Of a stretch of 64,000 bases of DNA, positions 1-64,000 are shown in pieces (positions within the stretch are counted from its first letter, which is position 1; each line of letters begins with the position of its first letter). The DNA comes from an uncultured Eubacteriales bacterium. Lineage in GTDB: Bacteria; Bacillota; Clostridia; Lachnospirales; Lachnospiraceae. The position numbers and the translations under genes are program-made. The DNA is taken from positions 1 through 64,000 of the forward strand of contig ONHA01000019.1 of the NCBI GenBank assembly GCA_900317515.1, given 5' to 3'. The notes beneath the pieces are model-generated. The model saw only the letters and a program-made list of their open reading frames with translations, ran no database searches and was not told where the DNA came from.

Positions 1-182
1 GGATGCGCCTCGCCGTCTAAGAGCATCTCCACGTCGCCCTTCAGGAAGAAATAGAATTCATAGTAGTTGTGGGAGTGGATCTTTACATTTTTAAAATGAA
101 GATCGCTGTAATAGTAGAGCTCGTAATTCTCACTGAGCATGTACTGGCGGGACTGGAAATCGGAGCGGATATTTTTCTTCAT
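1..182 (-). CDS. AraC-family transcriptional regulator, N-terminal fragment
   Basis: Only the first 60 codons are in the window; the gene runs off the left edge on the minus strand. The visible peptide (MKKNIRSDF, then a YYYSDLHF and IHSHNYYEFYFFLKG stretch) matches the cupin-like sugar-sensing arm of AraC/XylS regulators: a histidine-rich beta strand followed by an EFYFFLKG strand. The C-terminal helix-turn-helix region is outside the window. It is divergent from uxuA, so it is the natural candidate to control the uronate genes. A ribosome binding site AGGTGTCCC-like stretch precedes the ATG at 182. The family call rests on the sensor half only. Confidence 0.75.
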   Translation of the reverse strand, partial: MKKNIRSDFQSRQYMLSENYELYYYSDLHFKNVKIHSHNYYEFYFFLKGDVEMLLDGEAH

Positions 183-282
183 GGGACACCTCTTTTGCTT
201 TGTATTTTCAGTATAGTCCGGCAGCGCAAGATTTGCAATATACTTCGCAAACTGCACAATATGATTTTTTCATGCAAACGTG

Positions 283-323
283 TATACTTTGTTTCAGAAC
301 ATGAATGAAGCGATAAGGCTTCA
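283..323 (+). promoter_or_regulatory. uxuA promoter -10 box and 5'-UTR inverted repeat
   Basis: TATACT at 283-288 is a good -10 box upstream of uxuA; no clear -35 is seen. Downstream lies an inverted repeat, TGAAGC at 306-311 and GCTTCA at 318-323, placed about where a repressor would sit in the leader. Upstream, TTGCAATAT and TGCACAATAT near 230-262 resemble a pair of direct repeats as AraC proteins use. No regulator can be assigned from sequence alone. Confidence 0.4.
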
Positions 324-348
324 CGCAAATAAAAGGAGGACACAACTT

Positions 349-1422
349 ATGGAAATGACACTTCGCTGGTACGGTTCAAAATTCGACACGGTCACGCTTG
401 AGCAGATCCGCCAGATCCCGGGCGTCACGGGCGTCATCACGACCCTGTACGACACGACACCGGGCGAGGTCTGGAGCCGCGAGCGCATCCGCGCCCTGAA
501 GGACGAAGTCGCCGCGGCCGGCATGCACATCGCCGGCATCGAGTCCGTCAACGTCTCCGACGCGATCAAGATCGGAAATGAAGACCGCGACCGCGATATC
601 GAAAACTACATCGAGACCTTGAGGAACCTCGGCGAGGAAGATATCCATCTTGTCTGCTACAACTTCATGCCGGTCTTTGACTGGACCCGCACGGAGCTGG
701 CCAGAAAGCGCCCGGACGGCTCCACCGTTCTCGCCTACACCCAGGCAGCGGTCGACGCGATCAATCCGGCCCAGATGTTCGAGTCCATTTCCGGCGATAT
801 GAACGGCACGGTCATGCCTGGCTGGGAGCCGGAGCGCATGGCAAAGGTCAAGGAGCTCTTCGAGATGTACAAGGATGTCGACGAGGAGAAGCTTTTTGAG
901 AATCTCGTCTATTTCCTGAAGAAGATCATGCCGGTCTGCAACGAGTACGATATCAAGATGGCAATCCATCCGGACGATCCCGCATGGCCGGTCTTCGGAC
1001 TTCCGCGCATCATCACCAGCAAGGAGAAGATCCACCGCCTCATGAACGCGGTCGACGATGTCCACAACGGCGTCACCTTCTGCTCGGGCTCCTACGGCAC
1101 GAACCGCAAGAATGACCTGCCGGAGATGATCCGCTCCTTAAAGGGCCGCATCCACTTCGCGCATGTCCGCAACCTCTACTTCCACTCGGACGACAACTTC
1201 GAGGAGGCTGCTCACCTCTCGAGCGACGGCTCCTTCGACATGTATGAGATCGTCAAGGCCCTCTATGACATCGGCTTTGACGGCCCGATCCGTCCGGACC
1301 ACGGCCGCATGATCTGGGGCGAAGTCGCTATGCCGGGCTACGGCCTCTACGACAGAGCGCTCGGCGCCGCCTACATCAACGGTCTCTGGGAAGCCATCGA
1401 GAAAAATGCAAAGCGCGCATAA
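349..1422 (+). CDS. uxuA: Mannonate dehydratase
   Basis: UxuA removes water from D-mannonate to give 2-keto-3-deoxygluconate (KDG) in the cytoplasmic glucuronate pathway. The 357-residue product has the family length seen in Firmicutes and starts with the typical MEMTLRWYG block. It carries the TIM-barrel landmarks HPDDPAWPVFGLPRI and the metal-site region FCSGSYGTN, and ends with the RPDHGRMIWGE block. The start at 349 is chosen because AAAGGAGGA lies 8 bases upstream; an in-frame ATG at 280 overlaps the -10 box and has no binding site. uxuB follows after 14 bases. Product function is certain at family level. Confidence 0.96.
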   Translation: MEMTLRWYGSKFDTVTLEQIRQIPGVTGVITTLYDTTPGEVWSRERIRALKDEVAAAGMHIAGIESVNVSDAIKIGNEDRDRDIENYIETLRNLGEEDIHLVCYNFMPVFDWTRTELARKRPDGSTVLAYTQAAVDAINPAQMFESISGDMNGTVMPGWEPERMAKVKELFEMYKDVDEEKLFENLVYFLKKIMPVCNEYDIKMAIHPDDPAWPVFGLPRIITSKEKIHRLMNAVDDVHNGVTFCSGSYGTNRKNDLPEMIRSLKGRIHFAHVRNLYFHSDDNFEEAAHLSSDGSFDMYEIVKALYDIGFDGPIRPDHGRMIWGEVAMPGYGLYDRALGAAYINGLWEAIEKNAKRA

Positions 1423-1436
1423 GGAGGACCTGAAAA

Positions 1437-2970
1437 ATGAAATTATCCGCTGAAAGCTTAAAAGATAAGGCCGCATGGGAGGAGAAAGGCTATCGTCTTC
1501 CGCAGTTTGACAGGGAGGCAGTCGCGAAGGCGACGCACGAGGCACCGGAGTGGGTGCATTTCGGAGCCGGCAACATTTTCCGTGCTTTCCAGGCCAACGT
1601 CCTCCAGAACATCCTGAACGCAGGCGAGTACGACAAGGGCCTCATCGCGGTCGAGGGCTTTGACCACGAGATCGTCGAGAAGGCCTACCGGGCAAACGAC
1701 AACCTCTCCCTGCTCGTCACTTTAAAGAGCGACGGCAGCATCGAGAAGACGGTTGTCGGCTCCATCGTCGAGACCTGCATCCTCGATCCGAATTTTGAAG
1801 ATGAGTTCGGCCGCTTAAAGGAGATCTTCCGCGCTCCGTCCCTCAAGATGGGCAGCTTCACGATCACCGAGAAGGGCTACAGCCTCGTGAACGGCAAGGG
1901 AGAGCAGCTCCCGGCAGTCACCGCGGACTTTGCAAACGGCCCGGCCGCTCCGGCCAGCTACCTCGGCAAGGTCTTCGCGCTCCTCTATGAGCGCTACCTC
2001 GCAGGTGCATACCCGATCGCGATGGTCTCCATGGACAACTGCTCCCACAACGGCGACCGCCTCTTTGCGGCAGCGGATGCCTACGCGAAGGAGTGGGCGA
2101 AGAACGGCCTCGTCGATGAAGGCTTTGTCGCCTATATCGAGGATCCGAAGAAAGTCTCCTTCCCGTGGAGCATGATCGACAAGATCACCCCGAGACCGGA
2201 CGCCTCCGTCGAGGCGATCCTCCGCGAGGACGGCTTTGAGGGACTCGATCCGATCGTCACGACCCGCGGCACTCATGTTGCCCCGTTTGTCAACTCCGAG
2301 GAGAGCGAATATCTGGTCATCGAGGACTCCTTCCCGAACGGCCGTGTCCCGCTCGATAAGGGCGGCATCATCTACACGGACCGCGAGACGGTCGACAAGG
2401 TCGAGACCATGAAGGTCTGCACCTGCCTGAATCCGCTCCATACCTCTCTGGCGGTCTTCGGCTGCATCCTGGGCTACGACAAGATCTCCGCGGAGATGAA
2501 GGATCCGGAGCTCAAGAAGCTGGTCGATATCGTCGGCTACACGGAAGGCCTGCCGGTCGTCGTGAACCCGGGCGTCATCGACCCGAAGGAGTTCATCGAC
2601 ACGGTCTTAAATGTCCGTATCCCGAACCCGTTCATGCCGGACACACCGCAGCGCATCGCGACCGACACATCCCAGAAGCTGGCGATCCGCTTCGGCGGCA
2701 CGATCAAAAAATATGCGGCTTCCGAGACGCTTTCGGTCTCCGACCTTAAGTTCATCCCGCTGGTTCTGGCCGGTTGGTGCCGCTACCTCATGGCGGTCGA
2801 CGATGAGGGCAATGCCTTCACCTTAGCTCCTTCCGCTCCTTAAGGACGCGAAGATCTTCGGGGTGGACCTTGAGGAGGTCGGTCTTGCGGATACGGTCGC
2901 TTCCTATTTCGCGGAGCTCATCGCCGGAAAGGGCGCAGTCAGAGCGACACTGAAGAAATATCTCGCCTGA
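1437..2970 (+). pseudogene. uxuB: Fructuronate reductase, frameshifted and internally deleted near the 3' end
   Basis: Mannitol-dehydrogenase-family fructuronate reductase interconverts D-fructuronate and D-mannonate with NAD(H), one step before UxuA. The Rossmann start (VHFGAGNIFRAFQ, about residues 36-48) and the catalytic-domain block KVCTCLNPLHT are intact. The first frame stops at TAA 2841-2843 after VDDEGNAFTLAPSAP. The conserved C-terminal part (LKDAKIFGVDLEEVGLADTV to VRATLKKYLA) continues in the +1 frame from about 2839 to TGA 2970. A stop at 2824-2826 in that frame limits the shift to 2827-2841. The joined length, about 510 codons, is roughly 30 short of the family, so a small deletion accompanies the shift. 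GCTCCTT occurs twice at the junction. Confidence 0.8.
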
Positions 2971-2996
2971 ATTAATTGAAATATTTGTAAAAAAAG

Positions 2997-3029
2997 CGAA
3001 GCCGCCTCTTGCAATAAGTGGCGGCTTCG
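2997..3029. terminator. GC-rich hairpin between uxuB and kdgA
   Basis: CGAAGCCGCC (2997-3006) pairs with GGCGGCTTCG (3020-3029) around a 13-base loop. No U-run follows on the plus strand, so termination would be weak in that direction; an A-run lies before it. Its loop holds the -35 box of the next promoter, so it may have a regulatory rather than a purely terminating role. Confidence 0.35.
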
Positions 3030-3037
3030 GTTATAAT
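3009..3037 (+). promoter_or_regulatory. kdgA-kdgK promoter
   Basis: TTGCAA (3009-3014), a 17-base spacer, and TATAAT (3032-3037) form a near-consensus sigma-A promoter. It gives kdgA-kdgK transcription independent of uxuAB and so bypasses the damaged uxuB. Confidence 0.65.
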
Positions 3038-3049
3038 AAACAGAGGAAA

Positions 3050-3063
3050 TGTAAGCGCTTTCA
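3050..3063 (+). promoter_or_regulatory. cre site (CcpA operator) in the kdgA leader
   Basis: TGTAAGCGCTTTCA fits every fixed position of the cre consensus TGNAANCGNWNNCW and lies just after the predicted transcription start. That position is known for CcpA roadblock repression, so glucose repression of KDG use is expected. A LacI-type local regulator could use the same palindromic core. Confidence 0.7.
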
Positions 3064-3137
3064 AATCAAGCCTTTACTTTTCAGTCCAGTACCTGATTAA
3101 AAAAATCATTATAAGTTTCTCAAAGGAGGATCCAGTC

Positions 3138-3776
3138 ATGAATGATGTGTTGAAGAAACTCGGTGAAATCGGCATTGTTCCGGTCGTCGTTCTCGATGAC
3201 GCGAAGGATGCAGAGCCCCTCGGCAAGGCTCTGATGGAAGGCGGCCTTCCCTGCGCAGAAGTCACATTCCGCACAGCAGCTGCAGAAGAGTCCATCAGAA
3301 TTATGTCCGAGAAGTTCCCGGAGATGCTGGTCGGCGCGGGCACAGTCCTCACGATCGATCAGGCGAACCGTGCAATCGATGCCGGCGCGAAGTTCATCGT
3401 AGCTCCGGGCCTCAACCCGAAGATCGTTCAGTACTGCATCGACAGAGGCGTACCGGTCTGCCCGGGCACCTGCACACCGTCTGATGTTGAGCGCGCTCTT
3501 GAGCTCGGTCTCGACACCGTTAAGTTCTTCCCGGCTGAGCCGTCGGGCGGCCTTGGCTTCATCAAGGCGATCGGCGCTGCCTATGTCAACGTCAAGTTCA
3601 TGCCGACAGGCGGTATCTCCGCTAAGAACGTCCGCGAGTATCTTGCAAACAACAAGATCCTCTGCTGCGGCGGAAGCTGGATGGTCAAGGGCGACATGAT
3701 CAAGGCCGGCGAGTTCGAGAAGATCACGGAAATGGTTAAGGAAGCTGCCGATATCGTCAAGGAAGTCCGCGGCTGA
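3138..3776 (+). CDS. kdgA: 2-keto-3-deoxy-6-phosphogluconate (KDPG) aldolase
   Basis: This class I aldolase splits KDPG into pyruvate and glyceraldehyde 3-phosphate, the last step of the uronate branch. The 212-residue protein has the KDPG/KHG aldolase landmarks: the general-base glutamate in AEVTFRT, GTCTPSD, the Schiff-base lysine in DTVKFFPAE, and the phosphate-binding FMPTGGIS. The start at 3138 follows AAAGGAGG at 3122-3129; upstream in-frame sequence from 3018 lies across the promoter and cre site and is not coding. kdgK follows 16 bases later, an operon arrangement. In-frame length and motifs are complete. Confidence 0.95.
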   Translation: MNDVLKKLGEIGIVPVVVLDDAKDAEPLGKALMEGGLPCAEVTFRTAAAEESIRIMSEKFPEMLVGAGTVLTIDQANRAIDAGAKFIVAPGLNPKIVQYCIDRGVPVCPGTCTPSDVERALELGLDTVKFFPAEPSGGLGFIKAIGAAYVNVKFMPTGGISAKNVREYLANNKILCCGGSWMVKGDMIKAGEFEKITEMVKEAADIVKEVRG

Positions 3777-3792
3777 AGGAGAGGAGAAGACA

Positions 3793-4884
3793 ATGGAACT
3801 TAATCTCAGAGAAAAATATACATATGATGCTGTTTCCCTCGGCGAGGTCATGCTTCGCCTTGATCCGGGCGAAGGCCGGATCCGCACCGCGAGAAGCTTC
3901 CGCGCATGGGAAGGCGGCGGAGAGTACAACGTTATCCGCGGCCTGCACAAGTGCTTCGGCCTGAAGACAGCTGTCCTCACCGCATTTGCTGACAATGAGG
4001 TCGGTCTCCTCATGAAGGACTTCATCGAGCAGGGCGGCGTTGACACTTCCTTCATCTACATGAAGAAGACGGACGGCATCGGCCGTATCTGCCGCAACGG
4101 CATCAACTTCACTGAGAGAGGCTTCGGCATCCGCGGCGCTGTCGGCTGCTCCGACCGTGCTAACACCGCTATCTCTCAGGCTAAGCCGGAAGATTTTGAT
4201 CTGGATTACCTCTTCGGTACACTCGGTGTCCGCTGGCTGCACACCGGCGGCATCTATGCGGCTCTCTCCGAGCAGGCTTCCGAGACGGTCGTCGAAGTTA
4301 TCAAGACCGCCAAGAAGTACGGCACGGTCGTTTCCTACGACCTCAACTATCGTCCGTCCATGTGGAGCGCGATCGGCGGCCTTGAGAAGGCTCAGGCTGT
4401 CAACAAGGAGATCGCCAAGTATGTCGATGTCATGATCGGCAACGAGGAAGACTTCACCGCATGCCTCGGCTTCAAGATCGAAGGCAATGACGAGAACCTC
4501 AAGGAGCTCAACATCGAAGGCTACAAGAAGATGATCAACGAGGCGGCCAAGACCTATCCGAACTTCAAGGTCGTTGCGACAACCCTTCGTACCGTCAAGA
4601 CCGCTACCGTCAATGACTGGAAGGCAATGTGCTGGGCGGACGGCGAGATCTACTTCTCCAACGCTTACGACGGACTCGAGATCATGGACCGCGTCGGCGG
4701 CGGCGACTCCTTCGCTTCCGGCCTTGTCTACGGCCTCATGACGACCGGCGATCCGCTGCAGGCTGTCAACTACGGCGCAGCTCACGGCGCTCTTGCCATG
4801 ACCACACCGGGCGACACCTCCATGGCTTCCAAGAAGGAAGTTGAGGCGATCATGAGCGGTGCGGGCGCTCGCGTCAAGAGATAA
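3793..4884 (+). CDS. kdgK: 2-keto-3-deoxygluconate kinase (PfkB family)
   Basis: KdgK phosphorylates KDG to KDPG, supplying the substrate of the aldolase gene just upstream. The 363-residue protein begins with the PfkB sugar-kinase strand GEVMLRLDPGE and the GGGEYNV substrate loop. Near the C terminus it has RVGGGDSFASGLVYGL, the PfkB signature with the anion hole and catalytic Asp. It is somewhat longer than the usual 310-340 residues, as in clostridial members. GAGGAGAAG precedes the ATG. The substrate is inferred from the uronate neighbours; the fold is certain. A strong terminator follows. Confidence 0.92.
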   Translation: MELNLREKYTYDAVSLGEVMLRLDPGEGRIRTARSFRAWEGGGEYNVIRGLHKCFGLKTAVLTAFADNEVGLLMKDFIEQGGVDTSFIYMKKTDGIGRICRNGINFTERGFGIRGAVGCSDRANTAISQAKPEDFDLDYLFGTLGVRWLHTGGIYAALSEQASETVVEVIKTAKKYGTVVSYDLNYRPSMWSAIGGLEKAQAVNKEIAKYVDVMIGNEEDFTACLGFKIEGNDENLKELNIEGYKKMINEAAKTYPNFKVVATTLRTVKTATVNDWKAMCWADGEIYFSNAYDGLEIMDRVGGGDSFASGLVYGLMTTGDPLQAVNYGAAHGALAMTTPGDTSMASKKEVEAIMSGAGARVKR

Positions 4885-4900
4885 TTTTTAAAATGAAAGA

Positions 4901-4931
4901 AACGGTTCCCTTTGCGGGGAGCCGTTTTTTT
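4901..4931 (+). terminator. Rho-independent terminator after kdgK
   Basis: AACGGTTCCC and GGGAGCCGTT form a 10-pair stem with one wobble around TTTGC, followed by TTTTT on the plus strand. It closes the uronate operon. Confidence 0.85.
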
Positions 4932-4952
4932 GTGCCTGAAAAGGCGGACACG

Positions 4953-4985
4953 AAAAAGCTTCTCTTCGAGGCGAAGAGAAGCTTT
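4953..4985 (-). terminator. Terminator of the minus-strand cellobiose phosphorylase gene
   Basis: AAAGCTTCTCTTC and GAAGAGAAGCTTT are a perfect 13-pair stem; reading the minus strand, it is followed by a T-run (AAAAA at 4953-4957). It lies 15 bases past the stop of the GH94 gene. Confidence 0.85.
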
Positions 4986-4999
4986 CCCGGGAAATGTAT

Positions 5000-7435
5000 T
5001 TATCTGATAACTGCGATTACTTCATTTTCTGTGCCCGCGGCCTGCGGCGGAATGATATTCCCGTCAATCTTCTCGCCGTTCAGGGTGATCTCGACTGCAC
5101 CGCTCTCAAGGTGATTCGGATTCTCAACCCTGATGTTGTAGGCAGCGCCGCGGAAGACGCGCCTTACGTTGAAGCCGTCCCACTCCGACGGGATGCAGGG
5201 GCGAAGCATGAGGCCGCCGAAATCCGGGTAGATGCCCAGGATGTACTGGGAGGCGTTCACGAACGTCCAGGATGCGGTGCCGGTCAGCCAGCTGTTCTTG
5301 CCCTCACCGAAATGGGCGGCATCGCGGCCGGCCACCATCTGGCAGTATGCGTAGGGCTCGGTGCGGTGAATGTCCATCTTGTCCTCAAGGAAGGACGGGG
5401 TGATGCGGGTGTAGAGGCTGTAAGCCCGGTTTCCGTGGCCCATCTCTGTCTCGGCGATCGAGACCCAGGGGTTGTTGTGGCAGAAGATACCGCCGTTCTC
5501 CTTGTATCCGGGCGGATAGGAGGAGACTTCACCGAGATTCAGGTGGTACTCCTTGTAGGTGGGCGTAAGGATCATGATGCCGTACTCGGTCTCGAGGAGC
5601 TTTGCGGTGGAGTCGAGAGCCTTCTGGGCCTCGCCGGTCTCCTTGCCGATGCCGGCCATGACGCAGAAGCCCTGGGGCTCGATGTAGATCTGGCCGTCCT
5701 TGCACTCGTGGGAGCCGACCTTCTCGGAGTTCGCGTCGTAGGCGCGGAGGAACCATTCTCCGTCCCAGCCGTCCGTGAGGACTGCCTTCTCCATGAGGGC
5801 GACTTCCTGTAAGGCGGCCTCGGCTTCGGCGGTCATGCCTTTCAGCCTGAGGATCTCCGCATACTCGCGGCCGTATTTGACGAACATGCCGGCGATGAAG
5901 ACGGATTCCGCGACCGGACCCTCGGACGGACCGGTGGTCTGGAACGGCTCGCCCGGCTCGTCGGAGAAGCAGTTCAGGTTCAGGCAGTCATTCCAGTCGG
6001 CGCGGCCGATGAGCGGCAGGCCGTGGGGACCCTTGTGCTCGACCGTGTAGCGGAAGGAGCGGGTCAGATGCTCGAGAAGAGGAGCTGCCAGGCTCTCGTC
6101 GTTGTCGAACGGCGTCATCTCGTCGAGGATACTGATATCGCCGGTCTCGCGGATGTAGGCGGAAACGCCTGCGATCAGCCAGAGCGGGTCGTCATTGAAG
6201 CCGGAGCCGATGTCCATGTTGCCGCGCTTCGTGAGCGGCTGGTACTGATGGTAGGCCGAGCCGTCCGGGAACTGGGTCGCGGCGATGTCAAGCAGTCTCT
6301 GGCGGGCTTTCTCAGGGACAAGATGCACAAAGCCGAAGAGGTCCTGGCTGGAATCGCGGAAGCCCATGCCGCGGCCGATGCCGGATTCGTAGTAGGATGC
6401 GGATCTCGACATATTGAAGGTGACCATGCACTGGTACTGGTGCCAGATGTTGACCATGCGGGTGAAGCGGTCCTCCGGTGTTGAGACAGTGAAAGTCGAG
6501 AGCAGGCCGTCCCAGTGGTCCTTGAGGGCCTTGAGCGCGGCATCGACCTTCTCGTCCGTCGCATAGCGGGCGGTCATCGCACGGGCCGGAGCCTTGTTCA
6601 CGATGCCCGGGGCTTCCCATTTTTCTTCTTTCTTATTCTCGATGTAGCCCAGAAGGAAAATGAAGCTCTTTTCCTCGCCCGGCGCAAATGTGAGATCGAA
6701 CTCGTGGGAGGCGATCGGCGACCAGCCGGAGGCCTTCGTGCAGTTAAGCTTCCCGTTCACAACGGCTTCCGGAGCTTCCGGTCCGCCGTAGACGCCGAGG
6801 AACTCGTCGCGGCTGGTCTCAAATGCATCCGGCTTCGCATTGACATGGAAGATCGCGTAGTGCTTGCGTCTCTCGCGGTACTCGGTCTTGTGGTAGATCG
6901 TCGCTCCGTCGATCTCCACCTCGCCGGTGGAGTAGTTGCGCTGGAAGTTGGTCATGTCGTCCATCGCGTTCCAGAGGCAGAATTCCACGTAGGAGAAGAG
7001 CTTGAGGCTGCGCTCCTTCGTGTCTTCATTTTTAAGGCGAAGGCGAAGGACCTCGCAGGTGTCCCCGATCGGGACGAAGGCGGTGACTTCGGCGGAGATG
7101 TTGTTCTTCTTGCCGTTTATCACGGTGTAGCCGAGGCCGTGGCGGCAGGAGTAGGAATCAAGCGGCGTCTTTGTCGGCTGCCAGCCCGGATTCCAGATCG
7201 TATCGCCGTCCTTGATATAGAAGTAATGGCCGTTGGAATCCTTCGGGGTGTTGTTGTAGCGGAAACGGGTCAGGCGGAGGAGCTTCGCATCCTTATAGAA
7301 GCTGTAGCCGCCGCCGGTGTTGGAGATCAGGGTGAAGAATTCCTCACACCCCAGATAGTTGATCCAGGGAAGCGGAGTCTTTGGAGTGGTGATGACGTAT
7401 TCTTTTGCCTTGTCGTCAAAATAACCGTATTTCAT
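5000..7435 (-). CDS. Cellobiose phosphorylase (GH94)
   Basis: It phosphorolyses intracellular cellobiose to alpha-glucose 1-phosphate and glucose, saving one ATP. The 811-residue protein tracks the known Clostridium thermocellum cellobiose phosphorylase from end to end as I remember it. It starts [14 protein letters not shown], then [21 protein letters not shown], and [18 protein letters not shown]. The catalytic acid lies in [11 protein letters not shown], and [14 protein letters not shown] follows. The start at 7435 has AAAGGAGC 7 bases upstream; 39 upstream in-frame codons cross the operator region. The gene is divergent from a LacI regulator and next to an ABC importer, which fits cellobiose uptake and cleavage. 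Confidence 0.95.
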
Positions 7436-7463
7436 GAAAAGCTCCTTTCGAAAACAGATGAAA

Positions 7464-7535
7464 TTACTTAAACGATTCCTTAAGGCTTTGTCGTTACTTA
7501 AACGTTTACTATCTCTAAATATAGTGCATACAACA
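7464..7535 (-). promoter_or_regulatory. Promoter and two LacI-type operators of the GH94 gene
   Basis: Two copies of TTACTTAAACG occur 30 bases apart (7464 and 7494). The second extends to TTAAACGTTTA (7498-7508), a near-perfect palindrome with the central CG typical of LacI/GalR operators. On the minus strand TTGTAT (about 7530) and TAGTAA (about 7508) give a 16-base-spaced promoter whose -10 touches the palindrome. Related sequence CGAAAACGATTAAG lies in the lacI leader. Of the 348 bases between the two genes, 7540-7680 shows nothing further. Confidence 0.6.
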
Positions 7536-7685
7536 CGAAAATGCAATAACAATTTTCGAAGAAACGAAGAGATTTTTCCGGGCGGTTTCCGGCTGTTCGG
7601 GGGCTTGGCGGGGTTGAAACGCCGGGCGATTGGAAATTATGCACAAAAACAGCAAGATGAATCTGTGCAAGTTGGACGAATTTTA

Positions 7686-7758
7686 TTTTTACGAAAAATA
7701 TTTCGTTGACTTTTTACGAAAAATGAGTTATGGTTAAGCTACGAAAACGATTAAGCTG
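7686..7758 (+). promoter_or_regulatory. Promoter and operator of the lacI-type gene
   Basis: TTGACT (7706-7711), 17 bases, and TATGGT (7729-7734) form the promoter. The 14-mer TTTTTACGAAAAAT is repeated at 7686 and 7711, flanking the -35. An AAAACGATTAAG site (7743-7754), resembling the operators of the phosphorylase gene, lies just after the expected start point, which suggests autoregulation. Confidence 0.6.
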
Positions 7759-7783
7759 TTTGCAAGCCTACAAGGAGATTGAA

Positions 7784-8794
7784 ATGGTATCGCTGAAAGA
7801 CATAGCAGCAGCCTGCGGTGTCTCGATTGCGACAGTCAGCAAGGCTTTAAACAACCAGAGCGACATCAGCAGTGCCCGCCGCGATGAAATACGGAAGAAA
7901 GCCGAGGAGATGGGGTATCACCCCAACCTGATGGCCAGGGCCCTGAAAACCAAGGTGACGCACGACATCGGAGTTCTGTTCTCGGACGACTTCAGGAGCG
8001 GACTCACACATCCCTTCTTCTCACAGGTTCTGGAAGGCCTGAAGCTGGGGCTGGAAGAAAAAGGCTACGATCTGACTTTTATAGACAGAGGCCTGGGCGA
8101 GAAGAAACCGGATTACGTGAATCACTGCCGGTACCGCAATCTCGACGGAGTGGTGATCGCCTGTGTGGATTTCTCACAGCCGTCGGTGATCGACCTGGTT
8201 CAGTCGGATATCCCGCTGGTGACGATCGACCACGTATTTGACCAGTGCGCGACGATCTCCTCAAACAATTCTGAGGGAATGCGGATACTGACAGAGTACA
8301 TCGTCGGACAGGGACACCGCAGGATCGCCTACATACACGGAAAACCTTCGTCGGTGACCAACGCGAGACTCGCCAGCTTCTTCCGGGTGATGGAAGAGAA
8401 CGGGATCCACGTTCCGGATGAGTACGTGCGGGAAGCGTCCTACCTCGATGTCGAGGAGGTCGAGAAAGCTGCAAGGGAGCTCATGAGTCTTAGGGAGCGG
8501 CCGACCTGCATTTTATTTCCGGATGATTACAGCTGCATCGGCGGACTCAACGCCGCAAGAGCGGCAGGCCTCAGGGTTCCGGAAGACATCTCGATCGCCG
8601 GTTACGACGGGGTTCCGATCGTGAGGATCATCAGTCCGAAGATCACAACCTACGAGCAGAGCATGCAGGAGATCGGTCTTGCGGCTGCGGCGAAGATCAT
8701 CGAGCTGATCGAAAGACCGCGGACAGCGCTCCGCGACAACACCGTGATCAAAGGGAAGCTCTTCCCGGGAGAGACGGTCAGGAAAATTCAATAA
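7784..8794 (+). CDS. LacI-family transcriptional repressor of cellobiose genes
   Basis: The 336-residue protein has the LacI helix-turn-helix at its start (VSLKDIAAACGVSIATVSKALNN) and hinge helix (YHPNLMARALKT). A periplasmic-binding-protein-like sensor domain follows, from DIGVLFSDDF to the C terminus. The ATG at 7784 follows AAGGAG at a suitable distance; an in-frame start at 7730 would lie inside the -10 region. Position between the divergent GH94 gene and the sugar ABC operon, with matching operators on both sides, makes cellobiose or a cello-oligosaccharide the likely inducer. That ligand is inference. Confidence 0.9.
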   Translation: MVSLKDIAAACGVSIATVSKALNNQSDISSARRDEIRKKAEEMGYHPNLMARALKTKVTHDIGVLFSDDFRSGLTHPFFSQVLEGLKLGLEEKGYDLTFIDRGLGEKKPDYVNHCRYRNLDGVVIACVDFSQPSVIDLVQSDIPLVTIDHVFDQCATISSNNSEGMRILTEYIVGQGHRRIAYIHGKPSSVTNARLASFFRVMEENGIHVPDEYVREASYLDVEEVEKAARELMSLRERPTCILFPDDYSCIGGLNAARAAGLRVPEDISIAGYDGVPIVRIISPKITTYEQSMQEIGLAAAAKIIELIERPRTALRDNTVIKGKLFPGETVRKIQ

Positions 8795-8804
8795 GGTTTC
8801 ACTA

Positions 8805-8834
8805 TTGCATCAAGCAATATAAAAACAATATTAT
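8805..8834 (+). promoter_or_regulatory. Promoter of the sugar ABC operon
   Basis: TTGCAT (8805-8810) and TATTAT (8829-8834) are 18 bases apart in an AT-rich stretch between lacI and the binding-protein gene. A second TATAAT at 8838-8843 is too close to the start codon to serve well. Confidence 0.45.
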
Positions 8835-8863
8835 TTTTATAATTTTTATGGAGGGACAAACAA

Positions 8864-10273
8864 ATGAAGAGAAAATGGCTCGCATTAGGACTTTCGGCAG
8901 TTATGGTTTCCGGCCTGGCAGCATGCGGCGGCGGCGCTGCTTCTTCCACGGCTCCGGCAGCTGAGAGCACAAAGGCAGAGAGCACAGCACCGGCAGCTGA
9001 GAGCACCAAGGCTGAGTCCACAGCCGCAGCTGAGGGCACGACTTCCACTCTGAACATCTATTGCTGGAACGAGGAGTTCAAGACCCGTCTTGAAGACCAC
9101 TATCCGGGATATGAGAAGATCGACGCCACACACGGCAAGATCGGCGATGTCGCTGTCAACTTCAACATCACCCCGAACACCGACAACGCTTACCAGAACA
9201 ACCTTGATGAGACGCTCCTCAACATGGACAGCGCTGCTGCTGACAGCAAGATCGATATGTTCCTGGTCGAGGCTGACTACGCTCTTAAGTATGTCGACAC
9301 CGATTACACGATGAATGTCAAGGATCTCGGCATCACGGACGAGGATATCTCCAAGCAGTACAAGTACACACAGGATATCGTTACCGACTCCAACGGCAAC
9401 CTTAAGGGCCTTTCCTGGCAGGGCTGCCCGGGCGTCCTCATCTACAACCGCGAAGCTGCCAAGGAAGTCTTCGGCTCCGATGATCCGGCAACTGTTCAGG
9501 AATATGTCAAGGATTGGGATACATTCGCAAAGACAGCTGACACTCTGAAGGAGAAAGGCTACAACATCCTCTCCTCCGTCAACGACAGCTACCGTGTATT
9601 CTCCAACAACGTCTCCGGCAAGTGGGTACAGGACGGCAAGATCGTCGTTGATCCGGCTCTTGTAAACTGGGTTGACAACTCCAAGGCACTTGTTGAGAAG
9701 GAAGAGACCGGCACACATGCTCTTTGGTCTGATGACTGGTCCAAGGGCTTCTATCCGGACGGCAAGGTATTCTGCTACTTTGGACCGGCATGGATGATCG
9801 ACTTCTCCATGGCTGCTGATACCGAAGGTTCCATCGCCAACGCCGGCGGCTGGGGCGCAACGGTTGGTCCGCAGGGCTTCTTCTGGGGCGGCACATGGAT
9901 CTGCGCAGCGAAGGATACCGACAATGCTGACCTTATCAAGGACATCATGCTGAAGCTTACCTGCGATGACGAGGTCATGAAGGAAATCGTCACGAAGGAC
10001 AACGACTTTGTCAACAACAAGCCGGTTATGGAAGCTATGGCTAAGGACGAGAGCTACGGCGACGCTGTCCTCGGCGGCCAGAACGCACTCGCTATGTTCT
10101 GCGAAGGCGCTGACAAGATCGACCTTTCCAACCTCTCCAACTACGACCAGGGCTGCAACGAGGAGTTCCAGAACGCCATGAAGAACTACTTCGAAGGCGG
10201 CATGAGCTACGAAGAAGCTCTGAACCTCTTCTACAAGGCAGTCGTCGAGAAGTATCCGGAACTTTCTTACTAA
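8864..10273 (+). CDS. Sugar ABC transporter substrate-binding lipoprotein (CUT1 type)
   Basis: This extracellular solute-binding protein captures sugar for the two permeases downstream. A lipoprotein signal peptide ends in GLAAC with Cys21 as lipid anchor. A low-complexity linker follows, rich in Ala/Glu/Ser/Thr, with the 11-residue unit PAAESTKAEST present twice (about residues 32-53). The rest is a MalE-like binding fold starting at TLNIYCWNEEFKTRL. It is 469 residues. The neighbouring cellobiose phosphorylase suggests cellobiose or cello-oligosaccharides as ligand (inference). A terminator-like hairpin separates it from the permeases, a common way to make binding protein in excess. Confidence 0.9.
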   Translation: MKRKWLALGLSAVMVSGLAACGGGAASSTAPAAESTKAESTAPAAESTKAESTAAAEGTTSTLNIYCWNEEFKTRLEDHYPGYEKIDATHGKIGDVAVNFNITPNTDNAYQNNLDETLLNMDSAAADSKIDMFLVEADYALKYVDTDYTMNVKDLGITDEDISKQYKYTQDIVTDSNGNLKGLSWQGCPGVLIYNREAAKEVFGSDDPATVQEYVKDWDTFAKTADTLKEKGYNILSSVNDSYRVFSNNVSGKWVQDGKIVVDPALVNWVDNSKALVEKEETGTHALWSDDWSKGFYPDGKVFCYFGPAWMIDFSMAADTEGSIANAGGWGATVGPQGFFWGGTWICAAKDTDNADLIKDIMLKLTCDDEVMKEIVTKDNDFVNNKPVMEAMAKDESYGDAVLGGQNALAMFCEGADKIDLSNLSNYDQGCNEEFQNAMKNYFEGGMSYEEALNLFYKAVVEKYPELSY

Positions 10274-10314
10274 TTAAGATCATCCGGCAGCAGGAAACGA
10301 TTGAACAACTTTGA

Positions 10315-10346
10315 GGCCTGCCCGGCTTAAGCCGGGCAGGTTTTTT
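10315..10346 (+). terminator. Attenuating terminator inside the sugar ABC operon
   Basis: GCCTGCCCGGC-TTAA-GCCGGGCAGG followed by TTTTTT is a textbook intrinsic terminator between the binding-protein gene and the first permease. Partial read-through would give more binding protein than permease. No promoter is evident between it and the permease. Confidence 0.85.
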
Positions 10347-10368
10347 AAAAGAGATACCGGAGGAGAAT

Positions 10369-11289
10369 ATGAACAAAGTCAAAAGAGGGAAAGTCGTTAG
10401 CTACAATAGATGGGGATACATTTTCCTGATTCCTTTCGTTGTTGTCTATGTCGTCTTCCAGCTGATTCCGCTGTGCAGCACCGTCTACAACAGCTTTTTT
10501 GAAAATTACCGTTCCGGCCTCACACAGATAGGCCCGAACTTCGTAGGACTCGGAAATTACCAGAAGCTTCTCTCCGACGGAGACATCTGGCAGTACCTTA
10601 AGAATACGATGATCATGTGGGTCATGGGTTTCGTCCCCCAGATCGTTGTATCCCTTCTTCTCGGAGCGTGGTTCTCGGATCCGTCGCTCAGACTTAAGGG
10701 GCAGAGATTCTTCAAGACCGTTATCTACCTGCCCAACCTCATCATGGCATCGGCCTTCTCGATGCTCTTCTTCACACTGTTTGCGGATACAGGCCCCGTC
10801 AACTCGATCCTCCTGCAGACAGGTGTCATCAGCAAAGCTTACAAATTCATGTCCCACATCTGGTCCACAAGAACGCTGGTTGCCTTCATGAACTTCATCA
10901 TGTGGTTCGGCAATACGACGATCCTTCTCATGGCCGGCATGATGGGTATCGACACGTCTCTCTATGAGGCAGCTCAGGTGGACGGCGCGACAGCGACCCA
11001 GATCTTCTACAAGATCACGCTCCCGCTGCTTCGCCCGATCCTCATCTACGTCATGGTCACCTCCCTGATCGGCGGTCTGCAGATGTTCGACGTTCCGCAG
11101 ATCCTGACAAACGGAACCGGTGATCCGGGACGTACATCGATGACGCTGATCATGTTCCTGAATAAGCATCTGTTCAGCAAGAACTACGGTATGGGCGGCG
11201 CTCTTTCGGTTCTGCTGTTTATCATCACAGGCGTTCTCTCACTGATCGTGTTCAGGATGTCCGGCGATAACAACAAAGACGGAAGGTAA
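10369..11289 (+). CDS. Sugar ABC transporter permease, MalF/UgpA type
   Basis: This inner-membrane half of a CUT1 sugar importer has 306 residues and six predicted membrane spans, beginning with WGYIFLIPFVVVYVVFQLIP. The cytoplasmic EAA loop that docks the ATPase is visible as EAAQVDGATATQIFYKITLP near residue 205. It is 14 bases from the second permease and clearly in the same operon. GGAGGAG precedes the ATG. No ATP-binding subunit is encoded nearby, so a shared MsmK/UgpC-type ATPase elsewhere is expected. Confidence 0.93.
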   Translation: MNKVKRGKVVSYNRWGYIFLIPFVVVYVVFQLIPLCSTVYNSFFENYRSGLTQIGPNFVGLGNYQKLLSDGDIWQYLKNTMIMWVMGFVPQIVVSLLLGAWFSDPSLRLKGQRFFKTVIYLPNLIMASAFSMLFFTLFADTGPVNSILLQTGVISKAYKFMSHIWSTRTLVAFMNFIMWFGNTTILLMAGMMGIDTSLYEAAQVDGATATQIFYKITLPLLRPILIYVMVTSLIGGLQMFDVPQILTNGTGDPGRTSMTLIMFLNKHLFSKNYGMGGALSVLLFIITGVLSLIVFRMSGDNNKDGR

Positions 11290-11303
11290 AGGAGGCGTAA
11301 GAC

Positions 11304-12161
11304 ATGACTGAAAATAAAACCTCTAAGGGTATGAATATTCACGGCCGCAGGGCAATCGCATATATCGTTCTCGGTATCATGACCTTCCTTTGCCTTGTCT
11401 GGTTCTACATTCTGTTTATCAACGCGACGCGTTCCCACGCCGAACTGACGAAAGGCTTCACACCGCTGCCGAGCACGCATCTTATCGACAACTTCAACAA
11501 CCTGCTGGCCGGCACGCTTCCGGTTATCCGGGGTATGCTGAACTCCCTGTTCGTCTCCGTAGCATGCGCGGCGCTCTGCACCTACTTCTCGACGATGACG
11601 GCCTACGCGATCCATGTCTACGATTTCGCGGGCAAGAAGTTCATTTCCACCTTCATCCTCGCGGTCATGATGATCCCGACGCAGGTCACGGTGCTTGGCT
11701 TCCTGCAGCTGATCGGAAAAATGGGTCTCGACGACAGCTACGTTCCGCTGATCGTTCCGGCGATCGCGGCTCCGGTCACCTACTTCTACATGAAGCAGTA
11801 CATGGAGTCCACGCTGCCGCTCTCACTGGTCGAATCGGCCCGCATCGACGGCGCGAATGAATTCTACACGTTCAACAAGATCGTGCTTCCGCTCATGAAG
11901 CCGGCGATCTCGGTGCAGGCGATCTTCACCTTCGTCAGCAACTGGAACAACTACTTCACACCGGCTCTGATCCTTCACACCGACACGAAGAAGACACTGC
12001 CGATCCTGATCGCCCAGCTCCGCTCGGCTGACTGGCTGAAGTTCGACATGGGCCAGGTGTATGTGATGATTGCATTTTCCATCTTCCCGGTCATCGTTGT
12101 GTACCTCATCCTCTCGAAGTACATCGTCGGCGGCGTTGCGGTCGGCGCGGTCAAGGGCTGA
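11304..12161 (+). CDS. Sugar ABC transporter permease, MalG/UgpE type
   Basis: The partner permease has 285 residues, six membrane spans and the second EAA loop, ESARIDGANEFYTFNKIVLP, near residue 180. An N-terminal span lies at IAYIVLGIMTFLCLVWFYIL. With the preceding permease it forms the import channel for the sugar bound by the upstream lipoprotein. GGAGGCG precedes the ATG, and a strong terminator follows the stop. Confidence 0.93.
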   Translation: MTENKTSKGMNIHGRRAIAYIVLGIMTFLCLVWFYILFINATRSHAELTKGFTPLPSTHLIDNFNNLLAGTLPVIRGMLNSLFVSVACAALCTYFSTMTAYAIHVYDFAGKKFISTFILAVMMIPTQVTVLGFLQLIGKMGLDDSYVPLIVPAIAAPVTYFYMKQYMESTLPLSLVESARIDGANEFYTFNKIVLPLMKPAISVQAIFTFVSNWNNYFTPALILHTDTKKTLPILIAQLRSADWLKFDMGQVYVMIAFSIFPVIVVYLILSKYIVGGVAVGAVKG

Positions 12162-12178
12162 TGCTCATTTGCAAAATG

Positions 12179-12210
12179 AAAGGCTTCCTCATTGTGGGGA
12201 AGCCTTTTTT
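12179..12210 (+). terminator. Terminator of the sugar ABC operon
   Basis: AAAGGCTTCC and GGGAAGCCTT form a stem followed by a T-run. The same DNA carries TTGTGG (12192-12197), 17 bases, TATACT (12215-12220), a likely promoter for the next gene. Confidence 0.8.
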
Positions 12211-12249
12211 CTGCTATACTTGGCACATGTCGGACAAAGTGGAGGAAAA

Positions 12250-13035
12250 ATGAAGCGCAAATATTTCTTTTTTGACATTGACGGAACACTCACGGAACGC
12301 ATCTCCCGGGTCATGGTGCCCTCGGCGGAGGAGGCGGTAAGGAAGCTCACGGAGGCGGGGCATTTTGTGTCGATCTGCACGGGGCGTGCATTTTACAAGG
12401 CGGAGCCTTTCAGGGCGGCCCACGGGTTCACCAATATGGTCTGCAACGGCGGCCACGGGATCATGATCGACGGGAAGCTGGTCGAGAACAGTCCGCTGCC
12501 CTTTGAAAAAGCACTGGCGGTCTACCGGCAGGCGACCCTTCTCGGGTACGGGGTGCTCACGGCAATTGATGATTCCGAGAAGGTTTACACGAGGGATTTT
12601 AAGTTTTATGACCAGTGCGGGATCCGGCAGGAGCCGACGACCTACATTATCGACGAGCATTTTGATCCGGAGAAGGCGGGCGTGATCTACAAGATGTATG
12701 TCTCGATTCCGAGGTCGGAGGAGGGGCGCCTTACGCTCATGGATACGCTCGGGCACATGAGGTTTGTCGAGGACTACCTGATGTTCCAGCCGGACGAGAA
12801 GAAGGACGGGATCTTCCGGATGCTTGAGCTCGCAGGAGGCTCAGCGGAGGATGTGGTCGTCTTTGGGGACGACACGAACGACATGGTGATGTTCGACGAG
12901 CGGTTCTACAAGGTTGCGATGGGCAACGGAAATGAAGAGCTGAAGAAGATGGCCGACTTCGTGGCCCCCCGGAATGTGGATGACGGAATCATGAGGACGT
13001 GTGAGGAGCATGGGTGGTTTCAGAAGGTGGAATGA
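12250..13035 (+). CDS. HAD-superfamily sugar-phosphatase-like hydrolase (Cof type, IIB)
   Basis: The 261-residue protein has HAD motif I (FFDIDGTLT), motif II (SICTGR), and the C-terminal motif IV block VVFGDDTNDMVMF. The cap is of Cof/IIB type. Such enzymes dephosphorylate sugar phosphates or flavin mononucleotide; the substrate cannot be told. The start at 12250 follows GGAGGAAAA. Sixty in-frame upstream codons reach back into the permease gene and the terminator and are not used. Confidence 0.88.
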   Translation: MKRKYFFFDIDGTLTERISRVMVPSAEEAVRKLTEAGHFVSICTGRAFYKAEPFRAAHGFTNMVCNGGHGIMIDGKLVENSPLPFEKALAVYRQATLLGYGVLTAIDDSEKVYTRDFKFYDQCGIRQEPTTYIIDEHFDPEKAGVIYKMYVSIPRSEEGRLTLMDTLGHMRFVEDYLMFQPDEKKDGIFRMLELAGGSAEDVVVFGDDTNDMVMFDERFYKVAMGNGNEELKKMADFVAPRNVDDGIMRTCEEHGWFQKVE

Positions 13036-13041
13036 ATAAGA

Positions 13042-13072
13042 AATGGGACGGTTCGCTGCGAACCGTCCCATT
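13042..13072. repeat. GGGACGGTTC-family palindrome, bidirectional terminator position
   Basis: ATGGGACGGTTCG and CGAACCGTCCCAT form a perfect 13-pair stem with a 3-base loop between two convergent genes. It is the simplest member of the GGGGACGGTTCT repeat family seen at five other places in the window. Confidence 0.8.
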
Positions 13073-13077
13073 ATGTG

Positions 13078-13782
13078 TTACAGAACCGTACGTTTTTTTG
13101 CCCTTGCGGCCAGCCGCCTCGCGACAAATGCGTCCCAGCGGCGGAACCTTGCGACGTAATTCAGATCCCAGACGATGAGAGTGGCAACGACGGCCAGGAT
13201 GCCGCCGGCCAGAACGTCGAGGAGCGAATGCTGCTTGATGAAGACCGTCGAGAGGATGATCAGGGCGGCCCAGATAACGATGAAGGCACGGTGCATGAGG
13301 TTTGCATTTTCAAAGAATCTGGACCTCAGGACCGAGACCGTGATGGCTGCGGTGTTGAACACGTGGATGCTCGGCCACACGTTTGTCGGCGTGTCAATGG
13401 TCCAGAGCGAGCGGCACATCCTGGTGAAGACATTGTAGCGGCCGATGTAGTGGGGCCTGAGATCGAGGGCGGTCGGAACGACCGTCGATACGATGAGGAA
13501 GAGGGTCATCCCGATCATGCACATCGTGATCATGCGGTCGTAGGCGTCGCGGTCGGTAAAGTTGAGCAGGATGCCCCAGAACAGCATGAAGAAAAACCAG
13601 GAAAGGTAGGGGACGACAAAGACCTCGAGAAACGGGATCGAAGCGTCCAGCGAATTCCCGAGCATGATGTATTCGCGCTGCGGCATCTCCTCCAGGTAGT
13701 CAAACCAGAGAAGGTAGAATAAGCCGTAGGCGGCAGCGGGGATAAGGTGCCAGAAACTAATGGCCTGCAATGCCTTTTTCAA
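13078..13782 (-). CDS. PAP2-family membrane phosphatase
   Basis: This 234-residue integral membrane protein has about six spans. It carries the PAP2 (phosphatidic acid phosphatase type 2) motifs WPSIHVFNT (the PSxH motif) and KQHSLLDVLAG (the final HxxxD motif). Likely substrates are lipid phosphates such as phosphatidate or undecaprenyl diphosphate; the exact one is unknown. The start is TTG at 13780-13782, supported by AAGGAGG ten bases upstream and by the absence of any ATG between. No operon partner is seen. The 242 bases upstream hold only promoter-like AT-rich DNA. Confidence 0.85.
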   Translation of the reverse strand: MKKALQAISFWHLIPAAAYGLFYLLWFDYLEEMPQREYIMLGNSLDASIPFLEVFVVPYLSWFFFMLFWGILLNFTDRDAYDRMITMCMIGMTLFLIVSTVVPTALDLRPHYIGRYNVFTRMCRSLWTIDTPTNVWPSIHVFNTAAITVSVLRSRFFENANLMHRAFIVIWAALIILSTVFIKQHSLLDVLAGGILAVVATLIVWDLNYVARFRRWDAFVARRLAARAKKRTVL

Positions 13783-13947
13783 TGAAATAATGCCTCCTTG
13801 AAATGTATCGGAATAAAATCGGTGCCCCGTAATGGGGCAGACAGTTCCTTCTTAATATAAGCGCCCTTTATTATATACTTTTTTTGGAGAAAATCCAGTG
13901 AAATACTGTTTTTTTAGAAGAACTTTACGAAGGCTTTACAATCCCGA

Positions 13948-13976
13948 TTGACGGTTTATTAAGAGGGTGCTATGGT
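13948..13976 (+). promoter_or_regulatory. Promoter of the 14025 membrane-protein gene
   Basis: TTGACG (13948-13953), 17 bases, TATGGT (13971-13976). The -10 hexamer is identical to that of the lacI-type gene. Confidence 0.6.
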
Positions 13977-14024
13977 AAAAATGAAGGATGAGGCACTGCA
14001 TATTTTAAGGGAGGCGTGAAGGAT

Positions 14025-14435
14025 ATGGAAGAAAATAAGAAAACAGATCTTACCGAAATGACCGAAAAAGAGCTTCTCGTTGAGCTTGTGAAGGACGGGA
14101 GACGGCGCAGCAGGATGACCGCCGTCACGATGTGCGCGATGCTCATCACCGCGGCGGCGCTTATGTACGCGGCATTTACGGTCGTCCCGTCCGCCATCGG
14201 GACCATGGAGGAGATGAACGCGTCGATGCAGCAGCTCTCCGCGACCATGACCGGGATCGATAAGATGGTGGGAAATGTAAACACGCTCGTTGAGGACAAC
14301 ATGGACGCGGTCACCGAGTCCCTCGGGAAGGTGCAGGCGATCGACATCGACAAGCTGAACGAGTCGATCGCCCACATGTCGGATGTGCTCGAGCCGCTGG
14401 CGAACATCTCGAACTTCTTCGGGGGCAAGAGCTGA
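14025..14435 (+). CDS. Small single-pass membrane protein of unknown function
   Basis: The 136-residue protein has a charged N terminus (MEENKKTDLTEMTEKELL) and one membrane span around residues 32-54. A long heptad-rich, probably coiled-coil extracytoplasmic part then runs through METMEEMNASMQQLSATM-like sequence to the C terminus. This resembles proteins that hold an elongated helical rod outside the membrane, but no family is recognised. The ATG at 14025 is preferred over GTG 14016 because AAGGGAGG sits 10 bases from the ATG and only one from the GTG. The gene ends in a repeat element. Confidence 0.7.
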   Translation: MEENKKTDLTEMTEKELLVELVKDGRRRSRMTAVTMCAMLITAAALMYAAFTVVPSAIGTMEEMNASMQQLSATMTGIDKMVGNVNTLVEDNMDAVTESLGKVQAIDIDKLNESIAHMSDVLEPLANISNFFGGKS

Positions 14436-14446
14436 GGTCAACGCGT

Positions 14447-14519
14447 GGGGACGGTTCTCCGCGGATGGGGACGGTTCTCCTCCGCGGAGAACCGTCCCCA
14501 TCCGCGGAGAACCGTCCCT
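14447..14519. repeat. GGGGACGGTTCT repeat, two direct copies facing two inverted copies
   Basis: GGGGACGGTTCTCCGCGGAT occurs twice in direct orientation and is then mirrored twice, so the whole 73-base element folds into one long hairpin with internal symmetry. It lies between convergent genes and overlaps the stop codon of the minus-strand TtcA-like gene. Confidence 0.85.
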
Positions 14520-15360
14520 AGGCGTTGAAGTGCTCGAGGAACGAGTGCTTTGCGCCGTCGGTCTTGAAGCCAGGGAAGGTGTCCAGCTGGACCGCGTGGA
14601 CCGCGTTGAAAATGCTGGTCTCGATCTCCGGGTTGGTCTTCTTAAGCTCGGCCAGGAGCATCTTGGTCTCCTTGCGCTTCGAGTCGGTCTCGTGGCCGGC
14701 GGTCGCGGCATTCTCCGTGAACCGGCAGGCGCAGCGGATGAAGTCCAGATGATTGTAGTTCGCCCAGGCGATGACATCCTCCTCCCGGATCCCGTACATC
14801 GGGCGGATCAGAGTCATCCCGGGGAAATTCGTGCTGTGAAGCTTCGGAATGATCGTCTCGAGCTTGGAGCTCCAGAACATCGCCATGACGACCGTCTCGA
14901 TGACGTCGCTTAAGTGATGGCCGAGCGCGATCTTGTTGCAGTTAAGCTCCTGCGCCTTCGCGTAGAGGTGGCCGCGGCGCATCCTCGCGCAGAGATAGCA
15001 GGGCGACCCGTGGTCCTGGCTGTTGGCCACGTCAAATATATCGGAAGTGAATACGGTGAGGGGAATGCCGAGGCGGGCGGCATTTTCCTCTATTTTTTTG
15101 CGGTTCGCAGGGCTGTAGCCCGGATCCATGGAGAGAAAGACAACCTCAAAGGGCACCTTTGAGATCCGCTGCAGCTGCTGCATGAGCTTGGCCATGAGCA
15201 TCGAATCCTTCCCGCCGGAGATGCAGACCGCGATCCGGTCCCCCTCCTCAATGAGCTCATAGCGGGTCACGGCCGTGATGAAGGGCCCCCAGAGTTCTTT
15301 CCTGTATTTTTTGATGATGCTTCGCTCGATGAGCTGGGTATCGGTGAGCTCTCGTCCCAT
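14518..15360 (-). CDS. TtcA-like tRNA 2-thiocytidine synthetase (PP-loop ATPase)
   Basis: PP-loop enzymes of this family adenylate a tRNA base and insert sulfur, in TtcA at cytidine 32, using a [4Fe-4S] cluster. The 280-residue protein has the PP-loop CISGGKDS (residues 46-53), the cysteine pair in SPCYLCARMRRG (121 and 124), a third cysteine in IRCACRF (210 or 212), and GHHLSDVIETV. The start at 15360 has AAGGAGAGGAC upstream; 33 more upstream codons are AT-rich and unlikely. TtcA versus a related clostridial thiolase cannot be settled here. Confidence 0.85.
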   Translation of the reverse strand: MGRELTDTQLIERSIIKKYRKELWGPFITAVTRYELIEEGDRIAVCISGGKDSMLMAKLMQQLQRISKVPFEVVFLSMDPGYSPANRKKIEENAARLGIPLTVFTSDIFDVANSQDHGSPCYLCARMRRGHLYAKAQELNCNKIALGHHLSDVIETVVMAMFWSSKLETIIPKLHSTNFPGMTLIRPMYGIREEDVIAWANYNHLDFIRCACRFTENAATAGHETDSKRKETKMLLAELKKTNPEIETSIFNAVHAVQLDTFPGFKTDGAKHSFLEHFNA

Positions 15361-15478
15361 AGACTGTCCTCTCCTTATTATATAACTGGTTTGTATTTTC
15401 AGGATTATATCACAGATGCGCTCCGTGAGGGAGAAGGAAAATGAAAACCTCTCCCGCAAAAATATTTAATGATAAAAC

Positions 15479-15516
15479 AACTGACCCTTGACAGGGTCGG
15501 TTAGATGGGGTAAACT
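15479..15516 (+). promoter_or_regulatory. feo promoter overlapped by an inverted-repeat operator
   Basis: TTGACA (15488-15493), 17 bases, TAAACT (15511-15516) is a strong promoter. It sits inside the imperfect inverted repeat AACtGACCC (15479-15487) and GGGTCgGTT (15494-15502). A metal-responsive repressor of Fur or DtxR type is the obvious candidate, but neither consensus is matched well. Confidence 0.6.
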
Positions 15517-15539
15517 CTCATTTGAAAAGTTATCACCAG

Positions 15540-15633
15540 CTAACGATGTTCGCGCCGGCAAACCGGGGCTTTTCATTTACGACTTGCGGAGGGCAGGCGA
15601 TTGGCACCGCCCTCAGGGGAAAGGAGGACCTGA
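15540..15633 (+). promoter_or_regulatory. Structured feoA leader
   Basis: The untranslated leader holds GCCGG-CAAA-CCGGGGC (about 15554-15569) and GAGGGC...GCCCTC (15589-15594 with 15609-15614), the latter ending 20 bases before the start codon and next to AAAGGAGGACC. The second hairpin has no U-run, so it more likely affects translation than termination. I could not match a known metal riboswitch. Confidence 0.35.
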
Positions 15634-15846
15634 ATGCCGATTACAATGGTAAAAAACGGTGATATCGTGACGATACAGCGCATTACGGGGACGGATGAGG
15701 TGCGGCAGCACCTTGGAGAACTCGGGTTTGTCGCCGGGACGGAAGTCAAGGTTGTCAGCAATATCAACGGGAATGTAATCGTTCTGGTCAAGGACAGCCG
15801 GGTAGCGCTTGACAAGTCGATGGCGATGAGGGTTATAGTTAACTAA
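15634..15846 (+). CDS. feoA: FeoA-family SH3-like protein, first copy
   Basis: FeoA is a small cytoplasmic SH3-fold partner of the ferrous-iron transporter FeoB. This 70-residue copy shows the family pattern: GDIVTIQRITGTDEVRQHLGELGF, then the GTEVKVVSNINGNVIV strand pair and SRVALDKSMAMRVIV. AAAGGAGGACCTG precedes the ATG. It opens the feo operon, with a second FeoA gene 19 bases downstream. Paired FeoA genes before FeoB are common in Clostridia. Confidence 0.93.
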   Translation: MPITMVKNGDIVTIQRITGTDEVRQHLGELGFVAGTEVKVVSNINGNVIVLVKDSRVALDKSMAMRVIVN

Positions 15847-15865
15847 TATCAGGAAGGGGAAGATT

Positions 15866-16087
15866 ATGAAAACACTGAAAGATGTGAGAGTCGGCGACAC
15901 CTGCGTGGTCAAAAAGCTGCACGGCGAAGGACCGGTCAAGCGCCGCATCATGGATATGGGCATCACCAAGGGTGTCGAGATCTACGTGAGAAAAGTGGCT
16001 CCGCTCGGCGATCCGATGGAGCTGAACATCCGCGGCTATGAGCTCTCGGTCCGCAAGGGCGATGCCGAGATGATCGAAGTTGAATAA
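15866..16087 (+). CDS. feoA: FeoA-family SH3-like protein, second copy
   Basis: This second 73-residue FeoA differs from the first but shares the fold: GDTCVVKKLHGEGPVKRRIMDMGI, the VRKVAPLGDPMELNIRGYELSVRKG core, and a terminal AEMIEVE. It probably contacts the FeoB G domain or membrane part. It starts after GGAAGGGG and lies 26 bases before feoB. Confidence 0.93.
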   Translation: MKTLKDVRVGDTCVVKKLHGEGPVKRRIMDMGITKGVEIYVRKVAPLGDPMELNIRGYELSVRKGDAEMIEVE

Positions 16088-16113
16088 GCACTGACATCAG
16101 AGGAGGGATTATT

Positions 16114-18402
16114 ATGAGTATCAAAATTGCACTTGCCGGCAACCCGAACAGCGGCAAAACGACCCTGTTCAACTCGCTGACCGGCTCCAACCAGTACGTC
16201 GGCAACTGGCCGGGCGTTACTGTCGAGAAGAAGGAAGGTAAACTTAAGGGCGATTCCGAGGTCGTCATCCAGGACCTGCCGGGTATCTACTCGCTGTCCC
16301 CGTACACCCTCGAGGAAGTCGTCTCCCGTAAATACCTGGTCAATGAGAAGCCGGACGCGATCCTCAACATCGTCGACGGAACCAACATCGAGAGAAATCT
16401 GTATCTGACCACCCAGCTCATCGAGCTCGGCATCCCGGTTGTCCTCGCGGTCAACATGATGGACCTGGTCAGAAAGAACGGTGACACGATTGACATCAGG
16501 AAGCTCGCTGCCGAGCTCGGCTGCGAGGCGATCGAGATCTCCGCTCTTAAAAATGAAAACAGCCTCGAAGCCGCAAAAATGGCGGTCAATGCGGCCAATG
16601 CCAAAAAGGCAGTCTCCCTTCCGCCGGTCTTCGACGGCGGAGTCGAGAAAGCACTCTCAAGGATCGAAGACATCCTGAAGGGCAAGGTCAGCGACAGCCT
16701 TCTCCGCTGGTACGCGGTCAAGGTGTTCGAGCGCGACAGCGCCGTGGCCGAGAACCTTGCGCTCTCCGCTGAGGAAAGCAAGGCGGCGGAAGCCGTCATC
16801 GCGGACGTCGAGAAGGCCATGGACGACGATGCCGAGAGCATCATCACCAACCAGAGATACAACTACATCGGCAAGGTCGTCGGCAAGGCGGTCAAAAAGG
16901 CGGGCGAGAAGCACCGCATGTCCGTGTCCGACAAGATCGACTCGATCGTCACGAACCGTATCCTCGGTCTCCCGATCTTCGCGGGCGTCATGTTCCTCAT
17001 GTACGCGATCGCGATGGGCGGCTGGGCGGTTTCCTTCGGCACAAAAGCCACGGATTTCACCAACGACGTGATCTTCGGCGAATGGGTTCCGGGTCTCGTT
17101 GACAGCCTCCTTGCCGCACTCCATGTCGCGGAAGGCGGCGTCCTCTACGGACTTATTCAGAACGGCATCGTCGCCGGCGTCGGCGCGGTCCTGGGCTTCG
17201 TACCACAGATGCTCGTCCTCTTCCTGCTCCTGGCCATCCTTGAGGATATCGGCTACATGGCCCGCGTTGCGTTCGTCATGGACCGTATCTTCCGCCAGTT
17301 CGGCCTCTCCGGCAAGTCCTTCATTCCCTGCCTCGTGGCCACCGGCTGCGGCATCCCGGGCGTCATGGCTTCCCGCACGATCGAAAATGACCGCGACAGA
17401 AAGCTGACCCTGTTCACCACAACCTTCATGCCGTGCGGCGCGAAGCTCCCGATCATCGGCCTCATCGCCGGCGCTATCTTCGGCGAGTCCCCGTACATCG
17501 CGGCTGCCGCCTACTTCATCGGCATCGGTTCCATCATTATTTCCGGCATCATGCTGAAGAAGTTCAAGGCATTTGCCGGCGAGCCGTCTCCGTTCGTCAT
17601 GGAGCTCCCGGCTTACCACGTTCCGTCGGTCGGCAACGTCCTCCGTGCCACATGGGAGCGCGGCTGGTCCTTCATCAAGCGCGCGGGTTCCGTCATCGTG
17701 ATCTCCTCGGTCATTATCTGGTTCCTGTCCAACTTCGGCACGGTTAACGGCCAGTTCGGCATGGTCAAGAACGCCTGGGAAGAGCAGGGACTTGCCGAAA
17801 ATCAAGCCTACGTCGAGGCCGTCGCAGAGCGCATGGGCATCGATGCGGAAGAAGTCTCCTACATGGATGACTCCATCCTCGCAGCGGTCGGCAACACGGT
17901 TTCTCCGATCTTCAAGCCCCTCGGCTTCGGCAAGTGGAGACCGACCGTCGCCACGGTTACGGGTCTTGTCGCCAAGGAAGAGGTCGTCGGCACCTTCGGC
18001 GTTCTCTACAACTACGATGACAGCGAGGAAGAGCTCGGCGAGAACGGCGAACAGATCTGGGACAAGGTTGCGCGTGACTACTCACCGGCTGCCGGCTTCG
18101 CATTCATGTGCTTCAACCTGCTCTGCGCTCCGTGCTTCGCGGCCATCGGCGCCATCAAGCGTGAGATGAACAACGCAAAGTGGACCTGGGCAGCCATCGG
18201 CTACATGTGCCTGTGGGCTTACGTCGTTGCCCTTATCGCCTACAACCTCGGCGGTCTCATCGCGGGTGAAGTCGGCTTCGGCATCGGCACGATCCTCGCC
18301 ATCGCGGCGCTCGGCGTCGTGATCTATCTCCTGGTCCGCAAGGGCTATGTTCCGGAGAAGAACGCTGACTTCGTCACATCGGTCGAGGCAGCTGTCAAAT
18401 AA
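16114..18402 (+). CDS. feoB: Ferrous iron transporter FeoB
   Basis: FeoB imports Fe2+ across the cytoplasmic membrane. The 762-residue protein has an N-terminal GTPase domain with G1 GNPNSGKTTLFN, G2 threonine in WPGVTVEKKEG, G3 DLPGIYSL and G4 VNMMD. A helical GDI-like spacer follows, then a polytopic membrane domain with the two Gate regions (for example PCLVATGCGIPGVMASRTIE and PCGAKLPIIGL). Both cysteine-containing gate motifs are present. It is full length, lies behind two feoA genes and ahead of a FeoB-associated Cys-rich protein, and should be induced by low iron. Confidence 0.97.
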   Translation: MSIKIALAGNPNSGKTTLFNSLTGSNQYVGNWPGVTVEKKEGKLKGDSEVVIQDLPGIYSLSPYTLEEVVSRKYLVNEKPDAILNIVDGTNIERNLYLTTQLIELGIPVVLAVNMMDLVRKNGDTIDIRKLAAELGCEAIEISALKNENSLEAAKMAVNAANAKKAVSLPPVFDGGVEKALSRIEDILKGKVSDSLLRWYAVKVFERDSAVAENLALSAEESKAAEAVIADVEKAMDDDAESIITNQRYNYIGKVVGKAVKKAGEKHRMSVSDKIDSIVTNRILGLPIFAGVMFLMYAIAMGGWAVSFGTKATDFTNDVIFGEWVPGLVDSLLAALHVAEGGVLYGLIQNGIVAGVGAVLGFVPQMLVLFLLLAILEDIGYMARVAFVMDRIFRQFGLSGKSFIPCLVATGCGIPGVMASRTIENDRDRKLTLFTTTFMPCGAKLPIIGLIAGAIFGESPYIAAAAYFIGIGSIIISGIMLKKFKAFAGEPSPFVMELPAYHVPSVGNVLRATWERGWSFIKRAGSVIVISSVIIWFLSNFGTVNGQFGMVKNAWEEQGLAENQAYVEAVAERMGIDAEEVSYMDDSILAAVGNTVSPIFKPLGFGKWRPTVATVTGLVAKEEVVGTFGVLYNYDDSEEELGENGEQIWDKVARDYSPAAGFAFMCFNLLCAPCFAAIGAIKREMNNAKWTWAAIGYMCLWAYVVALIAYNLGGLIAGEVGFGIGTILAIAALGVVIYLLVRKGYVPEKNADFVTSVEAAVK

Positions 18403-18414
18403 AGGAGTAAATGT

Positions 18415-18654
18415 ATGATCTCTCCGATCCTGGGAAATATCATAGCGGCAGGACTCGTCATTCTTCTTGTCGCACTGTGCGTCCGCTTCCTGTGGAAGGA
18501 CGCAAAGTCCGGCGGCTGTGCCGGCTGCAGCGGCCACTGCGCATCCTGCGGGGGCTCTTGCGGCCCGGACTGCAAGTGCAGCGCCGAGGAGAAGAAGGCG
18601 GATGAAGCCTTCGCCGTCTGGTACAAAAAGAGACATTCGAAACCGACTGCGTGA
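18415..18654 (+). CDS. FeoB-associated Cys-rich membrane protein
   Basis: This 79-residue protein has one N-terminal membrane span (ILGNIIAAGLVILLVALCV) and then a cytoplasmic cysteine cluster, CAGCSGHCASCGGSCGPDCK, followed by a charged tail. It belongs to the small family found directly after feoB in Firmicutes. A role in Fe2+ handling at the FeoB exit is assumed from linkage. It lies 12 bases after feoB with AAAGGAG. Confidence 0.88.
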   Translation: MISPILGNIIAAGLVILLVALCVRFLWKDAKSGGCAGCSGHCASCGGSCGPDCKCSAEEKKADEAFAVWYKKRHSKPTA

Positions 18655-18666
18655 GAGGAGACTTAT

Positions 18667-18918
18667 ATGACAAGGACGATCATAGGCGTTGACGGGATGA
18701 TGTGCTCCATGTGCGAGGCCCATATCAATGAGGCGGTCCGAAAAGCGGTTCCGGAGGCGAAGAAGATCACTTCAAACCGCGGCAAGAAGCAGACCGAGAT
18801 CATAAGCGAGGAACCCGTCGATACGGAGAAGATCAAGGCGGCCATCGAGGCGACCGGGTACACGTACCTCGGCGCGGAGAGCGAGCCGTATAAGAAAAAG
18901 GGATTCTTATTTTTCTGA
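18667..18918 (+). CDS. Heavy-metal-associated (HMA) domain protein
   Basis: The 83-residue protein has the ferredoxin-like HMA fold. Its metal loop reads GMMCSMCEAHINEAV (GMxCxxC), followed by the second-half strands and IKAAIEATGYTYLG. Related proteins carry Cu+ or other soft metals. Its place as the last gene of the feo operon, 12 bases after the Cys-rich gene, suggests a metal-handling role in iron uptake, but its metal is unknown. A terminator follows. Confidence 0.88.
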   Translation: MTRTIIGVDGMMCSMCEAHINEAVRKAVPEAKKITSNRGKKQTEIISEEPVDTEKIKAAIEATGYTYLGAESEPYKKKGFLFF

Positions 18919-18938
18919 AAAATGAAATAATGCCTGAA

Positions 18939-18983
18939 AGGCCCTGTATCTGCATACAAAAGTGCGGGTACAGGGCTCTTTTT
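18939..18983 (+). terminator. Terminator of the feo operon
   Basis: GCCCTGTA and TACAGGGC form the stem around a long loop, followed by TCTTTTT. Confidence 0.75.
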
Positions 18984-19067
18984 ATGTGCTTTTTGCAGGA
19001 TTTATGATATAATTTTAAGCAGCTGCAGATGCGGCTCCACGCTAATACAAAAAAGGGGGTACACCTT

Positions 19068-19862
19068 ATGCTGGACGTTTCCCACGTCACCAAACGATAC
19101 GGAAAAAACCTTGCGCTCGACGATGTGAGCTTTCACCTCGCGCCGGGCGACGTGACCATTCTCTTAGGCCCGAACGGTGCCGGCAAGAGCACGATCATGA
19201 AATCCATCATCGGCTTTTTGAAATACGAAGGTGAGATCACGGTCGCGGGCAGGCCCAACAAGTCCGTGGAAGCCAGAAGGATCCTGGGCTACATCCCGGA
19301 GATGCCGGCGCTCTACCCGAACCTCACGGTGGGAGAGCACATGGAGTTTTTAGCCCGGGCCTACAAGCTCACGGATTATAAGGAGAGGATCGATCAGCTG
19401 CTTGACAGATTCGAGCTCACCGAGCACAGGAAGAAGTTCGGCGACGAGCTCTCCAAGGGCATGCAGCAGAAGCTGAACCTCTGCCTGGGACTTCTGCCGG
19501 ATCCGGATGTCCTCATGCTGGACGAGCCGATGATCGGTCTGGATCCCCACGCGATCAAGGAACTCAAGACCATGATGGAGGAGATGCGGGCAGCGGGCAA
19601 GACGCTCCTCGTCAGCACCCACATCATCGACAGCGTCGATATGCTCTGGGATGAGACCCTGATCCTCATGCACGGGAAGCTGGTTGCCAACGTCATGAAG
19701 AATGATCTCGACGCCCAGGGCAAGACCCTCGAGGAGTTCTTCTTCGATGTCACGGAGGGTGTCTCGGCGGAGGCCATGTCGGCCGGGGCGGAGACACAGG
19801 AAAATGAAGAACCGGAAGCCCCGAAGAAGAGGGGCTTTGGCGGTCTCTTCAGGAGGAGATGA
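19068..19862 (+). CDS. ABC transporter ATP-binding protein
   Basis: This 264-residue ABC ATPase has Walker A GPNGAGKST, Q-loop region GYIPEMPALYPNLTVGEH, signature LSKGMQQKLNL in place of LSGGQ, Walker B VLMLDEPMIGLD and H-loop VSTH. It is of the ABC-2/exporter type, with an acidic, low-complexity C-terminal tail ending GFGGLFRRR. The start at 19068 follows AAAGGGGG; 13 upstream codons have no binding site. TATAAT at 19008-19013 marks the promoter. It is translationally coupled to the permease-protease fusion that follows. Confidence 0.92.
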   Translation: MLDVSHVTKRYGKNLALDDVSFHLAPGDVTILLGPNGAGKSTIMKSIIGFLKYEGEITVAGRPNKSVEARRILGYIPEMPALYPNLTVGEHMEFLARAYKLTDYKERIDQLLDRFELTEHRKKFGDELSKGMQQKLNLCLGLLPDPDVLMLDEPMIGLDPHAIKELKTMMEEMRAAGKTLLVSTHIIDSVDMLWDETLILMHGKLVANVMKNDLDAQGKTLEEFFFDVTEGVSAEAMSAGAETQENEEPEAPKKRGFGGLFRRR

Positions 19863-19864
19863 GG

Positions 19865-22567
19865 ATGAGACTGTTCGGTTATTACGCATGGCATTCCTTT
19901 ATCAATCAGGTAAAGAAGCTGCTCCATACGTGGGTTCTCATTTTCATCGTGGTCTGCGCCCTCATGGGCGGCCTCATCGGCTACATGGCGGCCTCGCTGT
20001 CCGACACGGCTTCCGAGTCGGAGCAGTTCTATGAGGACGTCACAGACATCATGGACCTTGAGGAATCCATGCCCGCGGAGGAGGAGCACGCCGAACCTTC
20101 TGAGCAGGAGGCTGCGGAGGAAACTGAGGGTGAGTCGGAAGAATCCCTGATGCCGGTCTCCGGCGGAGCGATCCTCGAGCTGGCTGTCGGCGCGCTTGTG
20201 TTCATCTACCTCATGTACCGGGCCCTGACGGCGGACAAGAACGGGTCGGCTATCTTCCAGCCGGCCGATGCGATCCTGCTCTTCGGTTCCCCGATGACGC
20301 CCCAGGCGGTGCTGTTCTTCCGCCTTATGACGCAGCTCGGCGCGATGCTGGCGCTCACGATCTATATGGGCCTCCAGATCCCGAATCTGGTGCTGAACGT
20401 CGGAATGACGCTTCCGGCGGCGGTTGCCGCGCTCGGTGCATGGCTCTTCTCTCTCTTTATGGGAACCGTGCTCTCGACGCTGATCTATCTTCTGTGCGAT
20501 CAGTACGAATTCGTGAGGAAAAACCTGCACAAGATCCTCTACGGTCTTGTCGCGGTGGTGGCACTCGGCTTCCTTGCATTCCGCAGGTCCACGGAGCTGC
20601 CGCTCTGGGAGGCGGCCGACGCATTTTTCAACAGTAAGATCTCCCGCTTCATCCCCTTATGGGGCTGGATCAAGGCGCTGCCGGCCTACGCAAATGAAGG
20701 AAACTACCTCGGCGTCGCGGTCATGGTGGTCCTGAACGCCCTGATGATCTTCGCGCTGATCACCGTGATCCGGCGGATTCCGGCGGACTTCTACGAGGAT
20801 GCGGCCGCGAAATCGGAGGAGACCGCGGCCCTTCGGAAGAAGGCTCAGGAGGGCATCGGCGTTGCAGTTCGCACCTCAAAGCGGAAAAAGAGCGAGAAGA
20901 TCGAGCGGGACGGGTTCCGTTTCGGGGCAGGCGCGAATGTATTCTTCTACAAGGCCCTGTACAACCGCTGGCGGTTTGCGAGATTTCATTTTGTAACCGC
21001 CACGACGACCACATATCTTGCCGCGGCGCTGGGCATGGCGGCGGTCCTGCTCTTCATCGCGGAGTCGAGGGTGTATGCGCCCGTGACATTTACGCTCGGC
21101 GTGCTGGTATTCTTCCGTTCGCTCGGCAATCCGCTGGGCGAGGATACAAAGATGGATTATTTCCGCAGCATCCCGGAGAGCTCGGCGAAGAAGATCTTCT
21201 GGTCCCTCCTCGGCGGAAATGTGAACTCTTTGCTCGACCTTCTGCCGGGAGCGGTCCTTGCGGGAATCCTTCTTCGGACATCTCCGTTTGAGGTGATCGG
21301 GAGTCTTGCATTTATCCTGACGGTTGACCTCTTCTCGACGATCGTCGGCACCTTCATCGATCTCTCCGTGCCGGTCAATGCCGGAAAGACCGTGAAGCAG
21401 TATGTCCAGGTCTTCTTTATATATTTCGGTCTGCTGCCGGATATCGCGGTCATCGCCGTGTGCTCCATCTACGGACACGATGCACTGGGACTTGTCCTGG
21501 CCGCCTTTGTCAACCTGCTTCTTACCGGAGTGTTCTTCGTGATCACGCCGAGGCTCCTCGAGCCGGTGGAGCGGCCCCATCTTGAGCCGCTTGCGGAGCC
21601 GGATGCGGAAGCGCAAAGGAGCGCAAGGCGCACCATCGGAGGTGCGGAGTTTGCGGCGTTCGTGTTCCTCATCGCCTCTGTCGTGGCCCAGATCGCATCG
21701 GGAGTGCTCGGCAAAGTGTTTGCGGATGTGCTGCCGGATAACGGCTGGACGTTCTGGATCATGAATATGGGCCCGATCTACCTGATCGGCGTTCCCGCGG
21801 CGCTTCTTGTCTTTGCGCAAATAAAAAGCAGCCCGCCCAGGGGCGATACGCCATCGGCAGGCCTTACGGCGAGAGCATTTTTCATCTGTGAGTTCGCGAT
21901 GTACGCGGGCAATATCCTGGGAATGCTTGTCATGATGAAGCTGCAGGATTATATGCAGACCGAGACGACCAACCCCGTGCTGGTCTTAACCGACCAGGGC
22001 GGCATCCTGCAGAGGCTGGTATTCTTTGTGATCATGGCGCCGGTGTTTGAGGAACTTATTTTCCGGAAAATGCTGATCGACCGCATCCGTCCCTACGGGG
22101 AGGGGCTCTCGATCCTCATGTCGGGCCTCATGTTCGGGCTTTTCCACGGGAATTTCTCGCAGTTCTTCTACGCGACGCTCATGGGCATGGTTCTTGCCTA
22201 CGTCTATCTGCGCACCGGAAAGCTCAGGAACACGATCCTGCTGCACAGCCTGATCAACCTGAACGGAGGCGTCATCTCCATCGAGATCGTGAAGAGGATA
22301 CCGCTGGAGATGTCCCTGGGGGATATCCTGCAGCTCGGCGAGATTCCGCCCGCCATCATTATCTACATCGGCTATCTCATGATGATCCTGGGATTCGGCG
22401 TGATCGGAGCCGTGTTCTTCTTCTCGGGTCTCCCGAGGATGAAGCTTGCCCGGGGAGAGAAGGAGCTGCCGTTTAAGACCGGTTCAAAGATCGCGTTCGC
22501 AAACATCGGCTGGATCCTCTTCTTTATCGGAACCGCGGCCCTGTTCGTATGGAGCTTCATGCCTTAA
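19865..22567 (+). CDS. ABC-type membrane permease fused to a CPBP intramembrane protease
   Basis: This 900-residue polytopic protein joins two functions. The first about 600 residues look like an ABC exporter permease: several membrane spans and an acidic extracytoplasmic segment rich in Glu (around residues 60-95). The last about 280 residues form a CPBP (CAAX/bacteriocin-processing) protease. Its motifs are EELIFRKMLIDR (EExxxR, about residue 729), MFGLFHGNFSQ (FxxxH, about 757) and LLHSLINLN (HxxxN, about 795). AGGAGG lies 8 bases before ATG 19865; an ATG at 19859 overlaps the upstream stop and is too close. Cargo is unknown; a peptide or bacteriocin export and processing role is inference. 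Confidence 0.8.
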   Translation: MRLFGYYAWHSFINQVKKLLHTWVLIFIVVCALMGGLIGYMAASLSDTASESEQFYEDVTDIMDLEESMPAEEEHAEPSEQEAAEETEGESEESLMPVSGGAILELAVGALVFIYLMYRALTADKNGSAIFQPADAILLFGSPMTPQAVLFFRLMTQLGAMLALTIYMGLQIPNLVLNVGMTLPAAVAALGAWLFSLFMGTVLSTLIYLLCDQYEFVRKNLHKILYGLVAVVALGFLAFRRSTELPLWEAADAFFNSKISRFIPLWGWIKALPAYANEGNYLGVAVMVVLNALMIFALITVIRRIPADFYEDAAAKSEETAALRKKAQEGIGVAVRTSKRKKSEKIERDGFRFGAGANVFFYKALYNRWRFARFHFVTATTTTYLAAALGMAAVLLFIAESRVYAPVTFTLGVLVFFRSLGNPLGEDTKMDYFRSIPESSAKKIFWSLLGGNVNSLLDLLPGAVLAGILLRTSPFEVIGSLAFILTVDLFSTIVGTFIDLSVPVNAGKTVKQYVQVFFIYFGLLPDIAVIAVCSIYGHDALGLVLAAFVNLLLTGVFFVITPRLLEPVERPHLEPLAEPDAEAQRSARRTIGGAEFAAFVFLIASVVAQIASGVLGKVFADVLPDNGWTFWIMNMGPIYLIGVPAALLVFAQIKSSPPRGDTPSAGLTARAFFICEFAMYAGNILGMLVMMKLQDYMQTETTNPVLVLTDQGGILQRLVFFVIMAPVFEELIFRKMLIDRIRPYGEGLSILMSGLMFGLFHGNFSQFFYATLMGMVLAYVYLRTGKLRNTILLHSLINLNGGVISIEIVKRIPLEMSLGDILQLGEIPPAIIIYIGYLMMILGFGVIGAVFFFSGLPRMKLARGEKELPFKTGSKIAFANIGWILFFIGTAALFVWSFMP

Positions 22568-22569
22568 AG

Positions 22570-23454
22570 TCACGGGTGCGAATCCCCGTAATACTCTTTG
22601 CAAAATGAAATAAAGGTCTCAAGACCCTTGCTCATGTACCGGCCCCGTTTCCAGACGAGGCCGGCTTTTGTTTCCACGGAAGGCTCAAGCGGGATCCCGA
22701 TGACCTCCGGCAGCAGGGGAAGGATGTCCTTGTAGAGGAAGCAGCCGCAGGAGCCGGACCGGAGGAAATTTATGATCGTCGGGATCTGGCTGGATTTTAA
22801 AATGATTCTCGGATAGATGTTCTGCGCGTCAAAGCGGGTCTGCAGGATCTGGTTCTGGACCGAATCCTGGTTGTAGAGGATCAGGGACTGACCGTCCAGA
22901 TCCTTCAGGGAGAGGGAGGTATTGTGCTCGAGAGGATGCCCCTTCATGACCGCGAAATAGAGAGGCTCGGTAAGGAGGGTCAGCGTTTTGTATTTTTCAA
23001 TGTCGGGCATCTCCATGTTGACGAGGGCTGCGTCGAGGACCTCATCCGCAACGAGCGTGCAGGCCCGGACCGAGCCGAACTCCTGGAGTTCGAGCCAGAT
23101 GTCCGGGTATTCCTTATGGAAGGCGGTCAGAAGGTCCGGGAAGAAGACCGTGGAGAGGAGGGGCGGGATTCCGATGCGGACGCGGCTCTTGTGGGCCGCC
23201 ATGACGGAGTACTCGGCCCGGAGCTCGTCGCACATGGCGAGGATCGCCGAGGCCTTCTCATAGAAAAGAGCTCCTTCCTCGGTCATCTGCAGGCGGCCGC
23301 TCTTGTGCGCAAAGAGAGGAATGCCGAATTCCTTCTCGAGATCCCGGATCGCGATGGAGATCGTCGGCTGGGTGACGAAGAGGGAGTCGGCGGCCTGGGT
23401 GATGCTGTGAAGCCGGGCTGCGGTGCAGAAGTAGCGGAGCTGGGCGAGTGTCAT
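22570..23454 (-). CDS. LysR-family regulator, probably of the tartrate genes
   Basis: The 294-residue LysR-type regulator has the N-terminal winged helix (MTLAQLRYFCTAARLHSITQAADSLFVTQPTIS in pattern) and a two-lobed effector domain. It is divergent from the DASS carrier and tartrate dehydratase genes, with 158 bases between start codons; this matches the arrangement of TtdR with ttdABT in enterobacteria. AAGGAGG precedes the ATG. The 3' end sits 3 bases from the end of the CPBP fusion gene. The effector is probably tartrate or a related dicarboxylate (inference). Confidence 0.88.
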   Translation of the reverse strand: MTLAQLRYFCTAARLHSITQAADSLFVTQPTISIAIRDLEKEFGIPLFAHKSGRLQMTEEGALFYEKASAILAMCDELRAEYSVMAAHKSRVRIGIPPLLSTVFFPDLLTAFHKEYPDIWLELQEFGSVRACTLVADEVLDAALVNMEMPDIEKYKTLTLLTEPLYFAVMKGHPLEHNTSLSLKDLDGQSLILYNQDSVQNQILQTRFDAQNIYPRIILKSSQIPTIINFLRSGSCGCFLYKDILPLLPEVIGIPLEPSVETKAGLVWKRGRYMSKGLETFISFCKEYYGDSHP

Positions 23455-23612
23455 TTTTTTAAGCCTCCTTGCCTGAAAGAAATAAAAATATTTAATACAT
23501 AAGAAAATTTCATTAATTTGTTTTTATTATACTCCCGGTTTATAATGATATCAACAAGAAAGCACAACGGCCGATGCTGAATGTAGAAAACAAATTCCGG
23601 GAGGGAAATGAA

Positions 23613-24878
23613 GTGTCACCAACAACGATCACCTTATTATTTCTGGCTTTTGCCATCATCAGCTTCGTCCTTGAAAAAATCCCGCTGGGCCTCACCGCAA
23701 CGATCGTAGCCCTCGGACTCAACCTGACAGGCGTCCTCGATATCAGCAAGACATTCGCGGGCTATGTCAACAGCAACGTCATCCTCTGCGTCGGCATGTT
23801 CGTCGTCGGCCAGGCACTCTTTGAGACCGGCATGGCCAACAAGATCGGCGGAATCGTCACGAAATTCGCAAAATCCGAGCGCATGCTCATCATCGCCATC
23901 ATGGTCATCGTCGGCGTGATGTCCGGGTTCCTCTCCAACACGGGAACGGCAGCGGTCCTCATCCCGGTCGTCTGCGGCATCGCGGATGAGTCGGGCTACT
24001 CCAGAAGCCGCCTGCTCATGCCTCTCGTCTTTGCGGCAGCCCTCGGCGGCAACCTCTCCATCATCGGAGCGCCGGGCAACCTCATGGGCGTCAATGCTCT
24101 TCAGGAGCTCGGGGAGCCGACAAGCTTCTTCATGTACGCACCGGTCGGCGTTCCGATGCTGGCTGCGGGAATCATCTTTTTCGCCTTCATCGGCTACAGG
24201 TTCCTGCCGGACGGCAAGGGCAGAGACCTGGATGCGGTCGAGCAGCAGAAGAACTTCGACAATGTCCCTGCATGGAAGCAGTACATGTCCCTCATCATCC
24301 TCATCATCTGCATCCTGGCCATGATCTTTGAAGACCAGATCGGCATCAAGCTTCAGGTTACCGCCTGCGTCGCGGCCTGCATCCTGGTCCTCACCGGTGT
24401 CGTCACCGAGAAGGAAGCCTTAAAATCCATCGACCTCAAGGTCGTCCTCCTCTTCGGCGGCTCCCTGGCCCTCGCAAGCGCACTTGACTCCACAGGCGCC
24501 GGCACCCTGATCGCGGACACGATCGTCGGCCTCTTAGGCTCGAACCCGAACCCGATCATCCTGCTCCTGGTCATCTTCATCGTCGGCTGTGCACTCACAA
24601 ACTTTATGTCCAACACGGCAACAACGGCTCTGATGGTTCCGATCGCATCCTCCCTGGCAGCCAGCCTCGGCGCGGACCCGAGATCCATGATCATCGCAAC
24701 CGTCATCGCCTGCTCCTGCGCTTACGCAACACCGATCGGCATGCCGGCCAACACGATGGTCGTCGGCCTCGGCGGCTACAAGTTCAACGACTATGTGAAG
24801 TCGGGCCTGCCGCTGATCCTCATTTCCTTTGTGATCTGCATGGTGCTGCTGCCCATTTTATTCCCCTTCTACCCCTGA
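23613..24878 (+). CDS. DASS/SLC13-family dicarboxylate carrier, probably tartrate
   Basis: This polytopic carrier of about 421 residues has the paired SNT substrate motifs of the divalent anion:Na+ symporter family: FLSNTGTAAVLIP in the first half and FMSNTATTALMVP in the second. Both halves of the inverted repeat are complete. It lies directly before tartrate dehydratase genes, as TtdT does in Escherichia coli, so tartrate, often exchanged for succinate, is the likely substrate; malate or fumarate remain possible. GTG 23613 is chosen because GGGAGGG lies 7 bases upstream. An in-frame ATG at 23574 would add 13 residues and has no clear binding site. Confidence 0.85.
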   Translation: MSPTTITLLFLAFAIISFVLEKIPLGLTATIVALGLNLTGVLDISKTFAGYVNSNVILCVGMFVVGQALFETGMANKIGGIVTKFAKSERMLIIAIMVIVGVMSGFLSNTGTAAVLIPVVCGIADESGYSRSRLLMPLVFAAALGGNLSIIGAPGNLMGVNALQELGEPTSFFMYAPVGVPMLAAGIIFFAFIGYRFLPDGKGRDLDAVEQQKNFDNVPAWKQYMSLIILIICILAMIFEDQIGIKLQVTACVAACILVLTGVVTEKEALKSIDLKVVLLFGGSLALASALDSTGAGTLIADTIVGLLGSNPNPIILLLVIFIVGCALTNFMSNTATTALMVPIASSLAASLGADPRSMIIATVIACSCAYATPIGMPANTMVVGLGGYKFNDYVKSGLPLILISFVICMVLLPILFPFYP

Positions 24879-24936
24879 TAGAAGGAAAGAACAACTGATA
24901 CCGATTCCAGCAAACTTACTATAAAGGAGGTAACCA

Positions 24937-25836
24937 ATGACACACGAAGAGATGGTCACAAGAATGACCGAAATGATCGCAAAATTTGTCGGTCACACGG
25001 GGAAAAAGCTCCCGGATGACGTGATCGCGAAGCTTTCCGAGCTCCGCGAGAAGGAAGACAGCCCGATGGCAAAAGTTATCTATGATACCATGTTCCGCAA
25101 CCAGGAGCTCGCGGTCAAGCTGAACCGCCCGTCCTGCCAGGACACCGGCGTCCTTCAGTTCTGGGTAAAATGCGGCACGCAGTTCCCGCTCATCGATGAC
25201 CTCGAGGCTCTGCTCAAGGAGGCGGTTGTGAAGGCGACATTTGAGACGCCGCTCCGCCACAACTCCGTCGAGACCTTCGACGAGTACAACACCGGCAAGA
25301 ACGTCGGCAAGGGCACTCCGACCGTCTTCTGGGACATCGTTCCCCACTCCGACAAGTGCGAGATCTACACCTACATGGCAGGCGGCGGCTGCACGCTTCC
25401 GGGCAACGCGACCGTTCTCATGCCGGGTGAAGGCTACGAAGGCGTCACCAAGTTCGTCCTGGACCGCATGACCAGCTACGGCCTCAACGCATGTCCTCCG
25501 CTCCTCGTTGGCGTCGGCGTCGCGACCTCGGTCGAAACTGCAGCCCTTCTCTCCAAGAAGGCTCTGATGCGCCCGATCGGCTCCCACAACCCGAATGAGC
25601 GCGCAGCCAAAATGGAGAAGCTTCTCGAGGACGGCATCAACGCGATCGGCCTCGGCCCGCAGGGCATGGGCGGCAACTACTCGGTCATGGGCGTCAACAT
25701 TGAAAATACAGCCCGCCATCCGTCCGCCATCGGCGTAGCCGTCAACGTAGGATGCTGGAGCCACAGACGCGGCCATATCATTTTCGACAAGGACCTTAAC
25801 TACGAAATCACAACACATTCGGGGGTGGAATTATAA
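24937..25836 (+). CDS. ttdA: L(+)-tartrate dehydratase (or class I fumarase) alpha subunit
   Basis: The alpha subunit of a [4Fe-4S] hydro-lyase has 299 residues; E. coli TtdA has 303. The three cluster cysteines are visible in RPSCQDTGV, AGGGCTLPG and NVGCWSHRRG. Long blocks such as PLRHNSVETFDEYNTGKN and NACPPLLVGVGVATSVETA agree with remembered TtdA better than with class I fumarase alpha. With TtdB it converts L-tartrate to oxaloacetate. A fumarate hydratase role is the main alternative. AAAGGAGG precedes the ATG, and the stop overlaps the ttdB start (TAATG). Confidence 0.85.
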   Translation: MTHEEMVTRMTEMIAKFVGHTGKKLPDDVIAKLSELREKEDSPMAKVIYDTMFRNQELAVKLNRPSCQDTGVLQFWVKCGTQFPLIDDLEALLKEAVVKATFETPLRHNSVETFDEYNTGKNVGKGTPTVFWDIVPHSDKCEIYTYMAGGGCTLPGNATVLMPGEGYEGVTKFVLDRMTSYGLNACPPLLVGVGVATSVETAALLSKKALMRPIGSHNPNERAAKMEKLLEDGINAIGLGPQGMGGNYSVMGVNIENTARHPSAIGVAVNVGCWSHRRGHIIFDKDLNYEITTHSGVEL

Positions 25837-26462
25837 TGGTAGAATATAGAGATGGAAAAAAGATCCTGGTGACACCGATCTCCGCGGAAGACCTTGAAGA
25901 CATCAAGATCGGAGATATCCTGTACCTGAGCGGAAGCCTCACAACCTGCCGCGACGTGGCTCACCGCCGCGTCGTCGAGGAGGGCCGCGAGATCCCGGTC
26001 GATGTCCGGAACAACGCGATCCTGCACGCCGGCCCGATCATCCGTCCGCTGCCGGACGACAAGTTCGAGATGGTCTCCGTCGGACCGACGACCTCGATGC
26101 GCATGGAGAAATTCGAGTATGAATTCGTCAAGAAGACGGGTGTCCGCGTGATCGTCGGCAAGGGCGGCATGAAAGAACAGACCGCGGCGGCCTGCAAGGA
26201 CTTCGGCTGCATCCACGTGGTCATCCCGGCCGGCAACGCGGTTGTCGCGGCGGTCGCCGTCGAGGAGATCGAGCGCGCCGAGTGGAGAGACCTGGGCATG
26301 CCGGAGACCCTCTGGAACTGCCGCGTGAAGGAGTTCGGACCTCTCATCGTCTCGATCGACGCGAAGGGCCGCAACTACTTCGAGGAGAAGAAGGTCGAGT
26401 ACAACAAGCGGAAGGATGAGCAGATCGAGCTGATCTCGAAGCAGGTAGGATTCATCAAATAA
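25836..26462 (+). CDS. ttdB: L(+)-tartrate dehydratase (or class I fumarase) beta subunit
   Basis: The 208-residue beta subunit completes the hydro-lyase. Landmarks are SLTTCRDVAHRR, MVSVGPTTSMRMEKFE, VGKGGM and the C-terminal LGMPETLWNCRVKEFGPLIV, which follows TtdB rather than the fumarase fusion. Translation is coupled to ttdA by a one-base overlap (TAATG), with GGGGGTGG inside the ttdA end as binding site. The gene stops 1 base before the start of a repeat element that may also serve as terminator. Confidence 0.86.
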   Translation: MVEYRDGKKILVTPISAEDLEDIKIGDILYLSGSLTTCRDVAHRRVVEEGREIPVDVRNNAILHAGPIIRPLPDDKFEMVSVGPTTSMRMEKFEYEFVKKTGVRVIVGKGGMKEQTAAACKDFGCIHVVIPAGNAVVAAVAVEEIERAEWRDLGMPETLWNCRVKEFGPLIVSIDAKGRNYFEEKKVEYNKRKDEQIELISKQVGFIK

Positions 26463-26463
26463 T

Positions 26464-26617
26464 TGTAACTGTTCAGCACCCCCTGAAAACCAGCGAAATC
26501 ATGGATGGAATGCTTGCATTCCAGACTGATTTAGTTGGTTTTCAGGGGGCGGGCAAGGCGCGAAGCGCCTCTGACCGCCACATGAAGCAGCCGCGCAGCG
26601 GCTGCGAATAGGGTCGT
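26464..26617. repeat. Composite palindromic element after ttdB, related to the 51.3-kb element
   Basis: It starts with TGTAACTGTTCAGCACC, 14 of 17 bases identical to the terminal repeat at 51261. Next comes a perfect 14-base inverted pair, CCCCCTGAAAACCA (26479-26492) and TGGTTTTCAGGGGG (about 26535-26548). It ends with GGCAAGGCGCGAAGCGCC and GCAGCCGCGCAGCGGCTGCG hairpins that repeat, in inverse orientation, the core of the 81-bp units at 51.3 kb. No coding sequence is seen in it. Confidence 0.75.
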
Positions 26618-26654
26618 TGTGAGAACCGCCTCAGACTGTTTTATTTTTTTCCTG

Positions 26655-27071
26655 TTATCGGCCGGCGAGGGCACGGAAGAACATAACGATTCCGGCCAGG
26701 ATGGCGATGACGCCCAGGCCGATCCTGATGTAGGCGCCGCTCGTTCCGGGGATCGTCACCTTTTCGGGATGCGCGGTCTCGTAGATGATGTTGATCGTAT
26801 CGCCGACCTTCACATCATTGGGACTCTCCGAGAGGTACTCAAGGTACTCTGTTCCGCCGACGGTATATCTGACATAGACTGTCTCGGAGTCGCTGTCCTG
26901 GGGATCCGACGCCGGTATGATGTCGATGTGGTCGACGACGGCTGTCGTGGGCGTGTAGGCGTGGTTTGCGACCTTGATGATCTTGTCTGCGCTGATGACG
27001 ATAAGAAAAATGCCGGCAGCCGCAAATACAATCGGAAACAGGAGAGATAGAATTCGATTAAACGGTTTCAT
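26655..27071 (-). CDS. DUF3592-like small membrane protein
   Basis: The 138-residue protein has two membrane spans (about residues 10-32 and 113-133). They flank an extracytoplasmic beta-rich domain containing VYVRYTVGGTEYLEY and KVGDTINIIYE, as in DUF3592 proteins. Function is unknown. The start at 27071 (MKPFNRI) is preferred; upstream in-frame sequence to 27137 lacks a binding site. It is a single-gene unit between the tartrate genes. Confidence 0.65.
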   Translation of the reverse strand: MKPFNRILSLLFPIVFAAAGIFLIVISADKIIKVANHAYTPTTAVVDHIDIIPASDPQDSDSETVYVRYTVGGTEYLEYLSESPNDVKVGDTINIIYETAHPEKVTIPGTSGAYIRIGLGVIAILAGIVMFFRALAGR

Positions 27072-27232
27072 GATGCTGACCTGCCTTTCTGCGATATTTA
27101 TATGAGTCGGCCGAAATTCGACTGACAAACGATTCACCCTTTATTGTACCATAGAATTCTCTGATTCTCAACTGCCGCTTGTGTAAAAGCGGTGTTATAA
27201 TATAACTGCCATACGCAAAACAGGAGGTATAT

Positions 27233-28297
27233 ATGAAAAATTACAACATAGCCGTCATCGCGGGTGACGGAATCGGACCCGAGGTGATCGCGGAGGCGAA
27301 GAAGGTGCTTTGCGCGGCGGCGGAGATTGATGGGAGGTTTTCATTTTCCTTTACGGACTATCCCTGGGGCTGCGAGTACTACTTAAAGACCGGCGAGATG
27401 ATGCCGAAGGACGCGCTTAAGACCCTGGGGGAGTACGACGCGATCCTTCTTGGCGCGGTCGGCTACCCGGGGGTGCCGGACCACATCTCTCTCCGGGACC
27501 TGCTCCTTGAGATCCGGCACGGGTTTGACGAATACATCAATCTCCGGCCGGTGAAGCTCCTTAACGGGGCGCCCTGCCCGCTCGCAGGTGTGAGGCCGGA
27601 AGATATCAATATGACATTCATCCGCGAGAACAGCGAGGGCGAGTATGCCGGCTCGGGAGCCTGGCTCTATAAGGATTCGCCGGAGGAGGTCGTGATCCAG
27701 AACGGGGTGTTCTCGAGAAAGGGCTGCGAGCGGGTCATCCGCTACGCCTACGAGCTCGCGAAGAAGGAGGGGAAGACCCTCACCAGCGTGAGCAAGGCAA
27801 ATGCGCTCAACTACTCGATGGTGTTCTGGGATCAGATCTTCGCGGAGGTCGGCCGGGAGTACCCGGAGGTGGAGACGCACTCCCTGCTCGTCGATGCGGC
27901 CTCGATGTTCATGGTGAAGGATCCGAAGCGGTTTCAGATTGTCGTCACGTCCAATCTCTTCGGGGATATCCTGACGGACCTCGGCGCGGCGATCGCGGGC
28001 GGCATGGGCCTGGCGGCCGGTGCGAACCTGAACCCGGAGAAGAAGTATCCGTCGATGTTCGAGCCGATCCACGGCTCGGCGCCCGACATTGCGGGGCAGG
28101 GCGTCGCGAACCCGCTGGCTTCCGTTTGGACGGCGGGGCAGATGCTGACATTTTTCGGCTACCCGGAGTGGGAGGAGAGAATTGTCGGTGCGATCGAGCG
28201 GATGCTGGGCGAAAAAAAGGCGCTCACGCCGGATATGGGCGGGAGCGCGTCAACGTCTGAGTGCGGGGATGAGATGGTGAGGATTTTAGCGGAGTGA
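27233..28297 (+). CDS. Tartrate dehydrogenase / decarboxylating D-malate dehydrogenase
   Basis: This 354-residue member of the isocitrate/isopropylmalate dehydrogenase superfamily oxidises a 2-hydroxyacid such as D-malate or tartrate with NAD+ and decarboxylates it. Visible are VIAGDGIGPEVIAEA, PDHISLRDLLLEIRHGFDEY (the DmlA/TtuC-type substrate loop), FIRENSEGEYAG, and the metal and cofactor blocks SNLFGDILTDLGAAIAGG and HGSAPDIAGQGVANP. GGAGGTATAT precedes the ATG. Lying 0.8 kb after ttdAB, it fits a tartrate/malate island. Whether tartrate or D-malate is preferred cannot be decided from sequence. Confidence 0.88.
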   Translation: MKNYNIAVIAGDGIGPEVIAEAKKVLCAAAEIDGRFSFSFTDYPWGCEYYLKTGEMMPKDALKTLGEYDAILLGAVGYPGVPDHISLRDLLLEIRHGFDEYINLRPVKLLNGAPCPLAGVRPEDINMTFIRENSEGEYAGSGAWLYKDSPEEVVIQNGVFSRKGCERVIRYAYELAKKEGKTLTSVSKANALNYSMVFWDQIFAEVGREYPEVETHSLLVDAASMFMVKDPKRFQIVVTSNLFGDILTDLGAAIAGGMGLAAGANLNPEKKYPSMFEPIHGSAPDIAGQGVANPLASVWTAGQMLTFFGYPEWEERIVGAIERMLGEKKALTPDMGGSASTSECGDEMVRILAE

Positions 28298-28303
28298 ACT
28301 GAC

Positions 28304-29176
28304 TCATCTCCGCCGGAAATATGCGAGGATCTCCTGCACGAACTGGTCCGCGTCGCGGGAGCGGTCGCGCTTCCGGTAGACCAGATACACGTGGTGCTGC
28401 GGTGCGGGCACCGAGAAGGGATAGGAGACATACACGTTTTTGTCGAGCTGCGAGGCGATCGAGGCCGGGACGATCATCCAGTCGTCCGGGGACTCGAAAT
28501 ACTTCTCGGCCGTCGGCGTGATGTTGACCCGGATCTTGGACTTGTAGGGCGGCCACCAGTAGTCGTGCCACTCCCGGAAAATGTCGCAGTAGGACTCGTA
28601 GATCTCATGCTCCGCGGCCAGCTCGCTCGGATGAATCCCCTTCTTGAAGGATTCACGGGCTCCTTCTTTTTTCAGGACAACGCGGTACTCCTCATCGAAG
28701 AGGACCTGGGACTCGAGGTCCGGGTAGGGCGAGGCGGTCTGGGTGATCCCGATATCGATCCGCTGGTGCTCCAGCAGCAGGAGGATCTGGGCCGACCGGT
28801 GGTCCTCCATCGTGAAGAGGATCTCCGGATGGCGGGCCTGATACTCGCGGATGAAGGGAGGAAGCGTGTAGTCCTGCACGCTGTTGATGCTGGCGATCGT
28901 CAGGACGTGCCGTACCTGGCCCTCGCCGAGGCGCATGGCCTGGCTGTTCAGCATGATCATGCGCTGGGCAATATCCGCAAAGGAGGTTCCCTCCGCGGTG
29001 ATCTGCACATGGTTTTTGCCTTTGCCGCGCTGAAAGAGCGTCACGCCGAGTTCTTTTTCGAGTGCCGCGATGCGCTTGGAGACGGTAGATTCCGTGAGAT
29101 AGTGGTTGTTGGCGGTGGCGGTGAGGCTGCCTGACTGCCAGACATCAATGAAGAGTTCCAGCGAGGTGATATCCAT
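28304..29176 (-). CDS. LysR-family transcriptional regulator
   Basis: The 290-residue protein has the LysR N-terminal helix-turn-helix (LELFIDVWQSGSLTATANN, then TVSKRIAALEKELG) and an effector-binding domain. It is convergent with the dehydrogenase gene (6 bases between stops) and divergent from the small membrane peptide gene and the CstA-type carrier. Either side could hold its targets; in E. coli the D-malate dehydrogenase gene is run by a LysR neighbour, DmlR. AAAGGAGC precedes the ATG. Confidence 0.88.
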   Translation of the reverse strand: MDITSLELFIDVWQSGSLTATANNHYLTESTVSKRIAALEKELGVTLFQRGKGKNHVQITAEGTSFADIAQRMIMLNSQAMRLGEGQVRHVLTIASINSVQDYTLPPFIREYQARHPEILFTMEDHRSAQILLLLEHQRIDIGITQTASPYPDLESQVLFDEEYRVVLKKEGARESFKKGIHPSELAAEHEIYESYCDIFREWHDYWWPPYKSKIRVNITPTAEKYFESPDDWMIVPASIASQLDKNVYVSYPFSVPAPQHHVYLVYRKRDRSRDADQFVQEILAYFRRR

Positions 29177-29370
29177 TTTTGCCGCTCCTTTAAGTGGTTT
29201 TGATACGTGCGCTTTACCGCACTAAAAGGTCAGAGATGGAATTATTATTGAAGAAATACTTCATTTTACATTTCTGCCCGGATGGATTATAACATAATCA
29301 GATACAGAAAAAAACATCAAAACGTTGAAAATAAAGGTAAGCAGGGCCGTTTGAGGGCAGGAGGTACGAT

Positions 29371-29463
29371 ATGATCTTCACAGTATGGATGACACTTCTG
29401 GTTGGATTCGCAGCAGCTATGAGCGCGGACGTTATGTATCGCATGAACAAGTACGAGAGATAA
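29371..29463 (+). CDS. 30-residue membrane peptide gene
   Basis: An ORF of 30 codons reads MIFTVWMTLLVGFAAAMSAD then VMYRMNKYER and stops at TAA 29461-29463. Residues 2-19 form a convincing single membrane span, and the tail is basic. The start has a very strong binding site, GGCAGGAGG, 6 bases upstream. A perfect terminator follows 18 bases after the stop, and AT-rich promoter-like DNA with TATAAC lies upstream (about 29286). So it looks like a complete, separate transcription unit. Function unknown; it may partner the carrier encoded next. Confidence 0.65.
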   Translation: MIFTVWMTLLVGFAAAMSADVMYRMNKYER

Positions 29464-29481
29464 ATTGACGGATAATGACAG

Positions 29482-29511
29482 GGTCTCCGGCGAAAGCCGG
29501 AGACCTTTTTT
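29482..29511 (+). terminator. Terminator after the 30-residue peptide gene
   Basis: GGTCTCCGGC-GAAA-GCCGGAGACC followed by TTTTTT: a perfect 10-pair stem with a GAAA tetraloop. Confidence 0.92.
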
Positions 29512-29583
29512 GTTGCAATTGAACAAGTTGTTTGAAGATATACAAAAGCAGGAAAAAGTATTGGAATTTCGGTGTGAAATGGA

Positions 29584-29612
29584 TTGACAAGTGTTCACTA
29601 AAGGCGTACATT
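29584..29612 (+). promoter_or_regulatory. Promoter of the cstA-type gene
   Basis: TTGACA (29584-29589), 17 bases, TACATT (29607-29612). The 70-base leader that follows has no obvious terminator. Confidence 0.6.
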
Positions 29613-29683
29613 GTGCATAGTGGATAGTGTTTCCACGCGTATTGCATGCAGATTTAGAACTATTAAATAAAGGGGGCGATAGT

Positions 29684-31156
29684 ATGATAAGCTTTCTGAT
29701 CTGTCTTGTACTACTTGTTGTGTGTTTCTTCACTTACGGCAAATTTGTCGACGCAACGTTTGCGCCGGACGACCGGGAGACCCCGGCTGTGGCCATCAAC
29801 GACGGTGTTGACTATGTCGTTCTTCCCGCCTGGAAGCTCTTCATGATCCAGCTGCTGAACATCGCGGGTCTCGGCCCGATCTTCGGCGCCATGCAGGGTG
29901 CCCAGTGGGGCCCGATCGTTTTCCTGTGGATCACTTTCGGAACCATCTTTGCCGGTGCGGTGCATGACTACTTTGCAGGCATGCTCTCCGAGAGAAACAA
30001 CGGTGCTTCAATCTCCGAAGTCATCGGCATCTACCTTGGACCGTTAATGAAGAACATCATGCGTGTCTTCGCGGTTGTCCTTCTGGTCATGGTCGGTACC
30101 GTCTTCGCAGTCGGCCCGGCAGGCCTGATCGTGAAGCTGCTCTCCGAGAAAGGTGTCTCCGGCCCGTTCGCTCAGACGACGGTCTGGCTGGCCATCATCC
30201 TCTGCTACTACTTCATCGCGACGTTCATTTCCATCGACAAGATCATCGGCAAGATCTACCCGGTATTCGGTATCTGCCTGATCATCATGGCGATCGGTGT
30301 CGCGATCGGTATCCCGACTCACGGCTACGCGATCCCGGAAATCTGGAGCAACTTAAGAAATATGCACGCTGCCGGCACTCCGATCTGGAGCTTCATGTTC
30401 ATCACGGTCGCCTGCGGCGCCATCTCCGGTTTCCACGCAACCCAGTCTCCTCTGATGGCGAGATGCTTAAAGAGTGAGCGCCAGGGCCACTTCGTATTCT
30501 ACGGCGCGATGGTCGCCGAAGGCATCATCGCTCTTGTATGGGCGGCGGCAGGCTGCGCACTTTACGAGAAGACCGACGGTCTCTCCACAGGCCTCGCTGA
30601 AGTCCTTGCCTCCGGTCAGTCCGCAGCGATCTACGACGTCTGCGTGAAGACCATGGGCTCTGTCGGCGTTATCCTTGCGATGCTCGGCGTCGTCGCCTGC
30701 CCGATCACATCCGGCGACACGGCGTTCCGTTCCGCAAGACTTACCCTTGCCGACTGGTTCAAGATCGACCAGGAATCCTATGCAAACCGCTTAAAGCTCT
30801 GCATCCCGGTTCTCGGTGTCGGCGCGATCCTCGGCTTCGGCAACACGCTCGGCTTCTTAAGCTACGCGGTTGTCTGGAGATATTTCAGCTGGACGAACCA
30901 GACTCTGGCCATGATCGTTCTCTGGGCAGGCGCTATGTTCCTTGCCAAGGAAGGTAAGAACTGGCTGATCTGCGGTATCCCGGCCATCTTCATGAGCGCG
31001 GTTTCCTCGACCTACTTCATGATGGCTCCGGAGTGCCTCGGCCTCATCCCGTTCTTCAAGAACAACACGGCTGTCGCTTATCCGGCAGGCATTATCTTCG
31101 CAGTGGTATTCCTGTTCATCTTCCTTCAGAGCTCGAAGAAATACAGAACAGCTTAA
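29684..31156 (+). CDS. cstA: CstA-family carbon-starvation carrier (peptide/pyruvate)
   Basis: This 490-residue polytopic protein of the CstA family imports pyruvate or peptides when preferred carbon is short. Characteristic blocks are LLNIAGLGPIFGAMQGAQWG, HDYFAGMLSERNNGASISE, ACGAISGFHATQSPL, and CPITSGDTAFRSARLTLAD. It is shorter than E. coli CstA (about 700) and like the usual Firmicutes form. The ATG at 29684 follows AAAGGGGGCGAT; 19 upstream codons have no support. A strong terminator follows. Substrate in this organism is not established. Confidence 0.92.
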   Translation: MISFLICLVLLVVCFFTYGKFVDATFAPDDRETPAVAINDGVDYVVLPAWKLFMIQLLNIAGLGPIFGAMQGAQWGPIVFLWITFGTIFAGAVHDYFAGMLSERNNGASISEVIGIYLGPLMKNIMRVFAVVLLVMVGTVFAVGPAGLIVKLLSEKGVSGPFAQTTVWLAIILCYYFIATFISIDKIIGKIYPVFGICLIIMAIGVAIGIPTHGYAIPEIWSNLRNMHAAGTPIWSFMFITVACGAISGFHATQSPLMARCLKSERQGHFVFYGAMVAEGIIALVWAAAGCALYEKTDGLSTGLAEVLASGQSAAIYDVCVKTMGSVGVILAMLGVVACPITSGDTAFRSARLTLADWFKIDQESYANRLKLCIPVLGVGAILGFGNTLGFLSYAVVWRYFSWTNQTLAMIVLWAGAMFLAKEGKNWLICGIPAIFMSAVSSTYFMMAPECLGLIPFFKNNTAVAYPAGIIFAVVFLFIFLQSSKKYRTA

Positions 31157-31173
31157 AAAATGAAAACCCACAA

Positions 31174-31204
31174 GAGGGCGGAGGATCATTCCTCCGCCCT
31201 TTTC
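31174..31204 (+). terminator. Terminator after cstA
   Basis: AGGGCGGAGG-ATCATT-CCTCCGCCCT followed by TTTT. Confidence 0.88.
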
Positions 31205-31223
31205 ATAGTAAGGAGGCTGCCGC

Positions 31224-32228
31224 ATGGCTGCTCAGAAATTCGGAAACACATCGATTGACAGCAACATTGTAAAAGAAGACAGAAAGAGAGGAAGGCGGAT
31301 CGGACCCTGCGCGTTCGGGGAGAAGGCGATGTACCTGAACAGCTTTTTCATTTCCAGGCGCTACTATGTGCCCTATGAAGAGGTTGCGCGCGTCTACAAG
31401 CGCGTTGCGATGTCCGAGGGGGGCTTCTCCGGAAGAGGCGTCTTCGGCTCGATGCCCTACTTCGTCGTGGTCTTAAAGGACGGGCGTGAGAAGGCCTGCA
31501 ACTTCAAGATCGAGGAGGAGGTCGACGAGGCCGTCCGCTTCATAAGGGAGAACCACCCGGAGATCAGTGTCGGGACGGCCGCGGGTGAGGCGGCCAGAAA
31601 GAAAAGGGAGGCGGAGCTGGCGGCAAGACGTCCGGCCGAGCTCTCCAAAGAGGCGGAAAAGGCCGTCGCAAGGCTCAAAGGAGACCTGGCTTATCTTGAG
31701 AAGGAGCCCGAGATCGGCGAGGCGCTCGTCCGGTGCGTCAGAAGAAAGCGTCAGGTCGACCACATACCCGGGACGACCCGGCTTCTTGCCTGGGCATTTC
31801 TCCTTGTCGGTGCGGTCCTCGCGGTCGGGGGCCTCTATATGACCGCCGCAAAGGCCGCGTTCGGGCCCTACATGATCATGTTCGGGGCTGCATTTCTCAT
31901 GTTTTCGCTGGCATCGGGGATCCTGCCCTTCGGCTCGGCGAGCCCGAAGCGGGCGAAAGAGGCCTGGGAGAATGCTGTTCAGAGCGCAAAGGTTTACATA
32001 AGTAAACAACCGGACTTTTTCTTCCCGCCTCAGTACGCGCACCCGGTCGTGGCGGAGCGGACGATCCGCCTTCTTGAGGAAGGGCGGGCCCGCAACGAGC
32101 ATGAAGCCTGGAACATGATGAAAAATGACCTGAAGTCCCTGAATTCCTCCGTGCGCGTCACGCAGGAGGAGCACGACGAGGTGGCGATGGTGAAGCCTCT
32201 CTTCCTCGAGTGCGGCTATAAAGACTGA
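31224..32228 (+). CDS. Unknown membrane protein, first gene of a MoxR/VWA cassette
   Basis: This 334-residue protein has no family I can name. Residues 1-110 are a beta-rich domain (YVPYEEVARVYKRV, YFVVVLKDGREKACNF) resembling PH-like membrane-protein modules. Then comes a charged helical stretch rich in Ala/Glu/Arg, two closely spaced membrane spans (about residues 192-240), and a C-terminal soluble part. It lies 16 bases before a MoxR-type ATPase gene and is probably co-transcribed. GGAGG lies before the ATG. It may be the membrane anchor or target of the ATPase/VWA pair (inference). Confidence 0.75.
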   Translation: MAAQKFGNTSIDSNIVKEDRKRGRRIGPCAFGEKAMYLNSFFISRRYYVPYEEVARVYKRVAMSEGGFSGRGVFGSMPYFVVVLKDGREKACNFKIEEEVDEAVRFIRENHPEISVGTAAGEAARKKREAELAARRPAELSKEAEKAVARLKGDLAYLEKEPEIGEALVRCVRRKRQVDHIPGTTRLLAWAFLLVGAVLAVGGLYMTAAKAAFGPYMIMFGAAFLMFSLASGILPFGSASPKRAKEAWENAVQSAKVYISKQPDFFFPPQYAHPVVAERTIRLLEEGRARNEHEAWNMMKNDLKSLNSSVRVTQEEHDEVAMVKPLFLECGYKD

Positions 32229-32244
32229 CATGACGGAGATTATT

Positions 32245-33168
32245 ATGGAAAAGATCCTGGAAAATCTTGAAAAGGAAGGCGTGCGGCGGGAACTCATAGA
32301 GAAGGTCAGGGCCTTCAGCGAGGCCCATCCGGCGGATGAGGCCCTGAGGGACCGCGTTCCCGCGCCGGATACATTTTACTACGGTAATAAAGTCTGGGAG
32401 GAGGCCCTCGCGGCGCTTCTCGCCGGCAAAAACATCCTGCTCGCGGGTCCGAAGGCGACCGGCAAGAACATCCTGGCGGAGAACCTCGCGGCTGTCTTCG
32501 GCCGTCCGGCATGGAATATTTCCTTCCATATCAGCACGGATGCGGCCGCGCTCGTGGGTACGGACACCTACGACGGGCAGAAGGTCGTCTTCCGGGAGGG
32601 GCCGATCACCAGAAGCGCAAAATGCGGCGGCTTCGCGATCCTCGACGAGATCAACATGGCGAGAAATGAAGCCCTGGCCGTCCTGCACTCGGCCCTTGAT
32701 TTCCGGCGCGTGATCGACGTGCCGGGCTACGAGCTGATCCGCGTGAGTCCCGAAACCAGGTTCATCGGGACCATGAATTACGGCTACGCCGGCACGAGGG
32801 ACTTAAATGAGGCTCTGGCTTCCCGCTTCGCGGTCATCATGATGCCCGCGATCACGGAAGAGGACCTTATGAGGCTCCTTGAGCGGAAATTCCCTGGACT
32901 TAAGAACAAGGCGGCCGGCCAGTTCGCGAAGCTCTGGGGCGAGATCGCCCGGAAGGCGGAGAAGGCGGAGATCTCCGAGCGTGCGCTCGATCTTCGTGGA
33001 CTTCTCGATGCGGTAAGCCTCATCGAAAACGGTCTCACCTCAGGGGAGGCACTCAATATGTGCATCGTGAACAAGTCCTTCGACGCCTACGAGCGGACGC
33101 TGATCTCGGACGTCATCGCGGCGAGGATCCCCGCGGACCTTACCGCGGCGGACATATTTGAGCGGTAA
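32245..33168 (+). CDS. MoxR-type AAA+ ATPase
   Basis: The 307-residue AAA+ protein is of the MoxR/NorQ/CbbQ clade, ATPases that remodel or activate partner proteins together with a VWA protein. Walker A reads AGPKATGKNILAE, with Asn where Ser/Thr normally binds Mg. Walker B is GGFAILDEINMA, sensor 1 FIGTMNYGYAGT, and the arginine-finger region is NEALASRFA. The start at 32245 has GGAG 6 bases upstream; ATG 32230 has no binding site and would add 5 residues. The VWA gene follows after 5 bases. Confidence 0.88.
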   Translation: MEKILENLEKEGVRRELIEKVRAFSEAHPADEALRDRVPAPDTFYYGNKVWEEALAALLAGKNILLAGPKATGKNILAENLAAVFGRPAWNISFHISTDAAALVGTDTYDGQKVVFREGPITRSAKCGGFAILDEINMARNEALAVLHSALDFRRVIDVPGYELIRVSPETRFIGTMNYGYAGTRDLNEALASRFAVIMMPAITEEDLMRLLERKFPGLKNKAAGQFAKLWGEIARKAEKAEISERALDLRGLLDAVSLIENGLTSGEALNMCIVNKSFDAYERTLISDVIAARIPADLTAADIFER

Positions 33169-33173
33169 GCACT

Positions 33174-34901
33174 ATGATCAAGAAGCAGTATGCGGGAAAT
33201 GCAAGACGCGCAAGAAACTGCATATGGAACGCCGCCGGAAGCTATGATTTTGAGCCTTACTTCATGGCCTTTCACCCGACCGGGGAGCCCGACTATTATT
33301 TTAATATGATCATCGGATTTGCCCGGAAATGGCTCGATGAAGAGAAGATCCGGGAGGTCTTCGAGAGCTACAGGGGGGCCGGCAGCGCGGACGAGTACGA
33401 TGCGTACCTCTGGCTCGGGATCGAGAACTGTGTCTACGAGAAGGAGCTGCCCGAGCGGCCGCATCTTGAGTCGCTTCGAAGAGAACGCGCGGAGGAGTTC
33501 TTTCGAGTCCGCAGCCGCATGACCCGCCAGCAGATGGAATACGAGAGCATGGCTGTCTTCACCCAGGAGGAGGCCAGGTGGTCCGAGGTGCTCGGGAAAC
33601 CCGTGCATCTTGCCGGGAAGAAGAAGCGGATGGCGGAGGCTCTTCATTTTTCGGGGGAGCTCACGCCGGATGAGGTTGTCCTTAAGATGCGGGAGTTCCT
33701 TACGGAGTTCTGCGGAATCGAGCCGGGAAAGGAAGTGCGGGGACGGACCCGACCGCCCCTCATGGCGGCGGTCATGAAGCGCCTGGGGCAGAGGCGCGGG
33801 CAGAGTGAGAAGATTTTTGTCCGGACCGCCGACATCGCCTCGCCGAGCGAGAAGGACGTGCAGCTCACCCACACGGCCGGGATGCGGTTCGGGTTTGCGC
33901 CGAAGGAGGCCGATGAGGCCTACGTGAGGGGGTGCTTCGGCCCTTCATTTTACTCAAAAGCGGATATGGAGACGCTGGAAAATGCTCTCTGTACCGGCGA
34001 TGACGCGGCCTGCCGGCTCTGGGTCACAAGAGGGGCTGACGGGCAGGTGCCCGGGGATGCCGCAAGGGAGGTGCGGGACCTCCTGAAACGGTCGGCGGAA
34101 CAGAAAAAGAAAAATGAAGCCTTCCGGGCAGAGCACGCACTGCTTGTCCGGGAGAGCGTTAAGAGGCTTTCCGTGGAGGTCGAGGTGCTCCTCGCCTCCT
34201 ACATGCGGGAGCTGCCGGAGAGAGATAAGAGCGGGAAGCTGCTTTCGGAGAAGGCCTGGCGGCTGGGCGTCCTTGAGGATGCCCGCGTGTTTGAGCGGCC
34301 GGGTGATGAGAAGGAGGCGGACATCCGCGTGACCCTGCTCCTTGACGCGTCGATGTCGCGTCTGCACTCCCAGGAGATCGTCTCCACGGGGGCGGCCGTT
34401 CTGGCCGAGAGCTTTGAGAAGGCGGGGGTTCCGGTGAGGGTCATCGCCTACCGGAGCATACGGGGCTTTACCGTCCTGACCCGGATGAAGGAGTTCGGCG
34501 AGGGGTGCGGGCGTCTTTCCGCCTACTATTCGGGCGGCTGGAATCGTGACGGACTCGCTTTCCGGACGGTCGACTATCTGCTCCGCGAGGAGAACCCTCA
34601 CGGGGAGTGGCAGGACCTGCTGCTCGTGCTCACGGACGCGAGCCCGAACGATGCGATGCCGATTGCGTCCTCCGGGCACGGGATGGGCCGCGAGTACGAG
34701 GGGGCGGCTGCGGTGAAGGACGCGGAGAATGCCGTGAAGCTTCTCCGGAAGAACGGGGTCCTCACGGCGGCGGTGTTCTACGGGACGGCCGGGCATCTCG
34801 AGAGCGTCTCCCAGATCTTCGGGAAGGAGTATGTCCGGATCCGGAGCCTCAACCAGCTTGCGGACGGGGCGGCGGCGCTGCTGAAGCGGACGCTGGTGTG
34901 A
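33174..34901 (+). CDS. VWA-domain protein, MoxR partner (NorD/CobT-like)
   Basis: This 575-residue soluble protein has a C-terminal von Willebrand A domain from about residue 380. The metal (MIDAS) motif DASMS follows VTLLL, and the downstream aspartate lies in LVLTDASPNDAMP, as in NorD/CobT/GvpN-partner proteins. The first two thirds are helical, charged and not recognised. With the MoxR ATPase upstream it forms a classic AAA+/VWA pair, which usually inserts a cofactor or matures a target enzyme or membrane complex. The target is unknown. The gene ends just before a GGGGACGGTTCT repeat. Confidence 0.85.
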   Translation: MIKKQYAGNARRARNCIWNAAGSYDFEPYFMAFHPTGEPDYYFNMIIGFARKWLDEEKIREVFESYRGAGSADEYDAYLWLGIENCVYEKELPERPHLESLRRERAEEFFRVRSRMTRQQMEYESMAVFTQEEARWSEVLGKPVHLAGKKKRMAEALHFSGELTPDEVVLKMREFLTEFCGIEPGKEVRGRTRPPLMAAVMKRLGQRRGQSEKIFVRTADIASPSEKDVQLTHTAGMRFGFAPKEADEAYVRGCFGPSFYSKADMETLENALCTGDDAACRLWVTRGADGQVPGDAAREVRDLLKRSAEQKKKNEAFRAEHALLVRESVKRLSVEVEVLLASYMRELPERDKSGKLLSEKAWRLGVLEDARVFERPGDEKEADIRVTLLLDASMSRLHSQEIVSTGAAVLAESFEKAGVPVRVIAYRSIRGFTVLTRMKEFGEGCGRLSAYYSGGWNRDGLAFRTVDYLLREENPHGEWQDLLLVLTDASPNDAMPIASSGHGMGREYEGAAAVKDAENAVKLLRKNGVLTAAVFYGTAGHLESVSQIFGKEYVRIRSLNQLADGAAALLKRTLV

Positions 34902-34910
34902 GGTTTTGTA

Positions 34911-35022
34911 GGATTCTCCGGGGACGGTTCTTGATTCTCCGGGACGGTTCTCGGAGAAACGATTCTCAAAGAGAATCGTTTCTCAAGAACTGTCCCCGGA
35001 GGATCTGAGAACCGTCCCGGAA
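34911..35022. repeat. GGGGACGGTTCT repeat with nested palindromes
   Basis: Two forward copies (GGGGACGGTTCT and CGGGACGGTTCTC) are followed by a perfect inner stem GAAACGATTCTC/GAGAATCGTTTC, and then by inverted copies (AGAACTGTCCCC and GAGAACCGTCCCGG). The whole lies between convergent genes and can act as a bidirectional terminator. Confidence 0.8.
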
Positions 35023-35027
35023 AATAT

Positions 35028-35357
35028 TCAAATCAGCGGATGCTTCCGAAGCGCCGCGTCCGTCATGATGCTCTCGGTCTCGACCGAGGGGACGATCGCG
35101 TTCGCCCGGAGGATCGCGAGGGCGGCCTCCTTATCCTTTTCCTTCACCTTCACGAAATAGACCTCCCGGTCGATCCGGCCCTTCCCTCCGAAATCCCTCG
35201 GGTCGAGCTTGGCCCCGCAGCCGCCCGCCATGACGGACTCCTGCAGATAGTGGCCGGCCTTATAGTCCTTAAACCCGCCCTCGTCGAGGGCTTTTTTTAC
35301 GCTCTCCCAGGCCTCTTTGTCCTTCTTTTTAAATATATCGACTCTCTTTGCAAACAT
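35028..35357 (-). CDS. Conserved-looking small protein of unknown function
   Basis: The 109-residue soluble protein starts MFAKRVDIFKKKDKEAWESV, followed by a glycine-rich MAGGCGAKLDPRDFGGKG loop and a strand with EVYFVKVKEKDKEAA. The pattern of two helices and a beta-alpha-beta unit suggests a ferredoxin-like fold. I recognise no named family. Codon use matches its neighbours. AAGGAG lies 13 bases before the ATG. It stands alone between the VWA gene and a GH3 gene. Confidence 0.6.
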   Translation of the reverse strand: MFAKRVDIFKKKDKEAWESVKKALDEGGFKDYKAGHYLQESVMAGGCGAKLDPRDFGGKGRIDREVYFVKVKEKDKEAALAILRANAIVPSVETESIMTDAALRKHPLI

Positions 35358-35441
35358 CGGTTTTTATTTCTCCTTCCGTTTTTATATCGCTATTATACTA
35401 TATTCTGAGCCCCGGAACAGCATAAAAAGCAGGCAATCTTG

Positions 35442-35511
35442 ACAGTTTGCGTCAAAATAATACAGTTTGTGTCAAAATTGAGTCAGGGTTTTATTTTTGG
35501 TGTATTATAAT
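35442..35511 (+). promoter_or_regulatory. Direct-repeat operator and promoter of the first GH3 gene
   Basis: ACAGTTTGCGTCAAAAT (35442-35458) and ACAGTTTGTGTCAAAAT (35462-35478) are direct repeats exactly 20 bases apart, two helical turns, the spacing used by AraC-family activators. TATAAT lies at 35506-35511. The same motif recurs before the second GH3 gene. Confidence 0.65.
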
Positions 35512-35542
35512 CCCAAGAATATCTGCTCGAAAGGAGATACGT

Positions 35543-37972
35543 ATGAAATATCAGGACCTGATCAATAAGATGACCCTGGAAGAGAAAGCTGCGTTTTTGG
35601 GCGGTAAAGGCGAATGGCAGACCTGGGACTTCCCGAGACTCGGCATCCCGGAAATGTACCTCTCGGACGGCCCCTCCGGTGTCCGCCGCCAGGCAGGTGC
35701 CGGCGACCACTTAGGACTCAACCCGTCTCTTCCGGCGACCTGCGTCCCGTCGGCTGCGACGGTCGCGTCCAGCTGGGATATTTCCCTCGCGGAGGAGATC
35801 GGCAAAACGCTCGGTGAGGAGGCTATGTGTGAGAACGTACAGATCCTTCTCGGCCCGGGCATGAACATGAAGAGAAGCCCGCTTTGCGGCCGCAACTTCG
35901 AGTACTACTCGGAAGACCCCTACCTTGCGGGCAAGATCGCGTCCGGCTACATCAAGGGCGTGCAGAGCCAGGGCGTCCGCGCGTGCGCGAAGCACTTCGC
36001 GGTGAACTCCCAGGAGGAGCGCCGCATGGCGGTCAACGCGGTCGTCGACGAGAGAACGCTCCGCGAGATCTACCTCACCCAGTTCGAGATCTCCGTGAAG
36101 GAGGGCGGCGTCAAGGCCCTCATGACCTCCTACAACGAGCTGAACGGCGAGTACACCAATGAAAATAAACACCTCTTAAAAGACATCCTCCGCGGCGAAT
36201 GGGGCTACGACGGCATGGTCGTCACCGACTGGGGCGGCTCCAACAGCCACGTGGCCGGCGTCAAGGCGGGTTCCGATCTCGAGATGCCCGCTCCGGGTCT
36301 CGATTCGGCCCGCCAGCTGATCGCGGCCATTAACGACGGCTCCCTCACGATGGCGGAGCTCGACGAGAGAGTCGACACCCTCCTCGACGCGGTCCTCACG
36401 ACGACCGAGGCGGCCAAAGGCCACAAGGAGGAGTTCGACAAGGAAGCCCACAACGACATCGCCCGTAGGGCGGCCGCCCAGTGCGCGATCCTTCTTAAAA
36501 ATGAAGACAACCTCCTTCCCCTTAAGAAGGGCACCAGGGTCGCGGTGGTCGGCGATTTTGCCTTCGAGCCGCGCTATCAGGGTGCAGGGTCCTCCTCAGT
36601 CAATAATACATTCCTTGAAAATATCACCGACAGGCTCGGCGACTACGCGGAGGACATCGAAGTCAGCGCGGTCGTCCGCGGCTACAAGAGAGACGGATCG
36701 AACGACGAGATCCTGAAGGCGGAAGCGGTCGCGGCGGCAAAGAACGCCGAGGTCGTCCTCTACTTCTTCGGCCTCAACGAGATGTCCGAGTCGGAGGGCC
36801 TTGACCGCACGCACATTTTCATCCCGCAGAACATGGTGGATGTGCTGAAGGCCATGGCGGATGTCAACCCGAACATCGTCGGCATCCTCTCAGGCGGATC
36901 CCCGATCGACATGACCTGGGACGATGACTTGAAGGCGATCCTGCACGGCTACCTCACCGGCCAGGCGGGCGGCGGCGCGATCCTCGACCTGCTGACCGGC
37001 AAGCTGAGCCCGTCCGGCAAGCTCGCGGAGACCTACCCGGTCAGATACGAGGACACACCGGCTTACAACTACTACCCGGCCAAGGAGAGAAATACAAACC
37101 ACAAGGAAGGCCCGTACATCGGCTACCGCTACTTTGACACCGCAGGTGTTCCGGTCAAGTATCCGTTCGGCTTCGGCCTCACCTACACGACCTTCGCCTA
37201 CTCGGATCTCACGGTCGATGAGGACGGCGCCTCCTTCACGATCACCAACACCGGATCCGTCGACGCGGCGGAGATCGCCCAGCTCTATGTGGGCCTCCCG
37301 GGCGCGAAAGTTTTCCGTCCGAAGAAGGAGCTGAAGGGCTTCGCCAAGGTCTTCCTGAAAGCCGGCGAGAGCATAAAGGTCGTGATCCCGTTTGACGAGT
37401 ACACCTTCCGCTACTGGAACGTGAAGACCGACAAGTGGGAAGTCGAGGGCGGCATGTACGAGATCATGATCGGCGCGTCCGTCGAGGATATCCGCCTGAC
37501 CGCACCCTGTGAGATTGAAGGCACGACGGATGTTTTTCCCTACGATGCGGAGAAAATCCCGTCCTACTATTCGGCAAATATCCGGAATGTCTCCGACACG
37601 GAGTTTGCGGAGATTCTCGGCTATCCGGTGCCGGACGGCTCCTGGGGCAGCCTCCTCACGGAAAATGACGCCATCTGCCAGCTGAAGAACGCCAAATCCG
37701 GCATCGCCCGCTTTGCGTTCGGCATTCTGGAGGGCAGGAAGAAGAAGGCGGAGGCGGCCGGCAAGCCGGACCTCAACACGCTCTTCATTTACAATATGCC
37801 GTTCCGCGCGACCGCCAAGATGACCGGCGGCATGGTCTCGAAGGACATGGTCGACGGCATGGTCACCCTGGTCAACGGCCATTTCTTCAAGGGCCTCGGC
37901 AAGGTGATCGGCGGTTATTTCTCAAACCAGAGCGCGAACAAGAAGTTCGAGAAGAAGATCAAAGGAGAGTAA
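35543..37972 (+). CDS. GH3 beta-glucosidase, cytoplasmic
   Basis: This 809-residue glycoside hydrolase family 3 enzyme is expected to release glucose from beta-glucosides. In order it has a GH3 N-terminal barrel from MTLEEKAAFLGG with SDGPSGVR, CGRNFEYYSEDP, ACAKHFAVN and the nucleophile Asp229 in MVVTDWGG. The GH3 C-terminal domain follows (AAQCAILLKNEDNLLPL), then a fibronectin-III-like domain (FGFGLTYTTFAYSDL onward). An extra about 150-residue C-terminal tail, not seen in shorter family members, completes it. No signal peptide is present. ATG 35543 follows AAAGGAG. The membrane gene 37974 follows after 1 base. Confidence 0.93.
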   Translation: MKYQDLINKMTLEEKAAFLGGKGEWQTWDFPRLGIPEMYLSDGPSGVRRQAGAGDHLGLNPSLPATCVPSAATVASSWDISLAEEIGKTLGEEAMCENVQILLGPGMNMKRSPLCGRNFEYYSEDPYLAGKIASGYIKGVQSQGVRACAKHFAVNSQEERRMAVNAVVDERTLREIYLTQFEISVKEGGVKALMTSYNELNGEYTNENKHLLKDILRGEWGYDGMVVTDWGGSNSHVAGVKAGSDLEMPAPGLDSARQLIAAINDGSLTMAELDERVDTLLDAVLTTTEAAKGHKEEFDKEAHNDIARRAAAQCAILLKNEDNLLPLKKGTRVAVVGDFAFEPRYQGAGSSSVNNTFLENITDRLGDYAEDIEVSAVVRGYKRDGSNDEILKAEAVAAAKNAEVVLYFFGLNEMSESEGLDRTHIFIPQNMVDVLKAMADVNPNIVGILSGGSPIDMTWDDDLKAILHGYLTGQAGGGAILDLLTGKLSPSGKLAETYPVRYEDTPAYNYYPAKERNTNHKEGPYIGYRYFDTAGVPVKYPFGFGLTYTTFAYSDLTVDEDGASFTITNTGSVDAAEIAQLYVGLPGAKVFRPKKELKGFAKVFLKAGESIKVVIPFDEYTFRYWNVKTDKWEVEGGMYEIMIGASVEDIRLTAPCEIEGTTDVFPYDAEKIPSYYSANIRNVSDTEFAEILGYPVPDGSWGSLLTENDAICQLKNAKSGIARFAFGILEGRKKKAEAAGKPDLNTLFIYNMPFRATAKMTGGMVSKDMVDGMVTLVNGHFFKGLGKVIGGYFSNQSANKKFEKKIKGE

Positions 37973-37973
37973 T

Positions 37974-38534
37974 ATGAGCTTTTTTAACAGTTTCGCCGAG
38001 AAGCACCCGGCAGCGGCCAAGTGGATCCGCGAGGGCGGCCTCTTCATCATTTTCAGCTATGTGGTCACGTTCTTAAAGTACCTGCTGCTGACCTTCCTTC
38101 CCGGATTCTACGAGGGGCTGGTCGGGCAGGTCGAGTGGACCTGGCCGGGCATCCAGACGAAGATGTTCGGCGTCCCGTTCACGCTGGCCATCGTCGGCAA
38201 CAGCTTAGCGGACGGCGGCCTCGCCTTCACGCTCGCCAACTACACCTCGATCTTCCTCGGCGAGTGCATCAACTTCCCGCTGCAGAGAAATGTCACGTTC
38301 CGGAGCAAGGGACCGGTGGTTCCCCAGCTTCTGTGCCACTTTGCGGGCACGATCGCGGTCATGCTGATCATGAACCTCTTCACCTGCATCTGGAACCCGG
38401 TCACGGCGGCCTTCGGCATCCCGGATGCGGTCCGCAACATTGTGACGACGGTTGCGACCGGCGGCGTCGCGATGGTCATCATCTTCGCGATCGACAAGAC
38501 GATCTTCGCGGAAGGGTTCGGAAAGAAAAAGTAA
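37974..38534 (+). CDS. GtrA-like small membrane protein
   Basis: The 186-residue protein has four predicted membrane spans. A short motif, FPLQRNVTFRSKG, recalls the GtrA family (flippase-associated membrane proteins), and the spans fit that layout. It begins one base after the GH3 stop with AAAGGAG inside the GH3 3' end, so the two are co-translated. A role in moving lipid-linked sugars is possible, but the link to beta-glucosidase is unexplained. Nothing else identifies it. Confidence 0.6.
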   Translation: MSFFNSFAEKHPAAAKWIREGGLFIIFSYVVTFLKYLLLTFLPGFYEGLVGQVEWTWPGIQTKMFGVPFTLAIVGNSLADGGLAFTLANYTSIFLGECINFPLQRNVTFRSKGPVVPQLLCHFAGTIAVMLIMNLFTCIWNPVTAAFGIPDAVRNIVTTVATGGVAMVIIFAIDKTIFAEGFGKKK

Positions 38535-38600
38535 AAAGATTTTTAAGGGGCGGCAGATGCCGCTCCTTTATTTGTGTGAACAGAAAATGAACACATAAGG

Positions 38601-38638
38601 ACTGTTTGTGCCATAAAATGAACAGTTTGTGACAATGA
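38601..38638 (+). promoter_or_regulatory. Direct-repeat operator of the second GH3 gene
   Basis: ACTGTTTGTGCCATAAAAT (38601-38619) and ACAGTTTGTGACAATGA (38622-38638) repeat the motif found before the first GH3 gene, here 21 bases apart. AAAATGAACA also occurs twice, 31 bases apart. A shared activator for both GH3 units is likely. Confidence 0.6.
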
Positions 38639-38777
38639 CAGAATGACTCGAGAATTTTATGATAAAATCATTACCATTAAGGGGGAAGAAATCTGTTAAA
38701 ATGTGCGGCCTGTTGGAAAGGGACAGGAGATGGCGGTTTTCATTTCCCGAAAAAAATTTAACACAGGGAGGAAAGAT

Positions 38778-41732
38778 ATGTTATCGATCAACATGGATGA
38801 TGTGATGGCCGTAGTCAATAATATCAAAGGCTATCTCATCGCATTCGCAGTGGTTCTTGTCATTGCCATTATCGTCATGATCATCGCAGGCAAGATGAAG
38901 ACACCCGAGAAGAAGCTGGTCCGCGGCGAAGCCGGGATCGCGATCATTCTTGCACTTATCATTGTTCTTAATCTGGTCTGCCGCGGACCGCTGTCCAACC
39001 TTCTGGACCTTGCAACCGGCGGCGGCTCCATCGAGGAAGCCACCTCTGCCGAGGCGACCACCCTCGTCAACACGATCACGGAGGAAGGCGTCGTTCTTGC
39101 GAAGAATGAAGACGCAATCCTTCCGGTCGCTTCGGGCTCCAAGCTGAACGTCTTCGGCTGGGCTTCCACGAACCCCTGCTACGGCGGAACCGGATCGGGC
39201 GCTCTTAACACCGCCTATCCGACGGTTGACCTCATCGCCGGCTTAAACAATGCGGGCATCGAGACCAACACCGAGCTCACCAAGTTCTACACCGATTACA
39301 AGGCGGATCGTCCTTCGGTCGCCATGTGGTCCCAGGACTGGACGCTTCCGGAGCCGAATGTCAGCGCCTACTCTGATGAGCTCATCAGTAACGCGAAGGC
39401 ATTCTCCGACACTGCCATGATCGTCATCACTCGTGTCGGCGGCGAAGGCGCGGACCTTCCGACCGATATGACGGCGGTCGTCGACGGCTCCTGGCTCAGA
39501 AGAACCGCGACGGGCGGCAACTATGCCGGCATGAGCGCAGGCTATTATGCAGGCTCCTATGATGATTCCCTGAACGAAGGGAACGACTGGGACGCGGGAG
39601 ATCATTTCCTTCAGCTTTCCAACCGCGAGGAAGAGCTCGTCAATCTCGTCTGCTCCAACTTCGACAATGTCATTGTCGTTTACAATGGCGCAAACGCTTT
39701 CGAACTCGGCTTCGTAAATGAATACGAACAGATCAAGGGCGTCCTGCTCTGCCCGGGCACCGGCCAGAGCGGCTTCGACGGCTTCGGCAGAGTCGTCAGC
39801 GGCGCAGTGAACCCCTCCGGCCGTACGGTTGACACCTATGTCGCGGATATGAAGAAAACACCGTGGTGGAACAACTTCGGCGACTTCAACTACACCAATA
39901 TGGAAGGCGCCGGCAACGGCGACGCCACCTTCTTCGATCCCGCAGGCGTTGTTGCGACATTCGTCAACTATGTCGAGGGCATCTACGTCGGCTACAAGTA
40001 CTACGAGACGGCTGACATAGAAGGATTCATCGATTACAGTGAGGAGGTTGTCTACCCGTTCGGCTACGGTCTCTCCTACACGACCTTCTTAAAGGAAATG
40101 AGCGAGATCGAGAATGACGGAACCAACATCAGCTTCTCCGTCACGGTCACGAACAACGGCGATGTCGCCGGCAAGGACGTTGTCGAGATCTATGTGAGCG
40201 CACCTTACAAGAACGGCGGTATCGAGAAGGCTCAGGTCAGCCTCATCGACTTTGCGAAGACGAGTGAACTGGCGCCGGGCGCTTCCGAGACGATCGACTT
40301 TACGATTCCGCTCGAGCAGCTCGCAAGCTATGACTACGCCGGCAAGGGCTGCTATGTCCTCGAGCAGGGCGCCTACGTCATCTTCGCTTCCTCCGATTCT
40401 CATACGAGCGATGATTCGGAGCACTTTATCGTCGCAAACGAGATCGTCTACGACGAGTCCAACAAGCGCGCAAGCGATGACATTGCAGCGGTCAACCGGT
40501 TTGACTTCGCGGCGGGCGATGTGACCTACCTCTCCCGTGCGGACGGATTTGCCAACTATGCGGAAGCCACCGCGGCTCCGACCAGCTTTGAGATGTCCGA
40601 GGAGGCCAAGGCAGGCTTCTACGACGCTTATACCTACATCTCCGACGGCGCTCCGGCAGAGGATGCCGCGGCGGGCGGAGAAGCCATCACGACCGGCGCG
40701 AAGAACGGCCTTCAGCTGAAAGACCTCCGCGGTCTTGCCTACGACGATGAGAAATGGGATCAGCTCCTTGACCAGCTGACCATCGACGAGATGAATCAGC
40801 TCATCGGCAACGGCGGCTACCAGACAGTCGCGATCGACAGCATCGGCAAGGTCCGCACGAACGACTGCGACGGCCCGGCCTCCATCAACAACAACTTCAC
40901 GGGCGTCGGCTCCGTCGGCTTCCCGGCTGCGACCCTGATCGCGGCGACCTGGTCCAAGGACCTTGCCTACGCGTTCGGCGACAGCATCGGCAAGATGGCT
41001 GACCAGATGGATACCTCCGGCTGGTACGCTCCGGCGATGAACATTCACCGCACCGCATTTGCGGGCCGCAACTTCGAGTACTATTCTGAGGATGGTCTCC
41101 TCTCCGGCGCGATGGCGGCAGCCGCTGTCAAGGGCTCCCAGGACCACGAAGTCTATGCGTACATGAAGCACTTCGCCCTGAATGATCAGGAAGGCAACCG
41201 CACTTCGATGCTCTGCACATGGTCCAACGAGCAGGCGATGCGTGAGATCTACCTGAAGCCGTTCGAGATCTGCGTCAAGGAGTCCGACTGCAAGGCGGTC
41301 ATGTCCTCCTTCAACTACATCGGCAACCGCTGGTCCGGCGGCTGCCCGGAACTCCAGACGACCGTCCTTCGCGACGAGTGGGGCTTCCGCGGCTTTGTCG
41401 AGACCGACTACTTCGGCGTCTACGGCTACATGAACGCTGACCAGGGCGTCCGCGCAGGCTCCGACCTGATGCTCTCCACGGTCGACCAGGTTTACAACTA
41501 CGTGACCGTGAAGGATTCGCCGGCTTCCCAGCAGGCGCTCCGCACCTCCGCGAAGAACATCCTCTACGTCGTGGTCAACAGCCGCGCGTATGCTGAGGAG
41601 AACCTGAATCCGGGCATGGCAATCTGGGAGAAGATCCTGCTTGCCGCGACGATCGCTGTCGGCGCACTGCTCGCCCTGTGGCAGATCATGCTGATCAAGA
41701 ACTACGGGAAGAGAAAAAAGGGTGCCAAATAA
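38778..41732 (+). CDS. Membrane-anchored GH3 beta-glucosidase with permuted domains
   Basis: In this 984-residue GH3 enzyme the usual order is reversed. After an N-terminal span (about residues 17-42) and a second hydrophobic segment (about 58-75) comes the GH3 C-terminal-type domain (TITEEGVVLAKNEDAILPV). A fibronectin-III-like domain follows (YGLSYTTFLKEMSE onward). Then comes the GH3 barrel, with NDCDGPASI, AGRNFEYYSEDG, YMKHFALND and the nucleophile Asp877 in FVETDYFG. A final span (about residues 950-972) with a basic KRKKGAK tail closes it. Permuted GH3 enzymes are known from Butyrivibrio and Ruminococcus. ATG 38778 follows GGGAGGAAAG. Catalysis probably faces outside. Confidence 0.9.
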   Translation: MLSINMDDVMAVVNNIKGYLIAFAVVLVIAIIVMIIAGKMKTPEKKLVRGEAGIAIILALIIVLNLVCRGPLSNLLDLATGGGSIEEATSAEATTLVNTITEEGVVLAKNEDAILPVASGSKLNVFGWASTNPCYGGTGSGALNTAYPTVDLIAGLNNAGIETNTELTKFYTDYKADRPSVAMWSQDWTLPEPNVSAYSDELISNAKAFSDTAMIVITRVGGEGADLPTDMTAVVDGSWLRRTATGGNYAGMSAGYYAGSYDDSLNEGNDWDAGDHFLQLSNREEELVNLVCSNFDNVIVVYNGANAFELGFVNEYEQIKGVLLCPGTGQSGFDGFGRVVSGAVNPSGRTVDTYVADMKKTPWWNNFGDFNYTNMEGAGNGDATFFDPAGVVATFVNYVEGIYVGYKYYETADIEGFIDYSEEVVYPFGYGLSYTTFLKEMSEIENDGTNISFSVTVTNNGDVAGKDVVEIYVSAPYKNGGIEKAQVSLIDFAKTSELAPGASETIDFTIPLEQLASYDYAGKGCYVLEQGAYVIFASSDSHTSDDSEHFIVANEIVYDESNKRASDDIAAVNRFDFAAGDVTYLSRADGFANYAEATAAPTSFEMSEEAKAGFYDAYTYISDGAPAEDAAAGGEAITTGAKNGLQLKDLRGLAYDDEKWDQLLDQLTIDEMNQLIGNGGYQTVAIDSIGKVRTNDCDGPASINNNFTGVGSVGFPAATLIAATWSKDLAYAFGDSIGKMADQMDTSGWYAPAMNIHRTAFAGRNFEYYSEDGLLSGAMAAAAVKGSQDHEVYAYMKHFALNDQEGNRTSMLCTWSNEQAMREIYLKPFEICVKESDCKAVMSSFNYIGNRWSGGCPELQTTVLRDEWGFRGFVETDYFGVYGYMNADQGVRAGSDLMLSTVDQVYNYVTVKDSPASQQALRTSAKNILYVVVNSRAYAEENLNPGMAIWEKILLAATIAVGALLALWQIMLIKNYGKRKKGAK

Positions 41733-41749
41733 GGCATAAGTGAGCTTAC

Positions 41750-41784
41750 GGCCGCCTCCGGGAAACCGGGGGCGGCCCTTTTAT
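41750..41784 (+). terminator. Terminator after the permuted GH3 gene
   Basis: GGCCGCCTCCGG-GAAA-CCGGGGGCGGCC followed by CTTTT; one mismatch in the stem. Confidence 0.85.
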
Positions 41785-41838
41785 GGTTTCATTTTCAGAA
41801 GGAATCTGCTATAATGCCCGAAAAGGATGGTGAGAAAA

Positions 41839-42444
41839 GTGAAATACAAAAATCTTGTATTCGATATCGGCGGCGTCCTCTTAGGCTACCGCTGGCATGA
41901 CATGCTGACGGACGACTTCGGTCTCGCGCCGGATAAGGCCGATGCTTTCGGGGCCATGATCTTCCCGGATTCGCTCTGGCTGGAATTTGATCTTGAAAAT
42001 ATCCCCTATGAGGAAGTTATGTACCGTTACATGGAGAAATATCCGGAGTGGGCGGAGACAATAGAGTGGTTTCTAACCCACAGTGAGCGGATGAAGGTGG
42101 ACCGGCCGGCTGTCTGGGCGGAAGTGCACCGCCTCAAAGAGGAGGGCTTCCGCATCTACCTGCTCTCCAACTACTCGAGCGTGCTGCTTACGAACCACAC
42201 GAGGGGGGCTTCATTTTTAAAGGATATCGACGGCAAGGTCGTCTCGTACGAGATCCACGCGATCAAGCCGGATCCGGCGATCTACGAGGAGCTCTTCCGG
42301 AGGTATGAGCTTGAGCCGGAGGAGTGCCTCTTTTTCGACGACCGGGAGGTTAACGTCGAAGGGGCCAGGGCGGCCGGCATGGACGCGGTGCATGTCACGG
42401 GCGAGAAAATGTTAGTTGAATATCTGAAAAACTGTCATTTATGA
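41839..42444 (+). CDS. HAD-superfamily hydrolase, subfamily IA
   Basis: The 201-residue protein has HAD motif I LVFDIGGVLLGY (first Asp present, second replaced by Gly as in some YihX-like members), motif II LLSNYS, motif III lysine in IHAIKPDPAIYEE, and motif IV CLFFDDREVNVEGA. It resembles YihX alpha-glucose-1-phosphate phosphatase, which would fit glucose 1-phosphate made by the GH94 enzyme, but the substrate is a guess. GTG 41839 is chosen since AAGGATGGTGAG lies just upstream; ATG 41827 overlaps that site. Confidence 0.82.
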   Translation: MKYKNLVFDIGGVLLGYRWHDMLTDDFGLAPDKADAFGAMIFPDSLWLEFDLENIPYEEVMYRYMEKYPEWAETIEWFLTHSERMKVDRPAVWAEVHRLKEEGFRIYLLSNYSSVLLTNHTRGASFLKDIDGKVVSYEIHAIKPDPAIYEELFRRYELEPEECLFFDDREVNVEGARAAGMDAVHVTGEKMLVEYLKNCHL

Positions 42445-42467
42445 GGGGCGCGGAGCGCCTCTTTTTT
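42443..42467 (+). terminator. Terminator overlapping the HAD stop codon
   Basis: GAGGGGCGC-GGA-GCGCCTC followed by TTTTTT begins within the TGA stop. Confidence 0.85.
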
Positions 42468-42516
42468 ATACAACAAGGCTGCCTGCCGACTTCTTTGAAT
42501 GTTTGAATAAAAAAAC

Positions 42517-42545
42517 TTGCAAAACTATTTAAGTTTAGGTATACT
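42517..42545 (+). promoter_or_regulatory. Promoter of the SLH surface protein gene
   Basis: TTGCAA (42517-42522), 17 bases, TATACT (42540-42545), followed by a 165-base leader of AT-rich DNA without recognised structure. Confidence 0.6.
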
Positions 42546-42710
42546 AACTAAATCAGATATAGAGGGGTTGTGCGGGCTTTATTTTTTAGATGTGGGTTAG
42601 TTTATAATAACTGCTGCGTTCTGCCGGGCATACCGCACAATACTATAAATATCTTGATTTACAGCGCTGAAAAGGATATACAGCACTAATTCAATTTTAA
42701 GGAGGGCCGG

Positions 42711-45700
42711 ATGAAAAACAGATTATTAGCAAAGAGTTTGGCGGGACTTACAGCAGGGGCCATGCTGGCAGGGTCCATGCCGGTGACGGCATTTGCGGTC
42801 ACGGGAGAGCAGGTTGCAGCGGACGGAACATACACCGCCGAGGCAGCCGTTGTGAACGACGAGGCAATCACGGAAGGTGATGAGTGGGAGAACTATAATG
42901 TCACAGTGACGGTGACTGTCGCGGACGGGCTGATCGCCTCGATCGGGACGACGGATGCGACGGAAGGGTCCGCATCCTATCTGGCAAAAGCAGTATCCAA
43001 GAAGAAGGGAATCAACACACTCCTTGCGGGGCAGCCGGCGACAGCGGCAGCTGTGGAAGGCTGGGAGGCTGTCTCCGGGGCGACGATTGCGTCGAATGCG
43101 ATGAAGGCGGCGGTTCTTGAGGCTCTCGCCGGGGCTCCGGAGGCCGCTGCGGAGCCGCAGAAGGTCTGCGCCTATGTTCTTATGAACATTCCCTATGACA
43201 AATTCTACGAGGCGGAGGGCGTCTCCGGCGTCGAGGCGGTCACGAGCGCGACGGTCAAGACCTTCAACCAGAACATGGCTGCCGGCAGCTACCATGACTG
43301 CTACACGACCGAGGACGCGTCAAACGCTGAAATCCTCGGCGTCACCTACCCGGTCTATGTCGAGGATGTGACTCTCCTCGAGGGCTTCACAGAAGTCACG
43401 GACGATTCCGCAGCCACGATCACGGTCGCGGCAGGCAAATCCTCCCTCACGACGAAGGGCGTGACCGGCAGGGATGTCCTCTTTGCGAGCCCGAGCTACT
43501 CCTATTATGTGCTGGCGGATGAGCCTTCGGCTTATAAGGTCATGACCGCCTCTGACGGCGCGGTGAGCTTTGGTGCGGTGCAGGCGGCGGCCGTTTCCGG
43601 CGAGGCCGATGCGGAGCTGACTTACGGCGGTCACTATACGGACATCACTCTCTCGGTCGATGCGCCTGAAGTTACGGATACCGCAAAGGTCAATGCGGTC
43701 ACCATGACAATGGATGACGGCTCGGAGTATGCGCTCCGCCATGTGCTCCATGTCTGGAGAAAGACGGAGCTCGGCTGGAACTACGCTGACTGGGATCTCG
43801 GCGGCAGGACCATTAAATCCCTCACTTACTATCTTGAAGATAACGGTGCCTTCAGCGTGGTGACCTACCCGCTTGACATCGCCGTGAAGCTGGCTCCGAA
43901 GGAGGTGGGGGCTTCATTTGCAGGAAACGCGAGCATGAGCGTGACCGGTCTCCCGGAAAATATTGAGAACCCGGCCGCGACTGTAAAGTCCAAGGTCGGG
44001 AGAGGCCAGACACCCGTCGTGCTGGCTGAAAATGTCCCCGTCACGGACGGTACCATCGCCCTTGACGCGAGCCCGGAGATCGGGACGACCTACACGGTCA
44101 CGGTCACAAGCGATAACTATGCGGACATGAAGGCCGAGGCGGAATACAATCTTTATGTCCTCATGAACATCCCCTATGAGAAGTTCTACGAGAACGAGAT
44201 TAGCGACGGCGACCATGCGGTCGATACGGTCTCCTCGGCGACCGGCGCAAAGACCCAGATGTACAACATGTTCCCGGGCACCTTCCGCGGTGAGACCGGC
44301 AAGATCGAGGGCGTCACCTACCCGGTGAAGGTCCCGGCTGACGTCGATCTTTCCGCTTACACGAAGGTGACGGATGAGGACACGGCGAGGGCCGAGTGGT
44401 CGGCTCACGGCCAGCCGGCAGGTCAGGACCTTACCGGCAGCGAGTGCCTCTTCATGAAGGGGGCGTATGCCTGGTATGCGCTTGCGGCGGAGCCGGCAGC
44501 TTACAAAGAGCTCACGGTCGGCGCTGACGGTTCCTTCACATTCGGAACCTCCACTGCTGCTGTCAATGCGGCGGACGGTGTTACGGCTTCGATTGCCTCC
44601 TCCTCGGGCTACGGCGATTATCAGCTCACGATCGACGGCCTTGACTACCAGAGGATCCTCGGTATCGTGGCGAACACGGCTGAGCGCTCCTACGCGTTCC
44701 GCCACCTCGAGAACATCTGGAGGGGCGGCATGCAGGTCGCATGGACGACCGGCTTTACAACATCCGAGCACCACGGCAACGATCTTTCCTACATGGCCGA
44801 CTATTACAAGGATATCATGGGTCAGACGATCACCTCCCTCACGGTCTACGGCGTTGACGCAGACGGAAACTATGTGACCGACAATTATGACATCGAAGAC
44901 CTCTATGTCGCAAAGAAGACGGCGGCTAAGGTCGCTGCAGAGGACATCACGGACACCGACACAGCCCTTCCGGTTACTGTCACGGATGACGCGGAAGGCG
45001 TCTACACGGTCTACACGGTGGATGATGCGGCAGTCACAGTCGCGGACGGCAAGGCGGATGTATCCGCACTGGGTCTCACACCGGGTTCCCACACGGTGAA
45101 GGTCGTCGACGCGGCGGGCGAGTATGCTCCGATCAGCAGCTCCTTCACGGTTACGACGGCCACCATGCCGGCGGCTTACGATGAGGCATCCGTCTCGCTC
45201 GTCGCCGCGGAGGGTGCGACGGCGGAGGAATTCGCGGCCTACCTTAAGAACATTACGAAGGTTTCCGTGAACGGAAATAATTACAATGCCTCCGGCCGCG
45301 GCGCGGTGAAGGTCATCGGCGATGATGGCGCGATCGATCAGGAGAAGCTCTCCTATGGGGCAAACGATCTGGTTGTCACATCGACCGGCTATCCGGAACT
45401 TGCGTTTGAGGCCATGAAGCTGTTCCCGGATGTGCAGGATTCCGGCAAATGGTACTACAATTCGGTTTACTGGGCTGCCGGGAAGGGCGTTACATCCGGC
45501 TACGGCGACGGAAACTTCAGACCTGAGGAAAAACTTACACGCGCACAGACCGTTGCCTTCCTCTACAAGATGGCAGGGTCACCGGCTGTGGAAGAGACGG
45601 AGATCTCCTTCAGCGATGTGAAGGATACAGACTGGTTCGCAGGCGCGGTTAAGTGGGCCGTTGCAAACAAGATCACGTCCGGCTACGGTGAAGGCACATT

Positions 45701-45980
45701 CTCTCCGAATGCACACTGCACACGCGCGATGATCGTCACATTTATCAGCAACTATGCGGAGAATATCGAAGGTCTTGATACCACCGCAAAGGCAAAAGCA
45801 GACTTCTCTGATGTGAAGGACGGCGACTGGTTCAGAAATGCGGTAGACTGGGCTGTGGAAAATAAGATCACATCCGGCTACGGCGAAGGCACCTTCTCCC
45901 CGAACACTGTCTGCAACCGTGCGATGATGGTGAGCTTCCTCGGCAATCTTGACAAGGTGCTCACCGGGATCAAAGGATAA
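42711..45980 (+). CDS. Surface protein with FMN-binding-like domains and three SLH domains
   Basis: The 1089-residue secreted protein has a signal peptide ending about ATFAV (residues 1-29, MPVTAFA). Residues 37-140 resemble an FMN-binding domain: DGTYTAEA, VTVTVADGLI and the flavinylation-like SGATIASNA motif. Two homologous modules follow, each with VLMNIPYxKFYE, a V(S/T)SAT motif and an EGVTYPVxV strand (about residues 150-380 and 480-740); these recall the Treponema Tp47 type. A beta-sandwich linker and three SLH repeats (from LFPDVQDSGKWYYNSVYWA to the end) anchor it to the cell wall. Redox or ligand-binding surface roles are possible; function is unproven. Confidence 0.82.
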   Translation: MKNRLLAKSLAGLTAGAMLAGSMPVTAFAVTGEQVAADGTYTAEAAVVNDEAITEGDEWENYNVTVTVTVADGLIASIGTTDATEGSASYLAKAVSKKKGINTLLAGQPATAAAVEGWEAVSGATIASNAMKAAVLEALAGAPEAAAEPQKVCAYVLMNIPYDKFYEAEGVSGVEAVTSATVKTFNQNMAAGSYHDCYTTEDASNAEILGVTYPVYVEDVTLLEGFTEVTDDSAATITVAAGKSSLTTKGVTGRDVLFASPSYSYYVLADEPSAYKVMTASDGAVSFGAVQAAAVSGEADAELTYGGHYTDITLSVDAPEVTDTAKVNAVTMTMDDGSEYALRHVLHVWRKTELGWNYADWDLGGRTIKSLTYYLEDNGAFSVVTYPLDIAVKLAPKEVGASFAGNASMSVTGLPENIENPAATVKSKVGRGQTPVVLAENVPVTDGTIALDASPEIGTTYTVTVTSDNYADMKAEAEYNLYVLMNIPYEKFYENEISDGDHAVDTVSSATGAKTQMYNMFPGTFRGETGKIEGVTYPVKVPADVDLSAYTKVTDEDTARAEWSAHGQPAGQDLTGSECLFMKGAYAWYALAAEPAAYKELTVGADGSFTFGTSTAAVNAADGVTASIASSSGYGDYQLTIDGLDYQRILGIVANTAERSYAFRHLENIWRGGMQVAWTTGFTTSEHHGNDLSYMADYYKDIMGQTITSLTVYGVDADGNYVTDNYDIEDLYVAKKTAAKVAAEDITDTDTALPVTVTDDAEGVYTVYTVDDAAVTVADGKADVSALGLTPGSHTVKVVDAAGEYAPISSSFTVTTATMPAAYDEASVSLVAAEGATAEEFAAYLKNITKVSVNGNNYNASGRGAVKVIGDDGAIDQEKLSYGANDLVVTSTGYPELAFEAMKLFPDVQDSGKWYYNSVYWAAGKGVTSGYGDGNFRPEEKLTRAQTVAFLYKMAGSPAVEETEISFSDVKDTDWFAGAVKWAVANKITSGYGEGTFSPNAHCTRAMIVTFISNYAENIEGLDTTAKAKADFSDVKDGDWFRNAVDWAVENKITSGYGEGTFSPNTVCNRAMMVSFLGNLDKVLTGIKG

Positions 45981-46015
45981 GTCGGCAGGAGGGTTTCATT
46001 TCCTCTGAAAATAAA

Positions 46016-46047
46016 GGGCAGGCACTTTTTGTGCCTGCTCCTTTTTT
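46016..46047 (+). terminator. Terminator after the SLH protein gene
   Basis: GGGCAGGCAC-TTTTT-GTGCCTGCTC followed by CTTTTTT. Confidence 0.85.
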
Positions 46048-46084
46048 GGGGCTTTACATTTCAAAAAATGTAGGGTACAATGGT

Positions 46085-46315
46085 TGAAATCGCTGATGGG
46101 GAAGAGTAGGAAGCGGATAAGCCGCAGAGAGGAGCGCCTTTGGCTGCAAGCGCACCGCTTAAGAAGCTTTCGAAGACCGCCCCGGAGAGGCGCCAATAAC
46201 GCCCGGCCGGCACCGTTACATGCCAGAAACGAAGCGGCCGCATATGCGGCAAGCAGGGTGGAACCGCGCAGATTGCGTCCCTGTCCTTTCATGTGAAGGA
46301 TGAGGGCGTTTTTTA
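46085..46315 (+). ncRNA. T-box leader of thrS
   Basis: The conserved T-box antiterminator bulge AGGGTGGAACCGCG is at 46255-46268. The competing terminator, CGTCCCTGTCCTT pairing with AAGGATGAGGGCG and followed by TTTTTT, spans 46276-46312. A large stem I precedes it, with ACC (46154-46156) in a plausible specifier position, a threonine codon. Uncharged tRNA-Thr would stabilise the antiterminator and switch thrS on. Confidence 0.92.
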
Positions 46316-46332
46316 TTTTCAAGGAGGAGAAC

Positions 46333-48132
46333 ATGACAGAGGAACTTTTAGCAGTCTACAGACATTCGCTGGCCCACGTGCTGGCAAAGGCCGTGATCGA
46401 GATCTTCGGCAAGGAAAATGTGCAGTACGCCATCGGACCCCAGATCGCGGACGGGCTTTACTATGATTTCGTGCTCCCGCGCCCGGTCACCGAGGACGAC
46501 TACAAGGCCATCGAGGACAAGATGCATGAGATCATCAAGAGAAAGGAAGACTGGACCTGCAAGGAGCTGAGCCGGGCTGAGGCGCTCGAGCTCTTCAAGG
46601 ACCAGAAGTTCAAGACGGAGCTCATCGAGGATCTGCCGGAGGATGAGAAGATCACGATCTACTGGACCGGCGACGACTTCGTGGATCTCTGCCGCGGCCC
46701 GCACGTCTCCAACTCCAAGGAGCTCATGTCCGCCGCATTCAAGATCAAATCCGCGTCCGGCGCTTACTGGAGAGGCGACGAGAAGCGCGATTCGCTTCAG
46801 AGAATTTATGTGTATGCATTTCCGGATAAGGCCCAGCTCAAGGCTCACCTCGACCTCATCCGCGAGGCGCAGGAGCGCGACCACAAGAAGCTGGGACCGC
46901 AGCTCGACCTCTTCATGTTCAATGAGACCGCGCCGGGCATGCCCTACTGGCTGCCGGACGGCTGGAAGGTCTACCAGGCCCTGATTGCCTACTGGAGAGC
47001 GGTCCATGCGCGCCACGGGTACTATGAGATCTCCGCTCCGGTCATCAACAACCGGAAGCTCTGGCTGATCTCCGGTCACTGGGCACACTATCAGAACAAT
47101 ATGTTCGTCATCCCGGGCAAGAAGGGCGAGGAGTACACGATCGGCGAGGACGCCGTGGATGTCTACGCCGCGAAGCCGATGAACTGCCCGAACGCGATGA
47201 TGACCTACAAGCGCGCGGTACACTCCTACAAGGAGCTGCCGATCCGCTACAACGAGCTGGATGTCGTCCACAGAAAAGAGAAGTCCGGGCAGCTGAACGG
47301 CCTCTTCCGCGTGCAGGCTTTCCGCCAGGATGACTGCCACACCTTCGTCACCGAGTCCCAGATCGAGTCCGAGATCAAGGACATCATGGACATCGCCGAC
47401 CAGATCTACGCGACCTTCGGCATCACCTACCGCTGCGAGTTCTCCACACGCCCGGATGATTATATGGGCGACATCGAAGTCTGGAACCGCGCCGAGGCAG
47501 CCCTGAAGAGAATTCTGGACGAGAAGTACGGCGAGGGCAACTACGAGATCAACGAGGGCGACGGCGCATTCTACGGCCCGAAGATCGACTTCCAGATCAA
47601 GGACGCGCTCGGCCGCGAATGGCAGTGCGGCACCGTGCAGCTCGACTTCCAGCTGCCGCACAACTTCGGCCTGACCTACCGCGACAAGGACGGTCTCTTA
47701 AAGGAGCCGGTCGTTCTGCACCGCGCGATCTTCGGATCTCTCGAGCGCTTCATGGGCATCCTGATCGAGAACTACAAGGGAGCATTCCCGTTCTGGCTCG
47801 CACCGTGCCAGGTCGGCATCGTCCCGATCCGCGAGGAGCACAACGCCTACGCGAAGGAGATCTTCGATGCGCTGCTCGCCATGGGCGTCCGCGTCGAGGC
47901 TGACTACGAAGACACGAACATGAACGAGAAGGTCAAGGAGTACAAGCTCAAGAAGACCCCGTACATCATCGTTGTCGGCGACAAGGAAGCCGAGGAGAAG
48001 ACCGTCTCCATCACGGTCCGCGGCACGAAGAAGCAGATGCACGGCGTCTCGCTCGACACCTTCTATCAGATGGTGAAGAAAATGAACGACGAGCATATGC
48101 AGGAGCTCATCACGTCTCCGGAAGAACTGTAA
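46333..48132 (+). CDS. thrS: Threonyl-tRNA synthetase lacking the TGS domain
   Basis: ThrS charges tRNA-Thr. This 599-residue form begins directly with the editing (SAD) domain, RHSLAHVLAKAV, and lacks the about 60-residue TGS domain that usually leads. The editing site includes CRGPHVSNS. The class II core has MNCPNAMM (zinc cysteine), HRKEKSGQLNGLFRVQAFRQDDCH (motif 2 region) and VVLHRAIFGSLERFMGIL (motif 3). A full anticodon-binding domain follows. ATG 46333 after AAGGAGGAGA is the start; the T-box terminator lies just upstream. No frameshift explains the missing domain. Confidence 0.95.
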   Translation: MTEELLAVYRHSLAHVLAKAVIEIFGKENVQYAIGPQIADGLYYDFVLPRPVTEDDYKAIEDKMHEIIKRKEDWTCKELSRAEALELFKDQKFKTELIEDLPEDEKITIYWTGDDFVDLCRGPHVSNSKELMSAAFKIKSASGAYWRGDEKRDSLQRIYVYAFPDKAQLKAHLDLIREAQERDHKKLGPQLDLFMFNETAPGMPYWLPDGWKVYQALIAYWRAVHARHGYYEISAPVINNRKLWLISGHWAHYQNNMFVIPGKKGEEYTIGEDAVDVYAAKPMNCPNAMMTYKRAVHSYKELPIRYNELDVVHRKEKSGQLNGLFRVQAFRQDDCHTFVTESQIESEIKDIMDIADQIYATFGITYRCEFSTRPDDYMGDIEVWNRAEAALKRILDEKYGEGNYEINEGDGAFYGPKIDFQIKDALGREWQCGTVQLDFQLPHNFGLTYRDKDGLLKEPVVLHRAIFGSLERFMGILIENYKGAFPFWLAPCQVGIVPIREEHNAYAKEIFDALLAMGVRVEADYEDTNMNEKVKEYKLKKTPYIIVVGDKEAEEKTVSITVRGTKKQMHGVSLDTFYQMVKKMNDEHMQELITSPEEL

Positions 48133-48142
48133 GAATGAAACT

Positions 48143-48173
48143 GAGAGTGCCGGCTTAGTGCCGGCACTCTTTT
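48143..48173 (+). terminator. Terminator after thrS
   Basis: AGAGTGCCGGC-TTAGT-GCCGGCACTCT followed by TTT. Confidence 0.85.
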
Positions 48174-48185
48174 GAAGGAGCGTAC

Positions 48186-49313
48186 ATGGATAAATGGCAG
48201 AAACGATCACTTGAAAAAAAGCGGGCGCGCGAAAAACAGCTTCGGCGCCGGCTCATCATTGCCGGGTGCCTGCTGATCGCGCTCCTTATCCTTGTCGTAA
48301 CGATGATAAGCGGTGCCGGGCGGAAAAAGGAAGACAAGGCACAGAATGTCGAGCCGAAGACGGTCGTGACAGTCCTTCCGGAGGAAAATGAAGCCCGCGG
48401 AGCGGCCGCAGAGGGCGTAGAGATCGAGCCGGGGCCGACGGAGATCCCCGAGTCGACGGAGACGCCTACGCCTACCGCGACGCCTACGCCGACCGCGACA
48501 CCTACGCCGACGGAGACGCCGGCACCGACCGCGACACCTACGCCGACGGAGACACCGACGCCGACGGAGACACCGACGCCGACGGAGACGCCGGCACCGA
48601 CCGAGGCGCCCGTCTCTGCCGATCACATCCCCGATGCGCGGGACGCCTATGCGCTTGATCCCTCGAATACGGTCTGGAATTACGATCCGCAGCCGGAGAA
48701 GACGGTGTATCTCACATTTGATGACGGGCCGTCCTACCTCACACCGAAGGTGCTGGATGTTCTGGATGAGTACGGGGTCAAGGCGACATTTTTCGTGACC
48801 TCCCAGAGCCCGCCCGATGCGCACTACATCGCGGAGGCCTATAAGAGGGGACACACGATCGGGCTGCATTCTTCGAGCCATTCATTTGAGATCTATGAAT
48901 CGGAGGAGAAGTTTTTCGACGACCTCACGAGAATCGGGACGGTCGTCCGTGACCAGATTGGGTATGTTCCCTGCTTTATCCGCTTTATCGGAGGCTCATC
49001 GAACGAGAAGTCGAAGCAGTATTCCGAGGGAATCATGACGCGCCTTGCGGCGGAGGTCCAGAAGCGCGGCTACCAGTACTGGGACTGGAACGGGGCGACC
49101 GGGGACGGTCGCGAGGTCACCGTGGAGGAAGCCATCAAGGAGACATTTACGGCGAATGCGGACACGATCGTTCTTCTGGCCCACGACGGGCCGCTCAAGG
49201 AGACGACCGTGGAGGCGCTGCCGGCCATCATCGAGGGCTTTTGGGAGAGGGGCTATACGTTTAAGCCGCTCTCGCGGGAGGCGACGGTGGTGCATCATGA
49301 TATTGTGAATTGA
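48186..49313 (+). CDS. Membrane-anchored polysaccharide deacetylase (NodB domain)
   Basis: The 375-residue protein has a basic cytoplasmic N terminus, one membrane span (about residues 23-43), and a Thr/Pro-rich wall-spanning linker built of TPTPTATP and TPTPTETP units (about residues 90-140). A NodB deacetylase domain follows: motif 1 YLTFDDGPS, motif 2 HSSSHSFEI, motif 3 region RFIGGSSN, then DWNGATGDG and motif 5 VLLAHDG. Likely targets are peptidoglycan or other N-acetylated wall glycans. The linker repeats come from a short DNA repeat at about 48462-48605. GAAGGAGCG precedes the ATG. Confidence 0.9.
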   Translation: MDKWQKRSLEKKRAREKQLRRRLIIAGCLLIALLILVVTMISGAGRKKEDKAQNVEPKTVVTVLPEENEARGAAAEGVEIEPGPTEIPESTETPTPTATPTPTATPTPTETPAPTATPTPTETPTPTETPTPTETPAPTEAPVSADHIPDARDAYALDPSNTVWNYDPQPEKTVYLTFDDGPSYLTPKVLDVLDEYGVKATFFVTSQSPPDAHYIAEAYKRGHTIGLHSSSHSFEIYESEEKFFDDLTRIGTVVRDQIGYVPCFIRFIGGSSNEKSKQYSEGIMTRLAAEVQKRGYQYWDWNGATGDGREVTVEEAIKETFTANADTIVLLAHDGPLKETTVEALPAIIEGFWERGYTFKPLSREATVVHHDIVN

Positions 49314-49322
49314 GACGGAAAT

Positions 49323-49423
49323 GGGGACGGTTCTTCGCAGAGGGGGACGGTTCTCCGCAGAGGGGGACGCATCTAAATTTTTTAGATGCGTCCCCCTCTG
49401 CGGAGAACCGTCCCCCTCTGCGA
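49323..49423. repeat. GGGGACGGTTCT repeat with a distinct AT-tipped core
   Basis: Arms carry GGGGACGGTTCTTCGCAGAG and GGGGACGGTTCTCCGCAGAG in direct orientation, then the mirrored copies. The centre is a perfect stem GGGGGACGCATCTAAA/TTTAGATGCGTCCCCC. The element separates two convergent genes. Confidence 0.85.
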
Positions 49424-49429
49424 ATTTCT

Positions 49430-51235
49430 TTACTTTTTGTCAAACATCCGGTACCACTGGATCCTGCGGTACTCGTTTAAGTCGTCCTCGTACTCGCCCG
49501 GCTCGTCATAAGTGTGCCAGTCCCCGTCGTCGCCGAGGAACCCGGTCTCGTTCATCACCGGGATCCGGTCCTTCAGCTGCGTGAGATAGAGGTCCATGCC
49601 GGAGAGCTCGAGCTTTGCCGCCGTGAGGGTCTCCGTGCCGAGGAAATTCGGGCTGGTCGCATCCTCAGGCTCGTCCTCCCCGCGATGCGTGCCGAAGAGG
49701 TCCGGCCGGTTCGTCCAGATGAAGTAGGGAACCTTGAAATACCTCTCGCCCAGGGCCGGCGAATCCGGGGTCCCGGCGATCTTCCCGCGCCGCTCGAGGG
49801 TCATCTCGAAATCCCCGTCGAGCGCCGGCTGATGGTCGCCGAAGAAGGTGAGAATGACCGGACGGGTGCGCGAGCGCAGCTCATCCACCAGGTAGCGCAG
49901 CGCATCGTCGGAGGCCTTCATCAGGGTCTCAAAGGCCGAGACATCCGTGAACTCCTCAAACTCCGGATCGATGGAGACAATCTCACGTCCGGCCTCGCGG
50001 AAGGCATCGATATCGTAGCCGCCGTGGTTCTGCATGGTCACGTTGAAAATGAAAACCGGGTCTTCATTTTTATCAAGCACGCGGAGGACTTCCTCGTAGC
50101 AGGACTGATCGTCGGTGTGGCCGAAGACCATCTCGCGGGCCTCCGGGAAGCCGCTTCTGTCGATGAACTCGTCGAAGCCCATCGCAGCGTAGACCTTGTC
50201 GCGGTGCCAGTTGGTCCGAAGCTCGGGGTGCATCGCGATCGAGCGGTAGCCCTGCATGGCAAGCTCCTGGGGCATGGCCGGATGGTCGGCGAAATCATAC
50301 TGGATGTAGGGGATCGAGCCGGGCACGAAAACCATCGAGTTGCCGGTCAGGTACTCGAACTCGGTCCTGGCGGTGCCGCCGCCGCGCGTCGAGACATAGT
50401 CCCAGCCGTAGGCGATGGTGCCGGGGTCATTTTTCATGGAACGGTAGAAGGCGATGTGCTGTTCGGTCGAGGGGAAAGGACCCAGGGCGGCCATGTCGGA
50501 GAAGGACTCATTCATGACGGTCAGGATGGCGGGCTTTTCCGTGGGGGCTTTTGGGGTTTCATTTTCCGGATCGTAAGCCTCCTCCTTCAGATGGCGGAGC
50601 CTCACCTTGGCCTTGAAGCGGCGGTAGCCGTCCGGCTTTTTGATGAAGAGCTTCCCCATCTCAAGGAGGAACATCAGCATCGCGCCGTGCTCATAGCTCA
50701 TCGTGACCACGCGGTAGGGTTTCGGGGTGATCCCGAAAATTTTGTTCAGATCAAGCTCCCGGATCGCGGTTATGACCGCAATGAGGAGCAGGGCGGCCAG
50801 AAGGAGGCGGAGCAGGGGATTGCTCACAAGGACAGGCAGAAATCCTTTCACATTGAGGAAAATGCTGCCCGCCGTAAGAAGGATCGTCCCCGCGAGGGTC
50901 CCGATGACGCGCGGCGGGAGCGTGATGTCGTAGGAATTGGCGACCGCAGCGGCCGTCCCCAGAGAGAGAAGGTCGGCGGGGGTCACCGGAGTCCGGCGGA
51001 AGAGAATGATGAAATGGTTCCCGCACCCGAATGCAAAGCCGAGAATCAGGGTCAGCGCGATCCCGATGGCCGGAAATGGGGTGAGGAGCCGGAAGAAGAG
51101 CCCGATGATGAACCAGATGAGGTAATTCCGGGCGAGATCTGCCGGGGAGATCTTCATCATATGGGGGTTGAAGCCCGCTTCGCACAGGATGAGGGCGAAG
51201 AGCGGGGGGATTAACAGTGCAGCGGCGATTGACAT
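49430..51235 (-). CDS. LTA-synthase-like sulfatase, membrane glycerol-phosphate transferase
   Basis: The 601-residue protein has about five N-terminal membrane spans (residues 1-170) and a large extracytoplasmic sulfatase-fold domain of the LtaS/alkaline-phosphatase superfamily. The catalytic threonine region is GGGTARTEFEYLTGNS, and metal ligands appear in FFGDHQPALD and in MQNHGGYD. Such enzymes polymerise or transfer glycerol phosphate from phosphatidylglycerol. Which polymer is made here is unknown. The start at 51235 (MSIAAALL) has only a weak GCAGGT site; an upstream ATG at 51325 would lie inside repeat DNA and is rejected. Confidence 0.85.
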   Translation of the reverse strand: MSIAAALLIPPLFALILCEAGFNPHMMKISPADLARNYLIWFIIGLFFRLLTPFPAIGIALTLILGFAFGCGNHFIILFRRTPVTPADLLSLGTAAAVANSYDITLPPRVIGTLAGTILLTAGSIFLNVKGFLPVLVSNPLLRLLLAALLLIAVITAIRELDLNKIFGITPKPYRVVTMSYEHGAMLMFLLEMGKLFIKKPDGYRRFKAKVRLRHLKEEAYDPENETPKAPTEKPAILTVMNESFSDMAALGPFPSTEQHIAFYRSMKNDPGTIAYGWDYVSTRGGGTARTEFEYLTGNSMVFVPGSIPYIQYDFADHPAMPQELAMQGYRSIAMHPELRTNWHRDKVYAAMGFDEFIDRSGFPEAREMVFGHTDDQSCYEEVLRVLDKNEDPVFIFNVTMQNHGGYDIDAFREAGREIVSIDPEFEEFTDVSAFETLMKASDDALRYLVDELRSRTRPVILTFFGDHQPALDGDFEMTLERRGKIAGTPDSPALGERYFKVPYFIWTNRPDLFGTHRGEDEPEDATSPNFLGTETLTAAKLELSGMDLYLTQLKDRIPVMNETGFLGDDGDWHTYDEPGEYEDDLNEYRRIQWYRMFDKK

Positions 51236-51260
51236 GGTTGTACCTGCTTTCGTAGTTTCT

Positions 51261-51634
51261 TGTAATAATTCAGCACCTGCGGTCAGAGGCGCTTCGCGCC
51301 TTGCCCGCGGGGCAAAATTCAGCACCCCATTCGCAGCCGCTTCGCGGCCTGCTCATGCGGCGGTCAGAGGCGCTTCGCGCCTTGCCCGCGGGGCAAAATT
51401 CAGCACCCCATTTGCAGCCGCTTCGCGGCCTGCTCATGCGGCGGTCAGAGGCGCTTCGCGCCTTGCCTGCGGGGCATAATTCAGCACCCCATTCGCAGCC
51501 GCTTCGCGGCCTGCTCATGCGGCGGTCAGAGGCGCTTCGCGCCTTGCCCGCCCCGGGTGGGACATATTTTTCGGTCGAGCCGCAAGCGCCTCGCCCCTCA
51601 AAACATATCCCACCCGGGGTGCTGAATTATTACA
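51261..51634. repeat. 374-bp element: 17-bp terminal inverted repeats around 81-bp tandem units
   Basis: TGTAATAATTCAGCACC (51261-51277) is mirrored perfectly at 51618-51634. Inside, units beginning GGTCAGAGGCGCTTCGCGCC recur at 51281, 51362, 51443 and 51524 (period 81; three full copies and a partial). Each contains GGCGCTTCGCGCC and GCAGCCGCTTCGCGGC hairpins and a TTCAGCACCCCAT segment that copies the terminal repeat. An imperfect stem CCCCGGGTGGGACAT and its mirror fill 51550-51618. The right end overlaps the pyrophosphatase stop codon. No protein is expected; the in-frame 27-residue peptide repeats are a by-product of period 81. Confidence 0.9.
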
Positions 51635-53273
51635 TGTATTTATCTATGATATCATTGATTTTCGGAAGGATCTGCTTCTTCCTGGAGAGGAGGTCCTGCT
51701 GGAAGGAGTGCTCTTCATTTTCCCTGTTCGGGAAGGCCTCCGGGATCCAGGCCGCGCGGTTCCCGCCGGCGTAGATGATGGAGCCGTTCTCCATGATGCT
51801 GGTGAAGACCAGGACCGAGAGGTCCAGACGTTTCTTGGCCGCGAAGCTCTCGACCGCCTGCTGGATCTCCTGATCGTCCTCACGGAGCGCCTTCGTGGAG
51901 GTGACGATCACCTGGGAGATCGCCAGCTTGCACTCCTTGATGTCGTAGATCTTCATATCCTGGTTGATCATCTCGGAGTAGGTCTTGCCGCTCGTGTTGG
52001 CGGTGACCGCGAACATGTCGCGGGCGAACTCCTCGATGTCGAGGTCGGCCATGGCTGCCAGGATGTTGGCGGTCTGGATGTCCTTCGGGGTCGTCGTCGG
52101 CGAGTGGAAATTCATCGTGTCGGAGAGCAGGGCGCCCAGGAGAAGCCCGGCGAGGTTCTGCGGGATCGGAATCTGGTTCTCGCGGAAGATCGTCGAGACG
52201 ATCGTGGCGGAGGAGCCGACGATTTCATTTCGGAAGGCGACCGGCTGGGTGGTCGAGAAGTCGTTGATCCGGTGGTGGTCGATGACCTCCAGCACGCGGG
52301 CCTTTTCGATCGCACGGACCGACTGGGAGAACTCATTGTGGTCCACCAGGATGATCTGCTTGTTCTTGCAGTTCATGATGTGGTAGCGCGCGACGTAGCC
52401 GACCAGCTTCCGCTCGGTGTTTATGACCGGGTAGATGTGGAAGCGGCTGCGGAGCATTTTCTTTCCGACATCCTCCGCGAGCTCGATGTCCGTGAAGGTT
52501 ACGATGCTGGTCTTCATGATCGTGGAGGCCGCCGGCGCAAAATAGATGTAGCGCGAGGTGTTCATGGCCCCGTGGCCGGAAATGATGATCGGGCAGTGAT
52601 GCGCCTTCGCAAGCTCAATCACATCCGGCTCCACCGAGTTCGCCCAGACGATGATGAGGAGGCCGGCGCCCCGCTCGATGGCGTGCCTCTGGGCGACCGA
52701 ATTGCTGCCCAGAATGACGATGCGGTCCTCGATCTGGTAGGCGTCGAGCTGGGCGATCTCCGCCATGGCGATCATGCTGACCTTGCCGTTCAGGTGCATT
52801 TCATCGTCCCGGTAGATGAGCTTCCCGCCCAGGGTCTTCACGAAGTTGTCGAGGGGCGTTTTCGATAAGATGTCGATGTTGTGGTGGGTGTCGCCGAGGC
52901 CGACCTGGGCGATGTCGCCCTTGGTCACGAGGCCCAAGAGGTGCATATCGTCGTCGACGACGCCGCAGTAGGTGTGACCCTGCTCCTCCATCTGCCGGAG
53001 GGACTCAAAGATGGTCGTGTCCGGCTTTATGTAGGTGGGCGGGTCGAGGGTGATGTCGGAAAGACGCACGCGCGCGTCGGTGAGCAGCATCGGCTCCTCA
53101 AAACCGAAGCGCTTAAGGAGCCAGGCGGATTCGGCATTTACGGATCCGAGCCGGCAGGGAATTGCGCGGATGCCCATGGATCTCTTGAAAAATGAATACG
53201 CGATCGCCGAAGCGATGGAGTCTGTATCCGGGTGCTGATGACCGGTGATATAGACGGGATCCTGTGAAGTCAT
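51630..53273 (-). CDS. CBS-domain family II inorganic pyrophosphatase
   Basis: This manganese-dependent pyrophosphatase hydrolyses PPi in the cytoplasm. The 547-residue protein starts with the DHH catalytic segment (TGHQHPDTDSIASAIAY). A regulatory insert follows: CBS (IKPDTTIFESLRQMEEQG), DRTGG-like (about residues 125-245) and a second CBS (about 250-300). The DHH domain then resumes with VDHNEFSQS and VIDHHRIND, and a DHHA2 domain ends it. Such enzymes are inhibited by AMP/ADP and activated by ATP or diadenosine polyphosphates. ATG 53273 has AGAAAGG 8 bases upstream; ATG 53279 is too close to it. Confidence 0.95.
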   Translation of the reverse strand: MTSQDPVYITGHQHPDTDSIASAIAYSFFKRSMGIRAIPCRLGSVNAESAWLLKRFGFEEPMLLTDARVRLSDITLDPPTYIKPDTTIFESLRQMEEQGHTYCGVVDDDMHLLGLVTKGDIAQVGLGDTHHNIDILSKTPLDNFVKTLGGKLIYRDDEMHLNGKVSMIAMAEIAQLDAYQIEDRIVILGSNSVAQRHAIERGAGLLIIVWANSVEPDVIELAKAHHCPIIISGHGAMNTSRYIYFAPAASTIMKTSIVTFTDIELAEDVGKKMLRSRFHIYPVINTERKLVGYVARYHIMNCKNKQIILVDHNEFSQSVRAIEKARVLEVIDHHRINDFSTTQPVAFRNEIVGSSATIVSTIFRENQIPIPQNLAGLLLGALLSDTMNFHSPTTTPKDIQTANILAAMADLDIEEFARDMFAVTANTSGKTYSEMINQDMKIYDIKECKLAISQVIVTSTKALREDDQEIQQAVESFAAKKRLDLSVLVFTSIMENGSIIYAGGNRAAWIPEAFPNRENEEHSFQQDLLSRKKQILPKINDIIDKYM

Positions 53274-53376
53274 ATGCATAACCTTTCTTAAATATATAGT
53301 GAAAATGATGTCTTAACTCTAACACAGTCCATGAAAAACTTAAAGTACAAAAGTTAGTACACCCTCACAATTTGGA

Positions 53377-53405
53377 TTGACGATTTCCGTCTTAAACGCT
53401 AAAAT
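53377..53405 (+). promoter_or_regulatory. Promoter of the methionine aminopeptidase gene
   Basis: TTGACG (53377-53382), 17 bases, TAAAAT (53400-53405). Confidence 0.65.
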
Positions 53406-53454
53406 GGTACGCGGAAGAGCACTATTTTATCCTGAGAGATGGGAAAGAGAAGAA

Positions 53455-54333
53455 ATGATTATCAAGAGACTGGATCGGAATGCACCCTGCTGGTGCGGAA
53501 GCGGAAAAAAATACAAGAGCTGTCACCTCGCATTTGACGACAAGATCCGCCGTTTTGAGGTCATGGGCCACATTGTACCCGGCCATGACCTGATCAAGAC
53601 CGAGAAAGATATAGAGGGCATCAAAAAGAGCGCTGTGATCAACATCGCCGTGCTCGATGAGATCGGTGAGAAGATTCATGCGGGCATGTCCACCCAGGAG
53701 ATTGACGACATCGTCATGACGACGACCAAAAAGATGGGCGGTATTCCGGCCGATCTGGGCTATGAGGGCTACCCGAAGAGCGTCTGCACCTCCATCAACG
53801 ATGAGATCTGCCACGGGATTCCCTCGAAGGATATCATTTTAAAGGACGGCGACATCATCAATGTCGACTGCTCGACGATCCTTGACGGGTATTTCTCCGA
53901 CTCATCCCGCATGTTCATGATCGGGGATGTGAGCCCGGAGAAGAAAAAACTGGTCCAGGTCACCAAAGAGTGCGTGGAGATCGGCCTCGCCCACGTAAAG
54001 CCCTGGACGCTCATGGGCGACATGGGCCATGCGGTGCATCAGCATGCGCTGAAGAACGGCTACAGTGTCGTTAAGGAGATCGGCGGCCACGGCTGCGGAA
54101 ATGCATTTCACGAGGAGCCCTTCGTCTCCTATGTCAGCAAGCCCGGAACGGGGATGCTGATGGTCCCGGGCATGGTCTTCACCATCGAGCCCATGGTCAA
54201 CATGGGGACGGACCGTTTCTTCACCGACGCGGACAACGGCTGGACCGTTTACACCGGCGACGGCAAGCCTTCGGCCCAGTGGGAGATCGAGGTTCTGGTC
54301 ACGGAGACCGGAGCGGAGGTTCTTTCTTATTGA
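53455..54333 (+). CDS. map: Methionine aminopeptidase type I with SEC-C zinc motif
   Basis: MetAP removes the initiator methionine from new proteins. The 292-residue form has an N-terminal SEC-C-type zinc knuckle, APCWCGSGKKYKSCH (cysteines 12, 14, 23 and His24), that likely contacts the ribosome, followed by the pita-bread catalytic domain. Metal ligands are visible in INVDCST, YFSDSSRMF, GGHGCGNAFHE, FTIEPMV and QWEIEVLV. ATG 53455 is preferred; upstream in-frame codons run through the promoter. The SEC-C form is typical of Clostridia. Confidence 0.95.
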   Translation: MIIKRLDRNAPCWCGSGKKYKSCHLAFDDKIRRFEVMGHIVPGHDLIKTEKDIEGIKKSAVINIAVLDEIGEKIHAGMSTQEIDDIVMTTTKKMGGIPADLGYEGYPKSVCTSINDEICHGIPSKDIILKDGDIINVDCSTILDGYFSDSSRMFMIGDVSPEKKKLVQVTKECVEIGLAHVKPWTLMGDMGHAVHQHALKNGYSVVKEIGGHGCGNAFHEEPFVSYVSKPGTGMLMVPGMVFTIEPMVNMGTDRFFTDADNGWTVYTGDGKPSAQWEIEVLVTETGAEVLSY

Positions 54334-54349
54334 TTAAATAGCTTTAAAT

Positions 54350-54381
54350 ATGCAGTTCTGTCTGGGCAGGGCTGCATTTTT
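54350..54381 (+). terminator. Terminator after map
   Basis: TGCAG-TT-CTG and CAG-GG-CTGCA form a stem with one internal loop, followed by TTTTTG. Confidence 0.6.
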
Positions 54382-54524
54382 GTCGTTTTCGTTACCGCGT
54401 ATGCGGGCCCGCCTTCTTTTATAGTGACATTTCACGAATGGATAAATCCGGTTTTATGCGGTATAATTACCTTGAGGAGATGGGCTTTGCGCCCGTTTCT
54501 TATCACGAATATTAGAGGTGTGAA

Positions 54525-56399
54525 GTGCTGGAAAGAACAGAAGGACCTTTGGATATAAAAAATATGTCGGACGAAGAGCTCGACAAGCTGGCTGCGGAGA
54601 TCCGGACATTTCTGGTTGACAAAATCAGCAAAACCGGCGGCCATCTGGCCTCCAACTTGGGGGCCGTGGAGCTCACGATCGCACTCTTTAAGGCGTTTGA
54701 TTTTCCGCGGGACAAGGTAGTATGGGATGTCGGACATCAGTCCTACACCCACAAGATCCTGAGCGGGAGAAAGGACGGCTTTGAAGGGCTTCGGAAGTAC
54801 GGCGGCATGAGCGGATTTCCGAAGCACAAGGAGAGTCCCTACGATGTGTTTGACACAGGGCACAGCTCGACGTCCATATCGGCGGGGCTGGGACTCGTGC
54901 AGGCGAGAGACCTCCTTAAGGAGGACTACAAGGTCATCTCGGTGATCGGCGACGGGGCGCTCACGGGCGGCATGGCCTATGAGGCGCTCAACAACGCAGG
55001 GGACCGGAAGACGAATTTCATTATTATTTTAAATGACAACACCATGTCAATTGCGCCGAATGTCGGCGGCATGTCCACGTACTTAAATGAACTTCGGGCA
55101 GCGGAGGGCTACAACCGGCTGAAGCGGAACGTGGCGGACCGGCTCGAGAGGATGCCGGTCGTGGGCAAGCCCGTCTCAAACGGGCTCATCCGCGCGAAAA
55201 GCTTCCTGAAGCAGATCTTTGTGCCGGGCGGCATGCTCTTTGAGGACATGGGCGTCACATACCTGGGACCCGTGGACGGGCACGACATCAGGAAGCTGAC
55301 CCGCATCCTGGAGGAGGCCAAGACCATAGAACGGTCGGTGCTCATCCATGTGATCACGAAGAAAGGCAAGGGCTACGCGCCCGCGGAGGCCAATCCGGAG
55401 GCATTCCACGGGATCGGAAAGTTTGATGTCAAGACGGGCAGGCCGGTCGGCGAGGCGAAAGGCCCCAGCTACACGAAGGTCTTTTCCGATGAGATCGTAA
55501 AAATTGCGGCGGAGGATTCAAAGGTTGTGGCGGTCACTGCGGCAATGCCGGACGGAACGGGCCTCAAGGCGTTTGAAAAGACCTACCCGGATCGTTTCTT
55601 TGATGTCGGAATCGCGGAACAGCACGCGGTGACCTCGGCGGCCGGCATGGCCGCGGGCGGCCTGCACCCGGTGGTGGCGGTCTACTCCTCCTTCCTGCAG
55701 CGCGGTTTCGACCAGATCCTGATGGATGTATGTCTTCAGAACCTTCCGGTCGTATTCGCGGTGGACAGGGCCGGCCTTGTCGGGGCGGACGGAGAGACGC
55801 ATCAGGGCATTTTCGACCTGACCTACCTCACGGCCATCCCGAACATGACCGTTATGGCCCCGAAGAATGCGGATGAGCTTCGGAGTATGCTTCGGTTTGC
55901 ATTTTCCCTGAATGCGCCCGTGGCGGTGCGCTACCCGCGCGGCGTCGCCTACGACGGTCTCACGGAGTTTCACGCCCCGATCGAGTACGGGAAGGCCGAG
56001 ATGCTCTATGAGGAGTGCGAGGTTGCGCTCTATGCGGTCGGCAGTATGGTCAGCACGGCGGAGCATATCCGGACCAAGCTGAAAATGAAAGGCATCCCCT
56101 GCACGCTGGTCAACGGCAGGTTTGTCAAGCCGGTCGACCTTGACATGGTGGACCGCCTTGCGGAGAATCATAAGCTTCTCATCACGCTGGAGGAGAACAT
56201 CTCCCGCGGCGGCTTCGGCGAGCGGGTCACCGATCATGTATCCAAAAACTATCCGGAGCTTAAGGTGATGAACATCACGCTTCCGGATGCGTATGTGGAG
56301 CACGGGGATGTCTCCATCCTCAGGAATGTGCTTGGAATCGACAGCGATGCCTGCCTTATTAAGATCGAGGAAGCGCTTAAAGACTGCGGACTTGCATGA
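54525..56399 (+). CDS. dxs: 1-deoxy-D-xylulose-5-phosphate synthase
   Basis: DXS condenses pyruvate and glyceraldehyde 3-phosphate, the first step of the MEP isoprenoid pathway, using thiamine diphosphate. The 624-residue protein has HLASNLGAVELTIALF, WDVGHQSYTHK, the TPP/Mg motif GDGALTGGMAYEALNN, and the transketolase-like second domain with FDVGIAEQHAVTSAAGMA and DRAGLVGADGETHQG. The start codon is GTG at 54525 with AGAGGTGTGA upstream. A small GGGC/GCCC hairpin lies in the leader. A PurF-like gene follows 33 bases later. Confidence 0.96.
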   Translation: MLERTEGPLDIKNMSDEELDKLAAEIRTFLVDKISKTGGHLASNLGAVELTIALFKAFDFPRDKVVWDVGHQSYTHKILSGRKDGFEGLRKYGGMSGFPKHKESPYDVFDTGHSSTSISAGLGLVQARDLLKEDYKVISVIGDGALTGGMAYEALNNAGDRKTNFIIILNDNTMSIAPNVGGMSTYLNELRAAEGYNRLKRNVADRLERMPVVGKPVSNGLIRAKSFLKQIFVPGGMLFEDMGVTYLGPVDGHDIRKLTRILEEAKTIERSVLIHVITKKGKGYAPAEANPEAFHGIGKFDVKTGRPVGEAKGPSYTKVFSDEIVKIAAEDSKVVAVTAAMPDGTGLKAFEKTYPDRFFDVGIAEQHAVTSAAGMAAGGLHPVVAVYSSFLQRGFDQILMDVCLQNLPVVFAVDRAGLVGADGETHQGIFDLTYLTAIPNMTVMAPKNADELRSMLRFAFSLNAPVAVRYPRGVAYDGLTEFHAPIEYGKAEMLYEECEVALYAVGSMVSTAEHIRTKLKMKGIPCTLVNGRFVKPVDLDMVDRLAENHKLLITLEENISRGGFGERVTDHVSKNYPELKVMNITLPDAYVEHGDVSILRNVLGIDSDACLIKIEEALKDCGLA

Positions 56400-56432
56400 A
56401 ACACTGGTTTTACATTTTTAAAAGGAGTTAGT

Positions 56433-57848
56433 ATGGGCGGATTTTTTGCTACTGCACTCAAGGAAGACTGCGTATTTGACCTGTTTTTCGGGACAGACTA
56501 TCACTCTCATCTGGGAACCAGAAGAGCCGGCATGGTCGTGTTCGGAAAAGACGGCATGAACCGGGCGATTCACAATATCGAGAACAGCCCCTTCCGCACC
56601 AAATTCGGATCCGAGGTAAATGAAATGCACGGCAATCTCGGGATCGGGTGCATTTCGGACTACGAGCCCCAGCCCCTCATCGTGCGTTCCCACCACGGGA
56701 CGTACGCGATCACGACCGTTGGCCGGATCAACAACAAGGATGAGCTGACGGAGAAGGTCATGGCGAGGCGCGGGGTTCATTTTCAGGAGATGAGCAGCGG
56801 CGAGATCAACGCGACCGAGCTCGTGGCCGCTCTTATCAACGAGAAGGACAACCTGATCGACGGAATCCGGTTCGCCCAGGAGGCGATCGAAGGGTCCATG
56901 ACCTTCCTTCTCATGAATCATCAGGGTATCTACTGTGCGCGCGACCGTCTGGGAAGAACGCCCCTCGTCATCGGGCGGAAGGAGACGGGCTTCTGCGCAT
57001 CGTTTGAATCATTTGCGTACTTAAACATCGGCTATCGGGATTACAAGGAGCTCGGACCCGGCGAGGTCTGCCTCATGACGCCGGAGGGCGTGCATGTGCT
57101 GGCGGAGCCCGGAAAGAAAATGAGGATCTGCACATTCCTCTGGGTCTACTACGGCTACCCGACCTCCGCCTACGAGGGGGTCTCCGTCGAGGCCATGCGC
57201 TGCCGCTGCGGCCAAAACCTCGCAAAGCGGGATCAGATGACGAAGGACGATATCGACAACGTCGCGGGCGTTCCGGACTCTGGCACCGCGCATGCGATCG
57301 GCTACGCGAACGAGTCGGGTGTACCGTTCTCGAGGCCGTTTATCAAATATACGCCGACCTGGCCGCGCTCCTTCATGCCGACGATCCAGTCCAAGCGCGA
57401 TCTGATCGCGAAAATGAAGCTGATCCCGGTCCACGAGCTGATCGACGGCAGGAGACTCCTGCTCATCGACGACTCGATCGTCCGCGGGACCCAGCTTAGG
57501 GAGACGACGGAGTTCCTCTACCAGAGCGGCGCGAAGGAAGTTCACGTTCGCCCGGCCTGCCCGCCGATCCTCTTCGGCTGCAAATACATCGGGTTCTCCC
57601 GCTCGACTTCGGATATGGAGCTGATCGGCCGGCGCATCATTCAGGAGCTTGAGGGCGGCGAGGTCGACCGCGCGATCCTTGATGATTACGCGAATCCGGA
57701 TTCGGACCGCTACCACATGATGCTGGAGAAGATGCGGGAGCGCATGAATTTTACAACGCTTCGCTTCAACCGGCTGGATGACCTGATCGACGCGACGGGA
57801 ATCAGCAGAGACAGGCTCTGCACCTACTGCTGGGACGGAAAGGAATAA
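56433..57848 (+). CDS. PurF-like amidophosphoribosyltransferase without the N-terminal Cys nucleophile
   Basis: The 471-residue protein has the two-domain layout of PurF, which makes phosphoribosylamine from PRPP and ammonia released from glutamine. The N-terminal glutaminase-like domain contains HSHLGTRRAG, HGNLGIG, GEINATELVAA and CARDRLGRTPL. The phosphoribosyltransferase domain has the PRPP loop LLLIDDSIVRGTQLRE and GVPDSGTAHAIGYA. The chain begins MGGFFATALKEDC, with Gly where the catalytic Cys of MCGIFG should be. Cys13 is too far along to replace it by alignment. GGAG precedes ATG. It may use free ammonia or have another role. Confidence 0.82.
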   Translation: MGGFFATALKEDCVFDLFFGTDYHSHLGTRRAGMVVFGKDGMNRAIHNIENSPFRTKFGSEVNEMHGNLGIGCISDYEPQPLIVRSHHGTYAITTVGRINNKDELTEKVMARRGVHFQEMSSGEINATELVAALINEKDNLIDGIRFAQEAIEGSMTFLLMNHQGIYCARDRLGRTPLVIGRKETGFCASFESFAYLNIGYRDYKELGPGEVCLMTPEGVHVLAEPGKKMRICTFLWVYYGYPTSAYEGVSVEAMRCRCGQNLAKRDQMTKDDIDNVAGVPDSGTAHAIGYANESGVPFSRPFIKYTPTWPRSFMPTIQSKRDLIAKMKLIPVHELIDGRRLLLIDDSIVRGTQLRETTEFLYQSGAKEVHVRPACPPILFGCKYIGFSRSTSDMELIGRRIIQELEGGEVDRAILDDYANPDSDRYHMMLEKMRERMNFTTLRFNRLDDLIDATGISRDRLCTYCWDGKE

Positions 57849-57884
57849 GAAAAATAATATATAAAAACTTTTGGAGGAGATGTC

Positions 57885-58889
57885 ATGGAAAGATGGCGCC
57901 TTTACGACCGGGAAATGCGCGACACCGGCCTTGTGATCGATGAGACAGAGGAGATTCCGGAGGGACTGTACCACGCGGCAGCCGATGTCTGGATCCGAAA
58001 CAGCGAGGGAAAATACCTGCTCGGCCGGAGGTCGTCCATCTTCACCATGGGACCCCTCTATCTGGCCCCGCTCCACGGGACCGCTCTGTCCACGGAGTCA
58101 AGCTTCCTCACCGCCTACCGCAAGGTGCAGGAGACGCTGGGGCTCAACATTCCGGCGGACGCGGGCAAGGTCATAAAAACCGTTTTTCTTCATGATCCGG
58201 ACCACGGAACCGTTCAGGAAATGAGAGACGTCTGGATCTTTGAGTGCGATGTCACGCCGCACCTTGAGAAGGCTCCGAAGAAGGAATTCGAGTCGACGTC
58301 CTGGTACACGGCGGAAGAGGTCACGGCGCTCATCAAGATCGGCGAGGTGGATCCGTCCTTCTCCTATTTTGAGGAAGTGATTGAACCCGTTCCGAAATTC
58401 GCGGTAAAGCGCATCGGCTACAAGACGGTGAGCGATTCGGTCACGGAGCTCTCGAGGGGCCTGCGCTACCCGGACATCAACGGCCAGAACCGCCTTTTCG
58501 GCGGCAAGCTGCTTGAAATGATCGATGAGCTCGGCGGGATCACCGCGATGCGCCACGCCGGGTGCAACGTGACGACGATCTCCATTGAGCATCTGGAGTT
58601 TAAGAGGGGTGCATTTTTAAATGATACGATCGTGATGATCGCCAGGGTGACCCATGTCGGGAGAACCTCCATCGAGGTCCGGATCGACACGTGGCTCGAG
58701 GACCTGCCGACCGGCAGGCGGACGATCATCAACAGGGCCTTCTTCACGGAGGTCTGCATCAACGACGAGGGGCGGCCGATCCCGGTGCCTTACGGGCTCA
58801 TCTTAGAGAGCGAGTCCGAGAAGGCAAGATGGGAGGGCGCCGAGAAGCGGGTGCAGCAGAGGAAGAAGGCGCAGAGAGAGGGATATTAA
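57885..58889 (+). CDS. Nudix-fold domain fused to a hotdog acyl-CoA thioesterase domain
   Basis: The 334-residue protein has an N-terminal Nudix/IPP-isomerase-like domain (about residues 1-165: YHAAADVWIRNSEGKYLLGRR, then the box region GTALSTESSFLTAYRKVQETLGL). The Nudix box keeps GX5E and R but has RK..ET where REx2EE is needed, so metal catalysis is doubtful. Residues about 180-334 form a hotdog thioesterase: PDINGQNRLFGGKLLEMIDELGG, then TISIEHLEFKRGAFLNDTI and VRIDTWLED, as in acyl-CoA thioesterases. The combination is unusual. GGAGGAGAT precedes the ATG. Confidence 0.8.
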   Translation: MERWRLYDREMRDTGLVIDETEEIPEGLYHAAADVWIRNSEGKYLLGRRSSIFTMGPLYLAPLHGTALSTESSFLTAYRKVQETLGLNIPADAGKVIKTVFLHDPDHGTVQEMRDVWIFECDVTPHLEKAPKKEFESTSWYTAEEVTALIKIGEVDPSFSYFEEVIEPVPKFAVKRIGYKTVSDSVTELSRGLRYPDINGQNRLFGGKLLEMIDELGGITAMRHAGCNVTTISIEHLEFKRGAFLNDTIVMIARVTHVGRTSIEVRIDTWLEDLPTGRRTIINRAFFTEVCINDEGRPIPVPYGLILESESEKARWEGAEKRVQQRKKAQREGY

Positions 58890-58892
58890 GAC

Positions 58893-58935
58893 AGAAGGCC
58901 CGGGGAACCAAGAACCGTCCCCGGGCCTTTATTTT
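58893..58935. terminator. Bidirectional terminator between the Nudix fusion and GH32 genes
   Basis: AAGGCCCGGGGA and TCCCCGGGCCTT form a perfect 12-pair stem. Its loop contains AGAACCG, so one arm reads GAACCGTCCCC, a half-copy of the GGGGACGGTTCT repeat. T-rich DNA follows on the plus strand. Confidence 0.8.
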
Positions 58936-58940
58936 TATTA

Positions 58941-60398
58941 TTAGACGATGAATTTATCCGTCACCGACTTTGCAAGCGCCGTGACCTTCACCGCCGCATT
59001 CGCGGAGGCCGCGCACCCGTGCTCGCCCTCTGTCGGGAAGATCCTGGAGGCGAATGTCTTCTCGCCGTCGTTGATGAAGAGCTCAACCGAGCTCGAATCG
59101 ATGTAAGCGTCGATCTTCTTAAGCGGATTCTCAAGCGGCACCTCGAGGGTCTCGAAGACCTTCTCGTTGAACCGGATGTCCATGCCGGTGCGGTCGACCG
59201 TGAGCTTATTGGCAGCCGCATCGTAGGAGACCGTGAACCCGCCGGTTCCGTCCGCCTTCGTGAAGAGGTTCAGGAAAGCATCGCCCTCGCCGAAGCAGGC
59301 CGCGACATGGCAGGCCTTCGGAAGGATTCCGGGTTCGGGGGCATCCCCGGCTTCGAGCTTTGCGATCTCCGCGACCGGCGTCTGGATCAGCTTGCCGTCC
59401 CTGATGCGGAGCTCGCGCGGCAGGCACATGGAGCCCTCCCACTCCTCGGGCTCGGTCGGGTAGTGGTTGTCCGGGAGTCCCAGCCATGCGACGAGGACCG
59501 CCTTGTCCGGATCCGCGACATTGGCCGCGCACTGAGCCGCATAGAAATCGAACCCGAAATCGAGGTACTGGTAATCACTCTCCGGCGTGAAGGTCAGCGT
59601 GTCGTAGTCCATGCTGCCGATGAGATAGACGTTGTGGTTGGTGGAGTTTCCGCGGCCCGGCAGAGTCGTGTACTGCGGGGAGAAAATGAGAACATCCTTG
59701 CCGCTGATATTCACGATGCAGGGGCACTCCCACATCCCGCCGAAGTCCTCGTAGCCGGGAACCTTCAGCTGGCCGGCGAAGCGCCAGCCGGCAAGAAGCT
59801 CCTCCGACTCGTAGATGAGAGCGGTTCCCTTCTTGTCCAGAGTCTGGGCGCCGATGAAGATGTAGTATTTCTTCTTCTCGGGCACATAGATGATCTTCGG
59901 GTCGCGCTGGTGCTCGGAGTAGTCGTCCCTCGGGCCGAAGAGCGGCTTTTCGAGCTTCTCGAGCTTGCCGTCGGCGTTCATCTTCGCGGCGCAGGTGAAG
60001 GGGGTGCGGATCCAGTTCTCGTCGCGGTGGTTGCCGGTGTAGAAGAAATAGAGGTCGTCGCCGAGGGCGAACGCGGAGCCGGAATGGCAGCCCTTGTTGT
60101 CATAGAAGTCGCCGGGCGCGATGCCGATGCCGGCGTTGTCCCAGCTCACAAGGTCCGGGCTGATCGCGTGATACCAGTATTTCAGTCCGTGAACGGCACC
60201 CCACGGTGTCCACTGGTAATAGAGGTGCCACTGTCCTTCGTAATAGGCAAATCCGTTCGGGTCCGAGGAAAGACCGGTCATCGGCTGAACGTGGTAGGTC
60301 TGGCGGTAACCGGATTTCTGAATGCGTTCATAGAGGTCCGAGATCTCGTCCGGGCTTATGAGCACTCTGTAGCGTTCTTCGAGAGTCCACTGCTTCAT
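58941..60398 (-). CDS. GH32 sucrose/fructan hydrolase (sucrose-6-phosphate hydrolase type)
   Basis: This 485-residue GH32 enzyme hydrolyses beta-fructosides. The five-bladed propeller motifs are the nucleophile loop GLSSDPNGFAYY (Asp46, with Ser replacing the usual Asn), HQRDPKIIY and the acid/base MWECPCIV. A C-terminal beta-sandwich ends the chain. No signal peptide, so it acts inside the cell on sucrose, sucrose 6-phosphate or short fructans. AAAAGGAGG precedes the ATG. It is divergent from a HAD phosphatase; the 159-base AT-rich gap holds both promoters but no clear operator. Confidence 0.93.
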   Translation of the reverse strand: MKQWTLEERYRVLISPDEISDLYERIQKSGYRQTYHVQPMTGLSSDPNGFAYYEGQWHLYYQWTPWGAVHGLKYWYHAISPDLVSWDNAGIGIAPGDFYDNKGCHSGSAFALGDDLYFFYTGNHRDENWIRTPFTCAAKMNADGKLEKLEKPLFGPRDDYSEHQRDPKIIYVPEKKKYYIFIGAQTLDKKGTALIYESEELLAGWRFAGQLKVPGYEDFGGMWECPCIVNISGKDVLIFSPQYTTLPGRGNSTNHNVYLIGSMDYDTLTFTPESDYQYLDFGFDFYAAQCAANVADPDKAVLVAWLGLPDNHYPTEPEEWEGSMCLPRELRIRDGKLIQTPVAEIAKLEAGDAPEPGILPKACHVAACFGEGDAFLNLFTKADGTGGFTVSYDAAANKLTVDRTGMDIRFNEKVFETLEVPLENPLKKIDAYIDSSSVELFINDGEKTFASRIFPTEGEHGCAASANAAVKVTALAKSVTDKFIV

Positions 60399-60557
60399 GG
60401 GTGATGCCTCCTTTTATTTGAAAAATCATTCTACCTTTACTGTAAACGAAATTTGGGAAAAATACAATATAAAGGTTTATTTTTGTTTTAAAAAATGGTA
60501 TGATTTTCACAATAACCGGTATATGCCGGAAATATATGAAAGGCGGGATCACGGAAA

Positions 60558-61316
60558 ATGAAAAAGGTATTTGCCAGCGATTTCGACGGGACGCTCTATT
60601 TTTACAAAGCGGAAGTGAAGCTTCCCCCGGAATCGGTTGAGAAAATCAAGGAGTATCAGGCGGCGGGCAACTATTTCGGCCTCTGCACCGGACGGCAGGT
60701 CGGCGGACTGACCCCGTTCATCACGGGACATTTCGTTCCGGACTTTATGATCACCAGCACGGGATCGAATATCGTCGACCGTGACATGAAGGGGATCCGC
60801 AAGCTCTTCATCGACCGGGATGTGATCGATAAGATCGTCAAGGATGTGAAGCCGCGCGGGAACCGCATTTCCATCGATATCGACGGCGTGATCAACGTCT
60901 TCGAGGAGATGGACTATCCGGGTGAGTACAACGTTATCACAGGCATGGATGATGCGCCCGAGGGCCTGGTCCACGGCGTCGGCATCCACTGCGAGACGCT
61001 GGAGGAGGCTGCAGCCCTCACAAAGGAGATCAACGACAAGTACGGAGAGTACCTGAACGCGTTCCAGAACGTCATCGAGGTCGACATCGCGCCGAAGGGA
61101 ACCTCGAAGGGCGAGGCGGTCTCGGTCATCCGCGACTACTACGGCGACTGCAAGGTGTACGGCATCGGGGACTCCCTGAATGACCTTCCGCTCCTTGAGG
61201 CCGCGGATGTCTCCTACACGTTCCCGTATGCACCGCCCGAAGTGCAGGCCAAAGTCACAAAGGTTGTGGAAAATATCTGCGAAGCACTTGAAGATTCCAT
61301 GCAGGATAAGGTATAA
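60558..61316 (+). CDS. HAD-superfamily phosphatase (Cof type, IIB)
   Basis: The 252-residue protein has HAD motif I FASDFDGTLYF, motif II GLCTGRQVGG, and motif IV VYGIGDSLNDLPLL, with a IIB cap. Related enzymes dephosphorylate sugar phosphates. Flanked by two GH32 genes, fructose or sucrose phosphates are possible substrates (inference). The start codon lies within a GGAAAATGAA motif copy, with AAAGGCGGG as binding site. A terminator follows before the next GH32 gene. Confidence 0.87.
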   Translation: MKKVFASDFDGTLYFYKAEVKLPPESVEKIKEYQAAGNYFGLCTGRQVGGLTPFITGHFVPDFMITSTGSNIVDRDMKGIRKLFIDRDVIDKIVKDVKPRGNRISIDIDGVINVFEEMDYPGEYNVITGMDDAPEGLVHGVGIHCETLEEAAALTKEINDKYGEYLNAFQNVIEVDIAPKGTSKGEAVSVIRDYYGDCKVYGIGDSLNDLPLLEAADVSYTFPYAPPEVQAKVTKVVENICEALEDSMQDKV

Positions 61317-61321
61317 TGAGT

Positions 61322-61352
61322 GTCCCGGCTGCCGCTGGCAGCCGGGTGTTTT
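61322..61352 (+). terminator. Terminator between HAD and second GH32 gene
   Basis: CCCGGCTGCC-GCTG-GCAGCCGGG followed by TGTTTTT; the GH32 gene begins 34 bases later and may be reached by read-through. Confidence 0.85.
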
Positions 61353-61385
61353 TATATATATAAATAAAGGAGAGACATACCGCGC

Positions 61386-62861
61386 ATGGCAAGCGAGAGA
61401 CTGAATAACGCCAGAAACTATGAACTGGACCGGGAGAAGGCGATAAAGCCGGAGGAGCGGCCTGGTTTTCATTTGTCAACGAGAGTTGGCTGGATGAACG
61501 ATCCGAACGGGTTTTCATTTTACAACGGACAGTACCACCTTTTCTACCAGTACCACCCCTATGATTCCCACTGGGGCCCGATGCACTGGGGACACGCGGT
61601 GAGCCGCGACCTCCTGCACTGGACCTATCTTCCCTGCGCGCTCGCGCCGGATGAGGACTACGACCGGGACGGGTGCTTTTCGGGGTGCGCGTTCACGGCG
61701 CCGGACGGGCGGCAGGCCCTCGTCTACACGGGGGTTGCGAGAAGAGAGGATGGGATGTTCCAGACTCAGTGTCTGGCATTCGGCGACGGCGTGGATTATG
61801 AGAAGGTGGGAGAGAATCCGGTGATCCCCTCCTGGAACCTGCCGGAGGGGGCGAGCGCCCGCGATTTCCGGGACCCGAAGATGTTCCTCGAGAAGGACGG
61901 CGTGTATCACCTCGCGGTCGCGGACTGGTACGGGGAGCACGGCGGGGCGATCCTCCATTACACGAGCCGCGACCTCTTTCACTGGGACTATGTATCGGTC
62001 ATTGCGGCAAATGACGACCGCATCGGCCGCATGTGGGAGTGCCCCGATCTCTTTGCCCTCGACGGAAAATGGATCTTCATGGCCAGCGCCACGGACATGC
62101 TGCCGAAGGGGCTCGAGTACTACAGCGGCAACGGAAATTTCTACATGGTCGGCGATTTTGACACGGAGAGCGGGATATTTTCCGGCGGCGAGGACCATGC
62201 GGTGGACTACGGGATCGACTACTACGCGATGCAGACGATCGAGGCTCCGGACGGCCGGCGGATCATGATCGGCTGGATGCAGAACTGGGATACCTGCAAC
62301 TTCCGGACGGCCTCCGTGCCGTGGTTCGGGCAGATGGCGCTTCCGCGAGAGCTCTTCCTGAAGGACGGGAAGCTTTATCAGCGGCCGGTTCGGGAGCTTG
62401 ACGCGCTTCGGACGGACGAGGTCAGCTGCAGGAATATTCCGGTCGAAAACGGCGAGATCGAGATCCCCGGGATCAACGGCAGGCTGCTCGACATGGAGGT
62501 CGAGGTCGAGGCGCTGGATCCGGAGGACATCTATCGGAAATTCTCGGTGCGCTTTGCGAAAAATGAGAGGTTCCAGACGGGCGTGAGCTACCGCCCGCAT
62601 GAGGAGACGCTCAAGGCGGACCGGAAGCACTCCGGGTCCCGCCGGGCGATCATGCACCAGAGGCGCGCTCATGTCCCGCATGTGAACGGTCGGATCAGCC
62701 TCCGGATCATTCTCGACCGGTTCAGCGTCGAGGTCTTCGTGAACGGCGGTGAGAAGGTGATGACCATGACGCTCGAGACCGAGACGTCGGCCGACCGCGT
62801 CTCGTTCTACTGCGACGGGCGCGCGAGGGTGTCGGTCAGGCGGTATCGGGTCGACGTGTGA
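61386..62861 (+). CDS. GH32 beta-fructofuranosidase
   Basis: This 491-residue GH32 enzyme has the canonical nucleophile motif WMNDPNGF (Asp39), SARDFRDPKM and MWECPDLF, plus the C-terminal beta-sandwich (RFSVEVFVNGGEKVMT). It has no signal peptide. It differs clearly from the other GH32 here, so the two probably split substrates such as sucrose and fructo-oligosaccharides. AAGGAGAG lies about 11 bases before the ATG. The gene ends just before a GGGGACGGTTCT repeat. Confidence 0.93.
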   Translation: MASERLNNARNYELDREKAIKPEERPGFHLSTRVGWMNDPNGFSFYNGQYHLFYQYHPYDSHWGPMHWGHAVSRDLLHWTYLPCALAPDEDYDRDGCFSGCAFTAPDGRQALVYTGVARREDGMFQTQCLAFGDGVDYEKVGENPVIPSWNLPEGASARDFRDPKMFLEKDGVYHLAVADWYGEHGGAILHYTSRDLFHWDYVSVIAANDDRIGRMWECPDLFALDGKWIFMASATDMLPKGLEYYSGNGNFYMVGDFDTESGIFSGGEDHAVDYGIDYYAMQTIEAPDGRRIMIGWMQNWDTCNFRTASVPWFGQMALPRELFLKDGKLYQRPVRELDALRTDEVSCRNIPVENGEIEIPGINGRLLDMEVEVEALDPEDIYRKFSVRFAKNERFQTGVSYRPHEETLKADRKHSGSRRAIMHQRRAHVPHVNGRISLRIILDRFSVEVFVNGGEKVMTMTLETETSADRVSFYCDGRARVSVRRYRVDV

Positions 62862-62870
62862 TAGACGTGA

Positions 62871-62925
62871 GGGGACGGTTCTTCGCGGCGGGGGACGGTT
62901 CTTCGCCGCGAAGAACCGTCCCTAT
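62871..62925. repeat. GGGGACGGTTCT repeat, two forward copies and one inverted
   Basis: GGGGACGGTTCTTCGCGGCG, then GGGGACGGTTCTTCG, then CGAAGAACCGTCCC: the second and third form a perfect hairpin (loop CCG). It lies directly after a stop codon like the other copies. Confidence 0.85.
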
Positions 62926-63003
62926 CTGCGACCAAATCCGTTGCCCTGCCATGAAATTCGTGCTAAAATATGCACAAACGGCACGGAAAGAGGGAGGCGC
63001 AAA

Positions 63004-63933
63004 ATGGTTAAAAAGACGACATTCTCGTTCTTATCGCATGACAGGCAGACGACGATCCACGGCAAAAAATGGGCCCCCGCCGACGGAAACTACAAGGCGG
63101 TTCTCCAGCTCGTCCACGGCATGGTTGAGTTCATCGACCGCTACGACAACTTCGCCAGGTACATGGCGGAACGGGGCTTTCTGGTCGTCGGTCACGACCA
63201 CCTGGGCCACGGCGCTTCCGTCCTCTCCGAGGAGGAGTGGGGCTACTTCGCCCCGAACCCGAGCGACACGGTCGTCGATGACATGAATACTGTCCGCCGC
63301 CACTACGAGGACAAGGACAAGCCTTATTTTATCCTCAGCCACAGCATGGGTTCCTACATGACCCTGAAGTATCTCTCGAAATACGGCGCAGGTCTTGCCG
63401 GCGCGGTCATCATGGGCACGGGCTATGTCCCGGAGGCTGCCGCGAGAGCCGGCCTTACCCTGGCGCGCGGCGAGGAGGCTGTCCGGGGAGGACATTACCG
63501 CAGCAAGACCATCCAGGGACTCGCGTTCGGCGAACCCTACAAGCGCTACGACATGACCGGGCAGGATGTCACGAACAGCTGGCTTACCAAGGATCCCGAG
63601 ATCGTCAAATTCTACTACGGCGAGCCCAGATGCCAGTTCATGTTCACGGTCAACGGCTACCAGGGCCTCTTTGAGGCGATCGTTGACTGCGAGAACAAGG
63701 ACAACATCGCCAACGTCCCGAAAGACCTTCCGATGCTCTTCGCATCCGGCTCGGACGACCCGGTCGGAAACATGGGAAAAGGCGTCGTGGAGATGAAAGA
63801 CCTCTACGAGAACAGCGGGATCAAGGACATCACCCTCCGGCTCTACGAGGGAGACCGCCATGAGATCCTGAACGAGACCGACCGCGATGTGGTCTACGCC
63901 GAGATCGCGGAGTGGATCGAGAAATATATCTGA
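63004..63933 (+). CDS. Alpha/beta hydrolase, monoacylglycerol-lipase/lysophospholipase type
   Basis: This 309-residue serine hydrolase of the S33/hydrolase_4 family has the oxyanion region LVHGMVEFIDRY, VVGHDHLGHGAS, and the nucleophile elbow LSHSMGSYMT (Ser replaces the first Gly of GxSxG). The catalytic Asp lies in SGSDDPVGN and His in EGDRHEIL. Likely substrates are lysolipids or monoacylglycerols. ATG 63004 follows GAGGGAGGCGC; 21 upstream in-frame codons have no binding site. The next gene starts 42 bases after the stop. Confidence 0.9.
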   Translation: MVKKTTFSFLSHDRQTTIHGKKWAPADGNYKAVLQLVHGMVEFIDRYDNFARYMAERGFLVVGHDHLGHGASVLSEEEWGYFAPNPSDTVVDDMNTVRRHYEDKDKPYFILSHSMGSYMTLKYLSKYGAGLAGAVIMGTGYVPEAAARAGLTLARGEEAVRGGHYRSKTIQGLAFGEPYKRYDMTGQDVTNSWLTKDPEIVKFYYGEPRCQFMFTVNGYQGLFEAIVDCENKDNIANVPKDLPMLFASGSDDPVGNMGKGVVEMKDLYENSGIKDITLRLYEGDRHEILNETDRDVVYAEIAEWIEKYI

Positions 63934-63975
63934 TCTGAAAATGAAACCCTGAAAAAACGCGAAAGGAATCAATCG

Positions 63976-64000
63976 ATGAGCACGAATCCCGAAATCATAA
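63976..64000 (+). CDS. Start of a further gene, cut by the window edge
   Basis: ATG at 63976 follows AAAGGAATC and opens MSTNPEII before the window ends. Too little is present to name it; the spacing suggests an operon with the hydrolase. Confidence 0.45.

Follow-up and report, generated by a model that had tools for sequence, protein, structure and literature searches.

A DNA word built on AAATG, abundant and with species-specific flanks in a ruminant-gut genus of Clostridia, as a candidate uptake-like tag

The window, i.e., the whole stretch of 64,000 nucleotides analysed here, has a G+C content of 57.2 %, slightly below the 58 % or so given in the first-pass annotation of this DNA. It contains 59 copies of AAATGAA/TTCATTT, 34 on the plus and 25 on the minus strand, which lie within genes such as feoB and thrS, across start codons and between genes. 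The copies were located by word count, together with gene calls where start codons are given and by comparison with the sister species G032 where that genome is named.

94..100, +, AAATGAA copy
576..582, +, AAATGAA copy
1435..1441, +, AAATGAA copy, spans called start codon
4891..4897, +, AAATGAA copy
5021..5027, -, AAATGAA copy
6658..6664, +, AAATGAA copy
7025..7031, -, AAATGAA copy
8862..8868, +, AAATGAA copy
11640..11646, -, AAATGAA copy
12174..12180, +, AAATGAA copy
12248..12254, +, AAATGAA copy, spans called start codon
12930..12936, +, AAATGAA copy
13979..13985, +, AAATGAA copy
15439..15445, +, AAATGAA copy
15572..15578, -, AAATGAA copy
16551..16557, +, AAATGAA copy within feoB
18920..18926, +, AAATGAA copy
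19802..19808, +, AAATGAA copy, kept in G032, flanks differ
20692..20698, +, AAATGAA copy, kept in G032, flanks differ
20985..20991, -, AAATGAA copy, G032 has AAATGGA
22603..22609, +, AAATGAA copy, absent in G032
23606..23612, +, AAATGAA copy, G032 has AAATAAA
27340..27346, -, AAATGAA copy, kept in G032
29260..29266, -, AAATGAA copy, kept in G032
30224..30230, -, AAATGAA copy, kept in G032
31158..31164, +, AAATGAA copy, kept in G032
31347..31353, -, AAATGAA copy, kept in G032
32664..32670, +, AAATGAA copy, kept in G032
33643..33649, -, AAATGAA copy, kept in G032
33944..33950, -, AAATGAA copy, absent in G032
34112..34118, +, AAATGAA copy, kept in G032
36499..36505, +, AAATGAA copy
37784..37790, -, AAATGAA copy
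38585..38591, +, AAATGAA copy, intergenic
38616..38622, +, AAATGAA copy, intergenic
38739..38745, -, AAATGAA copy
39716..39722, +, AAATGAA copy
41788..41794, -, AAATGAA copy
42210..42216, -, AAATGAA copy
43913..43919, -, AAATGAA copy
45995..46001, -, AAATGAA copy
48080..48086, +, AAATGAA copy within thrS
48386..48392, +, AAATGAA copy
48881..48887, -, AAATGAA copy
50047..50053, +, AAATGAA copy, facing pair with 50063
50063..50069, -, AAATGAA copy, facing pair with 50047
50558..50564, -, AAATGAA copy
51714..51720, -, AAATGAA copy
52224..52230, -, AAATGAA copy
53190..53196, +, AAATGAA copy
55085..55091, +, AAATGAA copy
56083..56089, +, AAATGAA copy
56618..56624, +, AAATGAA copy
56776..56782, -, AAATGAA copy
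57412..57418, +, AAATGAA copy
60556..60562, +, AAATGAA copy, spans called start codon
61468..61474, -, AAATGAA copy
61514..61520, -, AAATGAA copy
63939..63945, +, AAATGAA copy

An extended form of the word, AAAATGAA or TTCATTTT, is found 39 times in the window (25 and 14). An order-2 Markov null predicts 7.7 copies of AAATGAA and 2.1 of AAAATGAA, which corresponds to an approximately 8- and 18-fold excess, and the two words have the highest z of all 7-mers and 8-mers in the window, respectively. The first-pass annotation had already claimed that the word and its 8-mer are over-represented on both strands, and the excess proved stronger than it claimed: its counts of about 52 and 34 were low, its 36 positions all match real copies within 14 bases, and its chance figures of 3 and less than 1 have to be raised to the Markov values, against which the excess still holds. 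The claim also survives the composition-matched control words proposed for its refutation, AAAGTAA and AATAGAA, with 3 copies and 1 copy in the window. In the 2.72-Mb draft genome (G000), AAAATGAA occurs 1,393 times (717 + 676), the reversed word 57 times (30 + 27). Two related AT-rich words, AAAATAAA and AAAATGCA, are in excess too and could be variants of a single degenerate site.

Codon-preserving nulls were obtained from 356 kb of the draft genome by 60 synonymous shuffles within genes. Called genes contain 142 copies of AAAATGAA compared to 15.7 after shuffling (maximum of the 60 shuffles, 23), with 77 versus 11.4 copies in sense and 65 versus 4.3 in antisense orientation, so that the excess over the null is similar in both, about 66 and 61. 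Intergenic regions of the same 356 kb carry 46 copies compared to 6.3-10.3 expected; the strong over-representation of one word on both strands, within and between genes, is as in DNA uptake sequences (DUS/USS), where the word has 8-12 bp. AAATGAA-type words emerged as the leading both-strand coding words without prior choice of the word, and they stay on top under a second null, which also keeps the dinucleotides at codon junctions. In the identical test, 200 kb of E. coli K-12 gave a best 8-mer z of 4.5 versus 15.7 in G000, the coding lengths being 165 and about 178 kb. Since codon-preserving shuffles give far fewer genic copies, the signal lies in the DNA and not in the codons. Together with the genome counts, this confirms that the signal acts at the DNA level and is genome-wide, as had been suggested, and the claim withstands the codon-preserving null named as its second refutation.

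A preference for the space between stop codon and terminator, which had been proposed as well, finds no support in the intergenic densities, which are lowest in convergent regions (0.95/kb, n=5) and higher in tandem (1.53/kb, n=27) and divergent ones (2.32/kb, n=26). Strand polarity was counted on those 9 of 14 contigs where a single strand holds more than 70 % of the coding sequence, this gene-rich strand standing in for the leading strand: 139 copies on this strand and 132 on the opposite one show no polarity by gene strand, in line with the first-pass annotation. The coefficient of variation of the spacing is 0.884 compared to 0.99 for random placement (95 % 0.90-1.10); the copies are slightly evenly spaced, a mild effect, and both even spacing and lack of polarity are features of DUS/USS. 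The longest gap without a copy, which spans the last 4,350 bp that were read, is within chance (95 % 4,105-7,895), as are the gap lengths in general. It contains a TnpV gene and the second polysaccharide genes.

The consensus in this species is GGAAAATG(A/C)A(A/G)ACC; it reaches no farther than about 14 bp and, being asymmetric around AAAATGAA, is non-palindromic. In a survey of 15 of the genus's 41 genomes, which were sampled without placement on a species tree, AAATG ranks first of 512 5-mers (both-strand coding) in 5 species, and 7 of the 15 have AAATG within their best 7-mer. The flanks vary among species, for instance GGA-AAATG-MAA and CGM-AAATG-CC. At position +6, G000 favours A (415 versus 119 expected) and G023 favours C (132 versus 46), with A found 21 times versus 30 expected in the latter; at position -3, G000 has chiefly G or T, whereas G023 and G014 have C. 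The core is weak in several congeners, including G020, and AAATG is not enriched in the single-contig genome G027. A conserved core with flanks that vary between species, as seen within this sample of 15 of 41 genomes, is known from DNA uptake sequences; the cross-species dialect pattern itself is new here. The relatives come from ruminant guts, and most are known only as metagenome assemblies.

Comparison with the sister species G032 revealed that orthologous copies are in part conserved beyond AT-rich words, with turnover. From G000 to G032, 17 of 31 sites are kept compared to 572 of 1,758 AT-rich 7-mers (p 0.012), and in the reverse direction 17 of 24 compared to 572 of 1,622 (p 0.0008). 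Against permuted words, the difference fails to reach significance in one of the directions (17/31 versus 58/153, p 0.11), and turnover is high, with 14 of 31 sites altered between the sister species.

The word may be an uptake-like self tag of the organism's own DNA, a reading to which we assign a probability of about one half on the basis of these analyses. It fits best because related species differ in the flanks around one core, and because uptake sequences are likewise significantly evenly spaced (PMC1939737). The candidates offered in the first-pass annotation were a mutational remnant, a site for recombination or protein binding, and an uptake sequence; the last of these is the best fit in the form of an uptake-like tag, and a pure remnant is less likely because orthologous copies are kept above AT-rich words and flanks are species-specific. 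Membership in DUS/USS is not claimed, as this label is not earned with the type IV pilus not found in G000 and uptake only conjectured. AAATGAA would be the core of a non-palindromic recognition sequence of 11-14 bp, which would mark the chromosome with roughly one copy in every one to two kilobases and act in the manner of the uptake sequences of Neisseriaceae and Pasteurellaceae. We infer the existence of a receptor and a selection of the word through DNA import: the receptor would read it in both orientations, so that DNA carrying GGAAAATGAAAACC would be preferred for uptake, thereby favouring import and hence recombination of word-bearing DNA. By biased import and homologous recombination, copies would spread and persist wherever they are compatible with the encoded proteins (molecular drive). 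Drift of the receptor would shift the flanks between species while the core stays, thereby producing dialects and partial isolation.

H. influenzae contains about 1,470 USS in 1.83 Mb, a density of the same order as that of the word in G000, although the Pasteurellaceae word is a different one. Neisserial DUS share a common core whose flanks change by clade (PMC3630211) and, like the word in G000, occur in hundreds to thousands of non-palindromic copies; however, the core here is AAATG rather than CTG, the host genus belongs to the Clostridia, and most copies in G000 are genic (142 of 202 for AAAATGAA). In Neisseriaceae, the atypical (low) DUS content of mobile elements has also been made use of (PMC7371117). 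USS uptake is described as using type IV pilus machinery (PMC12616744), which was not found in G000: this genome (94 % complete) has no match to an N-methyl pilin, none of its T2SSE ATPases resembles PilB or PilT, and the type IV pilus whose minor pilin reads the word in DUS/USS systems was thus not recognised. N-methyl pilins are present in 9 of 41 genomes of the genus; G032, G016, G014 and G009 lack them and each possess one CpaF-like match, and the motif therefore does not track a type IV pilus across the genus.

Competence genes are widespread, with ComEC and a short ComEA-like HHH protein in 37 of 41 genomes each and DprA in 39 of 41. G000 has all three, including the ComEC and DprA expected for DUS/USS; we found no documentation of competence in this bacterial group in the literature. 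In G027, ComEC, the ComEA-like gene, DprA and a CpaF-like ATPase are all present, yet AAATG is not enriched. G023, which is 94 % complete and has a strong dialect, has neither ComEC nor an HHH_3 match, but the ComEA-like and ComEC genes are at most 5 kb apart in G000, and a single assembly gap could thus conceal both. The uptake machine might be a Tad-type pilus. The single good T2SSE match of G000 is read as CpaF because of its length, its score and a TadB-like neighbour, as Pfam does not split the types. In the 7 kb that were read, the putative Tad locus shows this gene and the T2SSF (TadB-like) gene and looks partial: the gene after the latter has no Pfam match, and none of the gene calls there was recognised as TadC, Flp, TadE or a prepilin peptidase. 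Liberibacter crescens and Micrococcus luteus show that transformation is possible with Tad pili and ComEC when type IVa pili are missing, an account that, in the parts available, mentions no uptake word (PMC8513845).

A second, rather doubtful explanation is a genome-wide, non-directional site, required about every kilobase, for a protein that organises, replicates or repairs the chromosome and whose specificity drifts between species. It would account for a DNA-level, non-polar, slightly even word that lies within and between genes and is kept above AT-rich words, and it requires no uptake machine, so that the missing type IV pilus poses no problem. However, we know of no bacterial architectural protein with a specific site this long about 500 times per Mb, no candidate protein was found, and the lack of core enrichment in G027 and its weakness in several congeners would be odd for a housekeeping role.

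It is improbable that the word is an iterated, methylation-linked word like HIP1 of cyanobacteria, which an orphan methyltransferase and repair bias would make and retain. HIP words are very abundant octamers as well, with alternates in their place in some species (PMC4390886), and G000 has five PF02384 (N6-methyltransferase) matches; however, palindromes are described both for HIP1, which is tied to methyltransferases, and for its alternates, whereas the consensus here is asymmetric. A scan of 16 genomes for two families, PF02384 and PF01555, revealed no association with the motif. No match to either family above the cut-off was obtained for G009, G036, G015 and G023, which count as motif-bearing by word count or codon null, the assemblies of the first three being incomplete (71-82 %), and most matches are found in G020 (16) and G027 (9), compared to 6 in G000.

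We consider it decidedly improbable that the word is a mutational or compositional by-product without a reader, caused, e.g., by sequence-dependent mutation bias or codon-pair preference. The excess of AAAATAAA and AAAATGCA and the turnover between sister species would fit, but the former could be forms of one degenerate site, the excess persists in shuffles that hold amino acids, codon usage and, under the second null, junction dinucleotides, orthologous copies are retained beyond AT-rich words, and flank preferences are markedly different even where congeners have a similar G+C content, as do G000 and G023. That the word is a polar signal of the Chi or KOPS type, serving RecBCD/AddAB or FtsK, is very unlikely: such words are also short, over-represented and species-specific, but Chi is polar, whereas the word in G000 shows no co-orientation by contig gene strand, a proxy for replication, and its genic excess is alike in both orientations. 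In the same test, Chi in E. coli gave 44 sense and 8 antisense copies, with a codon null that is also skewed (18.8 to 3.4). Dispersal as a mobile element, or a role at the RNA level as promoter, terminator or start context, is hardly credible, for although some copies span start codons and 14 of 16 gene-edge copies are at the 5-prime edge in sense orientation, the consensus stops at about 14 bp, genic copies lie on both strands, tandem intergenic regions hold 12 copies in sense and 15 in antisense orientation, and the density is lowest in convergent regions.

To our knowledge, an uptake-type self tag has not been described before in Bacillota; Pasteurellaceae and Neisseriaceae are the bacteria named as having DNA uptake words (PMC1939737, PMC7811141). 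Should the uptake reading be wrong, the genome would still have an abundant recognition word without a known reader, which would be at least as surprising. We tentatively propose, as a possibility, a Bacillota self-recognition tag of the uptake-sequence type that would be read without a type IV pilus, perhaps by a Tad-type pilus, the ComEA-like protein or another receptor, with at least three distinct flank dialects around the AAATG core in a single ruminant-gut genus; switches of dialect would limit gene exchange between related species. If true, an independent case in Clostridia would mean that self tags have arisen more than once, perhaps independently of the pilus by which other bacteria read them. 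The genus would provide a natural series of species whose tags are strong, altered or missing, in which drive, i.e., an uptake bias that makes the word, could be tested against a chromosomal need, and the tag would be a sign of natural gene exchange in bacteria of the ruminant gut and of a genetic handle on them.

The heptamer AAATGAA or its complement occurs 59 times in the window (34 plus, 25 minus), where an order-2 Markov model predicts 7.7 copies, and its 8-mer form AAAATGAA occurs 39 times (25 and 14) against an expectation of 2.1. The over-representation on both strands noted in the first-pass annotation is thus confirmed, and the composition-matched control words AAAGTAA (three times) and AATAGAA (once) show no such excess. 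The window covers positions 1-64000 of a contig of 75,893 bp; the draft genome to which it belongs (G000) totals 2,719,492 bp in 79 contigs and contains 717 + 676 copies of AAAATGAA and 30 + 27 copies of its reversed spelling.

Fourteen contigs of G000, window included (356 kb), were analysed further; a simple gene-calling script assigned 90 % of this sequence to 307 genes; on E. coli it recovered 37 of the 39 annotated stops. The 202 copies of AAAATGAA are located within genes in sense (77) or antisense (65) orientation, in intergenic regions (46), at gene edges (12) or at a junction (2). Shuffling of synonymous codons within each gene, which preserves protein and codon usage, left 11.4 copies in sense and 4.3 in antisense (15.7 together; maximum of 60 shuffles, 23), and a second null, pooled over genes and also preserving codon-junction dinucleotides, yielded 10.1 and 6.6. 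The in-gene excess therefore withstands the codon-preserving control; a codon or start-codon artefact is rejected on the basis of both shuffles, even though a start codon falls within a few of the copies. Intergenic copies are likewise in excess, with 6.3 (order 2) or 10.3 (order 3) expected. In an unbiased search of all words, AAATGAA-type words were the strongest both-strand coding words of lengths 7 and 8, and the core AAATG ranked first of 512 both-strand coding 5-mers. The same procedure applied to 200 kb of E. coli K-12, of similar coding length, gave a best 8-mer z of 4.5 compared with 15.7 in G000, and no enrichment of AAATGAA was found there (14 and 6 copies vs 18.0 and 10.2 expected). 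The excess of AAAATGAA is a DNA signal and not a codon effect.

Alignment of 461 AAATG(A/C)A copies revealed the consensus GGAAAATG(A/C)A(A/G)ACC, with base preferences fading beyond about three bases to the left and six to the right. A repeat or mobile element is rejected on the grounds that sequence agreement dies away after about 14 bp; contigs C30 and C43 share a near-identical segment carrying one pair of copies. Copies are found in all reading frames in which the word creates no stop codon, and those of AAAATGAA are distributed over frames as 60 and 17 in sense and 27, 24 and 14 in antisense. On the nine of 14 contigs with more than 70 % of coding bases on one strand, the four core words occur 139 times on the gene-rich and 132 times on the other strand, which agrees with the earlier claim of absent strand polarity; a polar signal is rejected on this count.

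Spacing over the 356 kb is slightly more even than random (CV 0.884; random 0.99, 95 % 0.90-1.10), and none of the 68 5-kb bins is empty (0.27 expected). The longest motif-free gap measures 4,350 bp, which is within chance (median 5,476, 95 % 4,105-7,895), and no motif-free stretch beyond chance that would mark a mobile-element desert was found in these 356 kb. Genes for TnpV, a helix-turn-helix regulator and an MFS transporter lie in this gap (L046:15650-20000), which may be an acquired element. Eleven adjacent copy pairs are spaced 28-32 bp apart, and counting of all pairs gave a mild excess in the 20-29 bp (10) and 30-39 bp (13) bins, with about 6 expected. Neighbouring core words are opposite in orientation in 218 of 381 cases, with 190.5 expected at random. 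The first-pass annotation had placed many copies between a stop codon and its terminator; convergent intergenic regions, however, have the lowest copy density, so this link is not borne out, and a role as terminator or inverted pair was rejected for the same reason.

The intergenic regions of the window also hold a REP-like palindrome family built on GGGGACGGTTCT/AGAACCGTCCCC.

REP-like intergenic palindromes (window positions)
13045-13069, REP-like palindrome
14448-14518, REP-like palindrome
34921-35018, REP-like palindrome
49316-49424, REP-like palindrome; the 49334-49424 copy forms a perfect inverted repeat of 44 nt
58913-58921, REP-like palindrome
62872-62922, REP-like palindrome

Exact AACCGTCCC is found 16 times in the window compared with 0.6 in shuffles, and AACCGTCC has 57 intergenic copies in the 356 kb, with 1.1-2.4 expected.

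Retention of the word was assessed against the sister species G032, whose threonyl-tRNA synthetase is 97 and 96 % identical to that of G000 (two pieces) and whose aligned DNA pieces, about 31 kb of alignment, share 77-93 % identity. Of 31 AAATGAA copies in G000, 17 have an identical counterpart in G032; the corresponding figures are 572 of 1,758 for AT-rich 7-mers (p 0.012) and 58 of 153 for permuted words (p 0.11). Starting from G032, 17 of 24 copies are identical, compared with 572 of 1,622 AT-rich 7-mers (p 0.0008) and 58 of 163 permuted words (p 0.0015); a smaller, earlier comparison set gave 11 of 16 copies. Copies are thus held above the background of AT-rich 7-mers, though many differ by a few substitutions.

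The 41 genomes compared belong to what we take to be the GTDB genus Aristaeella; related loci come from Lachnospiraceae, Clostridia or Clostridiales MAGs, many of them from the rumen or ruminant gut. AAAATGAA outnumbers its reversed word in all 36 other scanned congeners, with ratios from about 1.8 (G006) to 28 (G032), but its count alone is an unreliable measure, being inflated by start codons. Codon tests covered 15 of the 41 genomes, loci with at least 10 % N being left out; G036, G005, G033, G012 and G022 lay outside this sample, and G009 retained too little sequence. The ratios of AAATG to its codon-null expectation are given below together with the flanks of the core in motif-bearing species, the coding sequence available for G018, G034, G035 and G002 amounting to only 18 to 54 kb per genome.

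AAATG relative to codon-null expectation, and flanks of the core
G016: 2.14; GGA 5', (A/C)A 3'
G032: 1.96; GGA 5', (A/C)A 3'
G000: 1.87; GGA 5', (A/C)A 3'
G023: 1.70; CG(A/C) 5', CC 3'; at +6, C 132 vs 46 expected and A 21 vs 30
G014: 1.63; CGA 5', without A preference at +6
G015: 1.60; (G/T)GA 5', (C/A)C 3'
G034: 1.51
G026: 1.29; GG(G/A) 5', AA 3'
G035: 1.28
G025, G021, G020, G018, G002: 1.21 to 1.13

AAATG is the top 5-mer in five of the 15 genomes (G000, G032, G016, G014 and G023); in seven, these five plus G015 and G026, it is part of the highest-ranking 7-mer. G027, a single contig of 3.27 Mb, has a AAAATGAA/reversed ratio of 3.8, yet its AAATG count is 0.97 of expectation, and among AAATG words the 7-mer AAATGCA alone exceeds expectation (28 and 27 vs 9 and 13; rank 12). 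In the sampled loci of genomes with weak or no AAATG signal (G027, G021, G018, G020), words containing CCGG (TCCGGA, GCCGGC, ACCGGT) are moderately over-represented in coding sequence on both strands, as they are in several other congeners. Threonyl-tRNA synthetase is a poor marker for relating the species, because in G026, G014, G002 and G021 a distant enzyme alone was found (37-39 % to G000). According to PMC3630211, the dialects of the Neisseriaceae uptake sequence (DUS) combine one core with species-varying flanks; the arrangement seen here, with a common AAATG core and flanks varying by species, resembles them.

ComEC is found in 37 of the 41 genomes of the genus (no match in G003, G005, G023 and G024) and DprA in 39. 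The HHH_3 domain is matched in 38 and lies within a short, ComEA-sized frame in 37; no such frame was found in G008, G023, G031 and G062, and the longer HHH_3 proteins are presumably Tex. G000 possesses ComEC, a ComEA-like protein and DprA, the first two encoded within 5 kb. An N-methyl pilin is found in nine of the 41 genomes, including G023, G015 and G026, but had no match in G000, G032, G016, G014 or G009. Long matches to a PilB-like ATPase (E below 1e-119) occur in seven of 41 (G004, G015, G023, G026, G028, G029, G061); G018 has a fragment, and the remaining genomes, including G000, show none. Type IV pili thus seem to be gained and lost within the genus, and a type IV pilus as reader of the word is rejected, because its distribution does not track the motif. 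The one good T2SSE match of G000 is taken as a CpaF-like ATPase; at L261:2130-7001 (contig C54) its gene precedes a T2SSF (TadB-like) gene and a gene without Pfam match. A seemingly unrelated AAA-ATPase-like/PD-(D/E)XK gene comes directly after these three, which gives the Tad locus a partial or interrupted appearance. Transformation of Liberibacter crescens runs via Tad pili with ComEC, as stated in PMC8513845.

Two genomes speak against an uptake self tag: G027 has ComEC, a ComEA-like gene, DprA and a CpaF-like ATPase, yet its AAATG core is not enriched, and G023 has a clear dialect without a ComEC or HHH_3 match. The word could instead be the site of a chromosomal protein, which is considered rather unlikely, and all other named explanations, taken jointly, are also doubtful. 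Among them, a methylation-linked word is considered improbable: no association with two methyltransferase families (PF02384, PF01555) was seen across 16 genomes; G000 itself has five matches to one of the two. Among the matches listed in the open-licence literature, none describes a word of this kind from Clostridia. The word is not filed under the uptake sequences of Neisseriaceae or Pasteurellaceae (DUS/USS), because a search of G000 did not find the pilus that defines how they are known to work, and preferential uptake is putative here. In its anatomy it matches a DNA uptake word, being asymmetric and non-polar, slightly evenly spaced, placed at code-tolerated sites, retained with turnover and divided into dialects. 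The AAATGAA word may act as an uptake-like self tag, a reading to which a probability of about 0.5 is assigned.
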